Shown piece by piece: positions 1 through 64,000 of a stretch of 64,000 nt of DNA. Position 1 is the first letter of the stretch. Each line of letters begins with the position of its first letter. Under the pieces are notes generated by a model, which was given only the letters and a program-made list of their open reading frames with translations, searched no databases and had not been told where the DNA came from. The stretch covers positions 197,555 through 261,554 of the forward strand of contig NZ_FQUM01000007.1 in assembly GCF_900129025.1 (NCBI RefSeq), written 5' to 3'. Made by a program: the position numbers and the translations under genes. The stretch is from Mariniphaga anaerophila. Its GTDB lineage: Bacteria; Bacteroidota; Bacteroidia; Bacteroidales; Prolixibacteraceae.

Positions 1-1
1 T

Positions 2-2713
2 GCTACTTTTTTTGCCGGTGTTGGCAATCAGAATAAAGAAAAGACAGTGCGTTTTTCGGAGATAACTCCCCGCCAGTTTTCGGCGAAGTTTGATGTTGGC
101 GGGCAAAAAGTTGAGGTGAAAACAATAGGTTACTTTTCTCATTCCGAAAGAAAAGCTATTCCTTCCGAATCGGGTGAATCCGTTATTGATTTAGTGTTTG
201 CGGCTCCTGACCGCCAGGGCATGCAGTCTTTTACATTTCGGCGTGGAGATGTATTGGAATATCCCGGTCTGGTCGCCGGATTTGAAGCCCGGAGAGAAAC
301 GCCCATACGTTTTTTCATGCGGGATGGAGAACTGAAAATGATTGCTGATTATCCGGTGGAAGAAACAACCATGGCAACTCAGGAAACGGTTACTTTTGCG
401 CCCGGAGATACCATCGATGTAAAGAAGATGTTTTTGTATGGTGTGAATAATTTCCGGTTGTTGGTACGTGACTTTCTTCCCAGCGCCACTTTTACCGCAG
501 TGAGAAGCGCGCAGGAAACCAATGAACAGGCTGTTCTGGTGGAGGTGTCCGATGGAGTTAGAAAACAAACTATTCCGGTTTTCGGGCATTCGGGAATGAG
601 AGCCGATACCGTTGAAGTTCCGTTGAGTAACACTGTTCTGAAGCTTGCCTACGGGGCAAAAATCATCCATCTGCCTTTCCGGCTTTTTCTGAAAGATTTT
701 CAGTTGGAGCGTTATCCCGGTTCCGAGTCGCCGTCATCGTATGCATCCGAAGTGGTGTTGATAGACGACGCCGAAGGAGTTAAACGGGACGTGCGTATTT
801 TTATGAATAATACTCTGTTGTACAAAGGATATAAGTTTTTTCAGTCTTCGTACGATCAGGACGAGCTGGGAACTGTGCTTTCTGTGAACTACGATTTGTG
901 GGGAACCTGGATTTCCTACATCAGTTATATATTGCTGGGGCTGGGTTTTGCGCTGTCTTTGTTAAATAAGAATTCTTATTTCCGGTTTCTTGCCCAGCGA
1001 CTTAAACAAACTTCTGCCAAAACAATTGCGGTGGTTGTATTGTCAACCGGTTTTGCGTTTAGTGCTTCAGCTCAAATTGGTGGTGGTACCAATATCCCTC
1101 CAATTGATCCGCAGCTGTCTGACGCTTTTAGTAAACTTTGGGTGCAGGGCGCCGACGGCCGCATTGAGCCGCTGAGTACGTTAAACAGCGAAATCGTGCG
1201 GAAATTGAGCCGCAAGTCGTCGCTTTACGGAAAATCGGCGGATGAAGTGGTTTTGAGCATGATGGCTTATCCTGAAATTTGGCAGACCCTGCCGTTTGTA
1301 CGGGTAGGCGACAAAGCGCTGTCGGCAGAGCTGGGCATTTCGGGCAAAACTATTGCCGTTCAGCAGATGTTCGACGCCCAGGGAAATTACAGGATTGCAG
1401 AGCAGGTGCGCGCTGCTTTCAGTAAACCTGCGGCAATGCGTAATCAGCTTGAGAAAGAGTACATTTACCTTGACGAGCGGGTGAGTATTTGTTTTATGGT
1501 ATTCAGAGGAACATTGTTCAATATTTTTCCCAGGGAAAGGATTGAAGACTCGTGGTACTCGCCGGGAGAAAATGCATTGGAATATTCGGGGGGAGATTCA
1601 ATTTTCATAAAAAGCGGAGTCAATCTGCTGGTTCAGTCCATTCAGAACGGAAATAGCACCGAGGCCCTGGATGTGCTGAGTGCAGTGAGCAATTTCCAAC
1701 TGAAATATGGTGGCGATTTACTTCCGGGGCAAGCCAAAAAGAGTGCGGAAATTCTGTACAACAAGGTGAATCCGTTCGAGCGGATTTTTCCCTTCTATTT
1801 ACTGTTCGGATTTTTTCTGCTGGTTGTGCTTATTGCTAATATTTTCAGGCTGAAACCATTGCCAGTTGCACTGAAGAAGACCTTCTTTTTCGCCATTTTA
1901 TTTCTTTTTGTGGTGCATACTGCCGGAATTATTTTACGGTGGTATATCTCGGGGCGGGCACCCTGGAGCAACGGTTACGAAAGCGTGATCTATGTGGCCT
2001 GGGCAGCAATGTTGGCCGGTGTTTTATTCGGCCGCAAATATCCGCTGGTTGTGGGAACCGCCGCTTTTCTGACTGGTATTTCGCTGTTTGTGGCACACCT
2101 CAGTTGGATGAATCCTGAAATTACTCCGCTGGTGCCGGTGCTGAAATCGTACTGGTTAACAATACATGTTTCCATTATTACGGCCAGTTACGGGTTTTTC
2201 GGGCTGAGCGCTTTTCTCGGGATTCTGGTGCTTGTGCTAATTGTAATTCGCCGCACTTCCAACGAAGGAAAAGTGAACCAGTTTATCGAACAACTGACTA
2301 CCATTAATGAAATGTCCATTACTGTGGGACTTTATTTTCTGACTATCGGCACTTTTCTGGGAGGTGTTTGGGCCAACGAGAGCTGGGGACGTTATTGGGG
2401 CTGGGATCCGAAAGAAACCTGGGCGCTTATAACCGTTATGATTTATTCGTTTATTGCACACATGCGGCTTATCCCGTCGTTAAAAGGTATCTATAATTAT
2501 AACATCGCTTCGGTTTTCGGATTTGCCTCGGTGTTGATGACGTACTTTGGCGTAAATTATTACCTGGCCGGGTTGCATTCGTACGGAAAAGGCGTGGCAG
2601 GTGGCATGAATCCGGCTGTTCCGGTTAGTCTGCTCCTTTTAGCTGGTTTAATGATTTGGGCCTACCTGAAAGATCTGAAGTACGAAAAGCAAAAAGAGGA
2701 ACGCAATTCCTGA
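2..2713 (+). CDS. Cytochrome c biogenesis protein, fused ResB(CcsB)-CcsA type (5' partial)
   Basis: Membrane protein that exports and attaches haem to apocytochromes c (System II cytochrome c synthase). The reading frame is open from base 2, so the true start lies left of the window; a GTG at 47 is probably internal. Visible part: ResB-like extracytoplasmic domain (about residues 1-290, counting from 47), a hydrophobic segment near 285-305, a second soluble stretch, then the CcsA half from about residue 590 with six or more membrane helices. The tryptophan-rich haem-binding WWD motif (WGRYWGWDPKETW) lies near residue 780, with conserved histidines around it. The fused order is usual in Bacteroidota, often beside nrfHA, but that neighbourhood is not visible here. 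No cytochrome c with a clear CxxCH was noticed elsewhere in the window. Confidence 0.93.
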   Translation, partial: ATFFAGVGNQNKEKTVRFSEITPRQFSAKFDVGGQKVEVKTIGYFSHSERKAIPSESGESVIDLVFAAPDRQGMQSFTFRRGDVLEYPGLVAGFEARRETPIRFFMRDGELKMIADYPVEETTMATQETVTFAPGDTIDVKKMFLYGVNNFRLLVRDFLPSATFTAVRSAQETNEQAVLVEVSDGVRKQTIPVFGHSGMRADTVEVPLSNTVLKLAYGAKIIHLPFRLFLKDFQLERYPGSESPSSYASEVVLIDDAEGVKRDVRIFMNNTLLYKGYKFFQSSYDQDELGTVLSVNYDLWGTWISYISYILLGLGFALSLLNKNSYFRFLAQRLKQTSAKTIAVVVLSTGFAFSASAQIGGGTNIPPIDPQLSDAFSKLWVQGADGRIEPLSTLNSEIVRKLSRKSSLYGKSADEVVLSMMAYPEIWQTLPFVRVGDKALSAELGISGKTIAVQQMFDAQGNYRIAEQVRAAFSKPAAMRNQLEKEYIYLDERVSICFMVFRGTLFNIFPRERIEDSWYSPGENALEYSGGDSIFIKSGVNLLVQSIQNGNSTEALDVLSAVSNFQLKYGGDLLPGQAKKSAEILYNKVNPFERIFPFYLLFGFFLLVVLIANIFRLKPLPVALKKTFFFAILFLFVVHTAGIILRWYISGRAPWSNGYESVIYVAWAAMLAGVLFGRKYPLVVGTAAFLTGISLFVAHLSWMNPEITPLVPVLKSYWLTIHVSIITASYGFFGLSAFLGILVLVLIVIRRTSNEGKVNQFIEQLTTINEMSITVGLYFLTIGTFLGGVWANESWGRYWGWDPKETWALITVMIYSFIAHMRLIPSLKGIYNYNIASVFGFASVLMTYFGVNYYLAGLHSYGKGVAGGMNPAVPVSLLLLAGLMIWAYLKDLKYEKQKEERNS

Positions 2714-2935
2714 ACGTTTTTGTAGAGAATGGCTCTGAATCGGCAGTCTGTGCCGGGGTAAATTTCATTCTGTGATATTTGCTTTTGTAGTAAGATGTAA
2801 AGTCTTGGCGCATTGCTGTATCGTATTTTCGGAATAACAAAACCGATGGTCGTGTTTGATGTTCTGGTGTATAAATTGGCCGTTTGGTGTTGTATTTTGA
2901 ACTTAAAGTTTAAATTTGTTACAAACAATAAGTGA

Positions 2936-3970
2936 ATGGATTCAACAAAAAAAATCTACATTTTTCTGGTGATCACCGCCCTTGTAATTGTGCTGATTTA
3001 TGCCCAGGGAATTATTATTCCTTTCATATTATCGGTTCTTTTTTGGTTTATGATTAGGGTAGTGAAAAAAGTACTGTCAAAAATTCGTTTTGTTAAGGCC
3101 TGGCCGAAGTGGCTGTTAACCGCTATCTCTTCGGTTATTATGCTGAGTTTTTTATTCTTTACCGTGGAAATGATTTCAGTAAATATCGGGCACCTGACAA
3201 AAACTCTCCCGGTTTATGAGGAAAATGTAAATAAAGTAACCCAGTTGGCAAAAAGTGAATTCGATATTGATCTTTCCGGAATGCTGAGCGATTTTTCAAA
3301 GGACTTGAACTTCGGAGAAATACTTTCAAAAATATTTTCAACGTTAACAAGCCTTTTTGGAAATGCTTCGATGGTTTTGATTTACCTGATTTTTCTTCTG
3401 GTTGAGGAATCAACCTTTCCGAACAAGCTGAAAGCCATGTATCCTGATTCGGCAAAACATGAAAAAATGAAAACGCTTGTCAGAAAAATTGACAAATCGG
3501 TTAGTAATTACATCGCCCTGAAAACATTGGTGAGCTTACTCACGGGTTTTCTCAGCTACTTTGTTTTGCTTTTTGTTGGTGTGGACGCACCGGCTTTTTG
3601 GGCATTTTTAATTTTCGTACTCAATTTTATCCCGACAATCGGGTCGCTTATTGCGACAATTTTCCCCACAATTTTTGCACTTCTGCAATTTGGAGAGTTT
3701 ACTCCGGCCATTTTGGTTTTGGTAATTGTTGGCGCCATTCAGCTTGTTGTGGGGAATATTATTGAACCGCGACTTATGGGCAATTCATTAAATATTAGCC
3801 CTTTGGTAGTACTGCTTACACTTACAATGTGGGGGTTTTTGTGGGGCGTTGTCGGAATGTTACTCAGCGTCCCAATTACTGTTATTTTAATTATAATCAT
3901 GTCTGAGTTTGAAGGAACAAAGCCAATCGCTATCTTGCTTAGCAGGCAGGGAAAGATTGGAGATCAGTAG
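2936..3970 (+). CDS. AI-2E family transporter (PerM/YdiK-like permease)
   Basis: A 344-residue polytopic inner-membrane protein of the AI-2E transporter family (PF01594). Its hydrophobic profile is typical: two helices at about residues 8-35, one near 60-85, a soluble middle domain (about 90-140), and four to five helices from 145 to the end. The family motif region with conserved prolines (NFIPTIGS, about residues 223-230) and the late segment EPRLMGNSL are present. Substrates differ between members and cannot be read from sequence; quorum-signal export is only one documented role. Length matches the family (330-380). The start ATG has no purine-rich ribosome site. It stands alone, 222 bases after the CcsBA gene. 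Confidence 0.9.
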   Translation: MDSTKKIYIFLVITALVIVLIYAQGIIIPFILSVLFWFMIRVVKKVLSKIRFVKAWPKWLLTAISSVIMLSFLFFTVEMISVNIGHLTKTLPVYEENVNKVTQLAKSEFDIDLSGMLSDFSKDLNFGEILSKIFSTLTSLFGNASMVLIYLIFLLVEESTFPNKLKAMYPDSAKHEKMKTLVRKIDKSVSNYIALKTLVSLLTGFLSYFVLLFVGVDAPAFWAFLIFVLNFIPTIGSLIATIFPTIFALLQFGEFTPAILVLVIVGAIQLVVGNIIEPRLMGNSLNISPLVVLLTLTMWGFLWGVVGMLLSVPITVILIIIMSEFEGTKPIAILLSRQGKIGDQ

Positions 3971-4127
3971 CATGTTGTTATGCGTTATTGTGTTCGTTTT
4001 ATCCGGTGTCATAAAAAACATGAATGTTGAATAAGCGAAACGAGCACGGTAAGTAGTTGAAAAAAAAGATGTATTGTTGCTGGTTTGAGTTCCGTAAATC
4101 ATTTTTAGAATAAACAATTTTAGACGA

Positions 4128-5021
4128 ATGAAAAATAGTACAAGGTTTTTTGAACCTGTTTTGCTTCCACAAAAAAACAGGTTGAGATTGAGATTTTTTG
4201 TGATTCTTCCGCTTCTTCTGATTGGTTTTTATGTTGCGGCGCAAAACGGCGTAACGAACAAAACCGATGAAGAATATCTTCTGGAAGAAAACATTTTGTA
4301 CCGCACTGCACAAGAGGCAGAGAAGGATGATTATGTGGCAGAACGCTGCCGGTTGGATGTATATTATCCGGCAGGCAAAAAGGATTTTACTACGGTAGTT
4401 TGGTTTCACGGAGGTGGAATTACCGGTGGAAATAAATTCATTCCCGAAAAGTTAAAAGAACAGGGAATTGCTGTTGTTGCGGTTAATTACCGGCTGAGCC
4501 CGAAAGTAAAGAACCCGGTTTACATTGAAGATGCCGCTGCGGCAGTAGCGTGGACTTTCAATAACATTGAAAAGTATGGTGGAGATGCCGCCAAAATTGC
4601 TGTGTCGGGGCATTCGGCAGGCGGTTACCTTACCAGTATGGTGGGGCTGGATAAAAAATGGCTTGCAGAATTCGGAATTGATGCCAACAAAATTGCCATG
4701 CTGGTTCCTTTCAGCGGGCACACCATTACTCATTTTACCATCCGTAAAGAAAACGGAATTGAAGGCAGTCAGCCCGTTGTTGACGAGTTTGCACCACTTT
4801 ATCATGTTCGGCCCGACGCGCCGCCACTTATTTTGATTACAGGCGACCGCGAACTGGAGATGCTTGGCCGCTACGAAGAAAATGCCTACATGTGGCGGAT
4901 GATGAAGGTTGCCGGTCACAAACAAACTAAGCTTTACGAAATGGATAGCTTCAACCATGGAAGAATGGCTTCGCCCGCATTGGAAATTCTATTAAACGAA
5001 ATAAAAACACTCTCCAAATGA
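4128..5021 (+). CDS. Secreted alpha/beta hydrolase (esterase, HSL/BD-FAE-like)
   Basis: A 297-residue predicted exported serine esterase. A long basic N-terminus precedes a hydrophobic segment at about 24-38, ending near AAQ, consistent with a signal peptide. Oxyanion-hole motif HGGG lies near residue 94, the nucleophile elbow GHSAGG near 160 (Ser about 162), the acid residue is probably in TGDRE (about 238) and the histidine in FNHGR (about 275), giving a complete triad. The family cleaves carboxyl esters, often acetyl or feruloyl groups on plant or algal polysaccharides. It overlaps the next gene, a glycosidase-like propeller, by four bases (ATGA), so the two are probably translated together and may strip a decorated glycan. 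The substrate is not determinable here. Confidence 0.85.
   Translation: MKNSTRFFEPVLLPQKNRLRLRFFVILPLLLIGFYVAAQNGVTNKTDEEYLLEENILYRTAQEAEKDDYVAERCRLDVYYPAGKKDFTTVVWFHGGGITGGNKFIPEKLKEQGIAVVAVNYRLSPKVKNPVYIEDAAAAVAWTFNNIEKYGGDAAKIAVSGHSAGGYLTSMVGLDKKWLAEFGIDANKIAMLVPFSGHTITHFTIRKENGIEGSQPVVDEFAPLYHVRPDAPPLILITGDRELEMLGRYEENAYMWRMMKVAGHKQTKLYEMDSFNHGRMASPALEILLNEIKTLSK
4153..4183. repeat. Perfect 10-bp inverted repeat inside the esterase start region
   Basis: Arms 4153-4162 and 4174-4183 (AACCTGTTTT and its complement) are separated by 11 bases, inside codons 9-19 of the esterase gene. In mRNA this would form a hairpin just downstream of the start codon. It may be chance or may damp translation initiation. 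Confidence 0.4.
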
Positions 5022-5989
5022 AACACTTACTTTTTGTTCTTTTGTTTTCCCCGCTTTTTGTTTTTGCGCAGGAGCGGATGATGTTTGGTGACACTTCCCG
5101 AAAAGGAGTACCTTATTCTAAAGATCCGCATGTGGTAAAATTTGAAGGCCGTTACCTGATGTATTTTTCTATTCCTCCGTTTGAAGATAAAACGAATCCC
5201 ATAAAAGGGTGGAATATTGGCATTGCCGAGAGTACAGATCTTATTCACTGGGAGAAAATTGGCGAAATTAACCCAGAGGGCAGTTACGAGAGCAAGGGGC
5301 TTTGCGCTCCCTGTGCATTGGTTGTCGACGGGAAGGTCCATCTTTTTTACCAAACTTACGGAAATGGTAGAAACGACGCTATTTGTCACGCATTTTCAAC
5401 CAACGGAATTTCGTTTCAGCGAAATAAAACCAACCCGATATTTCATCCCACCGGCGACTGGAATTGTGGGCGGGCAATTGATGCCGAAGTTATTAAGTTT
5501 GAAAACCGGTATCTGCTCTATTTCGCCACCCGCGATCCCAATTTTGAAGTTCAGATTCAGGGTGTTGCCGCAGCTCCTCTGACTACCGATTTTAATCGCG
5601 ATGATTGGGAGCAACTGGCAGATTATCCAATTTTGGTTCCGGAATACGACTGGGAGAAGAAATGCGTGGAAGGCGCATCGGTAATTCAGCGGGGCAACGA
5701 GCTTTTTATGTTTTATGCGGGGGCGTACAATAACGAACCTCAGCAGGTTGGAATTGCCAAAAGCAGCGACGGAGTTCATTGGAAGAAGCTTTCTGAAGAA
5801 CCTTTTCTGGCAAACGGAAAGCCGGGAGAGTGGAACTCTAGTGAATCGGGGCATCCGCACATATTTGCCGATTCTGACGGGCGGACTTATTTGTTTTTCC
5901 AGGGAAATAACGACAATGGGAAAACCTGGTTGATTTCCAATGTGGAAGTTCTTTGGAATGAAAACGGTCCGTATCTGAAAGAAGACTGA
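5018..5989 (+). CDS. Secreted five-bladed beta-propeller glycosidase (GH43/GH117-like)
   Basis: A 323-residue predicted exported protein; residues 1-17 form a signal peptide ending FAQ. The rest shows regularly repeated strand motifs of the five-bladed propeller glycosidase clan: an early DPHVV strand (candidate catalytic Asp about residue 29), CGRAIDAEV (Asp near 153) and VEGASV (Glu near 215), matching the Asp/Asp/Glu layout of GH43-type enzymes. Such enzymes release arabinose, xylose, anhydrogalactose or similar sugars from polysaccharides. It overlaps the upstream esterase by ATGA, suggesting joint action on an esterified glycan. No SusC/SusD pair is visible, so this is not a full polysaccharide-utilisation locus. 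Family assignment to GH43 rather than GH117 or GH130 is uncertain. Confidence 0.75.
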   Translation: MKHLLFVLLFSPLFVFAQERMMFGDTSRKGVPYSKDPHVVKFEGRYLMYFSIPPFEDKTNPIKGWNIGIAESTDLIHWEKIGEINPEGSYESKGLCAPCALVVDGKVHLFYQTYGNGRNDAICHAFSTNGISFQRNKTNPIFHPTGDWNCGRAIDAEVIKFENRYLLYFATRDPNFEVQIQGVAAAPLTTDFNRDDWEQLADYPILVPEYDWEKKCVEGASVIQRGNELFMFYAGAYNNEPQQVGIAKSSDGVHWKKLSEEPFLANGKPGEWNSSESGHPHIFADSDGRTYLFFQGNNDNGKTWLISNVEVLWNENGPYLKED

Positions 5990-6320
5990 TTGCTGAAATT
6001 GCAAATTAATCTGCTAAGAAGATTTGTTTCACAATCAATAAAAATTGAAGATGTTGTTAGTCGGGTTTGAAAAATTTTTCGAACCCGATTTTATTTTAAT
6101 ATTGCGCCGTTAAAAATGCTGGGGGGCTGTGTTGGGGGAGATGTGTGCCCCGGATGAAAAGCAAAGCTTTTTTTGAATGATTTGCCGGCGCGAAACGAAT
6201 TTCAGTCCGAGAAATTCTCTGTTCGCTTTTCAATTTATGATTGGCTATTAATAACTTCTGAGTTTGTGGTGCAGCTACTCGTGTTATTTTTTTTAAATTT
6301 AGCCACTATTTGTAAACTCA
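5990..6320. other. Intergenic region upstream of the sensor kinase
   Basis: 331 bases without a convincing gene. It holds the strong terminator at 6061-6097, a short hairpin followed by a T run near 6159-6174, and then an AT-rich stretch before the sensor kinase start. No clear TAnnTTTG promoter was found next to the kinase gene. Confidence 0.6.
6061..6097 (+). terminator. Rho-independent terminator after the esterase/glycosidase pair
   Basis: Arms 6061-6074 and 6075-6088 pair over 14 positions (TCGGGTTYGAAAAA type, one G-U), folding as a tight hairpin whose centre forms the loop, followed by TTTTATTTT. The A-rich left side means it could also work on the minus strand. Confidence 0.75.
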
Positions 6321-9300
6321 ATGAAAGTTTCTAAACGGTTACTGATTTTTCTGCTTAGCCTGACGTTGGTTTTTAGTGTAGTGGCGGTATATCCATCCGT
6401 CGCTTTTTATCATTACGGAATAGAAAACGGATTGCCCGAGTCCAGGATAGTTGCCATTAGTCAGGACTCAACCGGGTTCATCTGGCTTGCCGGCGAAAAC
6501 AGCGTCTTTCGGTTCGATGGTAATCGGTTTATTACTTATCAAAATACTTATTCAGACGATTCTTCAGCGGCGTTTGTCCGAATCAACGCTTTATTTACCG
6601 ACTCCCGTGGAACTCTTTGGGTGGGGACAAACAATGGCCTCTTTCAGTTTGATATTGGCAAGAACCAATTTGTAAAAGCCGCGGGAAGCCTGGGCGAGTC
6701 CAGAATTCTGGATTTTTCTGAAGATAAAGGAGGGAACCTCTGGATTGCTTCTGACGAAGGTCTGGTAAAATTCAGTCCCGCCATAAAAAAAACAGTATGG
6801 TTTACTGATGCTGAGTCGTCGATAAATGCTGCCTTCAAAAAGTTGCCAACAGACTATATTCGCCAGGTTACGTGCCAACCCGACGGGAAAATCTGGCTGT
6901 TTACATTTCCTTTCGGGCTCTATCTTTTTGATCCGGCAACCAACCAAGTGGATGATTTTAGTAAGACTGACGGATTTGATTTTTCGCAAACCAACATTTC
7001 AGAACTTCATTTTAGTTCTGGTTTTTTATACGTAGGAACGCTCTCCAAAGGATTTTTCAGAATGGATGCCACCAAACGGAAAGTTTACGACGAGCCGGTT
7101 AATCAATCAGTCCGCGCCATTCATCATTTTCAGCAAATGAATGATTCGGTTTTCTGGCTCGCGACCAACAACGGATTATTCCGTTATAATGTTCTTTCTG
7201 AAAATGTGACGAGATACACCAACGTGCCCAATAACCCGTTGAGTCTGAACCGCACCACCATTAATTTTGTGTATGTAGATAAGAACGAAAATCTTTGGCT
7301 GTCGTTGGGAATTCGGGGCATTGACTTTGGTTTGATGAATGTGCCTTTTTCTCACCTGTTGGTTTCGGGAGACGAGGCTTATGAATTGGCTCAGAAAGAG
7401 GTGACGTCAATTTATTTTGAACACGAAGGGAATATGTGGCTGGGTTATGAATCCGGGTTGATTGAGAAACATAGTTATGCTCCCAAAGGCAAAGAAAAAT
7501 TTCGGTTACCTCAAAAAAAAGCAGGAGTTACACCCGGTTCTGTGATGGCTATTTTTGAAGACTCCGAAAAACGAACCTGGGCAGGCGGCTGGATGTCGGG
7601 ATTGAATGTTTTAATGCCGCGGGCAAATGCTTTTTTACCCGCAAAAATTAAACCCGACTCTGTTAGCAGGCTGGTTGAAACGGCAGATGTAAGGGGAATT
7701 GCTGAAGATGCAGAAGGAAATATCTGGGTTAGTTTTCATGGAATAGGGTTGGGCAAATATCACCCGACAACACAATCCCTGAAAATTTATAAACACGACG
7801 AGGAGCGTCCTTTTTCTTCTCTGTCAAATAATTACACATATAATTTTTGTTTCGATATTGAAGGTAATCTTTGGATTGCTTCGGCGCATGGTGTTTCTAA
7901 ATTTAATCCAGAGACAGAAGAATTTTCCTGCTTTTTTAATGATGTCAATAATCAGGAAACACTCAACAGCAACACGGTAAAGACGGTTTTTTGCGACAGT
8001 GCCGGTGTTGTCTGGGCCGGAACAGATAAAGGGCTGAATGCCTATTCTCCCGCCAAAAACAGTTTTATTCCTGTTTTTACAGACCACGATTTTTCTTTTC
8101 TGAGCATTTCCTCAATACAGTCAGTAAACCCGGGCGAGCTCTGGCTAAGTACCAATTCCGGAATTTTTCGTGTGGAGTATGCCTGGAATGAAGATGAAAC
8201 TGCGATGACAATTGAAACGAAATATTTCAGCCGTTCAGACGGACTTTTGTCATCCAACTATTTTGCAAGAGCAGCAGCAACCAGCGGCGACGGAATCGTG
8301 TTTTTTGCGGGGAACGAAGGAATAGATTATTTCGATCCGTGGAAAACATATTCGTATAAAAAGCCGGCAGCCCAGGTGTTTATTTCCGAGATTTTAGCTG
8401 ACGGAACTCCCGTTTTTCCACAAGGCGTATCGGAAATAGGAGACGGTGAAAAGCTGGTTTTAAAATACGGACACAAAACACTTTTTATTCGTTTCTCCGG
8501 CCTTGATTTATCAAATCCGGGAACGAAAAATTTTAGATACAAACTCGAAGGATTGAACGATGACTGGGTTTATTTACAGAACGAGCAAATGGTCTCTTTC
8601 ACCCATCTTTTGCCCGGCACCTATTTTTTTACGCTTGAAATTCAACAGAACGACAAACAATGGGATGGCCCAAATGGAGTCCTCCAGATTGTTATTAAAA
8701 GGCCTTTTTGGTTGTCGTGGCTTTTTTATGTTCCGCTTTTGCTGATTGTTGCCGGTGTGTTTCTGGCGGTTTTGAAAATCCGTTCCAGGGTTTTGATTGC
8801 ACGGCAACGGGAACTGGAGCGAATAATAGATGAGCGGACAAAAGAACTTACCGTGAAAAATAACCAACTGGAAATTGCCAATCAGACCAAAAGCAAGCTG
8901 CTTTCGATTATATCACACGACTTAAGAAGTCCTTTTTCAGGCTTGCTCGGCATTCTGGATTTATTGACCGACCCGGATTCCGGCATTCCGTGTGAAAAGC
9001 ATACGGAACTGCTTGTGGCGGCAAAAGCGTCGGCAAACGATACTTTTGAGCTTCTGGAGAATCTTCTGTTGTGGGCACGTTCTCAAATGAAGGAGATGAA
9101 GTGTCGCATCGAAAAACAAGACTTGTCAAAAGTGCTGCAAAAAAATGTTAATTTGAAAAAACAGATTGCTGCTCATAAAAATATTACACTTTCGGGGCAT
9201 TTTCCTGATGCGCTGGAAGCTTCATTTGACCGGGAGATGGTAAACACAGTTATTCGGAATATTTTGAGCAATGCCCTAAAATTTACCCCGTCGGGTGGCG

Positions 9301-9575
9301 AAGTAAATCTTCTTGCCAAAACAGAGGGCAGCACTGTAATTGTGAGTGTTGCAGATACCGGAATTGGTATTAAAGAAGAGAATATGGAGCAGATTTTCAG
9401 CCTGGGAAAATCCAATGGAAAAGGAACCCTCGGCGAAATTGGAACGGGGCTGGGGCTGGTGATCTGCAAAGAGTTTGTAGAAAGAAATGGAGGAAAAATT
9501 TGGGCTGAACCCAATAGCCCTGCCGGAACGGTTTTTCATTTTTCGTTACCGGTAAATAAAGAATCAGATCGATGA
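6321..9575 (+). CDS. Two-component-propeller sensor histidine kinase
   Basis: A 1084-residue membrane sensor kinase. Order: signal/anchor segment (about 6-28); a periplasmic 14-blade-type array of two-component regulator propeller repeats (about 30-680, many LWIAS / LWVGT / IWVSF blade motifs); a Y_Y_Y domain (about 705-770, with FRYKLEGLNDDW); a transmembrane helix (about 795-817); a coiled linker; HisKA with H-box ISHDLRSP (phospho-His about 864); HATPase_c with N-box (about 980), DTGIGI (about 1011) and GTGLGL (about 1040). It ends after the ATPase domain, so unlike hybrid HTCS regulators it has no receiver or AraC domain, and no response regulator gene is adjacent. Such receptors usually sense glycan fragments. 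It overlaps the next gene by ATGA. Confidence 0.92.
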   Translation: MKVSKRLLIFLLSLTLVFSVVAVYPSVAFYHYGIENGLPESRIVAISQDSTGFIWLAGENSVFRFDGNRFITYQNTYSDDSSAAFVRINALFTDSRGTLWVGTNNGLFQFDIGKNQFVKAAGSLGESRILDFSEDKGGNLWIASDEGLVKFSPAIKKTVWFTDAESSINAAFKKLPTDYIRQVTCQPDGKIWLFTFPFGLYLFDPATNQVDDFSKTDGFDFSQTNISELHFSSGFLYVGTLSKGFFRMDATKRKVYDEPVNQSVRAIHHFQQMNDSVFWLATNNGLFRYNVLSENVTRYTNVPNNPLSLNRTTINFVYVDKNENLWLSLGIRGIDFGLMNVPFSHLLVSGDEAYELAQKEVTSIYFEHEGNMWLGYESGLIEKHSYAPKGKEKFRLPQKKAGVTPGSVMAIFEDSEKRTWAGGWMSGLNVLMPRANAFLPAKIKPDSVSRLVETADVRGIAEDAEGNIWVSFHGIGLGKYHPTTQSLKIYKHDEERPFSSLSNNYTYNFCFDIEGNLWIASAHGVSKFNPETEEFSCFFNDVNNQETLNSNTVKTVFCDSAGVVWAGTDKGLNAYSPAKNSFIPVFTDHDFSFLSISSIQSVNPGELWLSTNSGIFRVEYAWNEDETAMTIETKYFSRSDGLLSSNYFARAAATSGDGIVFFAGNEGIDYFDPWKTYSYKKPAAQVFISEILADGTPVFPQGVSEIGDGEKLVLKYGHKTLFIRFSGLDLSNPGTKNFRYKLEGLNDDWVYLQNEQMVSFTHLLPGTYFFTLEIQQNDKQWDGPNGVLQIVIKRPFWLSWLFYVPLLLIVAGVFLAVLKIRSRVLIARQRELERIIDERTKELTVKNNQLEIANQTKSKLLSIISHDLRSPFSGLLGILDLLTDPDSGIPCEKHTELLVAAKASANDTFELLENLLLWARSQMKEMKCRIEKQDLSKVLQKNVNLKKQIAAHKNITLSGHFPDALEASFDREMVNTVIRNILSNALKFTPSGGEVNLLAKTEGSTVIVSVADTGIGIKEENMEQIFSLGKSNGKGTLGEIGTGLGLVICKEFVERNGGKIWAEPNSPAGTVFHFSLPVNKESDR

Positions 9576-10228
9576 ATCTTACGGCAAATGTAATTGGCGC
9601 AACCGGACTGGTCGGCAAACAGTTGGTTGAGTTTCTTCTTGGAAATGAGTCTTTCAGCGGCATCCGGATTTTTGTACGTCGGGACACCGGCTTGCGGCAT
9701 CCGAAACTGGAACAGCACATTGTTTCGTTTGGCGATGAAAACAGCTGGGGCGAACTGTTAAAAGGCGATGTGTTGTTTTCGGCGTTGGGAACTACCATAA
9801 AACAGGCTGGCAGCAAAGAAAAGCAGTACGAGGTTGATTTCTCGTTTAACTTCAGTTTTGCAAAAAGGGCGAAACGCAATGGAATTAAAAACTACGTTTT
9901 GGTGTCGTCAACAGGCGCCAACGCAAAGTCCGCAATTTTTTATACCCGCATAAAAGGTGAACTCGATGATGCTGTTTCCGGCCTTGGTTTTGAAAATCTG
10001 GCGGTTTTGCGCCCGTCGTATCTTGCGGGCGACAGAGAGCGAAAACGACGTGCCGAGGAATTTTTTGTTCCGGTTGCCCGTTTTGTCACCCGTTTTGTTT
10101 TTCGAAAATACCGCCCTATCGAAGATAAAACAGTGGCCCGCGCAATGATAAATGTCGTGTTGAAACCTGATGCGGATAAAACAATTTGGGAAGCCGATGA
10201 GGTTTTTGAACTGGCGGACAAAATTTGA
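9572..10228 (+). CDS. NAD(P)-binding Rossmann oxidoreductase (TIP30/HTATIP2-like, atypical SDR)
   Basis: A 218-residue soluble protein. The N-terminus carries the dinucleotide motif GATGLVGKQL (residues about 9-18), and an active-site-like YTRIK (YxxxK) lies near 127-131, preceded by LVSSTGA (Ser of the SDR triad). Length and layout match the short NAD(P)H-binding proteins related to TIP30. The substrate is unknown. The ATG overlaps the stop of the sensor kinase, so the two are likely cotranscribed; a shared function is not obvious. Confidence 0.8.
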   Translation: MNLTANVIGATGLVGKQLVEFLLGNESFSGIRIFVRRDTGLRHPKLEQHIVSFGDENSWGELLKGDVLFSALGTTIKQAGSKEKQYEVDFSFNFSFAKRAKRNGIKNYVLVSSTGANAKSAIFYTRIKGELDDAVSGLGFENLAVLRPSYLAGDRERKRRAEEFFVPVARFVTRFVFRKYRPIEDKTVARAMINVVLKPDADKTIWEADEVFELADKI

Positions 10229-10334
10229 TGCTGCTGTGCCTCTGTGTTTTGCGGGTTTCTGAACTTGTTTCGTTCTTATTTCAACAACCAAAATGCCCTT
10301 TAAACGTTTCATTTAAAACTTCAAATAGAAAATT

Positions 10335-10775
10335 ATGTACTCAGGATTGCTTCATACGCACAACATGTTTCGCTGGTTGGTTTTAATTCCCCTGGTATTG
10401 GCGGTGCTTTTCGCATTAACGGGCTGGTTTGGACGGAATGAGTGGAAAAAAAGAGACAGTATTGCCGGATTGGTGTTGACCATTTTTATGGATATTCAGT
10501 TTTTGGTTGGACTGATATTGTACGCATTTGTTAGTCCGGTAACAAAAGCTGCTTTTGCCGATTTTGGCGCTGCCATGGGAAATTCAGATTTACGTTTTTA
10601 TGCAGTGGAACACATTCTGCTGATGGTTGTGGCATTGGCTTTTGTGCACATCGGCAAATCGAAAACGAAGAAAACTTCTGTTTCGCATAAAAAATACCGC
10701 GCAGCAACAATCTGGTACGGGTTGTCGCTTATTCTTGTTTTGGCCGGAATTCCCTGGAGCCGCGCTTTGTTTTAA
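10335..10775 (+). CDS. Small four-helix membrane protein, function unknown
   Basis: A 146-residue hydrophobic protein with four predicted helices (about 13-32, 46-66, 90-108, 122-140). Histidines lie at the N-terminus (LLHTHNMFRW) and in helix three (AVEHILLMVVALAFVHIG), spaced in a way that could ligate haem b; similar Bacteroidota proteins are sometimes named cytochrome b-like. Haem binding is inference. Its stop codon overlaps that of the convergent nadD gene in a shared TTAA (10772-10775). Confidence 0.7.
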   Translation: MYSGLLHTHNMFRWLVLIPLVLAVLFALTGWFGRNEWKKRDSIAGLVLTIFMDIQFLVGLILYAFVSPVTKAAFADFGAAMGNSDLRFYAVEHILLMVVALAFVHIGKSKTKKTSVSHKKYRAATIWYGLSLILVLAGIPWSRALF

Positions 10776-11380
10776 CGGTAAAATCCTTTTTTTTCGATGT
10801 GCTCCCAAACTCTGGGAGGGAGGAAATGACGCAGGTCTTTTCCTTCTTTGATTGAGTTTCGGATGAACGATGACGAAATTTCCATTTGCGGGGCGTGTTC
10901 TGCAATTGTAATATTTTTGTGCTGCTTAACTTTTGTTTTGTCGAAACCCGGCCGTGGGTAAACAATTGCCCCGTAGTTTTCCACAATGGTTTCGTAATTT
11001 TTCCATTTATGGAAATTTTCCAGGTTGTCGGAGCCCATTAAAATCTGAAAATTTTTGTTGGGATTGCGATCCTTCAGATATGCAAGCGTGTCAACGGTGT
11101 AACTTGGTTTGGGCAGAAAAAATTCGATGTCTGAAACCTGAAGCCGTTCGTCTCCTTCAACGGCCAGTTGTACCATTTCCAGCCGGTCGTAATCGTTCAG
11201 CAGGTTTGCTTTCTGCTTAAACGGGTTTTGCGGCGATACCACAAACCAAAACTCATCTATCCCGGCGTACTCCACCATGTAATTGGCAATGGCGAGATGT
11301 CCGATATGAATCGGGTTAAACGACCCGAAATACAAACCGATTTTTTTTGCGGGAAAAGTTTTGGACGGTGGTTGTTTCAT
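10772..11380 (-). CDS. nadD: Nicotinate-nucleotide adenylyltransferase
   Basis: Transfers AMP from ATP to nicotinate mononucleotide, forming deamido-NAD in NAD biosynthesis; cytosolic. The protein (202 residues) has the nucleotidyltransferase signature GSFNPIHIGHL (residues about 19-29, HxGH type) and the C-terminal ISSSFIR motif (about 172-178). Length matches NadD. It is the last gene of the mnmA-yicC-gmk-nadD operon, 46 bases after gmk. Its stop overlaps that of the convergent plus-strand gene, leaving no room for an intergenic terminator. Confidence 0.95.
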   Translation of the reverse strand: MKQPPSKTFPAKKIGLYFGSFNPIHIGHLAIANYMVEYAGIDEFWFVVSPQNPFKQKANLLNDYDRLEMVQLAVEGDERLQVSDIEFFLPKPSYTVDTLAYLKDRNPNKNFQILMGSDNLENFHKWKNYETIVENYGAIVYPRPGFDKTKVKQHKNITIAEHAPQMEISSSFIRNSIKEGKDLRHFLPPRVWEHIEKKGFYR

Positions 11381-11426
11381 CAGCGTAAATTCATTTTATC
11401 GTTTGTTCAACCAACTCAGCAGCTAT

Positions 11427-11999
11427 TTAGGTTTGTTGCGAGAGAAACCCGGAAATGATTTTTTCTGCCTCTGTAAAAGCTTTTGGCAAATCTTCGTTTA
11501 TTATGATTACATCAAACCGCGGAGCAAACTCCAGCTCTTTCTCGGCTTTGGCAACACGTGTAAGAATTTTTTCCTCTGACTCGGTGGACCGGTTCTGAAG
11601 GCGTTTTTTTAATTCGTCAACCGACGGAGGCTGCACGAAAACCGCCAGGGCATCGTCGCCGTAATACTTTTTTATGTTCAGCCCGCCTACCACATCCACG
11701 TCAAAAACAACATGTTTACCGATGTTGCGAATGCGTTCTACTTCGCTTTTCAGGGTGCCGTAAAAAATGCCGCTGTACACTTCTTCCCATTCCAGAAAAT
11801 CGCCCGCTTCAATTTTGTCTCGGAATTCGGTTTCCGAAAGGAAATAATAATCTTTAGCATTTACTTCATTGGGGCGGGGTTGGCGGCTGGTGGCCGAAAC
11901 CGAAAATTCCAGCCCGAAACCTTGTTGCAGCAAATGTTTTACAATGGTCGTTTTTCCGGCTCCCGAAGGCGCTGAAAATATGATAAGCTTTCCTTTCAT
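11427..11999 (-). CDS. gmk: Guanylate kinase
   Basis: Converts GMP to GDP with ATP; cytosolic. A 190-residue protein with the P-loop SAPSGAGKTTI (about residues 9-19) and a GMP-binding region (SATSRQPRPNE, about 35-45; then DYYFLSE). Length is normal. It begins one base after the yicC stop, so the two are almost certainly translated from one message; the yicC-gmk-nadD order is common in Bacteroidota. Confidence 0.97.
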   Translation of the reverse strand: MKGKLIIFSAPSGAGKTTIVKHLLQQGFGLEFSVSATSRQPRPNEVNAKDYYFLSETEFRDKIEAGDFLEWEEVYSGIFYGTLKSEVERIRNIGKHVVFDVDVVGGLNIKKYYGDDALAVFVQPPSVDELKKRLQNRSTESEEKILTRVAKAEKELEFAPRFDVIIINEDLPKAFTEAEKIISGFLSQQT

Positions 12000-12000
12000 A

Positions 12001-12876
12001 TTAAAGTACGTTCAGCAGTTGTTCTTTTATTCGTTCCAGGTGATCTTTCATTTGAACAACCGTGTGCTGAATATTGCTTTCGTAGGCTTTGGAACCGAGC
12101 GTATTTATTTCGCGACCCATTTCCTGCGAAATGAAATTTAGTTTTTTACCGCTGGATTCGGCATTGTCCAGTGTTTTCAGAAAATAGTTGCAGTGGTTTT
12201 CCAACCGCACTTTTTCTTCATTCATGTCCATTTTGTCGAGGTAAAACACCAATTCCTGCTCAAACCTGTTTTCGTCCACATTTCCGTTCAGGTTAAGTTT
12301 ATTCAGATTTTCCGACAGGCGGCTTTTTACGGTTTCAATGCGCTGTTTTTCAAATGGCGTAATCTGGTGGAGCAGGTCTCTGATGCTTTTTGTGTTTGCA
12401 GTAATATCTGCTTCCAGTGCTTTGCCTTCGGTAATTCTGAAATCATCGATGTCTTCCATCGCTTTGCGCAGGTGTTCCATAATTACTTTCCACTCTTCTT
12501 CATCGAGGGTTTCGTACTCGGTTTTCACTGCGTCGGGCAGGCGCAAAATGGCTTGTATTATGGTGTTGTCGGCAGGCAGTCCTAAATCGCCGTTAATTCT
12601 TTGCAGCTGTTCGTAATAGCTTTTCAAAACAGCTTCGTTGATTTTACTGTTGGATTCTTCGCCGTGATTTTCCACGTAAATAACAAGGTCGATTTTCCCA
12701 CGTACCAGTTTATCGGCGAGTTCTTTCCTGATTTCGATTTCCTTTTCGCGGTAAATCGCGGGAATACGGGCATTGATGTCTACCTGTTTGCTGTTGAGTG
12801 TTTTTAACTCGAGAACAAATTTTTTATTGTTCGTTTCAAATTCGGCTTTACCAAAGCCAGTCATCGATTTTATCAT
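12001..12876 (-). CDS. YicC family endoribonuclease-like protein
   Basis: A 291-residue member of the YicC family, described as an endoribonuclease acting on small RNAs in E. coli. The N-terminal signature MTGFGKAE (residues 4-11) and NSKQVD (about 28-33) are present, followed by a long helical region and the C-terminal conserved block with QEMGREINTLGSKA (about 253-266). Length is normal. It sits between mnmA (30-base gap) and gmk (1-base gap) on the same strand. Conservation with gmk is widespread in bacteria, but the reason is not known to me. Confidence 0.93.
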   Translation of the reverse strand: MIKSMTGFGKAEFETNNKKFVLELKTLNSKQVDINARIPAIYREKEIEIRKELADKLVRGKIDLVIYVENHGEESNSKINEAVLKSYYEQLQRINGDLGLPADNTIIQAILRLPDAVKTEYETLDEEEWKVIMEHLRKAMEDIDDFRITEGKALEADITANTKSIRDLLHQITPFEKQRIETVKSRLSENLNKLNLNGNVDENRFEQELVFYLDKMDMNEEKVRLENHCNYFLKTLDNAESSGKKLNFISQEMGREINTLGSKAYESNIQHTVVQMKDHLERIKEQLLNVL

Positions 12877-12906
12877 CTGTTTTAAATTTTTACGAATTTA
12901 CGCTTT

Positions 12907-14085
12907 TTATGCAATAACACCCGATCCGATAAGCTCGTCATCCAGGTACCAGGCCGCAAACTGTCCCGAAGTAATTCCGCGTTGCTCGTCTTCAAACAGA
13001 ATGTAAATTCCGTCCTCTTTTACGTGGAGTATACCTTTTTCCAGTGGTTGCCGGTAGCGGATGCGAATGAGGAAATCCTTTTTTTCTCCCGGCAGCATTT
13101 TCATGTCTGGACGTATCCAATGCACATTTTCTGCTTCAACGAAAAGTCCCGGGCGGAAAAGCCCCGGATGTTCCTGTCCTTCGCCCACATACACAATGTT
13201 GCGGTGCACATCGGTTCCAATTACAAACAATGGTTCTTTGTGCCCGCCAATATTCAGGCCTTTTCGCTGCCCGATGGTGTAAAAATGAGCGCCCTGATGT
13301 TCCCCGATTATTTTGCCGTTCCACGGTTTATAGGGGAAGTGGAAACATATTTTGCGATAGTTTTCTTCCGTAATTTCCAGCTCCTTTTTTCTGGCAATAA
13401 ACGATGCCGGAATTTCAATTACATTGCCGGTTTTGGGTTGCAGTTTTTGCTGGAGAAACGTGGGTAAATCCACTTTCCCTACAAAACAGATTCCTTGCGA
13501 ATCTTTACGTTCTGCAGAGGGAAGATGTTGTTCCCTGGCAATTTCGCGAACCTCGGGTTTGTTTAAATGGCCGATTGGAAAAAGTGCTTTTGAGAGTTGT
13601 TCCTGGTTGAGCTGGCACAAAAAATAACTCTGGTCTTTATTGTGATCAGTTCCTGCCAGCAGTTTGTAAATCGTCTGTCCGTTTTTTTCGGTTGTGTCCT
13701 TCCGGCAGTAATGTCCGGTAGCCACAAATTCGGCATTAAATTTTAATGCTTCGTTTAAAAATGTATCGAATTTGATTTCGCGGTTACAAAGCACGTCCGG
13801 GTTCGGAGTGCGTCCCGCCTGGTATTCAGCAAACATATAATCCACAACCCGCCGTTTGTAATCTTTGCTCAAATCAACAATATGAAAAGGAATATCCAGC
13901 TTTTTGGCCACCATTTTGGCAATCAGCGCATCCTCTTCCCAGGTACAGGCACTGGTTACTGTGCCAACCCGCTCGTGCCAGTTCACCATGAAAAGTGCGA
14001 CCAAATCGTGCCCTTGCTGCTTTAAAAGATAAGCGGCAACACTGGAATCAACTCCACCTGAAAGTCCGATAACAACCCTGCTCAT
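12907..14085 (-). CDS. mnmA: tRNA 2-thiouridine(34) synthase
   Basis: Thiolates U34 of Lys, Glu and Gln tRNAs using ATP and a sulfur carrier; cytosolic. The 392-residue protein has the PP-loop GLSGGVDSS (about residues 8-16), the first catalytic cysteine in NPDVLCNREIKF (about 98-109) and the second in SQGICFVG (about 197-204), so it looks active. It is the first gene of the minus-strand operon. A TACTTTTG promoter element ends six bases before the ATG, implying a very short or absent leader. Confidence 0.96.
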   Translation of the reverse strand: MSRVVIGLSGGVDSSVAAYLLKQQGHDLVALFMVNWHERVGTVTSACTWEEDALIAKMVAKKLDIPFHIVDLSKDYKRRVVDYMFAEYQAGRTPNPDVLCNREIKFDTFLNEALKFNAEFVATGHYCRKDTTEKNGQTIYKLLAGTDHNKDQSYFLCQLNQEQLSKALFPIGHLNKPEVREIAREQHLPSAERKDSQGICFVGKVDLPTFLQQKLQPKTGNVIEIPASFIARKKELEITEENYRKICFHFPYKPWNGKIIGEHQGAHFYTIGQRKGLNIGGHKEPLFVIGTDVHRNIVYVGEGQEHPGLFRPGLFVEAENVHWIRPDMKMLPGEKKDFLIRIRYRQPLEKGILHVKEDGIYILFEDEQRGITSGQFAAWYLDDELIGSGVIA

Positions 14086-14091
14086 AGTCTA

Positions 14092-14099
14092 CAAAAGTA
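14092..14099 (-). promoter_or_regulatory. Candidate -7 promoter element for the mnmA operon
   Basis: Read on the minus strand, TACTTTTG matches the Bacteroidota -7 consensus TAnnTTTG. It ends six bases before the mnmA ATG, so transcription would begin at or next to the start codon. No good -33 TTTG was found at the usual distance, which lowers confidence. Confidence 0.35.
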
Positions 14100-14159
14100 G
14101 GAAGTAATTTGTTTTTTTTGATACTTTTACAATTTCGAACAATAAAAAATAAAGAAGAA

Positions 14160-17132
14160 GTGAAGATCAGTTCTCAATTCAAAATAGTTTCCGTTTTATT
14201 ATTCTTTTTTGTCTCAGTTTACTGCCTGTTTGCCGAAGTTCCTCCAGCACAACCCGGGCCTCAGTTTTTGATGTTGACTAACGACCAGTGGGTAAATGAG
14301 AAAATCGGTCAGATGACGCTTGAAGAGAAAATTGCGCAACTTATGATGGTTACTGTTTATCCGCGGCAAAGTGAGTCCGCAAAAAACAGTATGATAAGCG
14401 TGATTGAAAAATTTAGGCCTGGTGGCATTTTGGTGATGCAGGGAACTCCTGTGAAAACTGCGCGGTGGATCAACGAGTTTCAGGAAAAATCAACGGTTCC
14501 GCTGTTTGTGGCCATTGACGGCGAATGGGGAATTTCAATGCGGATGGACAGTACCATTAAATATCCGTATGCACAGGCTCTTGGTGCCATAAAAGATTCT
14601 ACGTTTATTTATCAGATGGGGCGCGATTTTGCCCAGCAAATGAAAATGATGGGAATTCAGATGAATTTTGCGCCGGTTGCCGATGTGAGTACCAATCCGC
14701 AAAACCCGGTGATTAACTTTCGTTCGTTTGGCGAAGATAAAGTTAATGTCTCACAAAAAGCATGGTGGGTGGCAGAAGGAATGCAGGATGGAGGCGTTAT
14801 TCCGGTTGCTAAACATTTTCCCGGGCATGGCGATTCGGAGACCGATTCGCACCATGAGTTGCCCTTAATTAATCATTCAAAAGAGCGCATCGATTTGGTG
14901 GAGAGTTTTCCGTTTCGGTTTTTAACGGAATCCGGGATTGCCGGAATCATGTCGGCCCATCTGAATGTACCCGCGCTAGATAATTCGGGAACACCTTCTT
15001 CGCTTTCAACTAAAATAATTGATGGCTATCTGCGAAAAGAAATTGGTTTTAAAGGGCTTGTAATTACTGATGCAATTAATATGAAAGGGGTGCGAACCGA
15101 CCGGGGAAATGCTGAGCTGGAAGCGTTGAAAGCCGGAAACGATATGGTAGAATTTGTGCCAGACATCGGGAAAGCGATTGCCTCTGTGAAACAGGCGCTG
15201 AGCAGTGGCGAAATTACTCTGGAAGAGATAGAAAACAAATGCCGGCGCGTGCTGGCTGCCAAGCGATGGGTCGGCCTTCATATTTACGAACCGGCAAATA
15301 CAAAGAACCTTACCGCCCGGCTAAACTCTCCCTATTTTGAAGTAACCAACCGGAAACTGATTAAAAGTGCGCTTACTGTGCTGGTAAATCAGAATGTGTT
15401 GCCTGTTGAAGATTTGGTGAATCTAAAGATTGCTTCGGTAACGCTAGGCTCACAAAAATTAGCTGCATTTGAGAATATGCTGGACAAATACGCCGATGTT
15501 GATCACTTTTTTCTGAGTAAAAATGCAACGGCGCGCGAAATGGCTGATTTGAGGAAAAGGCTCGATAATTATAATTTGGTTATTGCAGGCGTTCAGGGGA
15601 TTAATCTGTACCCGTCCGGGAAATACGGTACTTCTGAGATGCAGCGAAATGCGCTGGCCGATTTTATCAGGGATAACAACGTGATAACAGTGTTTTTCGG
15701 GAATGCTTATGCCTTGAAACATTTTGAGAATGTTCATCACGCAAAAGGGTTGATTGTTGCCTATCAGAATAACCAGTTAACGCAGGAACTGGCAGCGCAG
15801 CTTGTCTTTGGTGCGTTTGATGCTTCGGGAAAACTTCCGGTAACGGTGGATAAAAGGTTTCCGTGCGGTGTCGGATTGTCTGTGACGGGCAACAAAACAT
15901 TTGCGTATTCCATTCCCGAAGAAGTGGGGATGGACTCGAAAATGCTCGCCTCCCGAATTGATTCGCTGGCTATTCTGGGAATTGAAAACAGTGCGTATCC
16001 GGGGTGCCAGGTGTTAATCGCCAAAGACGGGAATGTGGTTTTTCATAAATGCTACGGCTTTCATACTTATAAACAAGAACAGAAAGTATTGCCAGGAAAT
16101 TTATACGACTGGGCTTCGTTAACAAAAGTAACCGGGCCGTTGCCTGCTCTTATGAAACTGGTTGATGAAAAAAAAATTGATCTCGATGCACCATTTAGTA
16201 ATTACTGGCCTGCATTTAACGGGACGGAGCGGGGAAAGCTTCCGGTGAGGGATTTTCTGACTCACCAGGCTCGGTTGCCTGCGTGGATTCCGTTTTGGAG
16301 AATGGGGCTTGATGAAGAAGGGAAACTCAGCCGCGAGGTTTTTTCCGATCATCCGTCAGCCGGTTTTAGCGTGCGGGTTTCAGAACATTTATATCTGAAT
16401 AATAATTTTAAGCAGGCCATATTAGATACCATAAAAAACGCCAAATCGTTACCGGTAAAAAAATATGTTTATTCCGACCTTGGTTTTCATTTGTACCCCG
16501 ACATTATTGCCAATCTTACCAACGTACCTTACGAAGAGTTCATCAAACAGAATATTCACGGGCCTTTGGGAGCCTATTCCACCACTTACAAACCGTACCT
16601 CCATTTTCCGCTGGACAATATTATTCCGACAGAAACGGATGATTTTTTTAGAAATGAGAAGCTGCGTGGGTTTGTACACGACGAAGGTGCTGCTATGCTG
16701 GGAGGCGTTTCCGGCAACGCCGGGCTTTTTGGCACTGCCAACGATTTAGCCAAAATATTTCAGATGTACCTTCAGAAAGGATATTTTGGCGGAAAAAGGT
16801 TCATTTCCGAAAAAACCATGAATGAGTTTATTCGCAGGCAGTTCCCCGACAGCAACAACCGGAGGGCGCTGGGATTTGACAAACCTCTGGTTAATAATCA
16901 CCGGAACAAACTAAAAGATGCTTATCCGGCAGTAGATGCCAGTAAAAATAGTTTTGGGCACACCGGATACACCGGAACCATGGCATGGGCCGACCCGGAT
17001 AATGGAACATTGTTCATTTTCTTGTCGAACAGGGTTCATCCCACCCGCGACAATCTTCAGCTTTTCAATTTGAACATCAGAACGGCTATGCACCAGTCGA
17101 TTTATGACTGTTTGGCGCATTTTCCGCGCTAA
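14160..17132 (+). CDS. Exported GH3 beta-N-acetylglucosaminidase-like / class C serine hydrolase fusion
   Basis: A predicted exported two-enzyme fusion of 990 residues. I start at GTG 14160, which gives a clean signal peptide; the frame is open to a TTG at 14109, but that adds an odd prefix. The N-terminal GH3 domain has the NagZ-type KHFPGHG (about 217) with the Asp-His dyad in DSHH (about 228) and the nucleophile Asp in VITDAINM (about 302). A C-terminal GH3 alpha/beta sandwich follows, then a beta-lactamase/DD-peptidase-like domain with SLTK (about 651), YSD (about 769) and HTG (about 934). Both halves suggest peptidoglycan turnover: glycan cleavage plus peptide or ester hydrolysis. The fusion is known in Bacteroidetes; its exact substrate is inferred. 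Divergent from mnmA. Confidence 0.88.
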   Translation: MKISSQFKIVSVLLFFFVSVYCLFAEVPPAQPGPQFLMLTNDQWVNEKIGQMTLEEKIAQLMMVTVYPRQSESAKNSMISVIEKFRPGGILVMQGTPVKTARWINEFQEKSTVPLFVAIDGEWGISMRMDSTIKYPYAQALGAIKDSTFIYQMGRDFAQQMKMMGIQMNFAPVADVSTNPQNPVINFRSFGEDKVNVSQKAWWVAEGMQDGGVIPVAKHFPGHGDSETDSHHELPLINHSKERIDLVESFPFRFLTESGIAGIMSAHLNVPALDNSGTPSSLSTKIIDGYLRKEIGFKGLVITDAINMKGVRTDRGNAELEALKAGNDMVEFVPDIGKAIASVKQALSSGEITLEEIENKCRRVLAAKRWVGLHIYEPANTKNLTARLNSPYFEVTNRKLIKSALTVLVNQNVLPVEDLVNLKIASVTLGSQKLAAFENMLDKYADVDHFFLSKNATAREMADLRKRLDNYNLVIAGVQGINLYPSGKYGTSEMQRNALADFIRDNNVITVFFGNAYALKHFENVHHAKGLIVAYQNNQLTQELAAQLVFGAFDASGKLPVTVDKRFPCGVGLSVTGNKTFAYSIPEEVGMDSKMLASRIDSLAILGIENSAYPGCQVLIAKDGNVVFHKCYGFHTYKQEQKVLPGNLYDWASLTKVTGPLPALMKLVDEKKIDLDAPFSNYWPAFNGTERGKLPVRDFLTHQARLPAWIPFWRMGLDEEGKLSREVFSDHPSAGFSVRVSEHLYLNNNFKQAILDTIKNAKSLPVKKYVYSDLGFHLYPDIIANLTNVPYEEFIKQNIHGPLGAYSTTYKPYLHFPLDNIIPTETDDFFRNEKLRGFVHDEGAAMLGGVSGNAGLFGTANDLAKIFQMYLQKGYFGGKRFISEKTMNEFIRRQFPDSNNRRALGFDKPLVNNHRNKLKDAYPAVDASKNSFGHTGYTGTMAWADPDNGTLFIFLSNRVHPTRDNLQLFNLNIRTAMHQSIYDCLAHFPR

Positions 17133-17185
17133 ATGGGTTAAAAAAAGTTAATTGCAGAATCGGTTTTGTTTTCCTAAATAAAACA

Positions 17186-17207
17186 AATAGAGTTATTTAA
17201 CTCTATT
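17186..17207. repeat. Perfect 10-bp inverted repeat, AT-rich
   Basis: AATAGAGTTA at 17186-17195 and its complement at 17198-17207 flank two bases. It lies 54 bases after the GH3 fusion. There is no T run behind it, so it is a poor terminator; it could be an operator. Confidence 0.4.
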
Positions 17208-17310
17208 ATTCAATAACTTGCAGGGGATAACTTTTCTCAAGTTAAAAGCGTATGCAATAATAAAAAGGTTTTCCCGGAATAACGTAATGGAATTGCATTC
17301 TTTTTTTAAT

Positions 17311-17351
17311 TATTAATTATAAATTTACAGGTTCAGACGTATTAATTAATA
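17311..17351. promoter_or_regulatory. Two copies of TATTAATTA upstream of the small HTH gene
   Basis: TATTAATTA occurs at 17311-17319 and 17340-17348; the second is part of the palindrome TATTAATTAATA (17340-17351). Start-to-start spacing is 29 bases. They lie 26-66 bases before the HTH gene and could be autoregulatory sites, though AT-rich sequence makes chance matches likely. Confidence 0.3.
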
Positions 17352-17376
17352 AATAACAAAATAAAATTTAAGCATT

Positions 17377-17631
17377 ATGGAGAATAGAATAACATTTAAC
17401 GAGTTGCGCAAAATTAAAGACGCTTTGCCTGACGGTTCCATCAAAAAGATTGCACAGGAATTCGACCTCACAGAGGAAACCGTCAGGAATTATTTTGGTG
17501 GGGCGAATTATACAAGTGGTAAAGCGGTGGGAATCCACATGGAACCAGGGCCAAACGGCGGCATTGTGCTGTTGGATGACACAAAAATTTTAGAAAGAGC
17601 GAGAGAACTCATTCACGCAGAAACAGTTTGA
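17377..17631 (+). CDS. Small helix-turn-helix DNA-binding protein
   Basis: An 84-residue protein. Residues about 21-42 read as a helix-turn-helix: IKKIAQEFDLTEETVRNYF, with a hydrophobic pattern and turn like those of phage and transposase HTHs. The C-terminal half has a glycine-rich beta turn (PGPNGGIVLLDD) and a short helix. I recognise the type as a conserved small Bacteroidota DNA-binding protein without a known target. It is monocistronic, followed 27 bases later by a terminator, with AT-rich repeats upstream. Confidence 0.75.
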   Translation: MENRITFNELRKIKDALPDGSIKKIAQEFDLTEETVRNYFGGANYTSGKAVGIHMEPGPNGGIVLLDDTKILERARELIHAETV

Positions 17632-17658
17632 TTTTAAGGAATTTTTATAAAAATATTA

Positions 17659-17692
17659 AAAACTGTCCTATATTTATGGGGCAGTTTTTTTT
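17659..17692 (+). terminator. Rho-independent terminator after the small HTH gene
   Basis: AACTGTCC (17661-17668) pairs with GGGCAGTT (17679-17686, one G-U) across an 11-10 base AT-rich loop, followed by a run of eight T. Confidence 0.8.
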
Positions 17693-17712
17693 AAATCAAA
17701 AATTAAATCAAA

Positions 17713-18510
17713 ATGAAAAAGCATTTCCTGTTCTTCATCGCAATCGTTCTTGTGGCTCTCTGTTCCTGTCAAACCGAAAAGCCCTGGCAGCCTTTATTTA
17801 ATGGCGAAAACCTTGATAACTGGGATACATTTATAGGTACTCCGCTCAAAGGTTTCGACAATCTGGCTGAAGCGGCAACTACCGATAAAGTTTTTTCTGT
17901 AGTGGAAGAAAACGGAGAAAAACTGATTCGGATTTCCGGAGAGGTAAATGGCTCGCTGGCAACCCGCGACACGTTTGCCAACTATCACCTGCAGTTGGTC
18001 TTTAAATGGGGAACCGAGGTTTACACCAATAGAAACAGTGGTTTGCTGTACCACAGTTTTGGCGATTTTGGAGAAGCGCTGGGAACGTGGATGGTTAATA
18101 TTGAGTGCCAGTTGATGCACGAACGTTTGGGCGACACGTACCTGATGAATAATACGTATTGCGAAACTGCGGTGAAAGAAGTGGAAGGCGGATTTCAATA
18201 TGCCAAAGACGGAAATGTAGAAAAATTTGGAAAAGAGTTTAACGGGCAGGGGATTAAAAAAGCATCGGATTTTGAAAAACCGGTTGGCGAATGGAATACG
18301 GTTGATTTGTATTGCGTGGGACGAACTGCAGTTCATGTGGTAAACGGGCAAACAGTTATGGTAAATAACAATACCGGTGTTGATGAAAATGGAACTATTC
18401 TGCCACTCTCCGGAGGGAAAATACAAATACAATCAGAAGGTGGTGAGATGTTTATAAAAACCATCCAGGTAAAACCCATTGAAGAAATTCCGGCAGAGAT
18501 AATGCAATAA
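17713..18510 (+). CDS. DUF1080 lipoprotein (3-keto-disaccharide hydrolase-like)
   Basis: A 265-residue predicted lipoprotein: a hydrophobic signal and lipobox LCSC with lipidated Cys19. The remainder is a concanavalin-like jelly roll of the DUF1080 family (PF06439), with the usual opening WQPLFNGENLDNW (about 25-37) and later NRNSGLLYH (about 101-109). Some members hydrolyse 3-keto-glycosides, others only bind sugar; the function here is inferred from family. It has its own terminator on each side and no partner 3-dehydrogenase in view. Confidence 0.87.
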   Translation: MKKHFLFFIAIVLVALCSCQTEKPWQPLFNGENLDNWDTFIGTPLKGFDNLAEAATTDKVFSVVEENGEKLIRISGEVNGSLATRDTFANYHLQLVFKWGTEVYTNRNSGLLYHSFGDFGEALGTWMVNIECQLMHERLGDTYLMNNTYCETAVKEVEGGFQYAKDGNVEKFGKEFNGQGIKKASDFEKPVGEWNTVDLYCVGRTAVHVVNGQTVMVNNNTGVDENGTILPLSGGKIQIQSEGGEMFIKTIQVKPIEEIPAEIMQ

Positions 18511-18540
18511 CAGAAAGATATTTCAGATTCTATAACACAG

Positions 18541-18568
18541 CCCGCTTCGTTTTAAAAGCGGGTTTTTT
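18541..18568 (+). terminator. Rho-independent terminator after the DUF1080 gene
   Basis: CCCGCTT (18541-18547) pairs perfectly with AAGCGGG (18556-18562) over an 8-base loop, followed by six T. Confidence 0.88.
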
Positions 18569-18677
18569 ATTTTGAAAAAGAACCGGTTTTTTTGATTGTG
18601 GGTTTTTTGTTATCGTTTTTTTTGAATAAGTAGCAGGAAAACCGTTTTTTTGCACAAATCAATTTATTCTTTTTCGC

Positions 18678-19880
18678 ATGAATCAAAAAACCTTTCGTAA
18701 CCAGCTAACAGTGAAGAACACAGTGCTGGGCGTTCAGTTTCTTTTTGTCGCTTTTGGAGCCACCGTTTTAGTCCCTCTTTTAGTCGGAATCGATCCTTCG
18801 GTGGCATTGTTTACTGCCGGTGTCGGCACTCTTATATTTCATCTGATTACCCGGGGGCAGGTGCCTGTGTTCCTCGGAAGTAGCTTCGCTTTTATTGCCC
18901 CGATTATTGAAGCCACCAAACTTTACGGCTGGGCAGGAACTCTTTCCGGAATTATTGCGGTTGGCGTTGTATACGGCATTGTTTCCGTGTTGGTCAAAGC
19001 CCGCGGTATTACCTTTGTTGAAAGACTATTTCCTGCGGTTGTTGTCGGACCTGTTATTATGATTATCGGGTTGTCGCTCGCTTCGGCTGCCGTTGATATG
19101 GCAAAAACAGACTGGCCGCTTGCAGTAATTGCATTGGCAACAGCAATTACTGTGGTTATTTTCGGAAAAGGGATGGCCAAATTAATTCCGATTTTTATTG
19201 CAATTATTGTTGGTTACCTGGTTGCGGTAATCTGGGGAAAAGTAGATTACTCGGCCATTGCAGAAGCATCGTGGTTGACACTGCCCGAATTTACTGCACC
19301 TCAATTTAACTGGCAGGCAATTTTATATATGATTCCGGTTGCCATTGCTCCTATTATTGAACACGTTGGTGATATGTACGCGATTGGCGGCGTGTGCGAT
19401 AAAAACTTCATCGAAAAACCGGGGCTGAACCGCACGTTGCTGGGTGATGGAATTGCCACCGCCGTAGCAGGTTTTTTTGGCGGGGTGCCAAACACTACTT
19501 ATTCTGAAGTAACAGGTGCCATTACACTCACAAAAATTACCAATCCGTTTGTGTTGCGCATTGCAGCAATTACGGCCATTGTTTTTGCTTTCGTCGGAAA
19601 AATCAGCGGTTTCCTGAAAACCATTCCGCAAGCGGTGCTGGGTGGTATTATGTTGCTGTTGTTCGGAATGATTGCATCAATTGGTATCCGTTCGCTGGTC
19701 GATTCTAAAATTAATATGGGAGAAACCCGTAATCAGGTAATTGTATCGGTTGTACTTACCGTTGGTATAGGTGGAGCCATTATCGAATATGGAACTTTCT
19801 CTCTTGCCGGAATCGGACTTGCTGCATTGGTAGGAATTCTGCTGAATCTACTGCTACCTCAAACAAAAAAGGGAGAGTAA
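18678..19880 (+). CDS. uraA: Uracil/xanthine permease, NCS2 family
   Basis: A 400-residue inner-membrane nucleobase:cation symporter. The profile fits the 14-helix UraA fold, including the inverted-repeat halves; conserved stretches include FVAFGATVLVPLL (about 24-36), FLGSSFAFIAP (about 68-78), the substrate-site PIIEHVGDMYAIGG (about 222-235, with the acidic residue of helix 8) and GVPNTTYSEVTG (about 271-282, helix 10 site). These features favour uracil, as in UraA, although xanthine or other bases remain possible. It is monocistronic, framed by terminators on both sides. Confidence 0.9.
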   Translation: MNQKTFRNQLTVKNTVLGVQFLFVAFGATVLVPLLVGIDPSVALFTAGVGTLIFHLITRGQVPVFLGSSFAFIAPIIEATKLYGWAGTLSGIIAVGVVYGIVSVLVKARGITFVERLFPAVVVGPVIMIIGLSLASAAVDMAKTDWPLAVIALATAITVVIFGKGMAKLIPIFIAIIVGYLVAVIWGKVDYSAIAEASWLTLPEFTAPQFNWQAILYMIPVAIAPIIEHVGDMYAIGGVCDKNFIEKPGLNRTLLGDGIATAVAGFFGGVPNTTYSEVTGAITLTKITNPFVLRIAAITAIVFAFVGKISGFLKTIPQAVLGGIMLLLFGMIASIGIRSLVDSKINMGETRNQVIVSVVLTVGIGGAIIEYGTFSLAGIGLAALVGILLNLLLPQTKKGE

Positions 19881-19933
19881 TTTATAAAGAAATCTGACCG
19901 TTGTAGAGAGCTACTTAATGCTGTCTGCAATGT

Positions 19934-19983
19934 ATTCCGGCCATGACAGAGCACCTAATTCTGTTATGGCCGGAATATTTTTA
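19934..19983. terminator. Long stem terminator between convergent uraA and abgT genes
   Basis: Arms 19934-19950 and 19960-19976 pair over 17 positions with one G-U, around a 9-base loop. The T-rich tail (ATTTTTAG) lies on the plus side, so it serves uraA best; on the minus strand no T run follows. Confidence 0.75.
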
Positions 19984-20045
19984 GAGGTGTTCAGTCTGTT
20001 CAAAATTTATATTTGAGTTTTGATGTTTTTTTAAGGCAGGTAGAA

Positions 20046-21608
20046 CTATTTGATGAAAAGAGGTCCGTCTGGGCCCAAAGGAATTCCCAGCAGCATCCAC
20101 ACTACCAGCAGGGCAATCCACACCACTCCCATAATTAACGTATATGGAAGCATGGTGGAAATAATGGTTCCTATTCCGTAGCGTTTGTCGTATTTCTCCG
20201 CAAAGGTTACAATCAGTGCAAAATAGCTCATCATGGGCGTTATTAAGTTGGTTAGTGAGTCCCCAATACGAAAGGCGGCCTGCGTTAATCCCGGGTGATA
20301 TGGCGGGTCGATAAGCATAAGCATCGGAATAAAAACCGGCGCCATAATGGCCCATTTGGCAGAAGCGCTTCCCATAAACATATTGATGAAAGCCGAAAGG
20401 ATAACAAATCCCACAATTAGCGGAATGCCTGTTAGTCCAACACTTTGCAACGTGTTTGCTCCTTTTATCGCGAAAATAATTCCCAGGTTACTGTAGTTGA
20501 AAAAGTACACAAACTGGGCAGCAAAAAATACCAAAACAATGTACCCGCCCATGGTGCTCATGGATTTTCCAATGTGATGAGCCACGTCTTTGTCGTTTCT
20601 GACTGTGCCAACTGTAATGCCATAGGCCAGTGCCGGAAAAAAGAACATGAGCAAAATGCCGATGATGATAGCACGAAAAAACGGCGAGTGTAAAACAGAT
20701 CCTGATTCCGGATCGCGAAGCAGCCCGTTTTCTGGAATAACAGAAAGCGCCAGTAAAATCAGAGTAACCAACAGTGCCCATCCGGCATTGCGTAACCCTT
20801 TTTTCTCTTTGCGGGTGAGCTGCTCAATGGGCATCCGCTCAGCAGTGCCATTGTATGGGCCGAGCCGTGGTTCAACTATTTTTTCGGTAACCCACGTTCC
20901 GGTAATTAGTACCACAAAACTGGAGGCTATCATAAAATAGTAGTTTACTGCCGGGTTTACCACAATGTCGGGAATTATCATCTGTGCGGCAGACTCGGAA
21001 ATTCCCGCTAAAATCGGGTCAATGGATCCAATGAAAAAGTTAGCGCCGAATCCTCCGCTAACGCCTGTAAAAGCTGCGGCTAATCCCGCCATTGGGTGTC
21101 TGCCCAAAGCATGAAAAATCATTGCTCCCAGCGGAATCAAAATGACGTAACCTGCCTCCACTGCGAGCCCTGAAATTACACCTGCCAAAACGATGGCGGC
21201 AGTAATCATCCGTTTTGGCGCGCCCAGTACCAGCGCCCGTATCATGGTGTTAAACAGCCCGGAACCTTCGGCCGCACCAATACCAATCATCACTACCAAA
21301 ACATATCCCAGCGGAGGAAATTTCAGGAAGTTATGCAGAATGTTTTCATACATCCATCGTAATCCTTCGCCACTTACAAGGCTTTTGGCATAAATAGAGT
21401 GGCCATCCACGGGATGCTGGGCAGTGGTGCCTGCTATGTGTGCCAGCCACGAAATGAGCACAACCAGCAACGCCAGCCCGGCAAACAGAGTTGCTGGGTG
21501 CGGAAGCTTGTTTCCAACAACTTCCACGTAATCGAGCATACGCAGGAAGGACGATCGTTTGTTTTTTTTATTATTCTCCGGGGAATGGTTTGCGTTATTT
21601 TTTTTCAT
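20046..21608 (-). CDS. AbgT family transporter (aminobenzoyl-glutamate type)
   Basis: A 520-residue inner-membrane protein of the AbgT family, whose members import p-aminobenzoyl-glutamate or export sulfonamides. A hydrophilic lysine/asparagine-rich N-terminus (1-20) is followed by about eleven hydrophobic segments. Family features include the re-entrant loop GVSGGFGANFFIGSIDPILAGISE (about residues 183-206) and MGSASAKWAIMAPVFIPML near 421-439. Start ATG is clear. It follows the dipeptidase gene by 30 bases on the same strand, so hydrolysis of dipeptide-like substrates and transport may be coupled; this is inference. GltD-type or folate genes are not adjacent. Confidence 0.88.
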   Translation of the reverse strand: MKKNNANHSPENNKKNKRSSFLRMLDYVEVVGNKLPHPATLFAGLALLVVLISWLAHIAGTTAQHPVDGHSIYAKSLVSGEGLRWMYENILHNFLKFPPLGYVLVVMIGIGAAEGSGLFNTMIRALVLGAPKRMITAAIVLAGVISGLAVEAGYVILIPLGAMIFHALGRHPMAGLAAAFTGVSGGFGANFFIGSIDPILAGISESAAQMIIPDIVVNPAVNYYFMIASSFVVLITGTWVTEKIVEPRLGPYNGTAERMPIEQLTRKEKKGLRNAGWALLVTLILLALSVIPENGLLRDPESGSVLHSPFFRAIIIGILLMFFFPALAYGITVGTVRNDKDVAHHIGKSMSTMGGYIVLVFFAAQFVYFFNYSNLGIIFAIKGANTLQSVGLTGIPLIVGFVILSAFINMFMGSASAKWAIMAPVFIPMLMLIDPPYHPGLTQAAFRIGDSLTNLITPMMSYFALIVTFAEKYDKRYGIGTIISTMLPYTLIMGVVWIALLVVWMLLGIPLGPDGPLFIK

Positions 21609-21638
21609 AATCCTGTTCCTCGTAATGCTCTTTTGTTT

Positions 21639-23384
21639 TTATTCTGATTTCGGGTAAACAAACCGGTCGCCGGTATTTTTAATCACATCTTCTTTCCATT
21701 GGTCGGAATATCCCGGAAAGGATGGCGGTTGTGGGTATCCCCAGGAATTGCGCAGAAAGCGACCGTTCTCTTCCTGTTTTCGGTTGCCGTCCAAATATTT
21801 TACCAGCAGGAAATCACCCAGTTCTTTCCAGCGTTTGAGGGTAGTCTCACCCATATTGCACGAATAATCTGTCAGAAATTCGCGGGCCAGGTTTTTGTCC
21901 GTTTCCCAAAGCTTAAGCGCTGCGGCATCAACTCCCGGTACATATTGTGCAAATTTGGTTTCTAACTCATTTTGTACTTTTCTAACGTCGGGCATCACGC
22001 GGTTGTAAAATAAATAGGCGAAATGAGCTACCCGGTTAAAAACCCAGAAAGCCGCATCTTCTTTGTAGTCGAGAATGTCTCCGTATCCTTCGGCCCAGGT
22101 GTACGGTACCCGGTTAATTCCGCAGTAAAAAGGAACATAAACTGTGATACCGGCATCGTCTACTCCAAACCAGTTGATTCCTCCGATGGGGTCGGGCAGC
22201 CAGTTGCGCATTTGTGCAATAAACGAAAACCCGGTTTGTTGGGTGGCTGTAGTTCGTTCGTTAAAATATTCTTCCCCGTTGTGTTCCCAGGTAAGTCCGC
22301 GCCAACGGTAGGGTAATCCAAACGGTCCGGCGCCGGCATCTTTTGCCATATCCAGGTCAGTGCCTTGCAGATGATCGCGCTTAAAAGTCATTAAGTCTTG
22401 CGGAGTCAGTTTTCGATTTGGTTTTATGAATAAAGGCATCCGCCCGGAGTCCAGGTTCTCTCCGGTTGCGTACTCCCAGTAATCTTCCATTCCGCCTGAA
22501 ATGTGATTGAACATGCTCCAAACACGAAGTTCGCAGAAACGCGCAGCGCCGAAATCCAGGGGGGCGTAAACATCGCTAAAACTGAAATCGGTATCCTTCC
22601 CGTTAAAATAGTTTTGCTCCCGCGCAAAGGAAACTACGTCGTGGGCATAAACCACTTCTATGCCGGGACTGAATATTTTGTCCAGGTTTTTACTGCTGAT
22701 GCTTTTATTGCCGTCTTCTTTTGGAAATTGTGTAATGCGCGCATGGTTGGCATGTGCTGAAACGTACCCGTCGGGGATGCGAACAGCGACCCAAACAGCG
22801 CCTTTGCGTGCGTTAAATTGTTCTCCGGTTTTTCTGTCGTTTTTCAAGTCGGTTCCTTTGCCAACCAGTTCCATAATCCACACTTCGTTGGGGTCGCCAA
22901 TTGAAAAAGACTCGCCTGAACTTGCGTATCCGTATTCAGCAATTAACTCTGCAATGACCTTGATTGCTTCCCGGGCAGTTTTTGCGCGCTGGGTTGCAAG
23001 AAACATCAGCGCCGCGTAATCCATGAGGCCGGTGGTGTCAACAAGTTCGTTACGTCCTCCAAAGGTTGTTTCGCCAATTGCCAGTTGGTGTTCATTCATA
23101 AAACCAACGGTTTGGTAGGTGTAGGGAACCTGTGGAATTTGTCCGAGTGGCTCTGCCGTACTGCGGTCGTATATGGTAACCATGCTGCCTTCGGGCCAAT
23201 GTGTTGCCGGGCTGAAATACAGTTCGCCATACCTGATGTGCGAATCGGCGGCGTAAGAAATCATGGTGGAGCCGTCGGCCGATGCTCCTCTTGTTACCAA
23301 AAAATTGGTGCAGGCATTTATTGGTGAGCTGTATACTCCCAAAAGAATAATCAGTAAGAGACTGATGTGAGTGTATGTTTTCAT
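21639..23384 (-). CDS. C69 family dipeptidase (Ntn hydrolase)
   Basis: A 581-residue exported dipeptidase. I start at ATG 23384; a TTG at 23402 would add six residues before the signal. The signal peptide ends just before Cys25 (CTNFLVTRG), which would become the N-terminal nucleophile after cleavage, the hallmark of the C69 Ntn-hydrolase family. Further conserved blocks: SYAADSHIRYGEL (about 44-56), NEHQLAIGETTFGG (about 92-105) and GESFSIGDPNEVWIMEL (about 151-167). It probably acts in the periplasm on dipeptides. It is followed after 30 bases by an AbgT transporter, suggesting an operon. A terminator separates it from uvrA upstream. Confidence 0.9.
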   Translation of the reverse strand: MKTYTHISLLLIILLGVYSSPINACTNFLVTRGASADGSTMISYAADSHIRYGELYFSPATHWPEGSMVTIYDRSTAEPLGQIPQVPYTYQTVGFMNEHQLAIGETTFGGRNELVDTTGLMDYAALMFLATQRAKTAREAIKVIAELIAEYGYASSGESFSIGDPNEVWIMELVGKGTDLKNDRKTGEQFNARKGAVWVAVRIPDGYVSAHANHARITQFPKEDGNKSISSKNLDKIFSPGIEVVYAHDVVSFAREQNYFNGKDTDFSFSDVYAPLDFGAARFCELRVWSMFNHISGGMEDYWEYATGENLDSGRMPLFIKPNRKLTPQDLMTFKRDHLQGTDLDMAKDAGAGPFGLPYRWRGLTWEHNGEEYFNERTTATQQTGFSFIAQMRNWLPDPIGGINWFGVDDAGITVYVPFYCGINRVPYTWAEGYGDILDYKEDAAFWVFNRVAHFAYLFYNRVMPDVRKVQNELETKFAQYVPGVDAAALKLWETDKNLAREFLTDYSCNMGETTLKRWKELGDFLLVKYLDGNRKQEENGRFLRNSWGYPQPPSFPGYSDQWKEDVIKNTGDRFVYPKSE

Positions 23385-23443
23385 AAAATATTGTTTTTGC
23401 AAGTGGTCGAATGATTTTGAGTTGTGTTGTCAATTGAGCTTTG

Positions 23444-23477
23444 CAAATTCATTGTTTTTCGCTGTGGTATTTACAAA
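23444..23477 (-). promoter_or_regulatory. Candidate promoter for the dipeptidase/AbgT operon
   Basis: On the minus strand TTTG (23477-23474), 22 bases, then TGAATTTG (23451-23444), one mismatch from the Bacteroidota -7 consensus TAnnTTTG. The gene starts 60 bases downstream. Confidence 0.3.
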
Positions 23478-23516
23478 TGATTTTAAAAAAATGTTGGCTG
23501 AAATTCAGCGGTTTCA

Positions 23517-23544
23517 AATAAAAAAAAAGTCCCTAAAACGGGAC
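23517..23544 (-). terminator. Rho-independent terminator after uvrA
   Basis: On the minus strand GTCCC (23544-23540), six bases, GGGAC (23533-23529), then a T run of about ten. It lies 130 bases past the uvrA stop. Confidence 0.75.
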
Positions 23545-23676
23545 GTATGCAAAAATAATTAAAATGGCGAAACCTCCAAATACGGACACAGTTGTGCCTG
23601 TTTTTTAGAAAAACTGACAGAGTAGGATGACAACCGGTTTTGCTAAAAGTCTGTTCTTGATATTGTAGATGCAGTG

Positions 23677-26475
23677 TTACAACTTTTCTTTCAGCGCTTC
23701 TCCGGTATACGAATTTTCTTGTTTAACCAAATCTTCGGGCGTGCCGGCAAAAATGAGTTCGCCGCCTTTGTCGCCACCTTCCGGACCCAGGTCAATAATC
23801 CAGTCTGCAGATTTGATGACTTCCAGGTTGTGCTCAATAACAATAATGGAATGCCCGCGCGAAATAAGCGCATTAAAGGAATCGAGCAATTTACGGATGT
23901 CGTGAAAATGTAAGCCTGTGGTGGGCTCATCGAAAATGAACAGCGTAGGGCTGTCTTTTTCCTGCGCCAGAAATGAAGCCAGTTTTACGCGTTGGCTTTC
24001 GCCTCCGGAAAGCGTGCTCGACGACTGGCCCAGCTTTATGTACCCTAATCCGACATCCTGCAACGGGCGAAGACGTTTTACAATCTTTTTCTCAGTGGAA
24101 GTTTTTCCTACAGAGAACAGTTCTACGGCTTCGTTTACAGTCAGGTTCAGAATATCGTCGATGTTCTTTCCTTTGTACTTAACGTCCAGAATATCCTCTT
24201 TAAACCGTTTTCCTCCGCAGCTTTCGCAAACCAGATAAACATCGGCCAAAAATTGCATTTCAACCTTTATGGTTCCTTCTCCCTGGCATTCGTCACAGCG
24301 TCCGCCATCTACGTTGAACGAAAAATGCGATGGTTTCAGTCCCTGTATTTTTGCAGCCTGTTGGTCGGCATACAGTTTTCTGATTTCGTCGTATGCTTTC
24401 AGGTAGGTAACCGGATTGGAACGCGACGATTTTCCTATGGGGTTCTGGTCTATGAATTCGACCGAAGACAGCATTTTGAAGTCGCCTCTCACAGCATCGT
24501 GCTGCCCGGTTCTTTCTCCGTATCCGCCGAGTAACTTGGTTAGTGCCGGGAACAGAATTTTTGACACCAACGACGATTTTCCGGAGCCGCTTACGCCGGT
24601 AATAACAGTTAGCGTGTTTAGCGGCAGTTTTACATTGAGGTTTTTGAGGTTGTTCTCGCGTGCGCCCAATATTTCAATAAAGTTACTCCATTTCCGCCGC
24701 TGTGCTGGCACTTCAATCTTTTCGATTCCTGTGAGGTACTTTGTGGTGAGGCTTTCTGGTTTTTTTGCAAGTTCTTCGTGGTTCCCCTGAAAAACAACCT
24801 CGCCACCGTGCTGGCCGGCAAAAGGACCGATGTCGATGACCTGATCTGCCGCGCGGATAATTTCTTCGTCGTGCTCCACTACAAAAACGGTATTGCCAAT
24901 TTTTTGCAGCTTTTTTAAAACTTTAATAAGTCGTTGTGTGTCGCGCGAGTGCAGTCCAATGCTGGGTTCGTCCAGAATGTACAGAGAGCCGACCAAGCTG
25001 CTGCCCAGCGAAGTTGCCAGGTTTATTCGTTGCGATTCGCCTCCCGAAAGAGTTGATGAAAGCCGGTTCAGCGTAAGGTATCCCAGTCCGACGTCGCAAA
25101 GGAAAGTAAGCCTGTTCTTTATTTCGATGAGGATGCGTTTTGCAATTTCCTGTTCGTGTTTGTCTAATTGTAATCCTTCAAAAAATGCTCTCAGTTCAGC
25201 AACCGGCGTTAACACCAGCTCCTGCAACGACATGCCGGCTACTTTTACGTAACCCGCCTCTTTTTTTAGTCGTGTCCCTTTGCAGTCGGGGCAGGTGGTT
25301 TTTCCCCGGTAGCGCGACAACATTACGCGGTATTGGATTTTGTAGCTTTTTTCTTCCAGGTATTTGAAAAAACGGTTCAGCCCTTTAAAGTATTTGTTGC
25401 CGGTCCACAACAAGCTTTTCTGGTCTGGCGATAATTCAAAATACGGTTTGTGAATTGGAAATCCGAATTGGTCTGCCGAATAAATGAGACGATCTTTCCA
25501 TTTGCTCATTTTTTCGCCCCGCCAGCAAACAATGGCATCCTGGTAAATGGATAGTGATTTATTGGGAATAACCAGGTCTTCATCAATCCCAATTATTTTC
25601 CCGTAACCTTCGCAGGTCGGACAGGCGCCCACCGGGCTGTTAAAACTGAATGTGTGGACAGTTGGCTCTTCAAATTCAATTCCGTCGGCTTCAAAACGAT
25701 TAGAAAAATTGCGGGTGATTATTTCGTCGTTATTGAACACTTTAACAACGCATTCGCCATTCCCCTCGTAGAACGCGGTTTGCACCGAGTCGGCAATCCG
25801 GCTGTGAGTGTCTTTGTCGGTTTGAACGGCCACGCGGTCGATGATGACATGGCATTGGCCACTGCAGAAATTATTTTCCCCTGCTTCTATCAGCTCGTCA
25901 ATTCGTTTTACGTCGTTGTTTACTTCAAGTCGGGAGAACCCCTGTTGCATCAGTAGTTCTGCCTCTTCCAGAAGGGTTCTTCCGTTTTTTTGTTTCAGCG
26001 GAGAAAGAATCATTGCCCTGGTGTTTTCCGGAAAAGAGAAAATAAAATCTACCACATCGGTAACAGAATGCCGGGTAACTTCTTTTCCTGAAACAGGCGA
26101 AATTGTTTTTCCAATCCGGGCGAACAAGAGTTTCAGGTAATCGTAAATTTCGGTGGAAGTTCCTACAGTAGATCGCGGATTACGCGTGTTTACTTTTTGT
26201 TCGATGGCAATGGCCGGCGGAATGCCTTTGATGAAATCTACTTCGGGTTTGTTTATGCGGCCTAAAAACTGCCGGGCGTACGACGACAAACTCTCAACAT
26301 AGCGCCGTTGCCCTTCGGCAAAAAGCGTGTCGAAAGCCAGGGACGATTTTCCCGAACCGGAGACTCCGGTAACTACTACGAATTTGTTCAGGGGGATTTT
26401 TAGGCTTATATTTTTGAGGTTGTGAACCCTTGCGTGGTGTATTTCAATAAATTTTTCTGCTTTATTTTGAGGCAT
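23677..26475 (-). CDS. uvrA: Excinuclease ABC subunit A
   Basis: Damage-recognition ATPase of nucleotide excision repair, acting with UvrB. The 932-residue protein has two ABC modules: Walker [10 protein letters not shown] near residues 37-45 and again near 622-632; signatures LSGGESQR near 473 and 821; zinc-binding CxxC pairs in the signature-domain inserts (CPDCKG near 395, and CDECQG paired with CESCGG near 720-750). The UvrB-interaction and damage-binding inserts are present, and the length is that of full UvrA, so I do not call it a UvrA2 paralogue. It is transcribed alone, divergent from a sigma factor gene. Confidence 0.96.
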
Positions 26476-26549
26476 GGGCTATATGCTGTTCGTGTAAAAT
26501 TGTTAAAAAAACTTGTATATATCAGTAAAATATCTCATTTTTACCCGTA

Positions 26550-26577
26550 CAAAATTAATAAATAGTTTTACTTCAAT
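26550..26577 (-). promoter_or_regulatory. Candidate uvrA promoter
   Basis: On the minus strand TAATTTTG (26557-26550) matches the -7 consensus TAnnTTTG exactly; an ATTG lies 16 bases further upstream (26577-26574), closer than usual for the -33 box. The implied leader is about 70 bases. Confidence 0.35.
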
Positions 26578-26634
26578 CTAAAATTGACGCCTATCGGGAA
26601 AATTTACTTTTTGTTTACAATTAAATAGAAGGTA

Positions 26635-27228
26635 ATGTTCAGGACAAATGCACTGAGCGACAATGAGCTCGTTCAACGTTTTATCGAAGGCGATCAAAAT
26701 TCACTTGAATTTTTAATTCACCGCCATAAAAGCAGGGTGTATTCGTATATCTTGTTGATAGTGAAAAATCAGGAACTTGCGGAAGATATTTTTCAGGAAA
26801 CATTTATAAAAGTCATACGTTCGCTCAAAAGAGGAAAGTATGTGGAGAACGGAAAGTTTGTTTCCTGGGTTTTGCGCATTTCGCACAATCTGATTATCGA
26901 CCATTTCAGAAGGGAGAAACTTCAGGGAACCATTTCCAATGACAGTACTGAAGTGGATATTTTTAATTCGCAAAAGTTTTCTGATTTTACCATTGAAGAC
27001 GAGATGGTGTACAGTCAGATTTTGAGCGAAGTAAAAGAGCTGGTAAAAGAGCTTCCCGACGATCAGCAGCAGGTAATTTATATGCGGCATTACATGGATC
27101 TCAGTTTTAAGGAAATTGCCGAGCAAACAGGAGTTAGCATAAATACTGCCTTGGGGCGTATGCGTTACGCATTGATTAACCTGCGTAAATTGATTAAACA
27201 GAAAAATCTGGAATTGACGCGGATTTAA
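26635..27228 (+). CDS. RNA polymerase sigma factor, sigma-70/ECF type
   Basis: A 197-residue sigma factor. Region 2 covers about residues 15-95, with the core-binding and -10-recognising DIFQETFIKVIRSL and WVLRISHNLIIDHFRR; region 4 covers about 135-190, with the helix-turn-helix FKEIAEQTGVSINTALGRMRYA. There is no sigma-1 or sigma-3 domain, as in ECF factors. No membrane anti-sigma (FecR-like) gene follows; instead a 76-residue protein starts 60 bases downstream. The regulon is unknown. The start codon is an ATG with no alternatives nearby. Confidence 0.93.
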   Translation: MFRTNALSDNELVQRFIEGDQNSLEFLIHRHKSRVYSYILLIVKNQELAEDIFQETFIKVIRSLKRGKYVENGKFVSWVLRISHNLIIDHFRREKLQGTISNDSTEVDIFNSQKFSDFTIEDEMVYSQILSEVKELVKELPDDQQQVIYMRHYMDLSFKEIAEQTGVSINTALGRMRYALINLRKLIKQKNLELTRI

Positions 27229-27288
27229 CACTTCTTAACACAATAACGGTAAGGGTGGAGGCGTTCTCTTGTAAATAATTTACTAAGA

Positions 27289-27519
27289 ATGCCTATGATG
27301 AAAAATTCTACCTTGTTATTTGTTTTCAAAAAATTTTATCAAAATTCAGTCGAGAGTTCCAATATTCAAAGGAATGTAGCTGAAACTGATTTGTTTGAAA
27401 TGAAAAGTGCAGTTTTTAATCCATCTGTGCAATCAATCCAAAAAATATTGGATTTTGCCCGCGCCTACGATGTTGTTGAAACCGAAGCGACAGGGTATGT
27501 GGAGATGATTTTAAATTAA
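27289..27519 (+). CDS. Small conserved protein downstream of the sigma factor
   Basis: A 76-residue hydrophilic protein without membrane segments. The C-terminal half (NPSVQSIQKILDFARAYDVVET) is predicted helical and ends with a short strand-like YVEMIL. I recall similar short proteins after sigma factor genes in Bacteroidota, but assign no function. The position suggests a cotranscribed regulator of the sigma factor; this is inference. A terminator follows after 23 bases. ATG codons at 27289, 27295 and 27298 are all possible starts. Confidence 0.65.
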   Translation: MPMMKNSTLLFVFKKFYQNSVESSNIQRNVAETDLFEMKSAVFNPSVQSIQKILDFARAYDVVETEATGYVEMILN

Positions 27520-27542
27520 AAAGAAATTTTTTTTGAGAAAAG

Positions 27543-27570
27543 AGGCGTCCGATGAGACGTCTTTTTTTTG
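27543..27570 (+). terminator. Rho-independent terminator after the sigma-factor operon
   Basis: AGGCGTC (27543-27549) pairs with GACGTCT (27556-27562, one G-U) over a 6-base loop, followed by eight T. Confidence 0.82.
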
Positions 27571-27610
27571 CTCTTTTTTGCAGTGTCAGGGTGCGGATTA
27601 AATTTTTTTG

Positions 27611-27618
27611 TATATTTG
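27611..27618 (+). promoter_or_regulatory. Candidate -7 element for the SPFH operon
   Basis: TATATTTG matches TAnnTTTG exactly, 38 bases before the SPFH start. No -33 TTTG at the usual spacing. Confidence 0.35.
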
Positions 27619-27656
27619 ATATCATTTTAATATCAATTTAGTTTAAATTTAATGTC

Positions 27657-28505
27657 ATGGAAAAAGAATATAAAGGATTGTCTGGTTACTTGTTCGTTTT
27701 TCTGGAATTGCTCATTTTGGTATTTGTTGTTTTTGGTTTTATGAGAGGAATGGTGGTTCCCTCTGTGGTTTCGATAGCTTTATTTATTTTAATCGCTCCG
27801 GGGTTCACTGTAGTGGATCCGAATCAGAGTTGTGTGATGGTGCTGTTTGGCGCTTACCGCGGAACCATTAAAGTGAATGGTTTTTATTGGGTAAACCCGT
27901 TTTTCTCCAAGAAGAAGATTTCGTTGCGCGCGCGTAATTTCGACAGCGAACCCATTAAGGTGAACGACAAGCTGGGGAATCCCATTATGATTGGATTGGT
28001 GCTGGTTTGGAAGGTAGAGGAAACTTATCGTGCTGCTTTCGGGGTAAACGAATATGAAAACTTTGTGGTGGTGCAGAGTGAGGCAGCTTTGCGTAAGCTG
28101 GCCGGGCTTTATCCTTACGATAACATTGAAGACGAAAAGGCCAAGGTAACTCTTCGGGAAAGTACCGAGGAGGTAAATGATCAACTGGAAAAAGAGATAA
28201 GGGAACGGCTTGAAATTGCCGGGGTTCATGTTATTGAAGCGCGTATAAATTATATCGCTTATGCCCAGGAAATTGCCCGCGCAATGTTAAAACGGCAACA
28301 GGCCACGGCAATTGTAGCCGCACGGTTTAAAATTGTTGAAGGCGCAGTGAGCATGGTAGAGATGGCGTTAGACGAACTAAGCAGCAAGGAGATAGTGAAT
28401 CTGGACGAAGAGAAAAAAGCTGCAATGGTGAGTAATCTGATGGTGGTTTTGTGTGGCGACAGAGATGCTGCCCCTGTTGTGAATACAGGAACATTGTATC
28501 AGTAA
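27657..28505 (+). CDS. SPFH (Band 7/prohibitin-like) domain membrane protein
   Basis: A 282-residue protein of the stomatin/prohibitin/flotillin group. Two N-terminal hydrophobic segments (about 10-28 and 31-48) anchor it, followed by the SPFH domain (about 50-220) with GFYWVNPFF near 79-87 and a run of charged helices rich in Glu and Arg (about 170-215). The C-terminal region (KRQQATAIVAARFKIVEGAV) is typical. Such proteins form membrane rings or microdomains. It is followed by a ribbon-helix-helix protein and a zinc-ribbon protein, forming a compact trio; the partner relationship is inferred from spacing only. Confidence 0.9.
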   Translation: MEKEYKGLSGYLFVFLELLILVFVVFGFMRGMVVPSVVSIALFILIAPGFTVVDPNQSCVMVLFGAYRGTIKVNGFYWVNPFFSKKKISLRARNFDSEPIKVNDKLGNPIMIGLVLVWKVEETYRAAFGVNEYENFVVVQSEAALRKLAGLYPYDNIEDEKAKVTLRESTEEVNDQLEKEIRERLEIAGVHVIEARINYIAYAQEIARAMLKRQQATAIVAARFKIVEGAVSMVEMALDELSSKEIVNLDEEKKAAMVSNLMVVLCGDRDAAPVVNTGTLYQ

Positions 28506-28547
28506 TTTGCGGGGTTGGAAAAATCATGAAAGAGAGGTTGTTTTTTG

Positions 28548-28706
28548 ATGGCTAAGAAAAAAACATTTGTATTGCGGATTGATCCGGAAATGATGCAGGC
28601 AGTTGAAAAGTGGGCTGCCGACGATTTTAGGAGTATTAACGGTCAACTGGAATGGATTATTCATAATGCATTAAAGGATGCAAAGCGGTTAAAACCTAAG
28701 GAGTAA
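28548..28706 (+). CDS. Arc-like ribbon-helix-helix protein (52 residues)
   Basis: A short gene, ATG at 28548 and TAA at 28704-28706. The translation opens with a basic stretch and the strand TFVLRIDP, followed by a helix (EMMQAVEKWAADD), a turn (FRSINGQ) and a second helix (LEWIIHNALKDAKRL). This is the ribbon-helix-helix pattern of Arc, and of antitoxins of the HicB or CopG kind. It lies 42 bases after the SPFH gene and 3 bases before the zinc-ribbon gene, so cotranscription is likely. A DNA-binding role is inferred from fold; no toxin is next to it. Confidence 0.8.
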   Translation: MAKKKTFVLRIDPEMMQAVEKWAADDFRSINGQLEWIIHNALKDAKRLKPKE

Positions 28707-28709
28707 AAT

Positions 28710-28919
28710 ATGAAACAGACCTATGTTTGCCCCAAGTGTGGCAATAAAAAAGCAGAGACAGACCAAATTCGTACAACAGGCGCCGGTTTTACCAGGTATT
28801 TCAATATTCAGAACCGGAGTTTTACCGCTGTTTCGTGCACGCGGTGTGGTTTCACAGAGTTTTACAGAACAGGCAAATCGGGTGGAGGTAGTAATGTCCT
28901 CGATTTTTTGACCAATTAG
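28710..28919 (+). CDS. Nucleic-acid-binding zinc-ribbon protein (DUF2082-like)
   Basis: A 69-residue protein with two cysteine pairs forming a zinc ribbon: CPKCGNKK (about residues 7-14) and CTRCGFTE (about 43-50). Between them is a threonine/glycine-rich beta region, and a hydrophobic tail ends NVLDFLTN. This matches the short zinc-ribbon family annotated as nucleic-acid-binding (PF09855); the function is unproven. It begins three bases after the ribbon-helix-helix gene and ends the SPFH trio. Confidence 0.82.
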   Translation: MKQTYVCPKCGNKKAETDQIRTTGAGFTRYFNIQNRSFTAVSCTRCGFTEFYRTGKSGGGSNVLDFLTN

Positions 28920-29376
28920 CAAATGGGAGGAAGCCTCGAATTGCCGATAGTCAAAACTTGTAGTCAGAAGAGTGGTTTAATTATACCAATTCTAAATTAG
29001 AACCGCCAGCAATTTTTTTTGGAAATATTGGAATTATACGGTTGATTGTTTTAATGCTAATAGTAGCAGGTGTTTGAAATCCTGAATTCGGTTTGTAGGC
29101 ATTAATGAGTGCTCATTCCCGGGGTTCTTCTTCTCTCCCTTTTGATTTCCAGATTTTTTATTCGTTTTGAATTCTTTGGGTTCAATTTTTATATTTGATG
29201 TCTTTTTAAATTAAAAAGGAATCTGGTAGTATTGCAACTGCCGGAAAAAACTTAAGTAAATCAACCAATTTATTATTGATGACATGAGCATAAGAATGGA
29301 ATTCACACCAAATTGAAGATGATCGAGACCATTCGAATTTCGTTTTTTTGCCATATAAAACAGACATTTTAAACAG
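28920..29376. other. Intergenic region upstream of the ETF operon
   Basis: 457 bases with no convincing gene; open frames are 25 codons or less. It contains the promoter at 29166-29197 and AT-rich leader. I see no tRNA, repeat array or riboswitch-like structure. Confidence 0.55.
29166..29197 (+). promoter_or_regulatory. Promoter of the etfBA-acyl-CoA dehydrogenase operon
   Basis: TTTG at 29166-29169, a 20-base spacer, then TATATTTG at 29190-29197: a full match to the Bacteroidota TTTG / TAnnTTTG layout. Transcription would begin near 29203, leaving a leader of about 175 bases. Confidence 0.55.
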
Positions 29377-30252
29377 ATGGAAACTTACAAAATTATTGTT
29401 TTGGCCAAGCAGGTCCCTGACACCAGGAACGTGGGCAAAGATGCAATGAAGGCTGACGGAACTGTGAACAGGGCTGTTCTTCCTGCTATTTTTAATCCTG
29501 AAGATTTAAATGCGCTGGAACAGGCGTTGCGTATTAAAGATCAGTTTCCCGGCACTACGGTGAAACTGCTGACAATGGGGCCGGGGCGCGCGGCAGAAAT
29601 TATTCGTGAAGGCTTATTTCGGGGTGCCGACGGAGGTGTGTTGCTTACCGACAGGGCGTTTGCAGGTTCCGACACACTGGCTACGTCGTATGCTCTGGGG
29701 CAGGCCTTGAAAAAAATGGGTAAAATCGACTTTGTTATTGCCGGCCGCCAGGCCATTGATGGTGATACCGCCCAGGTTGGTCCGCAGGTTGCCGAAAAAC
29801 TGGGAATGCTTCAGGTTACTTACGTCGAAGAAGTAAAGGAGCTGAAAAAAGATACGATTGTATTGAAACGTCGCCTCGACCGGGGCGTGGAAACAGTGAA
29901 GTGCAAACTGCCCCTGGTAATGACAGTAAACGGCACTGCTCCCGAATGCCGGGTGCGCAATGCCAAGTTGCTCATGAAATACAAGTGGGCAAAAACAGTT
30001 ACCGAACTTCAAAAAGAGAACGAAGATTATACGCATTTGTATAACGATCGTCCCGATTTGAATATCCCGGAATGGACAGTGACTGATATCGAAACAGATG
30101 CATCGCAGTTGGGGCTGAGTGGTTCGCCAACCAAGGTTAAATCCATCGAGAATGTGGTGCTGCAGGCAAAGGATTCAAAAATTATTTCCGACGCCGATTC
30201 TGATATCGAAAGCATGATGATAGAACTGATTAAAAGTCATACCATCGGGTAA
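29377..30252 (+). CDS. etfB: Electron transfer flavoprotein beta subunit
   Basis: Adenine-nucleotide- (AMP or, in bifurcating forms, FAD-) binding subunit of the ETF dimer, carrying electrons from acyl-CoA dehydrogenase. The 291-residue protein has the family opening VLAKQVPDT (about 9-17), GPGRAAEIIREGL (about 68-80), a DTLATSYALGQAL block and the signature GRQAIDGDTAQVGPQ (about 126-140). Its length and QAIDGDTAQVGP block resemble the FixA-like group that includes bifurcating ETFs, but this alone does not prove bifurcation. It is first in the operon, 25 bases before etfA. Confidence 0.93.
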   Translation: METYKIIVLAKQVPDTRNVGKDAMKADGTVNRAVLPAIFNPEDLNALEQALRIKDQFPGTTVKLLTMGPGRAAEIIREGLFRGADGGVLLTDRAFAGSDTLATSYALGQALKKMGKIDFVIAGRQAIDGDTAQVGPQVAEKLGMLQVTYVEEVKELKKDTIVLKRRLDRGVETVKCKLPLVMTVNGTAPECRVRNAKLLMKYKWAKTVTELQKENEDYTHLYNDRPDLNIPEWTVTDIETDASQLGLSGSPTKVKSIENVVLQAKDSKIISDADSDIESMMIELIKSHTIG

Positions 30253-30277
30253 TTTACAACTGAAAAAATAGCAAAAG

Positions 30278-31297
30278 ATGAATAACGTATTTGTTTATTG
30301 TGAGATAGAAGATGGTCAGGTGGCTGACGTTAGTCAGGAGCTGCTGACAAAAGGCAGGTCGCTGGCCAACGAGCTGAAATGTAACCTGGAAGCCATTGCA
30401 ATCGGACATAAATTAGAGAATGTTGGCAGCGAAATTATTCCGTACGGCGTCGATACCTTGTATCTTGCCGACGACAAAAGGTTGTCGCCCTATCAAACGC
30501 TTCCTCATACCGCAATTGTAGTGAAGTTGTTTCAGGAACAAAAACCGCAAATTGCACTTATGGGAGCCTCTTCAATTGGTCGCGACCTGGGGCCGCGGGT
30601 GTCTTCTGCGTTGCACAGCGGTTTAACAGCCGATTGCACAAGCCTGGTTATTGGCGAACATTTCGATAAAAAAGCGAATAAAAATTACGAGAATCTACTG
30701 TACCAAATTCGTCCGGCTTTCGGCGGAAATATCATCGCAACCATTATTAACCCCGATTGCCGTCCGCAAATGGCGACGGTTCGCGAAGGGGTGATGAAAA
30801 AAAGTATTCTCGATCCCAAATACAAAGGGAAGATAGTTAATCTTGAGGTGCCGAAATATGTGAGCGATACCGATTTTGTGGTTGAGGTTGTTGAGCGGCA
30901 CATGGAGAAAAGTAAGCTGAATATAAAAGGCTCACCAATTGTTGTAGCCGGAGGGTACGGCGTTGGCTCAAAAGAAAATTTCAGGCTGCTGCACGAATTG
31001 GCAGAAGTGCTTGGCGGCGAAGTTGGCGCCTCTCGCGCTGCTGTAGATGCCGGCTATGTGGAACACGAAAGGCAAATTGGGCAGACCGGTTTAACCGTTC
31101 GTCCGAAACTTTACATTGCATGCGGTATTTCCGGGCAGATTCAGCACCGTGCCGGAATGGATCAGTCGGCCCAGATTATTGCAATCAATACCGACCCGGA
31201 AGCGCCGATTAACGCAATTGCCGACTATGTAATTACCGGCGATATTGCTGAGATCGTTCCTAAAATGATTAAGTATTATAAAAAGAACACAAAATAA
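30278..31297 (+). CDS. etfA: Electron transfer flavoprotein alpha subunit
   Basis: FAD-binding partner of EtfB. The 339-residue protein has the C-terminal FAD domain: GASRAAVDAGY (about residues 246-256), RQIGQTGLTVRPKLYIACGISG (about 261-282, key GQTG and CGISGQIQH) and INTDPEAPI near 304-312. The N-terminal Rossmann-like domain (about 1-200) includes GASSIGRDLGPRVS. Length matches the FixB-like type. It sits between etfB and an acyl-CoA dehydrogenase, 11 bases from the latter. Confidence 0.94.
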   Translation: MNNVFVYCEIEDGQVADVSQELLTKGRSLANELKCNLEAIAIGHKLENVGSEIIPYGVDTLYLADDKRLSPYQTLPHTAIVVKLFQEQKPQIALMGASSIGRDLGPRVSSALHSGLTADCTSLVIGEHFDKKANKNYENLLYQIRPAFGGNIIATIINPDCRPQMATVREGVMKKSILDPKYKGKIVNLEVPKYVSDTDFVVEVVERHMEKSKLNIKGSPIVVAGGYGVGSKENFRLLHELAEVLGGEVGASRAAVDAGYVEHERQIGQTGLTVRPKLYIACGISGQIQHRAGMDQSAQIIAINTDPEAPINAIADYVITGDIAEIVPKMIKYYKKNTK

Positions 31298-31308
31298 TAT
31301 CCAGTAAA

Positions 31309-33018
31309 ATGGCAAATTTTTATACCGATAACAGCGAATTGAAATTCCATTTGAATCATCCGTTAATGGAAAAAATTGTTCGGTTAAAAGAACGGAATTT
31401 TTCTTTTAAGGACGAGTTTCAGTTTGCACCGCTTGATCACGAAGATGCAATGGATAACTACGAACGCGTACTTGAAATTGTAGGTGAAGTTTGCGGCGAT
31501 ATTATTGCCCCGAATGCCGAAGGAATTGATGCCGAAGGACCGCAGGTGGTCGATGGGCATGTGGTTTACGCATCGGGGACCAGTGAAAATCTGAAAGCAC
31601 TCAACCAGGCAGGGTTGATGGGCATGTCGCTTCCGTATCAATACGAAGGATTGAACTTTCCCATTGTTCCCTATATAATGGCTGCCGATATTGTTTCGCG
31701 GGCCGATGCCGGTTTTGTAAATATCTGGGGTTTGCAGGATTGTGCCGAAACCATAAACGAATTTGCGTCGGAAGAACAGAAAGCGAAGTATCTTCCGCGT
31801 GTTTGCAAAGGCGACACCATGGCAATGGACCTGACAGAACCCGATGCAGGCTCCGATTTGCAGGCGGTTCAGTTAAAAGCTACCTGGGACGAGAAAAAGA
31901 ATACCTGGCTGCTAAACGGCGTAAAACGTTTTATTACCAACGGAGATGGCGATATTTCCCTCGTGTTGGCACGCTCTGAACCGGGAACCAAAGACGGCCG
32001 CGGGCTTTCCATGTTTATTTACGACAAACAACAAGGAGGTGTAACGGTTCGGCGTATTGAGCACAAAATGGGGATTATCGGCTCGCCAACTTGTGAGCTG
32101 GTTTTCAGAAATGCCCCTGCTGAATTGGTGGGCTCCCGGAAACTCGGCCTCATTAAATATGTAATGGCGCTGATGAATGGTGCCCGCCTCGGAATTGCAG
32201 CGCAGTCGGTTGGCCTCTGTGAGGCTGCGTACCGCGAAGCGCTGGCATACGCCAAAGAGCGCATGCAGTTCGGAAAATCGATCATCCGGTTCCCTGCCGT
32301 ATTTGAAATGTTGTCGATGATGAAAGCAAAACTGGATGCTTCTCGCACATTGTTGTACGAAACAGCACGTTTTGTTGATGTGTACAAAACTTACCAACAC
32401 ATTTCCGAAGAACGCAAACTGGAAAAAGAAGAACGGGACGAAATGAAACATTACCAGCGTTTGGCTGACATTTTTACCCCGCTGGCAAAAGGAATGTCCA
32501 GTGAGTTCGCTAATCAGCTTGCATACGATGCGGTTCAGATCCATGGCGGTTCGGGCTTCATGAAGGATTACCCGGTAGAGCGAATTTACCGCGACGCCCG
32601 AATCACTTCCATTTACGAAGGAACAACTCAGTTGCAGGTGGTAGCAGCAATCCGTGGCGTTACAACCGGAGCTTTCCTTACCCGGATAAGGCATTACGAA
32701 GCAGAACACGTTTCTCCGCAACTGGAATACCTTAAACGCTCGTTGATTATTTTAACAGACGAATACGAGCAGGCGGTGAAAAAAGTTACTTCGGCAGACG
32801 ACAACGAATTTATTGATTTCCATGCGCGCCGTCTGGTCGAAATGGCAGGTCATATTATTATGAGTTATCTGCTGCTGCTTGATGCTAACCGCGAAGAATC
32901 GTTCCTGCGTTCGGCAAAAAATTACATCACTTTTGCCAAGGCACAGGTGAAAGCAAATGCTGAATACATTAGGGTTTCCGAATTAAGTGACATTGGAAAC
33001 TACAAATTCGAACTGTAA
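31309..33018 (+). CDS. Acyl-CoA dehydrogenase, long form
   Basis: FAD enzyme that oxidises acyl-CoA to enoyl-CoA, passing electrons to the ETF encoded just upstream. At 569 residues it is about 190 longer than typical short-chain enzymes, with a C-terminal extra helical domain (from about 455) as in long-chain or FadE-type relatives. Core motifs: DLTEPDAGSDLQ (about 173-184), an FAD-site stretch GVKRFITNGDGD near 203, AYDAVQIHGGSGFMKDYPVERIYRDARI (about 405-432) and the catalytic Glu in IYEGTTQLQ (about 435). Chain-length preference cannot be told. It ends the etf operon; a bidirectional terminator lies 158 bases downstream. Confidence 0.92.
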   Translation: MANFYTDNSELKFHLNHPLMEKIVRLKERNFSFKDEFQFAPLDHEDAMDNYERVLEIVGEVCGDIIAPNAEGIDAEGPQVVDGHVVYASGTSENLKALNQAGLMGMSLPYQYEGLNFPIVPYIMAADIVSRADAGFVNIWGLQDCAETINEFASEEQKAKYLPRVCKGDTMAMDLTEPDAGSDLQAVQLKATWDEKKNTWLLNGVKRFITNGDGDISLVLARSEPGTKDGRGLSMFIYDKQQGGVTVRRIEHKMGIIGSPTCELVFRNAPAELVGSRKLGLIKYVMALMNGARLGIAAQSVGLCEAAYREALAYAKERMQFGKSIIRFPAVFEMLSMMKAKLDASRTLLYETARFVDVYKTYQHISEERKLEKEERDEMKHYQRLADIFTPLAKGMSSEFANQLAYDAVQIHGGSGFMKDYPVERIYRDARITSIYEGTTQLQVVAAIRGVTTGAFLTRIRHYEAEHVSPQLEYLKRSLIILTDEYEQAVKKVTSADDNEFIDFHARRLVEMAGHIIMSYLLLLDANREESFLRSAKNYITFAKAQVKANAEYIRVSELSDIGNYKFEL

Positions 33019-33176
33019 CGATTGCATTTGGTGACCAAGGTTCGTTGATCTTGTATTTCGCACTCGGCGGACATTACCTGGAGCTGCGGACTTTTAATTC
33101 TGAACGTGTCAACGTCTTTAAACTTGACAGCGTTAACAAAACAACATTAGGTTGCAAATTGCATTTTTAAAATACT

Positions 33177-33218
33177 CAGCCCTGTCAGAATTCAATTTCC
33201 GGCAGGGCTGAATTTTTT
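33177..33218. terminator. Bidirectional terminator between the etf operon and the YedE gene
   Basis: CAGCCCTGTC (33177-33186) pairs with GGCAGGGCTG (33201-33210, one G-U) over a 14-base loop. TTTTTT follows on the plus side, and the A-rich left flank gives a T run on the minus side, so it suits both convergent units. Confidence 0.82.
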
Positions 33219-33244
33219 ATGAGAAACTATTTTCAGTAGAATTT

Positions 33245-34273
33245 TTAATCCCTTTTGTTGAAGTTGTCTTTTCCGTAAAAAATGCGTCCGGTAATCAGTA
33301 GTCCGGCAAAAACAAAAATGGCAAAAACAAGGCTGCTTATAGCCAGCTGCATCCCGCCTGAAATAACGTGTCCGCTGGTACATCCTCCGGCCATGCGCGC
33401 GCCAAAAAGCATAATAAACCCGCCTGTAAACGACCAGCCCACGCGGGATATCCGGGAGTTATTTTTGAAGTTTTTCCAATTGTCGTGAATTAGTTGAATT
33501 TTAAACTGTTTGTTGATTAGCGAAATAACCAATCCCGACAACAACGCACCCAGCAAAAACAGCACCTCCCATCTTCCTGATTTCTGAATAGCCTGGAAGT
33601 AACTGTTTTCAGTAGCTCCCGCAAGCCAGTCGGCAACAAACGGAAAAGTAGTAGAAGCGCCTATTTGCCTGTCTGAAACGAACTTTGAAAATATCACGGT
33701 GTTCAGAATTGCCAGGCTTATTCCGGCAATCAGCCATTTCATGTCCTTTTTTGGCGTGTCTAATTTATGCGCAAGAAAAGAAATTCCGATGAACGTTGCC
33801 CCCAGTATCACCACGAGTACGTAGAATAAAACAGGGTTGCTTCCGGTGAGTGTATGCAGCGAAATTACACCGAGGTTTGGCCCCAGAAATCCTTGAATTG
33901 ACGGCAACACAAGCGTGTAAACCAATCCGCCCAATAATCCTCCTGCAATTCCCCAAAAAGCGTCGGTTGAGCCCTGTCCCAAAGAAATTGCCAGCGTTCC
34001 GGGGCAATACCCAAGAATTGCCATGCCAATGCCAAAAATAATGCCGCCCACGGCAATCCCTCCCAGAATTAAGGGTTTGGTATGGTACGAGGCAAATCCC
34101 AGCCCTATTTCAATGTTGACTAGAATTACGCCAACACCAATTGCAACGGCAATGGCTTTGGCTACTGCCAGGTTGTTGAGGGTAGCCATACCGCTTATTG
34201 TGTTGAATTTATTCAGTTTTGCGTACTGTAACGCCGCTCCAAAAAGAAATCCAAGAATGATTGTAGTTACCAT
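33245..34273 (-). CDS. YeeE/YedE family sulfur-compound transporter
   Basis: A 342-residue inner-membrane protein from ATG 34273; the frame runs on to a TTG at 34315 that would add an unlikely 14-residue prefix. About nine hydrophobic helices. Cysteines that define the family are present: GYCPGT near residue 89 and GGCTSGH near 317, the positions linked to thiosulfate passage in TsuA-type channels. Substrate is therefore probably thiosulfate or a related sulfur compound (inferred). It stands alone; no rhodanese or TusA gene adjoins. Confidence 0.88.
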   Translation of the reverse strand: MVTTIILGFLFGAALQYAKLNKFNTISGMATLNNLAVAKAIAVAIGVGVILVNIEIGLGFASYHTKPLILGGIAVGGIIFGIGMAILGYCPGTLAISLGQGSTDAFWGIAGGLLGGLVYTLVLPSIQGFLGPNLGVISLHTLTGSNPVLFYVLVVILGATFIGISFLAHKLDTPKKDMKWLIAGISLAILNTVIFSKFVSDRQIGASTTFPFVADWLAGATENSYFQAIQKSGRWEVLFLLGALLSGLVISLINKQFKIQLIHDNWKNFKNNSRISRVGWSFTGGFIMLFGARMAGGCTSGHVISGGMQLAISSLVFAIFVFAGLLITGRIFYGKDNFNKRD

Positions 34274-34429
34274 AATAATTTTGATTTTTTTGTAGTGAAA
34301 CACAAAGTTAATCAATATTGTTCTATTTATTTTTCAGCGAATTGGGGCTGTCTGGCCTGAATGACAAAAAACAGTTGGCTGCGATATTAATTTTTTCCTC
34401 AAAATCTGCATTTTAAATACTACTTTCTA

Positions 34430-34458
34430 TTTGCTGGTAATTTCTTTTTTTACTTTTG
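34430..34458 (+). promoter_or_regulatory. Candidate typA promoter
   Basis: TTTG (34430-34433), a 17-base spacer (slightly short), then TACTTTTG (34451-34458), an exact match to TAnnTTTG. Transcription would start near 34464, giving a 90-base leader with a small CGCC/GGCG hairpin near 34461-34477. Confidence 0.45.
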
Positions 34459-34556
34459 CACGCCATTTTATGAGGCGGCTTTTTTGGTTTATTACAGTTG
34501 GTACTCAGGAATTAAGATGGAAGTTCTTCAATTTAACTTATAGAAAACAGAGAACA

Positions 34557-36368
34557 ATGACAGAAATAAGAAATATTGCGATCATCGCCCACGTTGACCA
34601 CGGGAAAACAACACTTGTTGACCGTATGCTTTACCAGGTGAAGCTTTTTAGAGAAAACCAGAATATGGGGGAACTCATTCTCGATAACAATGATTTGGAA
34701 CGTGAACGCGGAATTACGATCCTTTCGAAGAATGTTTCTATTCGGTATAAAGACACCAAAATCAATATTATTGATACCCCCGGTCACTCCGATTTCGGAG
34801 GAGAAGTAGAACGTGTGCTGAACATGGCCGATGGGGTTCTGCTCATTGTTGACGCTTTTGAAGGACCGATGCCTCAAACCCGGTTTGTTTTGCAAAAAGC
34901 GCTGGAGCTGGGCTTGAGACCTATTGTTGTGGTAAATAAAGTGGATAAACCCAACTGTACACCGGATATTGCCCAGGAAAAAGTTTTTGACCTGATGTTC
35001 AGTCTCGATGCATCGGAAGAACAACTCGATTTCCCGACGGTTTATGGTTCTGCCAAAGCAGGATGGATGGGACCCGACTGGAAAGAAGAAACCCAGGACA
35101 TCAGCTACCTGCTGGATGTTATTCTGGATCATATTCCGCCGGCAAGACCCAAGGAAGGTACGTTGCAAATGCGCATCACATCTCTCGATTATTCTTCGTA
35201 CACCGGCCGTATTGCGGTTGGAAAAATTACCCGTGGAGAATTGATTCCCGGCACGCCGGTTTCGCTGGTAAAACGCGATGGAAGCGTTGTTAAATCGTTG
35301 GCCAAAGAGGTTTATCTTTTTGAAGGACTGGGTAAGGAAAAAACAAAACAACCGATACCTTCCGGAGAAATTTGTGCTGTACTTGGTCTCGATGGTTTTG
35401 AAATTGGCGACACAATTGCAGATGCTCTCGAACCCGAAGGGTTGAAACCGATTCATGTGGATGAACCTACCATGAGCATGTTGTTTGTGGCCAACAATTC
35501 TCCGTTCTTCGGAAGAGACGGAAAATTTGTTACTTCCCGCCAGTTGCGCGAAAGGCTGTTTAAAGAAACAGAAAAAAACCTGGCATTGCGGGTGCAGGAA
35601 ACCAATTCTGCCGACTCCTTTTTGGTGTTCGGACGTGGAATTTTGCACTTGTCAGTTTTGGTTGAAACCATGCGTCGCGAAGGATACGAAATGCAACTTG
35701 GACAGCCCAAGGTTATTATAAAAGAAGTTAACGGTGTTAAAAACGAGCCGATTGAATTACTTAGCGTTCAGGTTCCCGAAGAATTTTCAGGAAAGGTAAT
35801 CGAATTGGTTACCCAGCGTAAAGGTGAGATTATGAACATCGAAGTAAAAGGCGATCGTTCAAACCTCGAATTTTCTATTCCTGCCCGTGGAATTATCGGA
35901 TTGCGTAACCAGATGCTTACCGGTACAGAAGGAGAGGCAATCATGTCTCATCGTTTTAAAGGGTACGAACCCTGGAAAGGGCCTCTCGGTGTAGCACGCA
36001 ACGGGGCGCTTATTTCTTTGGAAACAGGTACTGCAATTGCCTATTCCATCGACAAGATGCAGGATCGCGGCCGTTTCTTTGTAGACCCCGGAGAAGATGT
36101 TTACGCAGGTCAGGTAATTGGTGAATACACCAGACAAGACGACCTGACCATCAATATTATCCGTACGAAAAAGTTGACCAATATGAGGGCTGCCGGCTCC
36201 GACGATAAAGCAAGCATTGCTCCGGCCATTAAATTTTCGTTGGAAGAATCAATGGAATACATCAGAAACGACGAATATCTGGAAGTAACACCAAAGAACA
36301 TGCGAATTCGGAAAATCCTTCTGAATGAACACGATAGGAAAAGGCAGGCGAAAGTTGTAGAAGAGTAG
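34557..36368 (+). CDS. typA: Ribosome-associated GTPase TypA/BipA
   Basis: Translational GTPase that binds the ribosome and helps 50S assembly and stress or cold growth. I start at ATG 34557 (603 residues); the frame extends to 34431 but family members begin with this MTEIRNIAIIAHVDHGKTT. G motifs: AHVDHGKTTL (about 10-19), RGITI (about 52-56), DTPGHSDF (about 74-81), NKVDK (about 128-132). Domains II, III, V and the BipA C-terminal domain follow (GIIGLRNQMLTGTEGEA near 444-460). It is transcribed alone and divergent from the YedE gene. Confidence 0.96.
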   Translation: MTEIRNIAIIAHVDHGKTTLVDRMLYQVKLFRENQNMGELILDNNDLERERGITILSKNVSIRYKDTKINIIDTPGHSDFGGEVERVLNMADGVLLIVDAFEGPMPQTRFVLQKALELGLRPIVVVNKVDKPNCTPDIAQEKVFDLMFSLDASEEQLDFPTVYGSAKAGWMGPDWKEETQDISYLLDVILDHIPPARPKEGTLQMRITSLDYSSYTGRIAVGKITRGELIPGTPVSLVKRDGSVVKSLAKEVYLFEGLGKEKTKQPIPSGEICAVLGLDGFEIGDTIADALEPEGLKPIHVDEPTMSMLFVANNSPFFGRDGKFVTSRQLRERLFKETEKNLALRVQETNSADSFLVFGRGILHLSVLVETMRREGYEMQLGQPKVIIKEVNGVKNEPIELLSVQVPEEFSGKVIELVTQRKGEIMNIEVKGDRSNLEFSIPARGIIGLRNQMLTGTEGEAIMSHRFKGYEPWKGPLGVARNGALISLETGTAIAYSIDKMQDRGRFFVDPGEDVYAGQVIGEYTRQDDLTINIIRTKKLTNMRAAGSDDKASIAPAIKFSLEESMEYIRNDEYLEVTPKNMRIRKILLNEHDRKRQAKVVEE

Positions 36369-36455
36369 ATTTGTTAATAACTTCTTAACGAAGTGTAAAT
36401 ATATATCACTATTTAGACATGTGATAAATTACAATTCCTGATTGTGCATTCCACA

Positions 36456-36495
36456 TATTGGTTTTATTTTTAAGCAATTAATTTAAAAACCAATA
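36456..36495. repeat. Inverted repeat just before the first propeller gene
   Basis: TATTGGTTTT (36456-36465) pairs perfectly with AAAACCAATA (36486-36495), loop 20 bases. It ends four bases before the ATG, right against a GGAG. It could control translation initiation of the cluster's first gene, or be chance. Confidence 0.4.
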
Positions 36496-36499
36496 GGAG

Positions 36500-37714
36500 A
36501 TGTTCACCAAGGCTGTCAATCTGATTCTTTTGCTTGTTTTTACGGGCTCTGCAATTCTTGCCCAGGTTCCCACAAAATGGAGGGGGCCAAACGGAAACGG
36601 TGTTTATAACGACACCGGGTTGCTGAAAAAATGGCCGGCTTCCGGTCCAGAAATCATTTGGCACTTTGATGGCCTCGGGGAAGGACATTCATCTCCTGTT
36701 TTTGCCAATGGCGCAATTTACCTTTCGGGAATGGAGGAAACCACCGGCTACATTTATGTTTTGTCAACTGCCGGCGGTTTAAAATGGAAAGTTCCTTACG
36801 GCGAAGAGTTTCACGAAAGCTATCCGGGATCCCGTTCAACTCCTGTTATTGTTGGCGATTTGCTTTACATCTATTCGGGCCTTGGCGTTTTAACCTGCAT
36901 GGATGCCAACAATGGAGATGTAAAATGGCGTAAAGACGTTTTTAAAGATTTCGACGGAAAAAACATCAGGTGGGGAGTTACAGAAACTCCTGTGGTAAAT
37001 GATGACCTGATTTACATTACCCCGGGCGGGAAGAAGGACAACGTGGTTGCAATGAACCGTTTTGCCGGCGATCTGGTTTGGTCTTCGCCCGGGAAAGGCG
37101 AAACTTCGGCTTACTGTACGCCGCTTCTAATTGAGTTTCCCTCGCGAAAATTACTTGTAACCCACACTGCCGACCATATAATTGGCATCGATGCCAAAGA
37201 CGGGAAAATGCTGTGGTCATACCCGCAAACAAATCGTTGGCAGGTTCATGCCAATACACCCATTTATTACAACGGCGGTTTATTCTGCTTTAGCGGCTAC
37301 GGTCAGGGTGGCGTAAAGCTGGAGTTGACCGATGACGGAAGCAGCGTGGAAAAGGCCTGGTTCAACGATAAACTCGATAACCGGATTGGAGGAATGGTGC
37401 TTATTGAAGGCTATTTGTATGGCTCGGGTGACAATAACCGCCAGTGGCGTTGCGTGGACTGGAAAACCGGGGAAGAAAAATACGTATCCACAGACATTGG
37501 TAAAGGAGTTACAGTTGCTGCCGATGGTATGTTGTTTTGCTACAGCGAACGGGGCGAACTTGCCCTGGTGGAAGCTACTCCTGCTGGGTTTAATCCAACG
37601 GGTAAAACCAAAGTCGAACTGGGTTCTGCACAGCATTGGGCGCATCCTGTGGTTAACGATGGAAAGTTATACCTGAGGCACGGAAATACCCTGATTGCTT
37701 ACAAAGTAAAATAG
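36500..37714 (+). CDS. Secreted PQQ-like beta-propeller protein 1
   Basis: A 404-residue exported protein; signal peptide about 1-21 ending LAQ. The mature part is a PQQ-like (BamB/quinoprotein-type) beta-propeller with repeated strand motifs such as GDLLYIYSGLGVLTCMD and GDVKWRKD. It begins with the entry motif WRGPNGNG (about 26-33) seen in all the propeller proteins of this region. I do not see the tryptophan docking motifs or metal ligands of true PQQ alcohol dehydrogenases, so quinone binding is not claimed. It is a close paralogue of the next gene, 46 bases downstream, suggesting tandem duplication. First gene of the 36.5-48 kb cluster. Confidence 0.85.
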   Translation: MFTKAVNLILLLVFTGSAILAQVPTKWRGPNGNGVYNDTGLLKKWPASGPEIIWHFDGLGEGHSSPVFANGAIYLSGMEETTGYIYVLSTAGGLKWKVPYGEEFHESYPGSRSTPVIVGDLLYIYSGLGVLTCMDANNGDVKWRKDVFKDFDGKNIRWGVTETPVVNDDLIYITPGGKKDNVVAMNRFAGDLVWSSPGKGETSAYCTPLLIEFPSRKLLVTHTADHIIGIDAKDGKMLWSYPQTNRWQVHANTPIYYNGGLFCFSGYGQGGVKLELTDDGSSVEKAWFNDKLDNRIGGMVLIEGYLYGSGDNNRQWRCVDWKTGEEKYVSTDIGKGVTVAADGMLFCYSERGELALVEATPAGFNPTGKTKVELGSAQHWAHPVVNDGKLYLRHGNTLIAYKVK

Positions 37715-37760
37715 ACTCAGAATTAGTTATTATGATTAATAATCTACCAAATATAAAACG

Positions 37761-38999
37761 ATGAAAATTGTTCTGTGGAGCGTTGTGTTGGTGGCATTTG
37801 TTTTTACTTCTGAAGCACAGGTAATACAGTGGCGGGGCCCTAACCGCGACGGGAAGTTCCCTGAAACCGGGCTTTTGAAAGAGTGGCCTGAAGCAGGGCC
37901 TGATTTGATTCTGGAAACCGAAGGAATCGGGAAAGGGTGGTCGTCTCCCATTCTGGCTGATAATATGATTTATACAACCGGAATGATTGATACTCTCGAT
38001 TACCTGACTGCAATGGATTTGCAGGGCAATGTAAAATGGCAGGTCTCCTACGGGAGATCCTGGAATCAGTCGTTTCCCGATACCCGCTGCACCCCCGTGG
38101 TGGACGGCGACAAAATTTATGTACAGAGCGGAACCGGCCGTGTTGCGTGCATCCAACGCGAAACCGGGAAGGAAGTCTGGGCAGTTAATGTCGATACAAA
38201 ATTTCATGGCGAATACCATTTGTGGGGAAATTCAGAAACTCCGCTGATTGTAGATGATTTGGTAATTTGTTCCCCGGGCGGTCACGAAACAAGCATTATT
38301 GCGTTGAATAAATTCACCGGCGAAACAGCATGGGAAACAAAATCCGTCGGCGGGCCGCGCGCTTATGCTTCTGCTACTATATACGAATACAGGAACTTCC
38401 GGTATATTCTGGCGGTAACCGGAACGCATCTTCTGGCCATAAAACCCGAAAAAGGAGAAGTAGCATGGAATTATAAATATTATAATCCCGATTTGTGGGA
38501 CAGAGAAGGTCTTATCTGGACCAACACTCCGGTTTTTAATGACGATGAGATTTTTCTGACCATGGGGTACGATTATTTTGCCGTGATGCTGAAAATGGAT
38601 TCCACCGGAACATCCGTGTCTGAGAAGTTTATAGACCACACCCTCGATAATCACCACCACGGCGTGATTTTGCACGACGGGCATTTGTACGGTTCAAACT
38701 GGTACGATAACCGGCGAGGCCGCTGGGTTTGTATGGTTTGGGATACCGGAGAAATCAAATATGTAGACGACTGGGATACCAAAGGTGCGCTGGTAATGGC
38801 CGACGAAATGTTGTATGCATATAACGAGCGGGGAAATGTAGGGCTGGTAAAACCAACTCCCAACGGCTTTGAAGTGGTCAGTCAGTTCCGAATTACCAAA
38901 GGTGCAGGCCCGCATTGGGCGCATCCTTTTATTTCCGATGGTAAACTACTCATGCGGCACGGCGATGTGTTGCTCGTTTTTGATATCAAAGGAAATTAG
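37761..38999 (+). CDS. Secreted PQQ-like beta-propeller protein 2
   Basis: A 412-residue exported protein; signal peptide about 1-19 ending EAQ. PQQ-like beta-propeller with the entry motif WRGPNRDG (about 22-29) followed by TGLLKEWPEAGP, nearly the same opening as its upstream neighbour. Blade motifs include GRVACIQRETGKEVW and TGETAWETKS. A His-rich stretch DNHHHGVILHDGH lies near 294-306. End motif HWAHPFISDGKLLMRHGD also appears in the neighbour, supporting a tandem duplication. Function unknown; probably periplasmic. Confidence 0.85.
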   Translation: MKIVLWSVVLVAFVFTSEAQVIQWRGPNRDGKFPETGLLKEWPEAGPDLILETEGIGKGWSSPILADNMIYTTGMIDTLDYLTAMDLQGNVKWQVSYGRSWNQSFPDTRCTPVVDGDKIYVQSGTGRVACIQRETGKEVWAVNVDTKFHGEYHLWGNSETPLIVDDLVICSPGGHETSIIALNKFTGETAWETKSVGGPRAYASATIYEYRNFRYILAVTGTHLLAIKPEKGEVAWNYKYYNPDLWDREGLIWTNTPVFNDDEIFLTMGYDYFAVMLKMDSTGTSVSEKFIDHTLDNHHHGVILHDGHLYGSNWYDNRRGRWVCMVWDTGEIKYVDDWDTKGALVMADEMLYAYNERGNVGLVKPTPNGFEVVSQFRITKGAGPHWAHPFISDGKLLMRHGDVLLVFDIKGN

Positions 39000-39083
39000 C
39001 TGAAGTGCGAAAAGCAGCCCTTTCTGTTTTTTTAGTGCAGCAGTTTTGAAAGACTGCTTTCGCAGTTTGTATTCAGAAAAAAA

Positions 39084-40511
39084 ATGAAAAGCAGTCAAAT
39101 CATAAAAGCGACCTCTTACTCCCTGGCGATTATTTTCGTCGGGCTTCTGATCTGGTGGTTGCAGACTGATCCAACCAGCGATTTTGAGGTGAGCCTGGAT
39201 GGTGCCGATAACCGTGGTTCGGGAGCCGAAGCTCAGGATGTAAAAATAGGTGAGTATTTTAAACAGTTTGCCGACGATTATACCGAAATGTCTGAAACCT
39301 GGCCACGTTTCCGGGGGGCGGATTTTGATAACATTTCCAAATCGCCGGTGAAACTTATTGACAGGTTTGGCGCTGAGGGGCCGAAAATAGTTTGGTCGAA
39401 AGAGTTGGGCGAAGGGCATTCGGGAGCAGCCATATACAAAGGGTTGGTTTATGTTCTCGATTACGATGAAGAGGAACGCGCAGATATGTTGCGGTGCTAC
39501 TCGTTGCTCACGGGAAAAGAGATGTGGGTTCGCGGATATACGTTGAATGTGAAACGTAATCACGGCATGTCCCGAACGATTCCTGCAATAACAGAAGATT
39601 ATATTCTTTCAATGGGCCCCATGTGCCATGTAATGTGTCTCGACAGGGAAACCGGAGATTTGCGTTGGGGCCTGGATGTGGCAAAAGAGTACCAGTCGGA
39701 AGTGCCTTTGTGGTACACCGGGCAGTGTCCGCTTATTGATGATGGCAAAGCTATTATCGCTACCGGCGGGAATGCTTTGTTGGTGGCTATCGATTGTGAG
39801 ACCGGCGAAAAAATATGGGAAACGCCCAATCCCGAAGGTTGGAAAATGTCGCACTCTTCTGTGATGCCGTTTACTTTTGGCGGGCAAAAAATGTACGTTT
39901 ACAGCGCCATTGGAGCATTGGTTGGTGTGGCTGCAGATGGCGCTAATGCCGGCGAAATTCTTTGGCAAACCACCGTTTGGAACCACTCGGTTGTGGCTCC
40001 TTCTCCGGTTTGCATGCCCGACGGGAAAATATTTATGACGGCAGGCTACGGCGCAGGAAGTATGATGGCACAGCTCTCGGAAAGCAACGGGAATTTTTCC
40101 ATTGAAGTACTCTCTAAATACCCTCCGCGCGACGGATTGGCTTGTGAACAGCAAACCCCGTTGTATTGGGACGGCCATCTTTTGGGAATAATGCCCAAAG
40201 ACGGCGGGCCGAACCGAAACCAGTTGATTTGCGTAAATCCCGATAATCCGCAGGAAATGGTCTGGACCAGCGGAACAGAAACCCGGTTTGGATTGGGACC
40301 TTATTTTATTGCCGACGGAAAACTGTTTATTCTGTCTGACAACGGGACGCTTACTATTGCCCGGCCGGATGTGAAAAAGTACATTCAGCTCGACCAGGCA
40401 AAAGTTATTGAAGACGGACACGATGCCTGGGCGCCTTTTGCTCTTGCAAACGGCTACCTGGTAATGCGCGATTCGAAAACGATGGTCTGTATAGATTTGA
40501 ACGTTAAATGA
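39084..40511 (+). CDS. Membrane-anchored PQQ-like beta-propeller protein 3
   Basis: A 475-residue protein with an N-terminal membrane helix (about 8-28) rather than a cleavable signal, then a short linker and a PQQ-like propeller from about residue 75 (entry motif RFRGADFD). Blade motifs include GDLRWGLDV, GEKIWETPN and GEILWQTT. It contains a cysteine-bearing strand MCHVMCLDRETG near 178-189. It overlaps the next gene by four bases (ATGA), starting the densest part of the cluster. Function unknown. Confidence 0.85.
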   Translation: MKSSQIIKATSYSLAIIFVGLLIWWLQTDPTSDFEVSLDGADNRGSGAEAQDVKIGEYFKQFADDYTEMSETWPRFRGADFDNISKSPVKLIDRFGAEGPKIVWSKELGEGHSGAAIYKGLVYVLDYDEEERADMLRCYSLLTGKEMWVRGYTLNVKRNHGMSRTIPAITEDYILSMGPMCHVMCLDRETGDLRWGLDVAKEYQSEVPLWYTGQCPLIDDGKAIIATGGNALLVAIDCETGEKIWETPNPEGWKMSHSSVMPFTFGGQKMYVYSAIGALVGVAADGANAGEILWQTTVWNHSVVAPSPVCMPDGKIFMTAGYGAGSMMAQLSESNGNFSIEVLSKYPPRDGLACEQQTPLYWDGHLLGIMPKDGGPNRNQLICVNPDNPQEMVWTSGTETRFGLGPYFIADGKLFILSDNGTLTIARPDVKKYIQLDQAKVIEDGHDAWAPFALANGYLVMRDSKTMVCIDLNVK

Positions 40512-41476
40512 AAAAAATGAAGAACAAAGGAATTATCATTTTTCTTCTCCTCCTGGTGGTTGTAATCGTGGCGGTTTTGGTTGTCGATTTTATTTCCGAC
40601 AGGCCGGATCGCAGCAATCCAAATCCGTTTGCCTATAACGTGGAAGAATTTAAAAACGTTGCTCCCGAGCTGATTCTTTATAAAGAATCGAAAAATTTCA
40701 GAATTGGTTTTGAAGAGCCGGTTGCCGTCGCCATTCAAAATAACAAACTATACATTGCCGGCGACAAAGAGTTGAAAGTTGTTGATTTGTCGGGTAAACT
40801 GCTGGCGAATTTTCCATTGCCCGAAAAACCCCTTGCGGTGGAAGTTTTTCAGCATGAAATTTTTGTTGCCGTTAAAAATAAAATTTTGATGTTTGATGAA
40901 ACAGGCAATGCGTTAAGTGAATGGCCGGTTCCGGGAAACAACTCATTAATAACTGCGGTTGCTGCTGATAACAACAATGTTTTTGTGGCAGACGCCGGAA
41001 TGCGAAAGGTGATTCGTTATTCAAAAAATGGCGAGATGCTGGGAGAGTTTGATGGCAAAGCCGAAGAGGGCGCTTTGCACGGATTTATTGTTCCAAGCCC
41101 GTGTTTCGACCTCGATATTAATGACCAGGAAGAACTTTGGGTGGTTAATCCAGGCCTGCACGCGCTGGAAAATTATACTTACGACGGGCAGTTGCGTACC
41201 TATTGGAAAAGCACGGGCGTGAATCTGGAAGGGTTCAGTGGTTGCTGCAACCCGTCGCATTTTACTTTTTTAAGCGATGGCCGTTATGTAACCAGCGAAA
41301 AAGGCCTGGTTCGGATAAAAACATACAAGCGATCGGGTGAGTTTGAAGGAGTGGTTGCAGCGCCTGCAAAGTTTGTGGACGAAGGCAGGGCGCCCGATGT
41401 GGCTGCCGACAGCAATGACAATATTTATGCGCTCGATTTTGATAAAAAAATAATTCGGGTTTTTGAACCAAAATAA
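40508..41476 (+). CDS. Membrane-anchored NHL-like six-bladed propeller protein
   Basis: A 322-residue protein: N-terminal membrane helix (about 7-28), then a propeller whose repeats resemble NHL/SMP-30-type blades (EEPVAVAIQNNKLYIAG, DNNNVFVADAGMRKVIRYS, DSNDNIYALDFDKKIIRVF). Such propellers often serve as protein- or ligand-binding scaffolds. A CC pair with nearby His lies in GFSGCCNPSHF (about 244-254). It overlaps the preceding gene by ATGA, and the next start is one base past its stop, so all three are translationally linked. Confidence 0.82.
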   Translation: MKKMKNKGIIIFLLLLVVVIVAVLVVDFISDRPDRSNPNPFAYNVEEFKNVAPELILYKESKNFRIGFEEPVAVAIQNNKLYIAGDKELKVVDLSGKLLANFPLPEKPLAVEVFQHEIFVAVKNKILMFDETGNALSEWPVPGNNSLITAVAADNNNVFVADAGMRKVIRYSKNGEMLGEFDGKAEEGALHGFIVPSPCFDLDINDQEELWVVNPGLHALENYTYDGQLRTYWKSTGVNLEGFSGCCNPSHFTFLSDGRYVTSEKGLVRIKTYKRSGEFEGVVAAPAKFVDEGRAPDVAADSNDNIYALDFDKKIIRVFEPK

Positions 41477-41477
41477 T

Positions 41478-41675
41478 ATGGACCGAAAAGAATTTTTAAA
41501 AACCGGAGGCAGGATTTTAATCCTTGGCGGAATGGCAGCCACCACCGGATACCTGGTTGTCCGGAAAAAAGTGGATGCTACGTGTTCGGTATCGCCGGCC
41601 TGTCAAAGGTGCGGTAAATTCGCAAAATGTGAATTGCCACAGGCAAAGGAGGTGAAAGATGGAAAAAGAGAGTAA
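41478..41675 (+). CDS. Small Tat-like protein with four conserved-looking cysteines
   Basis: A 65-residue protein starting at ATG 41478, one base after the preceding stop. The N-terminus DRKEFLKTGGR followed by a hydrophobic stretch (13-28) resembles a Tat or anchor signal, though it lacks the paired arginines. The mature tail holds Cys36, Cys42, Cys45 and Cys51 (spacing x5, x2, x5) and then a charged end. Four cysteines could hold an FeS cluster or zinc. It overlaps the next gene by 17 bases. I know no named family. Because it is locked between a propeller and a polyferredoxin, it probably belongs to the same complex. Confidence 0.7.
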   Translation: MDRKEFLKTGGRILILGGMAATTGYLVVRKKVDATCSVSPACQRCGKFAKCELPQAKEVKDGKRE

Positions 41676-42237
41676 GTCGAAAAACCGGAGGGAGTTTATT
41701 CAGAGCGGCGTGCGGTTGTCGTTGGCAATGGCGCTGGGCAGTGTCAGTGGGTTGGCGCTCAGTAAAGTGGTAAAAGATGACTACGTCTGGCAAATCGATC
41801 CTTTTGAATGCACCCAGTGCGGCCGTTGCGCCACTGATTGTGTGATGAGCCCTTCGGCAGTTAAATGCGTTCATGCCTACGATTTGTGCGGCTATTGCGA
41901 TTTGTGTGGCGGCTATTTAAAACCCGACTCCAACGCATTGAGCACTGCTGCCGAAAATCAACTTTGCCCCACTGCCGCCATCGAACGAAAATTTATTGAG
42001 GAGCCTTATTTCGAATATATTATTAACGAAGATTTGTGTATCGGATGCGCCAAATGTGTAAAAGGGTGTACTGCTTTCGGAAACGGCTCGTTGCATTTGC
42101 AGATAATCCACAGCATTTGCGATAATTGTAACGATTGTTCCATCGCCCGCGTTTGCCCGTCGAATGCAATAAAAAGGGTGCCGGCCAGTGAAGCGTATTT
42201 CATAAAAGGTGACTTTACTAAAAAATCGGAATCCTGA
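41659..42237 (+). CDS. Tat-exported NapG-like polyferredoxin
   Basis: A 192-residue periplasmic ferredoxin. The N-terminus NRREFIQSG (about 9-17) plus a hydrophobic stretch is a Tat signal. Seventeen cysteines follow: C51-54-57-61, C70-77-80-83, C103, C127-130-133-137 and C154-157-160-166, room for four [4Fe-4S] clusters, as in NapG/MauM ferredoxins. NapG passes electrons from the quinol-oxidising NapH to the periplasmic nitrate reductase NapA. Here a NapH-like gene follows after three bases, but no NapA-like molybdoenzyme is present in the window, so the final acceptor or donor is unknown. Confidence 0.85.
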   Translation: MEKESKSKNRREFIQSGVRLSLAMALGSVSGLALSKVVKDDYVWQIDPFECTQCGRCATDCVMSPSAVKCVHAYDLCGYCDLCGGYLKPDSNALSTAAENQLCPTAAIERKFIEEPYFEYIINEDLCIGCAKCVKGCTAFGNGSLHLQIIHSICDNCNDCSIARVCPSNAIKRVPASEAYFIKGDFTKKSES

Positions 42238-42240
42238 ACA

Positions 42241-43503
42241 ATGAAAAAACTGAAGTACATATTCTGGACTGTTGCTTTTGTGGTGTTGTACGTGGCCGCG
42301 TCGGCTCAGCAACAGCGTTTTCCAAAACCGGAGTTCGAATCCGGGTACGAACAGCCGACAACAATTACACCGGAGCCTCGTGCGCTGTCACTGGAGTATT
42401 TCGATGTGCTGGTTTTGCTGGTTGTCCTTTCTCTTGCTTCGTGGCTGGTCTTAAAAAAACGCTCGCGGCAGGGAGTTTTGTGGCTTTCGGTATTTACGCT
42501 TATTTACTTCGGCTTTTACCGGGATGGCTGCATCTGTTCCATTGGTGCAATTCAAAATGTCACGCTTTCTTTTTTCGATCCGGCTTATGCCATTTCGCTC
42601 ACGGCACTGCTGTTCTTCCTGCTACCACTGGCTTTTACGCTGTTTTTCGGCCGTACATTCTGTGCCGGTGCCTGCCCGTTGGGCGCTATTCAGGATTTAA
42701 TAATTATCAAGCCCATTAGTTTGCCCAAATGGCTGAACAAAACGTTGGGGCTGATTCCATACATATATCTTTCGCTGGCGGTACTTTTTGCTGCCACGGG
42801 CACCGACTTTATTATTTGTCGATACGACCCGTTTGTGGGCATTTTTCGCATGGAAGCGAAATTTCACATGGCTGTTTTGGGCGTTAGTTTTTTACTGATG
42901 GGAATGTTTGTGGCGCGTCCTTATTGCCGGTTTTTTTGCCCTTACGGTGTTTTGCTGAGTTGGATGTCGCGTTTTTCCAAGTGGCATCTTTCCATTACTC
43001 CGTCAGCGTGCATTCAGTGTAAATTGTGTACCAACTCGTGCCCGTTCGATGCCATTGATTACCCGACCAACGAAAAAGAGGTGGTAAAATCCGGCCTCGG
43101 CCCGAAACGTTTTCTTGTTTACGCGGTGCTAATTCCGGTTTGGGTAGCTGCCGGCGTGTTTGTCGGGGAACGTACTCATACCTGGTTGTCAAAAGCCAAT
43201 CCGGATGTTTACCTGGCGGAACTGCTTATTTCCAATCCTGAAATTAAAAACGACCCCGATAACATCGATGTACAAACTTTTCTGGCATCCGGAAAAACCA
43301 TGGAACCCTTGGTGGAAGAGGCAAAAATCATCCGTGGAAAATTTTATATCGGAAGCATGATTGCCGGAGGATTTCTGGGGCTGGTAATTGGAATGACGCT
43401 GCTGAATACGATTGTTTTCAGAAAACGTCAGGATTATTTGCCGCATAAAGGAAACTGTTTCAGTTGTGCGCGCTGTGTGGATTATTGCCCGGTAGAAAAA
43501 TAA
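42241..43503 (+). CDS. NapH/NosR-like membrane ferredoxin
   Basis: A 420-residue inner-membrane protein. After a signal-like segment (5-23) come four to six helices (about 57-75, 79-92, 118-137, 165-185, 211-228, 284-301, 360-380). Cysteine motifs: CIC near 96-98, CAGACP near 140-145, CRFFCP near 228-233, a ferredoxin-like CIQCKLCTNSCP near 255-266 and a second CFSCARCVDYCP at the very end. This matches NapH/NosR/RdxA proteins that move electrons between quinol and soluble FeS partners. It follows the NapG-like gene by three bases, forming a NapGH-type module. Direction of flow cannot be read from sequence. Confidence 0.87.
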   Translation: MKKLKYIFWTVAFVVLYVAASAQQQRFPKPEFESGYEQPTTITPEPRALSLEYFDVLVLLVVLSLASWLVLKKRSRQGVLWLSVFTLIYFGFYRDGCICSIGAIQNVTLSFFDPAYAISLTALLFFLLPLAFTLFFGRTFCAGACPLGAIQDLIIIKPISLPKWLNKTLGLIPYIYLSLAVLFAATGTDFIICRYDPFVGIFRMEAKFHMAVLGVSFLLMGMFVARPYCRFFCPYGVLLSWMSRFSKWHLSITPSACIQCKLCTNSCPFDAIDYPTNEKEVVKSGLGPKRFLVYAVLIPVWVAAGVFVGERTHTWLSKANPDVYLAELLISNPEIKNDPDNIDVQTFLASGKTMEPLVEEAKIIRGKFYIGSMIAGGFLGLVIGMTLLNTIVFRKRQDYLPHKGNCFSCARCVDYCPVEK

Positions 43504-43550
43504 AAAGGATCAATAGTTTGAAAAAAGAACAATAAGCAATTATAAACGAA

Positions 43551-45410
43551 ATGACCAACAACGATAAATTAAAACTTGCACAAAATGTAGCTGTAATTTC
43601 CGGTGTTTTTTGCACCGTGCTGGCTTTGTTGTTGCTGCTTAATTTTTGGCAGTTTTCCAAAAACGATCCCGTTGAAAGCCAGGCGCTGGATGTGCTTGTT
43701 CAGCGGCTGAAAGAAGAACCCAATAATGATGGGCTGAAAAACGAAATCAGAAATTACGATTTGCTGGCACGCAAAGCTTATTTTAACAGTCAGTGGCAGG
43801 TAAAAACCGGCGCTTTTCTGTTGTTGTTGGGAGCCGTTGTGCTTGCTTTTGCGCTCAGGGTTTATTACTCGCTGAAAGCAAAAATTGAAGAGCCCGAAAA
43901 AGTTTTGGAAAATGAAATAGCCAGCAGGATTCTGGCTCAGAAAGGTGTTCTGATTGTTGGGGCAGTGCTTTTTGCCGTTGCCATTGTTGCGTCGTTTTCA
44001 ACCGTTAATTATTTGGAAAAGTACGACTGGCAAAATGCTGTTGTTGAAGCGCCTGCCCAATCGGTTGACGAAGGAATTGAAGTGATTGATATTGCAGAAA
44101 ATGTGCCTCAGAAAGAGGAGATTGTCGAAAATAATCCTCCGAAGGAAGTAGTGGATGAAACACCCGAGGTTCAGGCAATTGATGCAGAAACACCTGTCGC
44201 GGCGCCTGCGCCTGCCCCGGAAAAAGTTGTAGCAGAAAAACCTGCCGCTGCGTTTACTGCAGATCTTGTAAAACGAAACCACAACTCTTTTCGTGGGCCA
44301 TTCGGTCAGGGAATCAGTTATTGTAAAAATATCCCGACGCAGTGGGATGGTGCTGCTGGAGCAAATATTCTCTGGAAATCTCCGATTCCCAAGCACGGGT
44401 ACAATTCGCCGGTGGTTTGGGGCGACAAGGTGTTTGTAGCCGGTGCCGATAACCAGACCCGGGAGGTATACTGTTTCAACGGTAATAATGGAAAATTACT
44501 TTGGACAGGCAAAGCCGACAATATTCCGGGCTCTCCGTCTTCACCGCCCCGCGTCACCGAGGATACAGGTCTTTCGGCGCCAACAGTTACTACCGACGGG
44601 CAGCGGGTGTTTGCCATTTTTGCTACCGGAGATGTGGCCGCTTTCAATATGGATGGCGACCGGGTCTGGGCGAAGAATCTGGGCGTGCCTGATAATCATT
44701 ACGGACATTCATCTTCGCTCATTGTATGGGACAATAAGCTTATTATCCAATACGATACAAATAAAAGCGGACGGGTGTTGGCGTTGAACACAGCCACTGG
44801 TGAACCGGTGTGGGATACCGCCCGCAGTTCAAAAATTTCCTGGGCCAGCCCGGTGCTTGCTCAGGTTGACGGCAAATACCAGGTGGTTCTTACCGCTGAT
44901 CCCATTGTGGCAGGATACGATGTTCAGACCGGAAAAGAGCTTTGGTCAGTGGAATGTATGATGGGAGAAGTTGGCCCTTCTGTCGGGTATTCCGACGGTG
45001 TGGTTTACGCCGCCAACGAATACGCAACATTGGCCGCCATCAATATTAAAACACAGGAAATTCTTTGGGAAGAAGATATGTTTTTGCCGGAAGCTGCCAG
45101 TCCGCTGGCGCACGAAGGACTGCTTTTTATTGCAACAAGTTACGGGGTGCTGGTGTGTTACGATGCCAAAACAGGTGAAGAATACTGGGAGCACGACGTG
45201 GGCAAAACACTTTATTCATCGCCTGTTTATGCCGATGGTAAACTGTTTATGATGGATAACGACGGGGTGATGCGCATTTATGAATTTGCCAAAGAAATGA
45301 AATTAATTGCCGAGAACAAGTTGGGCGAAAACGCAGGAACAACTCCGGCTTTTGTGGACGGAAGAATTTATATCAGAGGAGAAGATAATTTGTATTGCAT
45401 CGGTAAATAG
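43551..45410 (+). CDS. Membrane-anchored PQQ-like beta-propeller protein 4 with Pro/Ala linker
   Basis: A 619-residue protein. N-terminal region (about 1-185) has three hydrophobic helices (about 15-33, 84-104, 128-150) with a helical loop between, then an acidic, proline/alanine-rich linker (about 165-245, with APAPAPEK). The C-terminal PQQ-like propeller (about 245-619) opens with FRGPFGQG and repeats blades such as GKLLWTGK, GEPVWDTA, GKELWSVE and GEEYWEHD. The layout suggests a propeller held away from the membrane by a flexible tether. It lies between the NapH-like gene and the NuoEF fusion. Confidence 0.85.
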   Translation: MTNNDKLKLAQNVAVISGVFCTVLALLLLLNFWQFSKNDPVESQALDVLVQRLKEEPNNDGLKNEIRNYDLLARKAYFNSQWQVKTGAFLLLLGAVVLAFALRVYYSLKAKIEEPEKVLENEIASRILAQKGVLIVGAVLFAVAIVASFSTVNYLEKYDWQNAVVEAPAQSVDEGIEVIDIAENVPQKEEIVENNPPKEVVDETPEVQAIDAETPVAAPAPAPEKVVAEKPAAAFTADLVKRNHNSFRGPFGQGISYCKNIPTQWDGAAGANILWKSPIPKHGYNSPVVWGDKVFVAGADNQTREVYCFNGNNGKLLWTGKADNIPGSPSSPPRVTEDTGLSAPTVTTDGQRVFAIFATGDVAAFNMDGDRVWAKNLGVPDNHYGHSSSLIVWDNKLIIQYDTNKSGRVLALNTATGEPVWDTARSSKISWASPVLAQVDGKYQVVLTADPIVAGYDVQTGKELWSVECMMGEVGPSVGYSDGVVYAANEYATLAAINIKTQEILWEEDMFLPEAASPLAHEGLLFIATSYGVLVCYDAKTGEEYWEHDVGKTLYSSPVYADGKLFMMDNDGVMRIYEFAKEMKLIAENKLGENAGTTPAFVDGRIYIRGEDNLYCIGK

Positions 45411-45446
45411 TAAATTCGAAGTAGAGCGTCCTGAAAATTAAACATT

Positions 45447-45632
45447 ATGGGAAAGAAAACAACACTGTTTATTTCAGTTTTATTGATTCTGGCGGGCATT
45501 ATCATTTATGTGTTATTAAAGGATTCAAACACAAAAATGGATGAGGAGCTTATTGGCTTTTTCTCCGGAATTTGTTTTGGCGCTGGTGTTATATTGCCCG
45601 TGAGACTGTTTTTTGATAAGAAGAAAAAATAG
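45447..45632 (+). CDS. Small two-helix membrane protein
   Basis: A 61-residue protein with two hydrophobic helices (about 5-23 and 37-54) and a lysine-rich end (DKKKK). It lies 36 bases after the propeller gene and 14 (or 20) bases before the NuoEF fusion in a tight same-strand run, so I take it as real. No known family. It could be a small subunit of the electron-transfer complex. Confidence 0.6.
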   Translation: MGKKTTLFISVLLILAGIIIYVLLKDSNTKMDEELIGFFSGICFGAGVILPVRLFFDKKKK

Positions 45633-45652
45633 GAACCGGTGCTTTTGTGAAA

Positions 45653-48001
45653 ATGAGTATGACAAGCAACTTTCAAAATATAGATCGCATTATTCAGGAA
45701 AAAGGTGCTGAAAAAAAGAGCCTGATTCCGATTTTGCAAGCCATTCAGCACGAATACAATTACCTGCCTGAAGAAGCATTAAAATATCTCGCGGAAAAAA
45801 CTTCAATTACTCCTTCTGAAATTGTTGGAGTGGCCAGCTTTTATAAACAGTTTAGAATGCAGCCCGCCGGAAAGCATCTGGTGAAAATTTGTGTGGGAAC
45901 TGCTTGTCATGTAAAAGGGGCTTCACTTGTTCACGATGCTTTTCGTCGTCATTTCAATTTGCCGCAGGGAACCGATACGGATGATACCGGCGAATACACA
46001 CTGGAAAAAGTTAGTTGCCTCGGATGTTGTACGCTGGCGCCGGTGGTTCAGGTTGACGATATTACTTACGGTCATGTGGCGCCGGATCAGGTAGACAAAG
46101 TAATTGCGGATTTTGAAAGCCAGCAGGGAAAAAAAGGTGCAAAAAAATTCAGGAAAGCAGACGGCACCGAAATCAAAGGTGAAATCAGAATCGGGCTGGG
46201 CTCCTGTTGTGTGGCAAGTGGCAGCGGCGAAATCGAACAGGAGGTGGAAAGCGTAGTGAACCGAAGTGGCCTTCGGGTGAAACTGAAACATGTGGGCTGC
46301 GTGGGAATGTGTCACCAGGTTCCGCTGGTGGAGGTTGTTCCCAACGAAGGAGAACCTACGCTTTATGCTAAAGTGAAGCCTGAAGACGTAAAACGAATTA
46401 TTGAAAGTCATTTTGAGCCGCCGGGCATTCTTTCAAAAATAAAAAGCAGGCTTTTTCATTTTGCGGAGGAGATTCAGACGGATCGTAACTGGGACGGCGT
46501 GCAGCGTTACGAAATCAGCATGCGCGAAAAACCCGTGGCATCGTTTCTTGGCAACCAAATTCCCATTGCTACGGAGTACCGGGGAATTATCAATCCGCTC
46601 GATATTGAGGACTATCAGCGGCGTGGTGGATTTTCTTCCCTGAAAAAAATGTTTGAAATGTTATCTCCCGATCAGGTTGTTGAAGAAGTGAAGAAGAGCG
46701 GTATTCGCGGCCGGGGAGGAGCCGGGTTTCCCACCGGTGTGAAATGGGAGTTTGTGAAGAAAGAAAAAAGTGAGGTAAAATATTTGATTTGCAACGGCGA
46801 TGAAGGTGATCCCGGCGCTTTTATGGACAGGATGCTTTTGGAAAGTTACCCTTATCGTGTAATTGAGGGGATGATTATTGCTGCCTACGCAGTGGGGATT
46901 CACCACGGTTATTTTTATATCAGGGCGGAATATCCGCTGGCCGTAAAACGCGTACGAAAGGCGTTGGAAATCTGCCGGGAGAATAATTTTCTGGGAAATG
47001 ATATAATGGGGTCGGGGTTTGATTTGGAACTGAATATTTACGAAGGCGCGGGCGCTTTTGTTTGCGGCGAAGAAACAGCGTTGATTGCGTCGGTTGAGGG
47101 AAGTCGTGGTTTTCCGAGAATTCGTCCGCCATTCCCTGCCCAAAAAGGTTTGTGGGGGCATCCAACATTGGTGAACAACACCGAAACCATGGCGCAGATT
47201 TCGTACATCATTCGCGAAGGTGCAGAAAAATTTAGCGGAATCGGAACCCACGGAAACACCGGAACAAAGGTGTTTGCACTGGCCGGAAAAGTGGCCCGCG
47301 GCGGACTGATTGAAGTGCCAATGGGAATTACCATTCATGAAGTGGTGGAAGTTATTGGCGGCGGTATTGCCAACGGAAAAAAGTTTAAAGCCGTTCAGAT
47401 TGGCGGTCCGTCGGGTGGTTGCATTCCTGCGGAATATGCCGACACGCCAATTGATTATGAATCGCTCACAGCAATGGGCGCAATGATGGGATCCGGTGGT
47501 TTGGTAGTGCTTGACGAAACCGACTGCATGGTGGACATGGCCAGATTTTTCCTGTCGTTTACGCAGGACGAATCGTGCGGAAAATGCACTTTCTGCAGGG
47601 TGGGAACCAGAAGAATGCTGGATATTTTGGAAAACATAACCGCAGGAAAAGGAAAGCCCGGAGATATTGAAGAGCTGGAAAAACTGGCAGAGTGGACAAA
47701 AAAAGGAAGTCTTTGCGGGCTGGGAAAAACTGCTCCAAATCCGGTAATTAGTACGCTTAAATATTTCAGAAACGAGTACGAAGCGCACATAAATGGAGTT
47801 TGTCCCACCGGAAAATGCACCGGACTGATTACTTATTCGGTGAACGACGATTGCATCGGGTGTACCATGTGTGCTCAAAAATGTCCGGTAGATGCCATCC
47901 CGTTTACGCCGCATGAAAAGCACAGCATCGATACCGGGTTGTGCATTAAATGCGATTCTTGCCGGGCTGCCTGTCCGGTAGACGCTATTGATGTGAAGTA
48001 G
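45653..48001 (+). CDS. NuoE-NuoF (HydC-HydB) fusion: NAD(H)-dependent FMN/FeS subunit
   Basis: A 783-residue cytoplasmic electron-input module; I start at ATG 45653 (a GTG at 45647 and an ATG at 45659 are alternatives). Order: NuoE-like thioredoxin-fold [2Fe-2S] domain (about 1-150, CVGTAC near 79 and CLGCC near 122); a second [2Fe-2S] thioredoxin-like domain (about 170-245, CC near 184 and CVGMC near 216); NuoF flavodoxin-like NADH/FMN domain (RGRGGAGFPTG near 352, GDEGDPGAF, EGAGAFVCGEE); SLBB; NuoF [4Fe-4S] (CGKCTFCRVG near 642); and two C-terminal [4Fe-4S] motifs (CIGCTMCAQKCP near 735 and CIKCDSCRAACP near 763). This is the HydB domain order of bifurcating enzymes with HydC fused in front. 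No hydrogenase, formate dehydrogenase or Complex I subunit follows. Confidence 0.93.
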   Translation: MSMTSNFQNIDRIIQEKGAEKKSLIPILQAIQHEYNYLPEEALKYLAEKTSITPSEIVGVASFYKQFRMQPAGKHLVKICVGTACHVKGASLVHDAFRRHFNLPQGTDTDDTGEYTLEKVSCLGCCTLAPVVQVDDITYGHVAPDQVDKVIADFESQQGKKGAKKFRKADGTEIKGEIRIGLGSCCVASGSGEIEQEVESVVNRSGLRVKLKHVGCVGMCHQVPLVEVVPNEGEPTLYAKVKPEDVKRIIESHFEPPGILSKIKSRLFHFAEEIQTDRNWDGVQRYEISMREKPVASFLGNQIPIATEYRGIINPLDIEDYQRRGGFSSLKKMFEMLSPDQVVEEVKKSGIRGRGGAGFPTGVKWEFVKKEKSEVKYLICNGDEGDPGAFMDRMLLESYPYRVIEGMIIAAYAVGIHHGYFYIRAEYPLAVKRVRKALEICRENNFLGNDIMGSGFDLELNIYEGAGAFVCGEETALIASVEGSRGFPRIRPPFPAQKGLWGHPTLVNNTETMAQISYIIREGAEKFSGIGTHGNTGTKVFALAGKVARGGLIEVPMGITIHEVVEVIGGGIANGKKFKAVQIGGPSGGCIPAEYADTPIDYESLTAMGAMMGSGGLVVLDETDCMVDMARFFLSFTQDESCGKCTFCRVGTRRMLDILENITAGKGKPGDIEELEKLAEWTKKGSLCGLGKTAPNPVISTLKYFRNEYEAHINGVCPTGKCTGLITYSVNDDCIGCTMCAQKCPVDAIPFTPHEKHSIDTGLCIKCDSCRAACPVDAIDVK

Positions 48002-48073
48002 ATGCAGTTTCCTGTGTTTGCTTTCAGAACTGGTGTTTTGGGCTAAAAATGGAGATAGAATGTTGTGACAAGT

Positions 48074-48106
48074 GTTGCGGAAAATTTATTTTTCTTGGCA
48101 TCTTTG
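48074..48106 (+). promoter_or_regulatory. Candidate promoter for the SGNH hydrolase gene
   Basis: GTTG (48074-48077), 21 bases, CATCTTTG (48099-48106): one mismatch each from TTTG / TAnnTTTG. The leader would be about 110 bases. It suggests the downstream genes can be expressed apart from the core operon. Confidence 0.38.
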
Positions 48107-48222
48107 TTCCTTGGTAAACGAAAAAATGATTATTTAAAATACAAATCTGATATAACGAATATAAAGGCGTTGCTCCACAATAAGATGAAGCACTTTATGC
48201 GATTTTAAAATTAAATAGACAC

Positions 48223-49305
48223 ATGAGACTTTTTTTAGTATTATTTGCTTTGGTTTTGCCGGTATTCGGCTTTTCGGTTTCCCCCGATAGTTTAAAATAT
48301 GTTGATGCAGCTGATTTTCCTGTTATTGGAAAAGGCTTTACTGATACTCAAACCCGTTACGAAAGGTTGCCCTCCGCACTGGAGTCAACTACCCGTCCGC
48401 CGGTGTGGAATCTGTCGAAAAATTGCAGTGGCATGGCTATTCGTTTTCGTACCAATTCAACAGTGATTGCCGCTAAATGGGAAGTTACCGGCGATGTTTT
48501 TATGAACCATTTTACCATGACCGGCATAAAAGGGCTGGATTTGTACTGCCTGAAAGACGGGAAATGGCAGTTCGTAAATTCGGGTCGGCCCAAAGCTAAA
48601 TCTACCACCGCCGTAATTATTCAGAATATGACAGGCGATGAGATGGAGTACATGCTGTACCTGCCCTTGTACGACGGATTGAAAAGCCTGGAAATTGGCG
48701 TTGAACAAAACGCACTTTTAGATGGTCCGGCGATTAATTCTCCAAAAACAGGCCATCCGATTGTATTTTACGGAACCAGTATTACACAGGGCGGATGCGC
48801 TTCGCGGGCAGGTATGTCGTACACTAACATTCTTGGGCGAATGCTCGATCGGGAGATTGTCAACCTGGGTTTTAGCGGAAACGGCCAGCTCGATCTCGAA
48901 GTGGCGGAAGCAATTGCTACTATTCCTTCTTCCTGCATTGTTATGGACTGTGTGCCCAATGTTTCTGTGGCTCAGATGAACGAAAAGTACCACAAGTTTA
49001 TTGAGCTTATTCGTGAAGGCCAGCCCGAAACTCCGATCATTTTTGTGGAAACTATTCTCTTCCCGCACAGACATTTTGACCAGCATGTTTTTAAATTGCT
49101 AAATGAAAAGAATGCAACATTGAAGCGTATTTTCGACGAGAGAAAAAAAGGCGGCGACAAAAATATCTACTACGTGAAATCGGATAAATTAATTGGCAAC
49201 GACCAGGAAGCAACTGTTGACGGCGTTCATTTAACCGATTTAGGATTCAAACGCATGGCCGAAAATCTGTATCCGGTATTGCGTAAACGGATGATAAAAA
49301 ATTAG
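48223..49305 (+). CDS. Secreted SGNH/GDSL hydrolase with N-terminal GxDLY domain
   Basis: A 360-residue exported protein; signal peptide about 1-17. The N-terminal jelly-roll (about 40-170) carries the GLDLYCL motif of the GxDLY family. The catalytic SGNH domain follows: block I FYGTSITQGGCA (about 184-195, Ser near 188), block II with Gly in NLGFSGNGQ (about 212-220), block III in VMDCVPN and block V DGVHLTDLG (about 330-338, Asp/His). These enzymes usually remove acetyl or other ester groups from glycans. Its place inside the redox cluster is odd; it may be a bystander. Confidence 0.88.
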   Translation: MRLFLVLFALVLPVFGFSVSPDSLKYVDAADFPVIGKGFTDTQTRYERLPSALESTTRPPVWNLSKNCSGMAIRFRTNSTVIAAKWEVTGDVFMNHFTMTGIKGLDLYCLKDGKWQFVNSGRPKAKSTTAVIIQNMTGDEMEYMLYLPLYDGLKSLEIGVEQNALLDGPAINSPKTGHPIVFYGTSITQGGCASRAGMSYTNILGRMLDREIVNLGFSGNGQLDLEVAEAIATIPSSCIVMDCVPNVSVAQMNEKYHKFIELIREGQPETPIIFVETILFPHRHFDQHVFKLLNEKNATLKRIFDERKKGGDKNIYYVKSDKLIGNDQEATVDGVHLTDLGFKRMAENLYPVLRKRMIKN

Positions 49306-49362
49306 TTCGACTGCGAACAACAATTAATTGAACCAGGACATTTAGCCACATTGAAGTAAAAT

Positions 49363-50925
49363 ATGATTAAGCTCAAAATAAATAACCGGGAGATTCAGGT
49401 AGAAGAAGGTACTTCGGTGATGAAAGCGGCTCAGCAAGCGGGAATCGATGTTCCCAACCTGTGCTGGCACGATGAGCTGGAACACTTTACTTCGTGTATG
49501 CTTTGCCTGGTGAAAGATGGAAGGAACGGTAAACTGATTCCGTCGTGTTCGATTGAAGCAACCAACGGGATGGATGTAATTACCGACGACGACGAAGTTG
49601 CAGAAGCGCGGAAGACGGCGTTGGAATTGCTGCTCAGCGAGCATGTGGGCGACTGCGAAGCACCTTGTCAGGTTGCTTGTCCGGCCCACATGAACATCCC
49701 GTTGATGAACCGGTTGATAGCTGCCGGAAAGTTTGATGAATCGCTGGAAGCGGTGAAACGCGACATCGCTTTGCCGGCTGTGCTGGGGCGCATTTGCCCG
49801 GCTCCGTGCGAGGGCGCATGTCACCGAAAAACGGTGGACGAACCGGTTTCTATTTGCATGTTAAAACGTTTTGTTGGCGATAAAGGCACTGGAAACGTGA
49901 TTGCGCCGGCAGAAGAAACAGAATACAAAGTGGCGGTAATTGGCGCCGGTCCGGCCGGGTTGGCTGCTGCCTATTATTTGCGGTTGCGCGGAATAAAGGT
50001 CACTCTTTTTGATAAAGCTGACAAAGCCGGAGGCCAGTTGAGAACTGAAATCAGCAGCGACATTTTACCTCCGGATGTTCTGGACAAAGAAATTGCCGCC
50101 ATTCTGCAAACAGGGGTGAATTTTCAGGGAGGAAAAAGCATTGATGCAGAAATGTTTGCGGAAATCCGGAAAGAGTTTAATGCCGTTGTAGTTGCTTCGG
50201 GAACCATTGGCGATGAGTCTTCCGGTTTCGGATTGAAGGCCACTCCAAAAGGATTCGTCGTTGATAAAAACAGTTACCAGACTTCAATAGAAAATGTGTT
50301 CGCCATTGGAAATGCGTTGCGAACCTCAAGGCTGGCGGTGCGTTCGGTGGGGCAGGGAAAAGAGGTGGCCTTTTCTGTTTGGCAGTACCTGTGCGGGCAA
50401 CCGGTAAAAGGCGAGTCGCGCATTTTTAATTCCAGGTTTGGAAAGCTGGTCAGTGAAGAGTTTTCAGAGTTCATGAAAGAATCAGCACCGGCAAAACGAA
50501 ATTATCCGGACGCAGGCGGCGACCATGGCTTTTCGGCTGAGGAAGCCGTGGCGGAAGCCAAAAGGTGCCTGCATTGCGATTGTCGTGCTATCGACGATTG
50601 TAAACTGCGAATTTATTCCGACCGGTATCAGGCGGACCAGAAGCGGTTTAAAACCAGTGAACGCCGGAAAATAACCAAACTAACCACGCATTCCACATTG
50701 GTTTATGAGCCGCAGAAATGTATTAAGTGTGGCATTTGCGTCAGGCTAACAGAGAAAGAAGGAGAGAAGTTCGGATTTACATACGTTGGCAGGGGCTTCG
50801 ACGTGGAAATGGGAGTGCCCTTTAACGAAGAACTGGAGCAAGGCCTGACAGAAACAGCAGAAAAGGTGGCAAAGAGTTGTCCTACAGGTGCCATTTCTTT
50901 TAAAACGACTTGTCCTCCCGAGTAG
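49363..50925 (+). CDS. NuoG-like [2Fe-2S] / GltD-like flavoprotein lacking the NAD(P)H domain
   Basis: A 520-residue cytoplasmic redox protein. N-terminal [2Fe-2S] domain of NuoG/HydA type: Cys34, 45, 48 and 62 (x10, x2, x13). Next a GltD-type N-terminal FeS region (DCEAPCQVACP near 97-107; CPAPCEGACH near 145-154), then an FAD motif GAGPAGLAAAYYL near 193. The second FAD-site strand VFAIGNA comes only about 120 residues later (near 312), with no second GxGxxG between, whereas GltD/NfnB proteins carry a whole NAD(P)H domain there. The C-terminus has CLHCDC near 402 and one ferredoxin-like site (CIKCGIC near 452, SCPTGA near 505) as in NuoG. It may use the NuoEF fusion nearby as its NAD(H) module, in a Bfu/Nfn-like assembly; that is inference. 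Confidence 0.85.
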   Translation: MIKLKINNREIQVEEGTSVMKAAQQAGIDVPNLCWHDELEHFTSCMLCLVKDGRNGKLIPSCSIEATNGMDVITDDDEVAEARKTALELLLSEHVGDCEAPCQVACPAHMNIPLMNRLIAAGKFDESLEAVKRDIALPAVLGRICPAPCEGACHRKTVDEPVSICMLKRFVGDKGTGNVIAPAEETEYKVAVIGAGPAGLAAAYYLRLRGIKVTLFDKADKAGGQLRTEISSDILPPDVLDKEIAAILQTGVNFQGGKSIDAEMFAEIRKEFNAVVVASGTIGDESSGFGLKATPKGFVVDKNSYQTSIENVFAIGNALRTSRLAVRSVGQGKEVAFSVWQYLCGQPVKGESRIFNSRFGKLVSEEFSEFMKESAPAKRNYPDAGGDHGFSAEEAVAEAKRCLHCDCRAIDDCKLRIYSDRYQADQKRFKTSERRKITKLTTHSTLVYEPQKCIKCGICVRLTEKEGEKFGFTYVGRGFDVEMGVPFNEELEQGLTETAEKVAKSCPTGAISFKTTCPPE

Positions 50926-50991
50926 AAGGAGAAATTTGTAATTTTAACGTTGAAACCGAAGAATTTCTATTTTGCCTCGAATTCAAATAAA

Positions 50992-52107
50992 ATGAAGATG
51001 AAACGGATACTGCTTTTACATTTCATTTTTTGGCTGGTAATGCCGGCAATTGCCCAGACTGGTGATTCGTGGCCTGTGTTTCGGGGAAATCAGGAGTTGA
51101 ATGGTGTTTCAAAAACCAAACTTCCTGCGCGCCCCAACCTGCTTTGGACTTTTCAAACCGGTGACAACATTAAGTCTGCCCCGGTTGTGGCCGATGGAAA
51201 ACTGGTCATCGGGTCAACTGACGGTTTTGTTTATTGCCTCAATTTACAGGGAAAACTACTTTGGAAATTTGAAACCGGAAATGCCATTGAAGCAGCGGCG
51301 CTTATTCACAATAATGTCGTTTATATTGGTAATCTCGACGGCACTTTTTATGCGCTCGATTTAAACTCAGGCAAAAAGAAATGGGAATACGAAACCGAAA
51401 ACCAGATTGTTGGTTCTGCCAATTGGTGGAAAATCGGCGAAACCACTTATGTTTTGGTAGGAAGTTACGATTATTATCTGCATTGTGTGGATGCCGGCAC
51501 CGGAGAGGTGAAGTGGAAGTACGAGTCGGATAACTTTATAAACGGGGCTCCGGCCTGCTCCGGCGGAAAGGCTTTTTTTGGCGGCTGCGATGGTTTTTTG
51601 CACGTGGTAAACATTGAAACCGGAAAGGCCGAAAAGAAGATTGATGTGGCATCTTATGTTCCGGGTTCTCCGGCGTTGGAAAATGGCAAGGCTTATCTGG
51701 GCGATTACGACGGGCGGTTTTTTGAGGTGGATATCGAAAATGAAAAAACGTCGTGGGTGTGGAAAGACGAGAACACCACTTTGCCGTTTATTGCTTCTCC
51801 CGCAATTCTTGGAAACAGGCTGTTTGCGGCCAATCACAATAAATTCCTGTACTGTTTCGATAAAAATAACGGCGAAAAGCAATGGGAGTACAATACCGGA
51901 AGCAGGGTGGAAGCTTCTCCTGTTGTTGCGGGAAATAAGGTGGTGGTGGCCAATATGAGAGGCGATTTGGCCCTGGTGAACCTTTCCGACGGGAAAGTTA
52001 TCTGGACTTATGAAATCGGGAGCCAGATAATCAGCAATCCGGCAGTGGCTGCGGGGCGTATTTATGTGGGAGCCTACGATGGAAATGTTTACTGTTTCGG
52101 AGAATAA
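50992..52107 (+). CDS. Secreted PQQ-like beta-propeller protein 5
   Basis: A 371-residue exported protein from ATG 50992 (50998 is an alternative; the frame reaches a TTG at 50950, giving a less natural prefix). Signal peptide ends near AIAQ. Entry motif VFRGNQ, then about seven regular blades with repeated GKLLWKFETGN, GKKKWEYETEN, GEVKWKYESDN, GEKQWEYNTGS and GKVIWTYEIGS. The repeats are more regular than in propellers 1-4 and resemble BamB-like proteins. It lies 66 bases after the flavoprotein gene, at the right end of the cluster. Confidence 0.86.
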   Translation: MKMKRILLLHFIFWLVMPAIAQTGDSWPVFRGNQELNGVSKTKLPARPNLLWTFQTGDNIKSAPVVADGKLVIGSTDGFVYCLNLQGKLLWKFETGNAIEAAALIHNNVVYIGNLDGTFYALDLNSGKKKWEYETENQIVGSANWWKIGETTYVLVGSYDYYLHCVDAGTGEVKWKYESDNFINGAPACSGGKAFFGGCDGFLHVVNIETGKAEKKIDVASYVPGSPALENGKAYLGDYDGRFFEVDIENEKTSWVWKDENTTLPFIASPAILGNRLFAANHNKFLYCFDKNNGEKQWEYNTGSRVEASPVVAGNKVVVANMRGDLALVNLSDGKVIWTYEIGSQIISNPAVAAGRIYVGAYDGNVYCFGE

Positions 52108-52177
52108 CATTTGTTATTGATGAGGTCGTGGAAATTTCATCACTTTGTTTTTTTCGCATTGTGTAACAAAATAGAAA

Positions 52178-53491
52178 ATGAACATCATTCAGATTATACC
52201 AGGTTCGGGAGGAAGTTTTTACTGCGGAAATTGCCTGCGCGACAGCAAGTATTTTAATGCGATGCGTGCTGAAGGTCATAAAGTTACTAAAATCCCCATG
52301 TACCTTCCGTTGTTTGCCGATGAACACGATATTTCGGAAGTACCTATTTTTTATGGAGCCATCAGTTTGTATCTGAAACAGGTTTATCCGGTTTTTAGAA
52401 AAGCGCCCGGTTGGGTTGACAAATTGCTGAATTCAAAAATGATGATGAAAATGGCAGCTTCCATGGCCGGTTCTACTCGCGCCAAGGGACTGGAAGATAT
52501 GACCATCTCCATGTTGCTGGGCGAACAGGGCGAGCAAAAGGCAGAGCTGGAACTCATGGTGAACTGGATTGCCGAACATTGTAAACCGGATATTATTCAC
52601 ATCTCCAACGCATTGCTTTTGGGGCTGGCAAAGCGACTGAAAGAGAAAATAGGGGTGCCTGTGTTTTGCTCGCTACAGGATGAAGATGTTTGGATTGACC
52701 CGATGCAGCCTCAGTTTCAGAAGAAAATATGGGATTTAATGCACGAGCGGGCGAAGGACGTGGATGCGCTGGTTTCTGTGAGCCATTTTTTTGCTGATGT
52801 AATGAAGCAGCGGATGAGTCTTCCGGATGAAAAGGTGAGAACCATTCATCTTGGCGTGGATGTGGATGATTACCAGTATATTTCTCCCGGCGAGAAAGAA
52901 CGCAACATCGGGTACATCTCCAGAATGTGCCACAAAGACGGGTTCGATATTGTGGTGGATGCCTTTGTTGATTTAAAAAAGAAACCCGGTTTTGATGATG
53001 TGAAGCTTATTGCAACAGGCGGCGCAACCGGCGACGATACCCGTTTTAACAAAGCGCAGAAGAAGAAACTGAAGGAGAACAATCTGCTGGATTCGTTTGA
53101 AATTTTACCCGATTTTGAAGGGAAGGCCGTAAACGATTTTTTCAAAAGAGTAGCGTTGGTCTCGGTGCCGGTGCGAATTGGCGAGGCGTTTGGAATGTAC
53201 CTGCTGGAATCAATGGCCTCCGGGGTTCCGGTGGTGCAGCCGGCTTTGGGCGCGTTTCCCGAAATTGTTGAGCTGTCGGGCGGCGGCGTAACTTACATGC
53301 CCAACACACCGCAAAAGCTGAGTGAAACTTGGGCCGATCTGTTATCAAGCCCGGAGAAAATGGAGGAACTGAGCCGGAATGGTTATGAAGCAACCCGGGA
53401 AAAGTTCAATATTCATAATCATGCCAAAGAAATTATCGGCCTGTACGAAAGTTTTTGTCTCCCAGAATCAGATCAGCTAGGATTGAAATAA
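52178..53491 (+). CDS. Glycosyltransferase family 4
   Basis: A 437-residue GT-B fold glycosyltransferase, cytosolic or membrane-associated. N-terminal glycine-rich loop (IIPGSGGSFYCGN near 5-17), a middle hinge, and the C-terminal sugar-nucleotide domain with VRIGEAFGMYLLESMASGVPVVQP (about 328-351), which holds the EX7E motif. Donor and acceptor are unknown. It does not sit in a recognisable polysaccharide cluster; 57 bases downstream begins an ABC transporter pair. Confidence 0.88.
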   Translation: MNIIQIIPGSGGSFYCGNCLRDSKYFNAMRAEGHKVTKIPMYLPLFADEHDISEVPIFYGAISLYLKQVYPVFRKAPGWVDKLLNSKMMMKMAASMAGSTRAKGLEDMTISMLLGEQGEQKAELELMVNWIAEHCKPDIIHISNALLLGLAKRLKEKIGVPVFCSLQDEDVWIDPMQPQFQKKIWDLMHERAKDVDALVSVSHFFADVMKQRMSLPDEKVRTIHLGVDVDDYQYISPGEKERNIGYISRMCHKDGFDIVVDAFVDLKKKPGFDDVKLIATGGATGDDTRFNKAQKKKLKENNLLDSFEILPDFEGKAVNDFFKRVALVSVPVRIGEAFGMYLLESMASGVPVVQPALGAFPEIVELSGGGVTYMPNTPQKLSETWADLLSSPEKMEELSRNGYEATREKFNIHNHAKEIIGLYESFCLPESDQLGLK

Positions 53492-53548
53492 TTGGTTTTT
53501 ACACGATAAATCACCCGCAGGATATGCCTGGGTGGAAAACAAAATATT

Positions 53549-54223
53549 ATGCTGTTACAACTGCAAAACATAACTAAAGGGTACGGCGAGCCGGGTTCTC
53601 ACAGCTACCGGGCAGTTTTGAATAAACTGGACTTGCAGGTGGCAAGCGGTGAAAAAATTGCCATCGTCGGGCCGAGTGGCTCGGGAAAAACCACGTTGCT
53701 AAACCTGGTTGGTGCGCTCGACCAGCCGGAGCAAGGAGACATTTTATTCGAAGGGAAAGATATTACCGGCTATTCAACAGCCGAATTGGCCACTTTCCGG
53801 AACAAACATCTTGGCTTTGTATTTCAGCTTCACCACCTGATGCCACAACTTTCCCTCATGGAAAACGTATTGTTGCCGCTGCTTCCGCAGGGAAAAGGCA
53901 TTTCAAAAGAGCAAAAAGAATGGGCGGAGTATCTTATTCGGAAAGTGGGCATTTGGGAACAACGTGATCAAAAACCATCGCAACTTTCAGGAGGAGAGTG
54001 CCAGCGTACTGCGGTTGTGCGTGCCCTGATGAATAAACCAAAATTACTGCTGGCCGATGAACCTACCGGCGCGCTCGATGAGGAGAATGCCAAAGAACTC
54101 ACCGAGTTGCTGGTGAAGTTAAGCAACGAAGAGGGCGTTACTCTGGTTGCAGTTACGCACGCTGCGGCACTGGCCGACAGAATGGATAAAAAGTACCTGC
54201 TGAAAAACGGAAAACTGGTTTAA
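53549..54223 (+). CDS. ABC transporter ATP-binding protein, LolD/MacB type
   Basis: A 224-residue ATPase. Walker A GPSGSGKTTLL (about 42-52), Q-loop in FVFQLHHLMPQ (about 91-101), signature LSGGECQRTAVVRAL (about 148-162), Walker B LLLADEPTGALD (about 168-179) and H-loop VAVTHAAAL (about 205-213). Size and sequence match LolD/MacB-type mechanotransmission ATPases that drive FtsX-fold permeases, the kind encoded 38 bases downstream. Confidence 0.94.
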   Translation: MLLQLQNITKGYGEPGSHSYRAVLNKLDLQVASGEKIAIVGPSGSGKTTLLNLVGALDQPEQGDILFEGKDITGYSTAELATFRNKHLGFVFQLHHLMPQLSLMENVLLPLLPQGKGISKEQKEWAEYLIRKVGIWEQRDQKPSQLSGGECQRTAVVRALMNKPKLLLADEPTGALDEENAKELTELLVKLSNEEGVTLVAVTHAAALADRMDKKYLLKNGKLV

Positions 54224-54261
54224 GCTTTCAATGTGAGACTTCGGGAAAAAAAAGGACTCTT

Positions 54262-57200
54262 ATGACAAAATTCGGTTACATTTTTAAGTCGTTTTGCTAC
54301 TTCCTGAAGGCCAATCTTCTGGTAGCATTTGGAGTGGCAATAAGCGCCATGGTTTTAACCGGTTCGTTAATAATCGGGGATTCGGTTCGGTATAGTCTGG
54401 AACAGTCTGCTTTTTATCGTTTGGGCGAGACAACTCATTTGGTAGCAGTTACCGAGCGGTATTTCAGGCAGGAGATGGCTTCCGAAATTGAGGCCGATAA
54501 TCCGGATATTGAAGCTGCGCCTGTTTTGCTGCTCGAAGGGGTAGCCGTGGCAGGTGGCGGTCAACAGCGCGCAAACAGGGTGCAGGTTGTGGGCGTTGAT
54601 GAAAGTTTTGAAAAAATTGCCCGCTCGGAAGTTTTTTCCACACTTCAGGATAATGAAATAATTATCAGTAAAAACCTGGCTGAGCGGCTGGACGTGGTGG
54701 CCGGTGACAATATTTTGGTTCGCATAAAAAAGGCCAGTTTAATTCCTTTGAACGCGCCTTTTGTGTCTGGCGATGAAATCAGCGTTTCGTTGCGGGCAGT
54801 CATAAAAAAAGTTGTGGAACGGGAAGAAATGGGGCGTTTTAGCCTGAGGAATTCGCAAACAGCGCCTTACAATATTTTTCTTTCAATAGAACGCCTGAAC
54901 CGGTTGATGGAATTTGAAGGAAAGGCAAACCATTTGTTGGTTGCAACCCACCTCGGAACGAATGCAGTGCTAAAATCGGTAAAAAACTGCCTGACCCCGG
55001 CAGATGCCGGATTGAAAATAAGAACCATTGAAGCCACCGGCGAACTGGAAATTTCTACTGAAAGGGTTTTTATGGAACCAAAAGTTGCAGAAACTTTGGG
55101 AAAATTGCCCGCGGCAAAACCTCTGATTACCTACTTTGTAAATGGAATTGTGCGAGCGGATTCAGTGGCAGGTACACCGCAAATTCCGTATTCGTTTGTC
55201 TCCTCGCTGGGCGATAAACAACTTGCCGACAATGAAATTATCCTCACCAAATGGGCTGCTGATGATTTAGGCGTCAGTCCGGGGGATTCGATTAAATTGA
55301 AGTATTTTGAGATTGGGCCGCTTCGAAAGTTGATAAATTGTGAGGCAGGGTTCATTTTGAAAGAAATTGTACCTATGAATGAAATTTGGGCGGACTCAAC
55401 GCGGATGCCCTGGTTGCCTGGGCTTTCTGATGCCGGACACTGTCGGGAATGGGATGCCGGCGTGCCAATTGATTTAGACGCCATCCGCGACAAAGATGAA
55501 AAATATTGGAACGAGTGGAGAGGAGCGCCTAAAGCATACGTCTCTTTGAATAGAGCACTGGAAATTTGGAAGAACCGGTTTGGTTCGTACACTGCCGTGA
55601 GGTACCCTGCTGCAACGTTTGATATGGAAAATTTTCGGCAGGTTTTTTCTGAAAATGTGTTGCCGTCAGACCTGGGAATGACTGTTGAACCCATTCGGGA
55701 GCAGGGAGTTTCCGCTGCCAGAAATGGAACCGATTTTAGCGGCCTGTTTTTAGGGTTGAGCTTTTTTATTTTGGTGTCGGCAATTATTTTAACCGTTTTG
55801 CTTTTTCGCCTCAATCTCGAAACACGTTCAGCAGAAGTGGGCGTTTTGGCGGCACTTGGTTTTAAAGAAAGGCAGGTGCGTAGCATTTTTCTGCTCGAAG
55901 GATTAGTGGTGGCACTGGCCGGTGGACTTTTGGGTCTGGTGTTTTCCGTTTTGTATACTTCAGCTGTTTTTCGCATTTTAAATACACTTTGGTTTGATAT
56001 AGTCAGAACCGATGTGCTGCTGATAAAAATTTTTCCTACTACTTTGGTTGCCGGGTTAATTATTAGTTTGGTTGTTTCTCTGGGCGCTATTTATGTTTCC
56101 ATTGTTCGTTACCAGCGCCGAAAAACTGCCGAGTTGCAAAAACGAACAGAGTCCGGATTGAAAAAAGGCTGGAGCCGGGCATTGGATGTTGCGATGTGGA
56201 TTTCTCTGGTTGTTCCGCTTGTTTTGGTATTGTTGCAGTTGCTGCATCCGGGGGCGCTCGACGCGATGCTTTTCTTTTTGTCGGGAGGTTTGTTGTTGCT
56301 TGGATTTTTGTTGGGATTCAGAAAAATATTGTTGAAACTGGATCGCCGGAAAACTGACGAAATCAGGCTCTCTACGCTTTCTGTATTAAACCTTGCACGC
56401 AATAAAGGGCGTTCGCTAACTGTGGTTATTTTGTTCGCTTTGGGAACTTTTTTAGTGATTTCAACCGGTTCGAACAAGCTCGATTTGTTTGCTAATGCCC
56501 AGGATAAGTCAAGTGGAACGGGAGGGTTTCTGTACTTTGCTGAAACCACAATGCCGGTGTTGTATAATTTGAACGATCGGGAAAAACGGGCAGAAGAGGG
56601 CATCTACGAAGATTTTACCGCTGTGCAGTTCAGAAAAGTGCAGGGCGACGATGCCAGTTGTTTAAATCTGAATCGTATTGCGCAGCCAGCTATTTTGGGT
56701 GTTGATCCGCAGAAGCTGGAAGGCCGGTTTTCGTTTGCTGCACTCATGGATGGTTTCAATTCGGCAGATCCCTGGCTTGATTTGAATGCGCCATTGGATG
56801 ACGGAGCCATTCCGGCAATTGCCGACCAAACAGTTATTCAGTGGGGGCTGGGCAAAAAAGTGGGCGACGAGTTGCTATACCAGAACGAACAGGGCGACAC
56901 GTTACGGCTGAAGTTAATCGCAGGAACTACTCCTTCTGTTTTTCAGGGGTATGTGATTATTTCCAATAAACATTTTCTTGAAAATTATCCGACCAACAGC
57001 GGTTCCTATATTTTTCTGATTGACGGGTCGCAGGAGAAAGAGTCGCAAATAGGCGAAGAGCTGCAATCTGTTTTTCGCGATTATGGCTGGCAGATGGAAC
57101 CGACAGCAAAACGGCTGGTCGAATTCTTTTCGGTAACCAATACTTACCTCAGTATTTTTCTGGCGCTTGGGGCACTCGGAATGATTCTCGGAACAATTGG

Positions 57201-57525
57201 GCTGGCAATAATTTTGGCGCGCACCATTTTAGAACGCCGCCGCGAAATTGCGCTCATGCAGGCTGTGGGTTTTAACACCGGGCAATTATTCAGGTTGCTG
57301 GCAACTGAATACCTGATGTTGTTGGTCGCCGGTGTTCTGTCGGGTTTTGTAACGGCAGTTGTGGCAACGCTTCCGTCGTTTGTTTCGTCCAATACAGATG
57401 CTTCGCTGGGAACAGTGGCGATAATTGTTGCGTTGATTTTGGCCAACGGTGTTGCGTGGATTGCCGGGTTAAGCTGGTTATCGCTTCGCAAAAAGAAGCT
57501 TGCTTTGGGGGTAAGGGAAGAGTGA
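54262..57525 (+). CDS. ABC transporter permease, double FtsX-like
   Basis: A 1087-residue inner-membrane permease. N-terminal helix (about 17-38), a large periplasmic domain (about 40-490), a first FtsX-type helix set (about 495-610, SFFILVSAIILTVLL and GVLAALGFKERQ), a central pair of helices (about 650-690), a further helix near 716-738, a second periplasmic domain (about 740-950) and a second FtsX set (about 965-1080, EIALMQAVGFNTGQL). The duplicated plan is that of MacB/LolCE-like exporters of lipoproteins or hydrophobic molecules. The cognate ATPase is the preceding gene. Substrate unknown. Confidence 0.9.
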   Translation: MTKFGYIFKSFCYFLKANLLVAFGVAISAMVLTGSLIIGDSVRYSLEQSAFYRLGETTHLVAVTERYFRQEMASEIEADNPDIEAAPVLLLEGVAVAGGGQQRANRVQVVGVDESFEKIARSEVFSTLQDNEIIISKNLAERLDVVAGDNILVRIKKASLIPLNAPFVSGDEISVSLRAVIKKVVEREEMGRFSLRNSQTAPYNIFLSIERLNRLMEFEGKANHLLVATHLGTNAVLKSVKNCLTPADAGLKIRTIEATGELEISTERVFMEPKVAETLGKLPAAKPLITYFVNGIVRADSVAGTPQIPYSFVSSLGDKQLADNEIILTKWAADDLGVSPGDSIKLKYFEIGPLRKLINCEAGFILKEIVPMNEIWADSTRMPWLPGLSDAGHCREWDAGVPIDLDAIRDKDEKYWNEWRGAPKAYVSLNRALEIWKNRFGSYTAVRYPAATFDMENFRQVFSENVLPSDLGMTVEPIREQGVSAARNGTDFSGLFLGLSFFILVSAIILTVLLFRLNLETRSAEVGVLAALGFKERQVRSIFLLEGLVVALAGGLLGLVFSVLYTSAVFRILNTLWFDIVRTDVLLIKIFPTTLVAGLIISLVVSLGAIYVSIVRYQRRKTAELQKRTESGLKKGWSRALDVAMWISLVVPLVLVLLQLLHPGALDAMLFFLSGGLLLLGFLLGFRKILLKLDRRKTDEIRLSTLSVLNLARNKGRSLTVVILFALGTFLVISTGSNKLDLFANAQDKSSGTGGFLYFAETTMPVLYNLNDREKRAEEGIYEDFTAVQFRKVQGDDASCLNLNRIAQPAILGVDPQKLEGRFSFAALMDGFNSADPWLDLNAPLDDGAIPAIADQTVIQWGLGKKVGDELLYQNEQGDTLRLKLIAGTTPSVFQGYVIISNKHFLENYPTNSGSYIFLIDGSQEKESQIGEELQSVFRDYGWQMEPTAKRLVEFFSVTNTYLSIFLALGALGMILGTIGLAIILARTILERRREIALMQAVGFNTGQLFRLLATEYLMLLVAGVLSGFVTAVVATLPSFVSSNTDASLGTVAIIVALILANGVAWIAGLSWLSLRKKKLALGVREE

Positions 57526-58053
57526 GCAAAGCGTGTTTATGGTTATGAATTCATTGCTAATCAATTTTGTTGATTGTAGTTTGTGCTTGTGGTTGACTGC
57601 GTTTTGTGTGTGCATTTTAGGGTGAAAAATGTTTTTTCTTGCATCTTCCTGAAAGAATGAATTTTAAAGATTTGGTTTTTCAATATTACCCCGAATGTTA
57701 ACTAAATGTTAACCAGGGTGGAACGGGGTATTCTTCTGTTAAATAAAAATCCATTGCTTGTTTTCCTCTGATTTACTTGTAAAACCTGTTCAGGTTGAGT
57801 TTGTTTACCTGTTTTTGAGAGATTTTCTTCTACTTGGTTAAATACCTCTTTCTCTGTACTGCCGGTTTTTCAGAAAATATATTATGCGGCATAAAACCTA
57901 AATTTTAGATGATTTTCCTTCATTTTTATTAAAATCTTGTTATTACATTTACGTTTTTTGATAAGTACGCGTTGAAAAATAATGGCGCAATATGTTTCTT
58001 TTTTAATAAAGAAATTTTTCGTTAATAAGAGGAAATTTAAATATCAACAATAT
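57526..58053. other. Intergenic region upstream of the V-type ATPase operon
   Basis: 528 bases with no convincing gene. It holds a direct repeat ATGTTAAC at 57695-57702 and 57706-57713 (11-base period) and many T runs. TACGTTTT near 57950 is one base off the -7 promoter consensus. A short in-frame extension of subunit E (from 57982) is discounted. Confidence 0.5.
57695..57713. repeat. Direct repeat of ATGTTAAC, 11-base period
   Basis: Two exact copies of ATGTTAAC, each containing the palindrome GTTAAC, one helical turn apart, 340 bases before the V-type ATPase operon. Possible regulator site. Confidence 0.3.
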
Positions 58054-58668
58054 ATGAATTCAAAGATTCAACAATTAACTGAAACCATTTACAACGAGGG
58101 TGTTCAAAAAGCGAAGGAAGAAGCGGAAGCTATTTTGAAAGAAGCCAGGGAAAAGGCTGCCGGCATCGAAAAAGATGCTCAAAAGAAAGCTGAAAAGTTA
58201 TTGGCCGATGCTGACGACAAAGCCCGGGAGTTGAAAAAACAGGTGGATTCGGAAATTAAAATGACACTGAACCAGGCTGTTTCTGCAATAAAGCAGGAAA
58301 TTACTTCTCTGATTTCGATGAAGGTAATTCAGCCACCGGTAAAAGAGCTGTTTTCCGACAAAGATTACCTGCAGAACCTGATTTCAACCGTTGTTAAAGG
58401 CTGGATGGAAAAAGAAGCTTTTGATGTAAATGTAATTCTGCCCGAGCAGGAAAGAAACCAACTGGAAAGCTTTTTCAAAAATAACCTGGCCGATGAGATG
58501 AATAAAGGACTGAAAGTTTCGTTTGCACAACACATTAAATCCGGGTTTAAAATCGGTCCGGCAGACGGAAGTTACATCATCAGTTTTTCAGATGAGGATT
58601 TTACCAATTTCCTCAAAGCATACCTGCGTCCGAAAACCAGTCAAATACTTTTTGAGGAGGGAAAATGA
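58054..58668 (+). CDS. V/A-type ATPase subunit E (peripheral stalk)
   Basis: A 204-residue stalk protein of the V/A-type ATPase. I start at ATG 58054, giving the family opening MNSKIQQLTETIYNEG; 57982 would add a basic prefix. The N-terminal half (1-95) is a charged, alanine-rich coiled coil (KEEAEAILKEAREKA), the C-terminal half a globular domain. It overlaps the next gene by four bases (ATGA). Confidence 0.88.
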   Translation: MNSKIQQLTETIYNEGVQKAKEEAEAILKEAREKAAGIEKDAQKKAEKLLADADDKARELKKQVDSEIKMTLNQAVSAIKQEITSLISMKVIQPPVKELFSDKDYLQNLISTVVKGWMEKEAFDVNVILPEQERNQLESFFKNNLADEMNKGLKVSFAQHIKSGFKIGPADGSYIISFSDEDFTNFLKAYLRPKTSQILFEEGK

Positions 58669-59528
58669 ACAAGCGAAACTACTACTGCCTTGTAGCAGGC
58701 TTGCCCGACCTCATTCCTGACGATAAGAAATTGCATTTCTCTTCGGTGAAACTGCGCAGTTATTTGCAGGAAGAACTTCATCCGGCCGATTTTGAGGTGG
58801 TGAAAATGTTCTACCTGCCATGGGATCATGAGAACCTGATTAACCTTTTGTATGAAAAAGAGTTTGATTGGGACGAGCGCGGAAATTATTCCCGGGAAGA
58901 TTTGGAACAGTTTGGCGATAAAAAGCAGATTGAGTTGATCGACGCGACGGTTTTCCCATCCTATTTCATGGATTTTGTGGAGCTGTTTTACAACGACCAT
59001 GAAGCGTTACCTAAATCTGCTGCCGTAAAGTTTTTTGCCGAAAAATGGTACGAAGCACTGGCCGGTTCCGGAAATCAGTTTGTTGCGGGGTTGGGAAAGT
59101 TCAAACAAAACATGGCCAATATTATGCTGGCTCTGAACGGGCGAAAACACAATATTCCGTTTGAAGAAGCAATTATTGGCGACGATGAGGTGACCCACGC
59201 CCTGAAAAAAAGCAGGTCGCGTGATTTTGGTCTGGCTGGCGAAATCAGCGACATCGAAAACATTGTACAGATTTTTGATATGGAAAATCTGCTCGACAGG
59301 GAGCTGAAACTCGATAATCACACCTGGCATTATATCGATGAAAATACATTCTTCAACTATTTCACCATAGAGAAAGTATTGGGGTTTGTACAAAAAGTTT
59401 TCATTGTAGAACGTTGGTTCGAACTCGATAAAGAGAAAGGGCAACAGATATTTAGCCAGTTATTAGAAGAAATACAATCCAATTTTGAATTTCCTGAAGA
59501 ATTTGCGATAACCTATGGAAAAAGATAA
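58665..59528 (+). CDS. DUF2764 protein of the V-type ATPase operon
   Basis: A 287-residue soluble protein of the DUF2764 family, found in V-type ATPase operons of Bacteroidota and relatives, in the place where archaeal-type operons carry subunit C. The opening YYCLVAGLPDL and the middle block ARDs-like helices fit. It is acidic and mostly helical. It overlaps subunit E by 4 bases and subunit A by 14 bases, so it is made in step with them. A central-stalk role replacing subunit C is inferred from position and helical character. Confidence 0.85.
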   Translation: MNKRNYYCLVAGLPDLIPDDKKLHFSSVKLRSYLQEELHPADFEVVKMFYLPWDHENLINLLYEKEFDWDERGNYSREDLEQFGDKKQIELIDATVFPSYFMDFVELFYNDHEALPKSAAVKFFAEKWYEALAGSGNQFVAGLGKFKQNMANIMLALNGRKHNIPFEEAIIGDDEVTHALKKSRSRDFGLAGEISDIENIVQIFDMENLLDRELKLDNHTWHYIDENTFFNYFTIEKVLGFVQKVFIVERWFELDKEKGQQIFSQLLEEIQSNFEFPEEFAITYGKR

Positions 59529-61281
59529 TAAAACAACAGGTAAAGTGGTTGGAATTGTGTCCAACCTGGTAATGGTAGAAGTGGACGGGCCGGTGGCTCA
59601 AAACGAAATTTGTTTCATTTCTCTGGGAAATGAAAGCCTGATGGCGGAGGTGATTAAAGTTGTTGGAAAAGTAGCCTACGTGCAGGTTTTTGAAAGTACC
59701 CGCGGACTGAAAACCGGTTCAAAAGTTGAATTTCAGGGGCACCTGCTCGAAGTTACCCTGGGTCCCGGTATCCTTTCCAGAAATTACGACGGGCTGCAAA
59801 ACGACCTCGATAAAATGGAAGGTATTTTCCTGAAACGCGGAGAGTACACCGACCCGCTGAACAGGGAGAAAAAATGGGCATTTAAACCCATTGCCAAAGT
59901 GGGCGACGAAGTGCAGGCCGGCGACTGGCTGGGCGAAGTGAACGAAAATGACCAGCCCCACAAAATTATGGTGCCTTTTAAAATGAAGGGCTCCTTCAAA
60001 ATAAAAGAAATTGTACCCGAAGGCGAATATATAGTTGACCACAATATTGCAGTGGTAGAAGACGAAGATGGTGCTGAAACCCGGCTGACTATGGTGCAAA
60101 AATGGCCGGTAAAACTGGCAGTTGGTTCATACAAAGAAAAGCCGCGCCCGTTTAAACTGCTCGAAACCGGTGTTAGGTGTATGGATACGCTAAATCCGAT
60201 TACCGAAGGAGGAACCGGATTTATTCCCGGGCCGTTCGGAACCGGGAAAACCGTGTTGCAGCACGCCATCTCAAAACAGGCCGAAGCTGATATTGTAATT
60301 ATTGCAGCCTGTGGCGAGCGTGCCAACGAGGTGGTTGAAGTTTTTACGGAATTCCCGGAGCTGGAAGACCCGCGTACCGGGAAAAAACTGATAGAACGTA
60401 CAATTATTATTGCAAATACTTCGAATATGCCGGTTGCCGCCCGCGAAGCCTCGGTTTACACGGCCATGACTATTGGTGAGTATTACCGTGCGATGGGATT
60501 GAAAGTACTGCTAATGGCAGACTCAACCTCACGCTGGGCACAGGCATTGCGCGAAATGTCCAACCGCTTGGAAGAGCTTCCCGGCCCGGACGCATTCCCG
60601 ATGGACTTGTCTGCAGTTATTTCCAACTTCTATTCGCGTGCCGGATTTGTTTATCTGAACAACGGTAGCACCGGCTCAATTACCTTCATCGGAACAGTTT
60701 CGCCTGCCGGTGGTAACCTGAAGGAGCCGGTAACCGAAAGTACCCGTAAAGCTGCCCGCTGTTTTTACGGCCTTAGCCAGGCGCGTGCCGACAGTAAGCG
60801 GTATCCGGCGATCGACCCCATCGACAGTTATTCGAAATACCTCGAATATCCCGAAGTTCAGGAAAATTTGGCGAGAAACGTAGGTGACTCATGGCTGAAT
60901 GAAGTGAATAAGGCAAAAGACGTTTTGTTGCGCGGAAAAGAAGCAATGGAACAAATAAATATTTTGGGTGACGACGGTGTTCCTATTGGGTTTCACGAAA
61001 CTTTCTGGAAGTCGGAACTCATCGACTTTGTGATTTTGCAACAGGATGCGTTTGACAAAATCGACTCTTCTACTCCCATGAAACGTCAGCAATATATGTT
61101 GTCGAAAGTGCTGGATGTTGTGGATAGCAGTTTCGCATTTAATCACTTTGAAGATGTGAGCAGTTTCTTCAAAGAAGTAATTAACGAATTCAAACAGATG
61201 AACTATTCTGAATTTGATTCGGACAACTTCAAACAGCACGAAGAAGCGCTTGAAAAACTGTTAAAAACGCAGGCAAATTAA
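59515..61281 (+). CDS. atpA: V/A-type ATPase catalytic subunit A
   Basis: Catalytic subunit of the ion-pumping or ATP-synthesising V/A-type ATPase. The 588-residue protein has the P-loop GPFGTGKTVLQ (about 242-252), the catalytic Glu in CGERANE (about 263-269), the non-homologous insert (about 90-200) that separates A subunits from F-type beta, and the SRWAQALREMSNRLEELPG block (about 339-357). Its start overlaps DUF2764 by 14 bases; subunit B follows after 35 bases. The symbol follows V-type usage (ntpA in some systems), not F-type alpha. Confidence 0.95.
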   Translation: MEKDNKTTGKVVGIVSNLVMVEVDGPVAQNEICFISLGNESLMAEVIKVVGKVAYVQVFESTRGLKTGSKVEFQGHLLEVTLGPGILSRNYDGLQNDLDKMEGIFLKRGEYTDPLNREKKWAFKPIAKVGDEVQAGDWLGEVNENDQPHKIMVPFKMKGSFKIKEIVPEGEYIVDHNIAVVEDEDGAETRLTMVQKWPVKLAVGSYKEKPRPFKLLETGVRCMDTLNPITEGGTGFIPGPFGTGKTVLQHAISKQAEADIVIIAACGERANEVVEVFTEFPELEDPRTGKKLIERTIIIANTSNMPVAAREASVYTAMTIGEYYRAMGLKVLLMADSTSRWAQALREMSNRLEELPGPDAFPMDLSAVISNFYSRAGFVYLNNGSTGSITFIGTVSPAGGNLKEPVTESTRKAARCFYGLSQARADSKRYPAIDPIDSYSKYLEYPEVQENLARNVGDSWLNEVNKAKDVLLRGKEAMEQINILGDDGVPIGFHETFWKSELIDFVILQQDAFDKIDSSTPMKRQQYMLSKVLDVVDSSFAFNHFEDVSSFFKEVINEFKQMNYSEFDSDNFKQHEEALEKLLKTQAN

Positions 61282-61316
61282 TTAAGGCAACAATTAACTC
61301 GAGAAAAAGAAATACT

Positions 61317-62636
61317 ATGGAAAGTCAGGCATTTCAGAAAGTATATACAAAATTAACAAACATCACCAAAGCAACGGTTACGTTAAAAGCCAAAGAAATT
61401 GGCTACGACGAAATTGCGAGCGTGAATGGTAAGCTGGCTCAGGTTGTAAAAATTACCGGGGATGATGTAACGCTTCAGATTTTTGAGGGAACAGAAGGGA
61501 TTCCTACCAATGCCCATGTGAGCTTTTTCGGCAAACCACCTCAATTGAAGGTGAGCGACGAACTGGCCGGGCGCTTTTTTAACGCATACGGCGACCCAAT
61601 CGACGGCGGGCCTGAGATTCAGGGCGAAGTGCGCGATATTGGTAGCCCGTCGGTAAATCCGGTGCGCCGTAAACAGCCGTCGAACCTTATTGCTACCGGT
61701 ATTGCAGGTATCGACCTGAACAATACGCTGGTTTCCGGACAGAAAATTCCGTTTTTTGCCGACCCCGACCAGCCTTATAACCAGGTGATGGCAATGGTGG
61801 CGCTGCGTGCGAAAGCCGATAAAATTATTCTGGGCGGAATGGGGCTTACCAACGACGACTACCTCTATTTTAAAAACGTATTCGACAATGCAGGTGCGCT
61901 CGACCGAATTGTGAGCTTTGTAAATACCACAGAAAACCCGCCGGTTGAACGGTTGTTGGTTCCGGACATGGCGCTTACTGCAGCCGAATATTTTGCAGTA
62001 GATAAAAACGAAAGTGTGCTGGTTTTGCTTACTGATATGACACTCTATGCAGATGCGCTGAGTATTGTATCAAACCGTATGGACCAGATTCCTTCCAAAG
62101 ACAGCATGCCGGGATCGCTCTATTCTGATTTGGCAAAAATTTACGAGAAAGCTGTGCAGTTCCCGTCGGGTGGTTCCATTACAATTATTGCGGTAACAAC
62201 CCTTTCCGGCGGAGATATTACACATGCAATTCCGGATAACACCGGGTACATTACCGAAGGACAGTTGTTTTTACGTCGCGATTCAGATATTGGAAAGGTG
62301 ATTGTTGACCCGTTCCGTTCGCTTTCAAGGTTGAAGCAGTTGGTAATCGGGAAACAAACCCGCGAAGATCATCCGCAGGTAATGAACTCGGCCATCCGGT
62401 TATTTGCCGATGCTGCCAATGCGCGCACCAAGCTTGAAAATGGTTTTGACCTGACCGATTACGACGAACGGACGCTGAAGTTTGCAAAAGAGTATTCAGA
62501 CCAGATTCTGGCCATCGACGTAAACGTGGATACCGATACCATGCTGGATATTACATGGGAACTTTTTGGCAAGCACTTCAAAAAAGCAGAAGTGGCTATC
62601 AGAGAGAACCTCGTTGAGAAGTACTGGAAGAGTTAA
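61317..62636 (+). CDS. atpB: V/A-type ATPase subunit B
   Basis: Non-catalytic nucleotide-site subunit that alternates with A in the hexamer. The 439-residue protein lacks a P-loop, as expected, and has the family blocks SGQKIPFFADPDQPYNQ (about 141-157), VLLTDMTLYADALS (about 240-253), QIPSKDSMPGSLYSDLA (about 261-277) and GSITIIAVTTLSGGDITHAIPD (about 286-307). Symbol follows V-type usage (ntpB). Confidence 0.95.
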   Translation: MESQAFQKVYTKLTNITKATVTLKAKEIGYDEIASVNGKLAQVVKITGDDVTLQIFEGTEGIPTNAHVSFFGKPPQLKVSDELAGRFFNAYGDPIDGGPEIQGEVRDIGSPSVNPVRRKQPSNLIATGIAGIDLNNTLVSGQKIPFFADPDQPYNQVMAMVALRAKADKIILGGMGLTNDDYLYFKNVFDNAGALDRIVSFVNTTENPPVERLLVPDMALTAAEYFAVDKNESVLVLLTDMTLYADALSIVSNRMDQIPSKDSMPGSLYSDLAKIYEKAVQFPSGGSITIIAVTTLSGGDITHAIPDNTGYITEGQLFLRRDSDIGKVIVDPFRSLSRLKQLVIGKQTREDHPQVMNSAIRLFADAANARTKLENGFDLTDYDERTLKFAKEYSDQILAIDVNVDTDTMLDITWELFGKHFKKAEVAIRENLVEKYWKS

Positions 62637-62654
62637 ACCAAATAAAGAATTTAC

Positions 62655-63263
62655 GTGGCCATAAAATTTCAATATAATAAAACAGCTTTACAGGGGCTCG
62701 ACAAACAGTTGAAGGTCAGGGAACGGGCATTGCCTACCCTGAAGAACAAAGAGTCGGCACTGCGCGTGGAGGTGAAACGGGCCAAAGACAAAGCAGCAGA
62801 GTTGGAAGATGATTACAATCGACAGATTGCATCGTTTGAAAATATGTCGCGGTTGTGGGGCGAATTCGACCAGAGCCTGGTTCGAATTAAAGATGTGGAA
62901 CTCTCGTCAAAAAAAATTGCCGGGGTTTTTACACCGGTGCTCGAAAATATTATTTTTGAGACCAACACCGCCAATCTGTTTAACCAACCCGTTTGGTTTC
63001 CCGACGGAATGTCAATCATTAAAAAGATTGCTGAAATAGCCATTGAAAGGGAAGTATTCCTTAAAAAAATGGATTTGCTCGATTTTGCCCGAAAAAAGAC
63101 GACTCAGAAAGTGAACCTTTACGAAAAGGTTCAGATTCCGGGTTTCCAGGATGCCATCAGAAAAATAAAGAGGTTTCTGGAAGACCAGGATAATTTGTCG
63201 AAGTCGGCGCAAAAGATTGTAAAAGACAGGCAGGAAAAACAAAGACAGGAGGCTGAGGTATGA
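62655..63263 (+). CDS. atpD: V/A-type ATPase subunit D (central rotor)
   Basis: Rotor shaft subunit. A 202-residue, almost wholly helical protein starting at GTG 62655, with long coiled-coil ends (about 10-75 and 135-200) and a short middle. It overlaps the next gene by four bases (ATGA, 63260-63263). Symbol follows V-type usage (ntpD). Confidence 0.9.
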   Translation: MAIKFQYNKTALQGLDKQLKVRERALPTLKNKESALRVEVKRAKDKAAELEDDYNRQIASFENMSRLWGEFDQSLVRIKDVELSSKKIAGVFTPVLENIIFETNTANLFNQPVWFPDGMSIIKKIAEIAIEREVFLKKMDLLDFARKKTTQKVNLYEKVQIPGFQDAIRKIKRFLEDQDNLSKSAQKIVKDRQEKQRQEAEV

Positions 63264-64000
63264 TTGTTCCAATGCATAAATACACGTTTTTGGTGTATCA
63301 TTCCGCCTACAAAAGTTTTCTGAAAGACATTAGGAAAATAGGCGTAGTGCATATCAGCACCAAAAACAACGAACCTACTCCCGAAATGCAGGAGCTTTTC
63401 CGGCATTTAACGGAAGTGGATAAGGAAGCCAAAAAGCTTGAAATGCTGGATCCGGAGGAAACGAAAACCAAACCAGAACTGGCAACAGGCGAAGAGGTTT
63501 TCAACCGGTTGAAAGTTATCGAAAAAGAGTTGGAACATACTCACAACCAGATTTTGCAGTTTGAAAAAGATAAAAAGCAGCTGAAGCCCTGGGGCGATTT
63601 CGATTGGAAAAAAGTAAAACTTCTGGAAAATAAAGGCGTGTACATCAGATTTATGACATGCGCCATACGAAAATACGATCCCTCCTGGGAAGATAAATAC
63701 TACTTGCGGGTAATTGGCGATCTGGACGGCTACCGTTATTTTGTGAAAATTGAAAAAGCCGAAGGAGGGGTTCCTGAGAACGGATTTGATGAAATTTCGG
63801 GGGCAGACGAATTGATTTTGCCCGATCGCTCGTTAAGTGAAGTGAATGCCGAAATTGATAAACAGAAGAGCGAAACAGATGCATTGAATCATGAACTGCA
63901 TCAGATTGCTTTCTTCAGCAAACCTCTTTTGCAGGATTACCACAACGAGATTCAGGAGCAGCTGGCAGAGCAGAATGCACTTCTTCAAACCACCGAAGAG
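63260..64000 (+). CDS. V/A-type ATPase subunit I (3' partial)
   Basis: The first 247 codons of the membrane-arm stator subunit (NtpI/Vph1-like), cut by the window edge. The start ATG overlaps the subunit D stop. The visible part is the cytoplasmic arm: the opening MIVPMHKYTFLVYHS, a helical stretch with FRHLTEVDKEAKKLEML, a coiled coil near 90-125 and another near 190-247. The membrane helices that carry the ion path would lie beyond the window, as would the c-ring subunit K. Confidence 0.88.
   Translation, partial: MIVPMHKYTFLVYHSAYKSFLKDIRKIGVVHISTKNNEPTPEMQELFRHLTEVDKEAKKLEMLDPEETKTKPELATGEEVFNRLKVIEKELEHTHNQILQFEKDKKQLKPWGDFDWKKVKLLENKGVYIRFMTCAIRKYDPSWEDKYYLRVIGDLDGYRYFVKIEKAEGGVPENGFDEISGADELILPDRSLSEVNAEIDKQKSETDALNHELHQIAFFSKPLLQDYHNEIQEQLAEQNALLQTTEE

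Follow-up and report, generated by a model that had tools for sequence, protein, structure and literature searches.

We consider it somewhat probable that the genes at 36500-52107 of the window (the whole stretch of DNA analysed, 64,000 nt) encode a novel form of the electron-bifurcating Bfu enzymes (HydBC/StnAB-type), in which NADH and ferredoxin would exchange electrons with a NosR/NapH-type membrane protein, an exported polyferredoxin and periplasmic propellers. Behind this reading stand observations on the genes present, their synteny and co-occurrence, hallmark residues, a lost domain and three kinds of gene fusion (Cys4-NapG, NapG-NapH and BfuA-TM-PQQ5). A first-pass annotation had proposed an undescribed route linking NAD(H) to the quinone pool and to periplasmic propellers. 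The run is an electron-transfer cluster, but there is more to it than that route, namely a Bfu core, a predicted ferredoxin partner and a BfuA arm; a link to quinones is possible. The cytoplasmic half falls within an already described family, Bfu, and what was not found described in the literature searched is the combination of a bifurcating core, a membrane Fe-S relay and exported propellers.

The features are listed in Table 1, and the coordinates and gene calls of the run were confirmed on recheck. Overlaps had been noted in the core; they are PQQ3/NHL (4 bp) and Cys4/NapG (17 bp), and the remaining gaps as far as NuoEF are 1-84 bp. Gene starts were taken at the first possible codon, which inflates the overlaps of one further count; these were left out of the results. 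As far as 48 kb, the plus strand has no terminator-like site between core genes; this is weak evidence. The SGNH hydrolase, present in 2 of the 40 loci of a further set, is outside the conserved set, and so probably is the 61-aa TM peptide. A glycosyltransferase lies downstream in 24 of the 41 named loci (flanks examined end at 10 kb).

Table 1. Features of the gene run and its downstream neighbours
Feature	Coordinates	Strand	Evidence
PQQ1, exported PQQ_2/BamB-like propeller	36500..37714	+	Pfam PQQ_2 84.9 bits; N-terminal hydrophobic stretch
PQQ2, exported PQQ_2/BamB-like propeller	37761..38999	+	Pfam PQQ_2 78.7 bits
PQQ3, membrane-anchored propeller	39084..40511	+	Pfam PQQ_2 63.7 bits; hydrophobic stretch 6-24
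NHL-like membrane-anchored propeller, GCCNP vicinal-cysteine motif	40508..41476	+	NHL 20.2 bits; hydrophobic stretch 8-26
Cys4, small Tat-like four-cysteine protein	41478..41675 (from its ATG)	+	Sequence; RK-type Tat-like start, then four Cys
Exported polyferredoxin, NapG-like by architecture	41659..42237	+	Twin Arg start; 16 Cys
NapH/NosR-like membrane protein, CX3CP motifs, two C-terminal [4Fe-4S] motifs	42241..43503	+	Sub-cut-off NCBIfam matches; seven hydrophobic stretches
PQQ4, propeller on N-terminal three-TM anchor	43551..45410	+	Pfam PQQ_2 122.7 bits; hydrophobic stretches 12-30, 84-102, 132-150
61-aa peptide, two hydrophobic stretches, probably accessory	45447..45632	+	ORF; hydropathy; no Pfam family
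NuoEF, BfuC-BfuB fusion: FMN/NADH domain, Fe-S sites, C-terminal ferredoxin domain	45647..48001	+	Pfam, PDB matches, ligand mapping
SGNH/GDSL hydrolase, insertion outside the system	48223..49305	+	Pfam; 6/120 of all loci
Short BfuA: [2Fe-2S] and [4Fe-4S] sites, FAD fold, no NADP(H) domain	49363..50925	+	Pfam, alignments
PQQ5, exported propeller, with a downstream ATG as likely start	50950..52107	+	Pfam PQQ_2 149.4 bits
Frequent downstream neighbours: glycosyltransferase, ABC ATPase, ABC permease	52178..57525	+	Pfam, locus gene content

The NuoE-NuoF fusion and the GltD-like flavoprotein had been correctly identified in the first-pass annotation. By Pfam and mapping, NuoEF also has another thioredoxin-like [2Fe-2S] segment and, at its C terminus, a 2[4Fe-4S] domain. 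Its best PDB matches are 9bov (NADH dehydrogenase), 9n5u (NfnB) and 8oh5 (HoxF), the last of which we take to be the Stn complex, as well as 7t2r (NiFe hydrogenase subunit B) and 7q4v and 8a6t (HydB). Ligand positions given in the part of PMC9304861 consulted were mapped onto 7t2r, and 25 positions were compared in 35 NuoEF sequences. In all 35, 23 of the 25 are invariant, including the diagnostic His, and the B2 ligands C627, H714, C719 and C724 are present. C650 is Cys in 34 of the 35 rows, and T665 is variable (T 15, C 13, R 4, S 2, V 1); the equivalent site is Cys or Thr, and non-bifurcating homologues lack the diagnostic B2 His, according to the same part of PMC9304861. The set C627, T665, H714, C719 and C724 is common to the HydB of the same genome and three StnB, and a NuoF-like protein encoded elsewhere in this genome (L175) lacks all 11 positions compared, the B2 set included. 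The B1, B3 and B4 cluster motifs, the FMN/NADH domain and the thioredoxin-like [2Fe-2S] of the BfuBC core are also present in NuoEF. The B5 [2Fe-2S] candidates in the N-terminal part of BfuB, C187, C188, C218 and C222, occur in 35/35 rows, with C187 replaced by Gly in HydB and C188 by Gly in the three StnB rows. The 17 propeller-type BfuB rows chosen form one group (100/99). Judged by its residues, NuoEF carries the set of the Bfu electron-bifurcating core, and ferredoxin is therefore a predicted second partner.

The GltD-like protein aligns to NfnA-/StnC-type chains with a gap of roughly 145 residues behind residue 282, and the NADP(H)-binding domain is missing in 31/31 BfuA rows. The FAD part is missing too in three further genomes (L072-L074; Pfam was run on L072 only). 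Four relatives that have no strong NapG match carry a long BfuA (~1230 aa), and in G045 the long form accompanies the short one. On these alignments the GltD-like protein is identified as the Bfu third-substrate arm, BfuA, which has lost its NADP(H)-binding domain.

The NapG-like protein has 16 Cys, all invariant in 23 aligned sequences, as is the twin Arg. These features agree with the polyferredoxin originally annotated, but no NapG/MauM family matched in NCBIfam at E≤0.01, so the name "NapG-like" rests on architecture. Its profile matched HdrA, a photosystem ferredoxin and 9mqx_E in the PDB. The four-cysteine Tat-like peptide next to it was recovered as annotated. The neighbouring membrane protein (420 aa) had been called NapH-like, and a napH match was indeed obtained (41.2 bits, cut-off 213), but NosR scored about equally (40.2 bits, cut-off 1000), both being below cut-off. 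No FMN_bind domain, a feature of NosR, was matched in this protein by Pfam, and its Cys are conserved at ≥90 % of 39 rows. Cys4 is fused to NapG in L070, L071 and L079, and NapG to NapH in L071.

All five proteins annotated as PQQ-like propellers pass the Pfam PQQ_2 cut-off (27.6 bits). The NHL-like propeller does match Pfam NHL, but its score is barely at the cut-off of 20 bits. Its GCCNP motif (G245-P249) is conserved at ≥90 % of 37 rows, and in PQQ3 126 of 475 positions are conserved at ≥90 % (alignments of 35 and 28 rows). The PQQ3 profile gave six weak PDB matches, to tetrathionate hydrolase, BamB and quinoprotein ethanol dehydrogenase. If the propellers oxidised a periplasmic substrate, electrons would flow inward and be bifurcated to NAD+ and ferredoxin. 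Bfu reactions are reversible (part of PMC9304861 consulted), and four of the five score above the 26.7-bit threshold of PF01011, the propeller of PQQ dehydrogenases: PQQ1 at 34, PQQ2 at 37.9, PQQ4 at 40.2 and PQQ5 at 35 bits (PQQ3, at 18.8, fails). The PQQ_2/BamB-like score is the higher in all five. Against inward flow, TIGR03075 (PQQ alcohol dehydrogenase) gave 34-58.4 bits for PQQ1-PQQ4, the cut-off being 480.05. PQQ-dependent dehydrogenases have a vicinal Cys pair, and neither CxxCH nor CC occurs in any of the window's five PQQ-like propellers. We regard inward flow as rather improbable. As a separate observation, the PF01011 passes of four of the five proteins fit an oxidising role as well. 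The search for PqqC (PQQ biosynthesis) matched no control genome.

Conservation of the neighbourhood, which the first-pass annotation had proposed as a check, was found. All ten core genes are in the window's order in 29 of the 41 named loci (over 19 kb); in 10 the order is kept but the set is incomplete, and 2 are rearranged. The further set, which shares genomes with the first (G001, G002 and G007 recur as L086, L088 and L094), has 9 of 40 loci out of order, 5 of them solely via extra or swapped propeller copies. PQQ1, PQQ2 (often in two copies) and PQQ5 were found in 39, 38 and 33 of the 41 named loci, respectively; these counts and the 41-locus and 120-locus gene-order counts use best labels. 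Other counts take the best tblastn match per query, so that PQQ1, PQQ2 and PQQ5 may cross-match in them, and locus counts by tblastn at E≤1e-3 are overcounts. Of the 393 genomes sampled from the order Bacteroidales, 70 have a NapG match at E≤1e-12. This spread, with the gene order kept in most loci, puts the gene run beyond chance.

The same comparisons bear on whether the operon houses two systems, with quinol feeding a NapG-NapH-NHL-propeller chain and a soluble Bfu enzyme working apart from it with another soluble partner. Short BfuA was found in 30/30 relatives with a strong NapG match (E≤1e-60) and in 0/30 others (Fisher test, relatedness ignored), the 60 relatives overlapping in genomes with the 393-genome sample and G019 (trio without Bfu genes, 5e-30) being classed as without. 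This co-occurrence, the interleaved order PQQ4-NuoEF-BfuA-PQQ5 and a BfuA-TM-PQQ5 fusion in a single draft genome (L079) argue against two systems. In favour are a NapG'-NapH'-NHL' trio that stands with a PhnD-like protein and without adjoining Bfu genes at L075 and L084, its NHL' carrying the same GCCNP motif, and the BfuA of G020, which is on a separate contig from NapG. The trio means that the membrane module need not depend on Bfu. Contig breaks may explain a like separation in G018, G030 and G051. We judge two systems unlikely. Set against the preferred reading, a single Bfu variant, are the Bfu-less trio, the unlinked BfuA, partial or rearranged gene sets (L056, L062, L063 and others), the restriction of the BfuA-PQQ5 fusion to one genome, the PF01011 passes of four propellers and the T665 outliers.

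A terpenoid-type operon (squalene-hopene-cyclase-like protein, toroid protein, DUF116-polyprenyl synthase, radical SAM and HdrA-like ferredoxin) co-occurs with the run. It was found in 18/30 relatives with a strong NapG match and 0/30 others, and in 13 of 70 NapG-matching versus 2 of the 323 remaining genomes of the order (Fisher test, ignoring relatedness). Its cyclase is missing from the window's genome, and the operon therefore cannot be essential.

The usual terminal enzymes had been reported as absent from the run, and the same holds genome-wide (completeness 99.99 %), neither PF00384 nor PF02730 having matched anything. Control genomes were positive (11 of 14 for PF00384), and NapA, a molybdopterin-type formate dehydrogenase or a tungsten enzyme in trans was rejected. 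The genome-wide searches for a catalytic partner covered PF00384, PF02730 and NosZ. NosZ was rejected as a partner since the sole match in the genome is short and below cut-off (27.9 bits versus 625, no control passing the cut-off); it is in a 316-aa ORF that we read as CuA-like. A hydrogenase module was also rejected, as the genome holds a separate HydABC set with its own HydB (L174); within the gene run, Pfam matched no domain of a hydrogenase.

In the preferred arrangement, NuoEF would be the BfuBC core, with NAD(H) at the FMN and ferredoxin at the C-terminal domain, and the shortened BfuA would be an iron-sulfur (usually also flavin) wire partnered by the NapH/NosR-like protein. The latter would pass electrons to or from the exported polyferredoxin (with Cys4) and the anchored and soluble periplasmic propellers. 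Net flow is expected to be outward, NADH and reduced ferredoxin being confurcated to give mid-potential electrons, which a periplasmic acceptor and/or menaquinone would take up. Bifurcating activity, a single physical complex, electron direction and acceptor are predicted properties. A quinone-independent transmembrane bifurcation branch, from NADH and reduced ferredoxin via the NosR/NapH-type protein to the exported polyferredoxin and on as low-potential reductant for propeller-bound acceptors, seems doubtful. We think it quite unlikely that BfuABC and the NapH-like protein form an NADH and ferredoxin:menaquinone oxidoreductase with NapG and the propellers as accessory or structural parts. 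The parts consulted of the sources do propose a Nuo-Bfu with menaquinone as third substrate (PMC9304861) and a Wolinella NapH that draws electrons from the quinol pool (PMC5928378), but this would leave unexplained why an exported polyferredoxin and six propellers accompany the Bfu genes in most loci, and also the Cys4-NapG-NapH fusion. The readings overlap, and a quinone branch or inward flow could fit within one complex. If the preferred reading is true, many Bacteroidales have an additional energy-converting route, and low-potential electrons can be exchanged across the membrane.

Among known systems, the quinol-linked proteins NapGH, NosR and RdhC share the membrane core with CX3CP motifs, NapH and NosR the C-terminal 4Fe-4S motifs, and NapGH the exported ferredoxin partner (PMC5928378, in part). 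Unlike NapGH, the genome has no PF00384 enzyme and the napH score is far below cut-off; in comparison with NosR, there is merely the short sub-cut-off NosZ match and a score far below the NosR cut-off. HydABC shares the BfuBC core, but is encoded separately in this genome. The Nuo-Bfu and Mbh-Bfu membrane complexes proposed in PMC9304861 likewise tie a Bfu core to a membrane partner; however, their membrane subunits are of the complex I-like or energy-converting hydrogenase kind, and words starting PQQ or Nap are absent from the main text of that paper. Stn/Nfn-Bfu (PMC10482914, in part) has the same BfuBC core and a BfuA with an N-terminal [2Fe-2S] and a GltD-like part, but here NuoE is fused to BfuB, BfuA is 520 aa without the NADP(H) domain (matched chains, 963-1178 aa), and a membrane and periplasmic module adjoins it. 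The third substrate varies among Bfu enzymes, and 17 BfuB clades are left without an assigned function in PMC9304861. An arm without the NADP(H) domain, tied to a membrane/periplasmic relay by synteny, co-occurrence and fusions, makes a new third partner directly testable.

The first-pass annotation had described a same-strand run of propeller, Fe-S and flavin genes, and the coordinates and gene calls bear this out, with all three kinds present (see table). In family searches, five of the propellers were PQQ_2/BamB-like (PQQ1 to PQQ5) and another was NHL-like. The remaining members are a four-cysteine Tat-like peptide (Cys4), an exported polyferredoxin, a NapH/NosR-like membrane protein, a NuoE-NuoF fusion (NuoEF) and a GltD-like flavoprotein. 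The names NapG and NapH given to the polyferredoxin and the membrane protein are both loose. The membrane protein scores 41.2 bits against napH (cut-off 213) and 40.2 bits against NosR (cut-off 1000), and the NapG family was not returned by the family search with the polyferredoxin. An SGNH hydrolase (in 6 of 120 loci) and a 61-aa peptide, both inside the run, look accessory.

Across the whole genome (99.99 % complete), neither AFOR_N nor the Molybdopterin family was matched; of 14 positive-control genomes, AFOR_N matched 5 and the Molybdopterin family 11. Four places in the genome match PF01512: the cluster gene, the HydB belonging to a HydABC set, a NuoF linked to a second hydrogenase, and one further ORF that reads like RnfC. 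Four of the five PQQ-like propellers pass the PF01011 cut-off, and CxxCH and CC motifs are absent from all five. The GCCNP motif of the NHL-like propeller may form a site for redox chemistry or metal binding.

A search with the polyferredoxin matched 39 of 60 relatives at E≤1e-3, and in 30 of these the match reached E≤1e-60. Order-wide, 70 of 393 genomes matched at E≤1e-12 (three only near 1e-30), and in a phylum sample of 296 genomes the only match at this threshold was the source genome itself. A scan of genome contigs matched at least 588 stretches, at least 556 of which encode a relative. Among the best 80 of these 556, the titles name isolates from Draconibacterium, Maribellus, Gaoshiqia, Sunxiuqinia and Mangrovibacterium, all genera of Prolixibacteraceae, and numerous metagenome bins. 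A few bear the titles of other groups; one such, L094, titled Chlorobiota, is apparently the same-family genome G007. No paper describing the cluster was found in the literature searched, which mostly left out subscription papers.

Among 40 fetched loci, matches over ≥70 % of length were found for PQQ1, PQQ2, PQQ3 and NuoEF (34 each), NHL and PQQ4 (36 each), NapH (38), GltD (30) and PQQ5 (28), counts in which cross-matching between propellers is possible. In a set of 41 loci over 19 kb, NHL, NapH and PQQ4 are always present, followed by NapG and NuoEF (40 each), PQQ1, PQQ3 and GltD (39 each), PQQ2 (38) and PQQ5 (33), and the core genes share one strand in 40. All ten genes follow the order seen here in 29 of the 41; the set is ordered but incomplete in 10 and disordered in 2. 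The corresponding numbers for 40 other loci are 11, 20 and 9; of these nine, five have only extra or swapped propeller copies, two carry a trio lacking the Bfu genes, L056 is rearranged and in L077 GltD-PQQ5 has moved. Recurring neighbours, among them regulators of receiver-like and sensor-like type and a cyclase-like set, occur in at most 12 of the 120 loci; by eye, and by Pfam for a few, none resembled a catalytic subunit for redox chemistry that stays with the core. The genes upstream of the cluster were not seen retained beside it at other loci inspected.

Coordinates of the cluster and of features associated with it (L-numbers are loci outside this stretch)
Feature	Position	Observation
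Gene cluster	36500-52107	Same-strand run
NHL-like propeller	40508-41476	Vicinal cysteines (GCCNP) conserved
Upstream genes	29377-34315	EtfB, EtfA, acyl-CoA dehydrogenase (read by eye); PF04143 sulfur-transport gene on minus strand
Downstream genes	52178-57525	Glycosyltransferase and ABC ATPase/permease pair, retained after the cluster in many loci
Fe-S protein and FAD/NAD oxidoreductase	L059:2665-4671	In upstream place expected for PQQ1-PQQ3, one genome; presumably resemble Hdr/Flx partners
Bfu-less trio NapG'-NapH'-NHL'	L075:7704-11985; L084:582-4442	Adjoins PhnD-like substrate-binding protein; NHL-like protein retains GCCNP
Terpenoid-type operon	L176:8937-15244; L182:4664-10887; L091:145-2965	Mostly in genomes with the cluster; squalene-hopene-cyclase-like protein (DCDD motif), toroid protein, DUF116-polyprenyl synthase, radical SAM, HdrA-like ferredoxin; cyclase and toroid genes near cluster in 7/120 loci

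In the view we favour, the Bfu (electron-bifurcating) core would merge electrons from NADH and ferredoxin, and BfuA, the GltD-like protein, would hand them to the NapH/NosR-like protein, from which they would pass via NapG/Cys4 to the propellers; we infer both the direction of flow and the acceptor. According to PMC5928378, quinol is the proposed electron source of NapH, and CX3CP motifs in NapH and NosR play a part in partner attachment and activity. Fusions link parts of the cluster: Cys4-NapG in L070, L071 and L079, NapG-NapH in L071 and, provisionally (one draft genome), BfuA joined to PQQ5 via one hydrophobic segment in L079. The Bfu-less trio with its PhnD-like protein and the split or partial sets argue against a single obligatory complex.

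The GltD-like protein aligns with NfnA- and StnC-type chains (8oh5 we take to be the Stn complex) at 1-282, then again about 145 residues further on, and only 0-35 residues separate two conserved positions in 31 of 31 rows. Judged from these alignments, the BfuA arm is one that has lost the NADP domain, and the third substrate is therefore probably not NADP(H). In L072, L073 and L074, BfuA is 323-335 aa, with the FAD part gone (by reading, and by Pfam for L072) and the Fe-S motifs remaining; the flavin is therefore probably dispensable in some genomes. Scored by frame length and span, short BfuA was found in every one of the 30 relatives whose NapG match reached E≤1e-60, versus 0 of 30 others. 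Four of the latter have long BfuA only, and G045 has long and short. Of five inspected loci with long copies, four place them in an Stn-like operon; at the fifth, the contig breaks off.

The cytoplasmic half of the cluster is, as far as sequence can tell, a Bfu-type enzyme. Among PDB entries, NuoEF comes closest to those deposited as NfnB, HydB, electron-bifurcating HydB and the like. Of 25 ligand positions, taken from the list in PMC9304861 and mapped through alignment to 7t2r, 23 are invariant in 35 rows and C650 is found in 34. At the unusual B2 cluster NuoEF has C627, T665, H714, C719 and C724, with T665 varying among the rows (T 15, C 13, R 4, S 2, V 1). In a tree of 25 rows, all 17 propeller-type rows (the NuoEF described here and 16 of 34 available) form one group (100/99), separate from four Stn rows (100/99), with 10 of 22 inner branches open and very long branches in two rows. 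The five residues of NuoEF at the B2 positions recur in HydB from the same genome and in three StnB-like rows; the NuoF-like protein beside the second hydrogenase (L175) has 0 of 11 compared positions.
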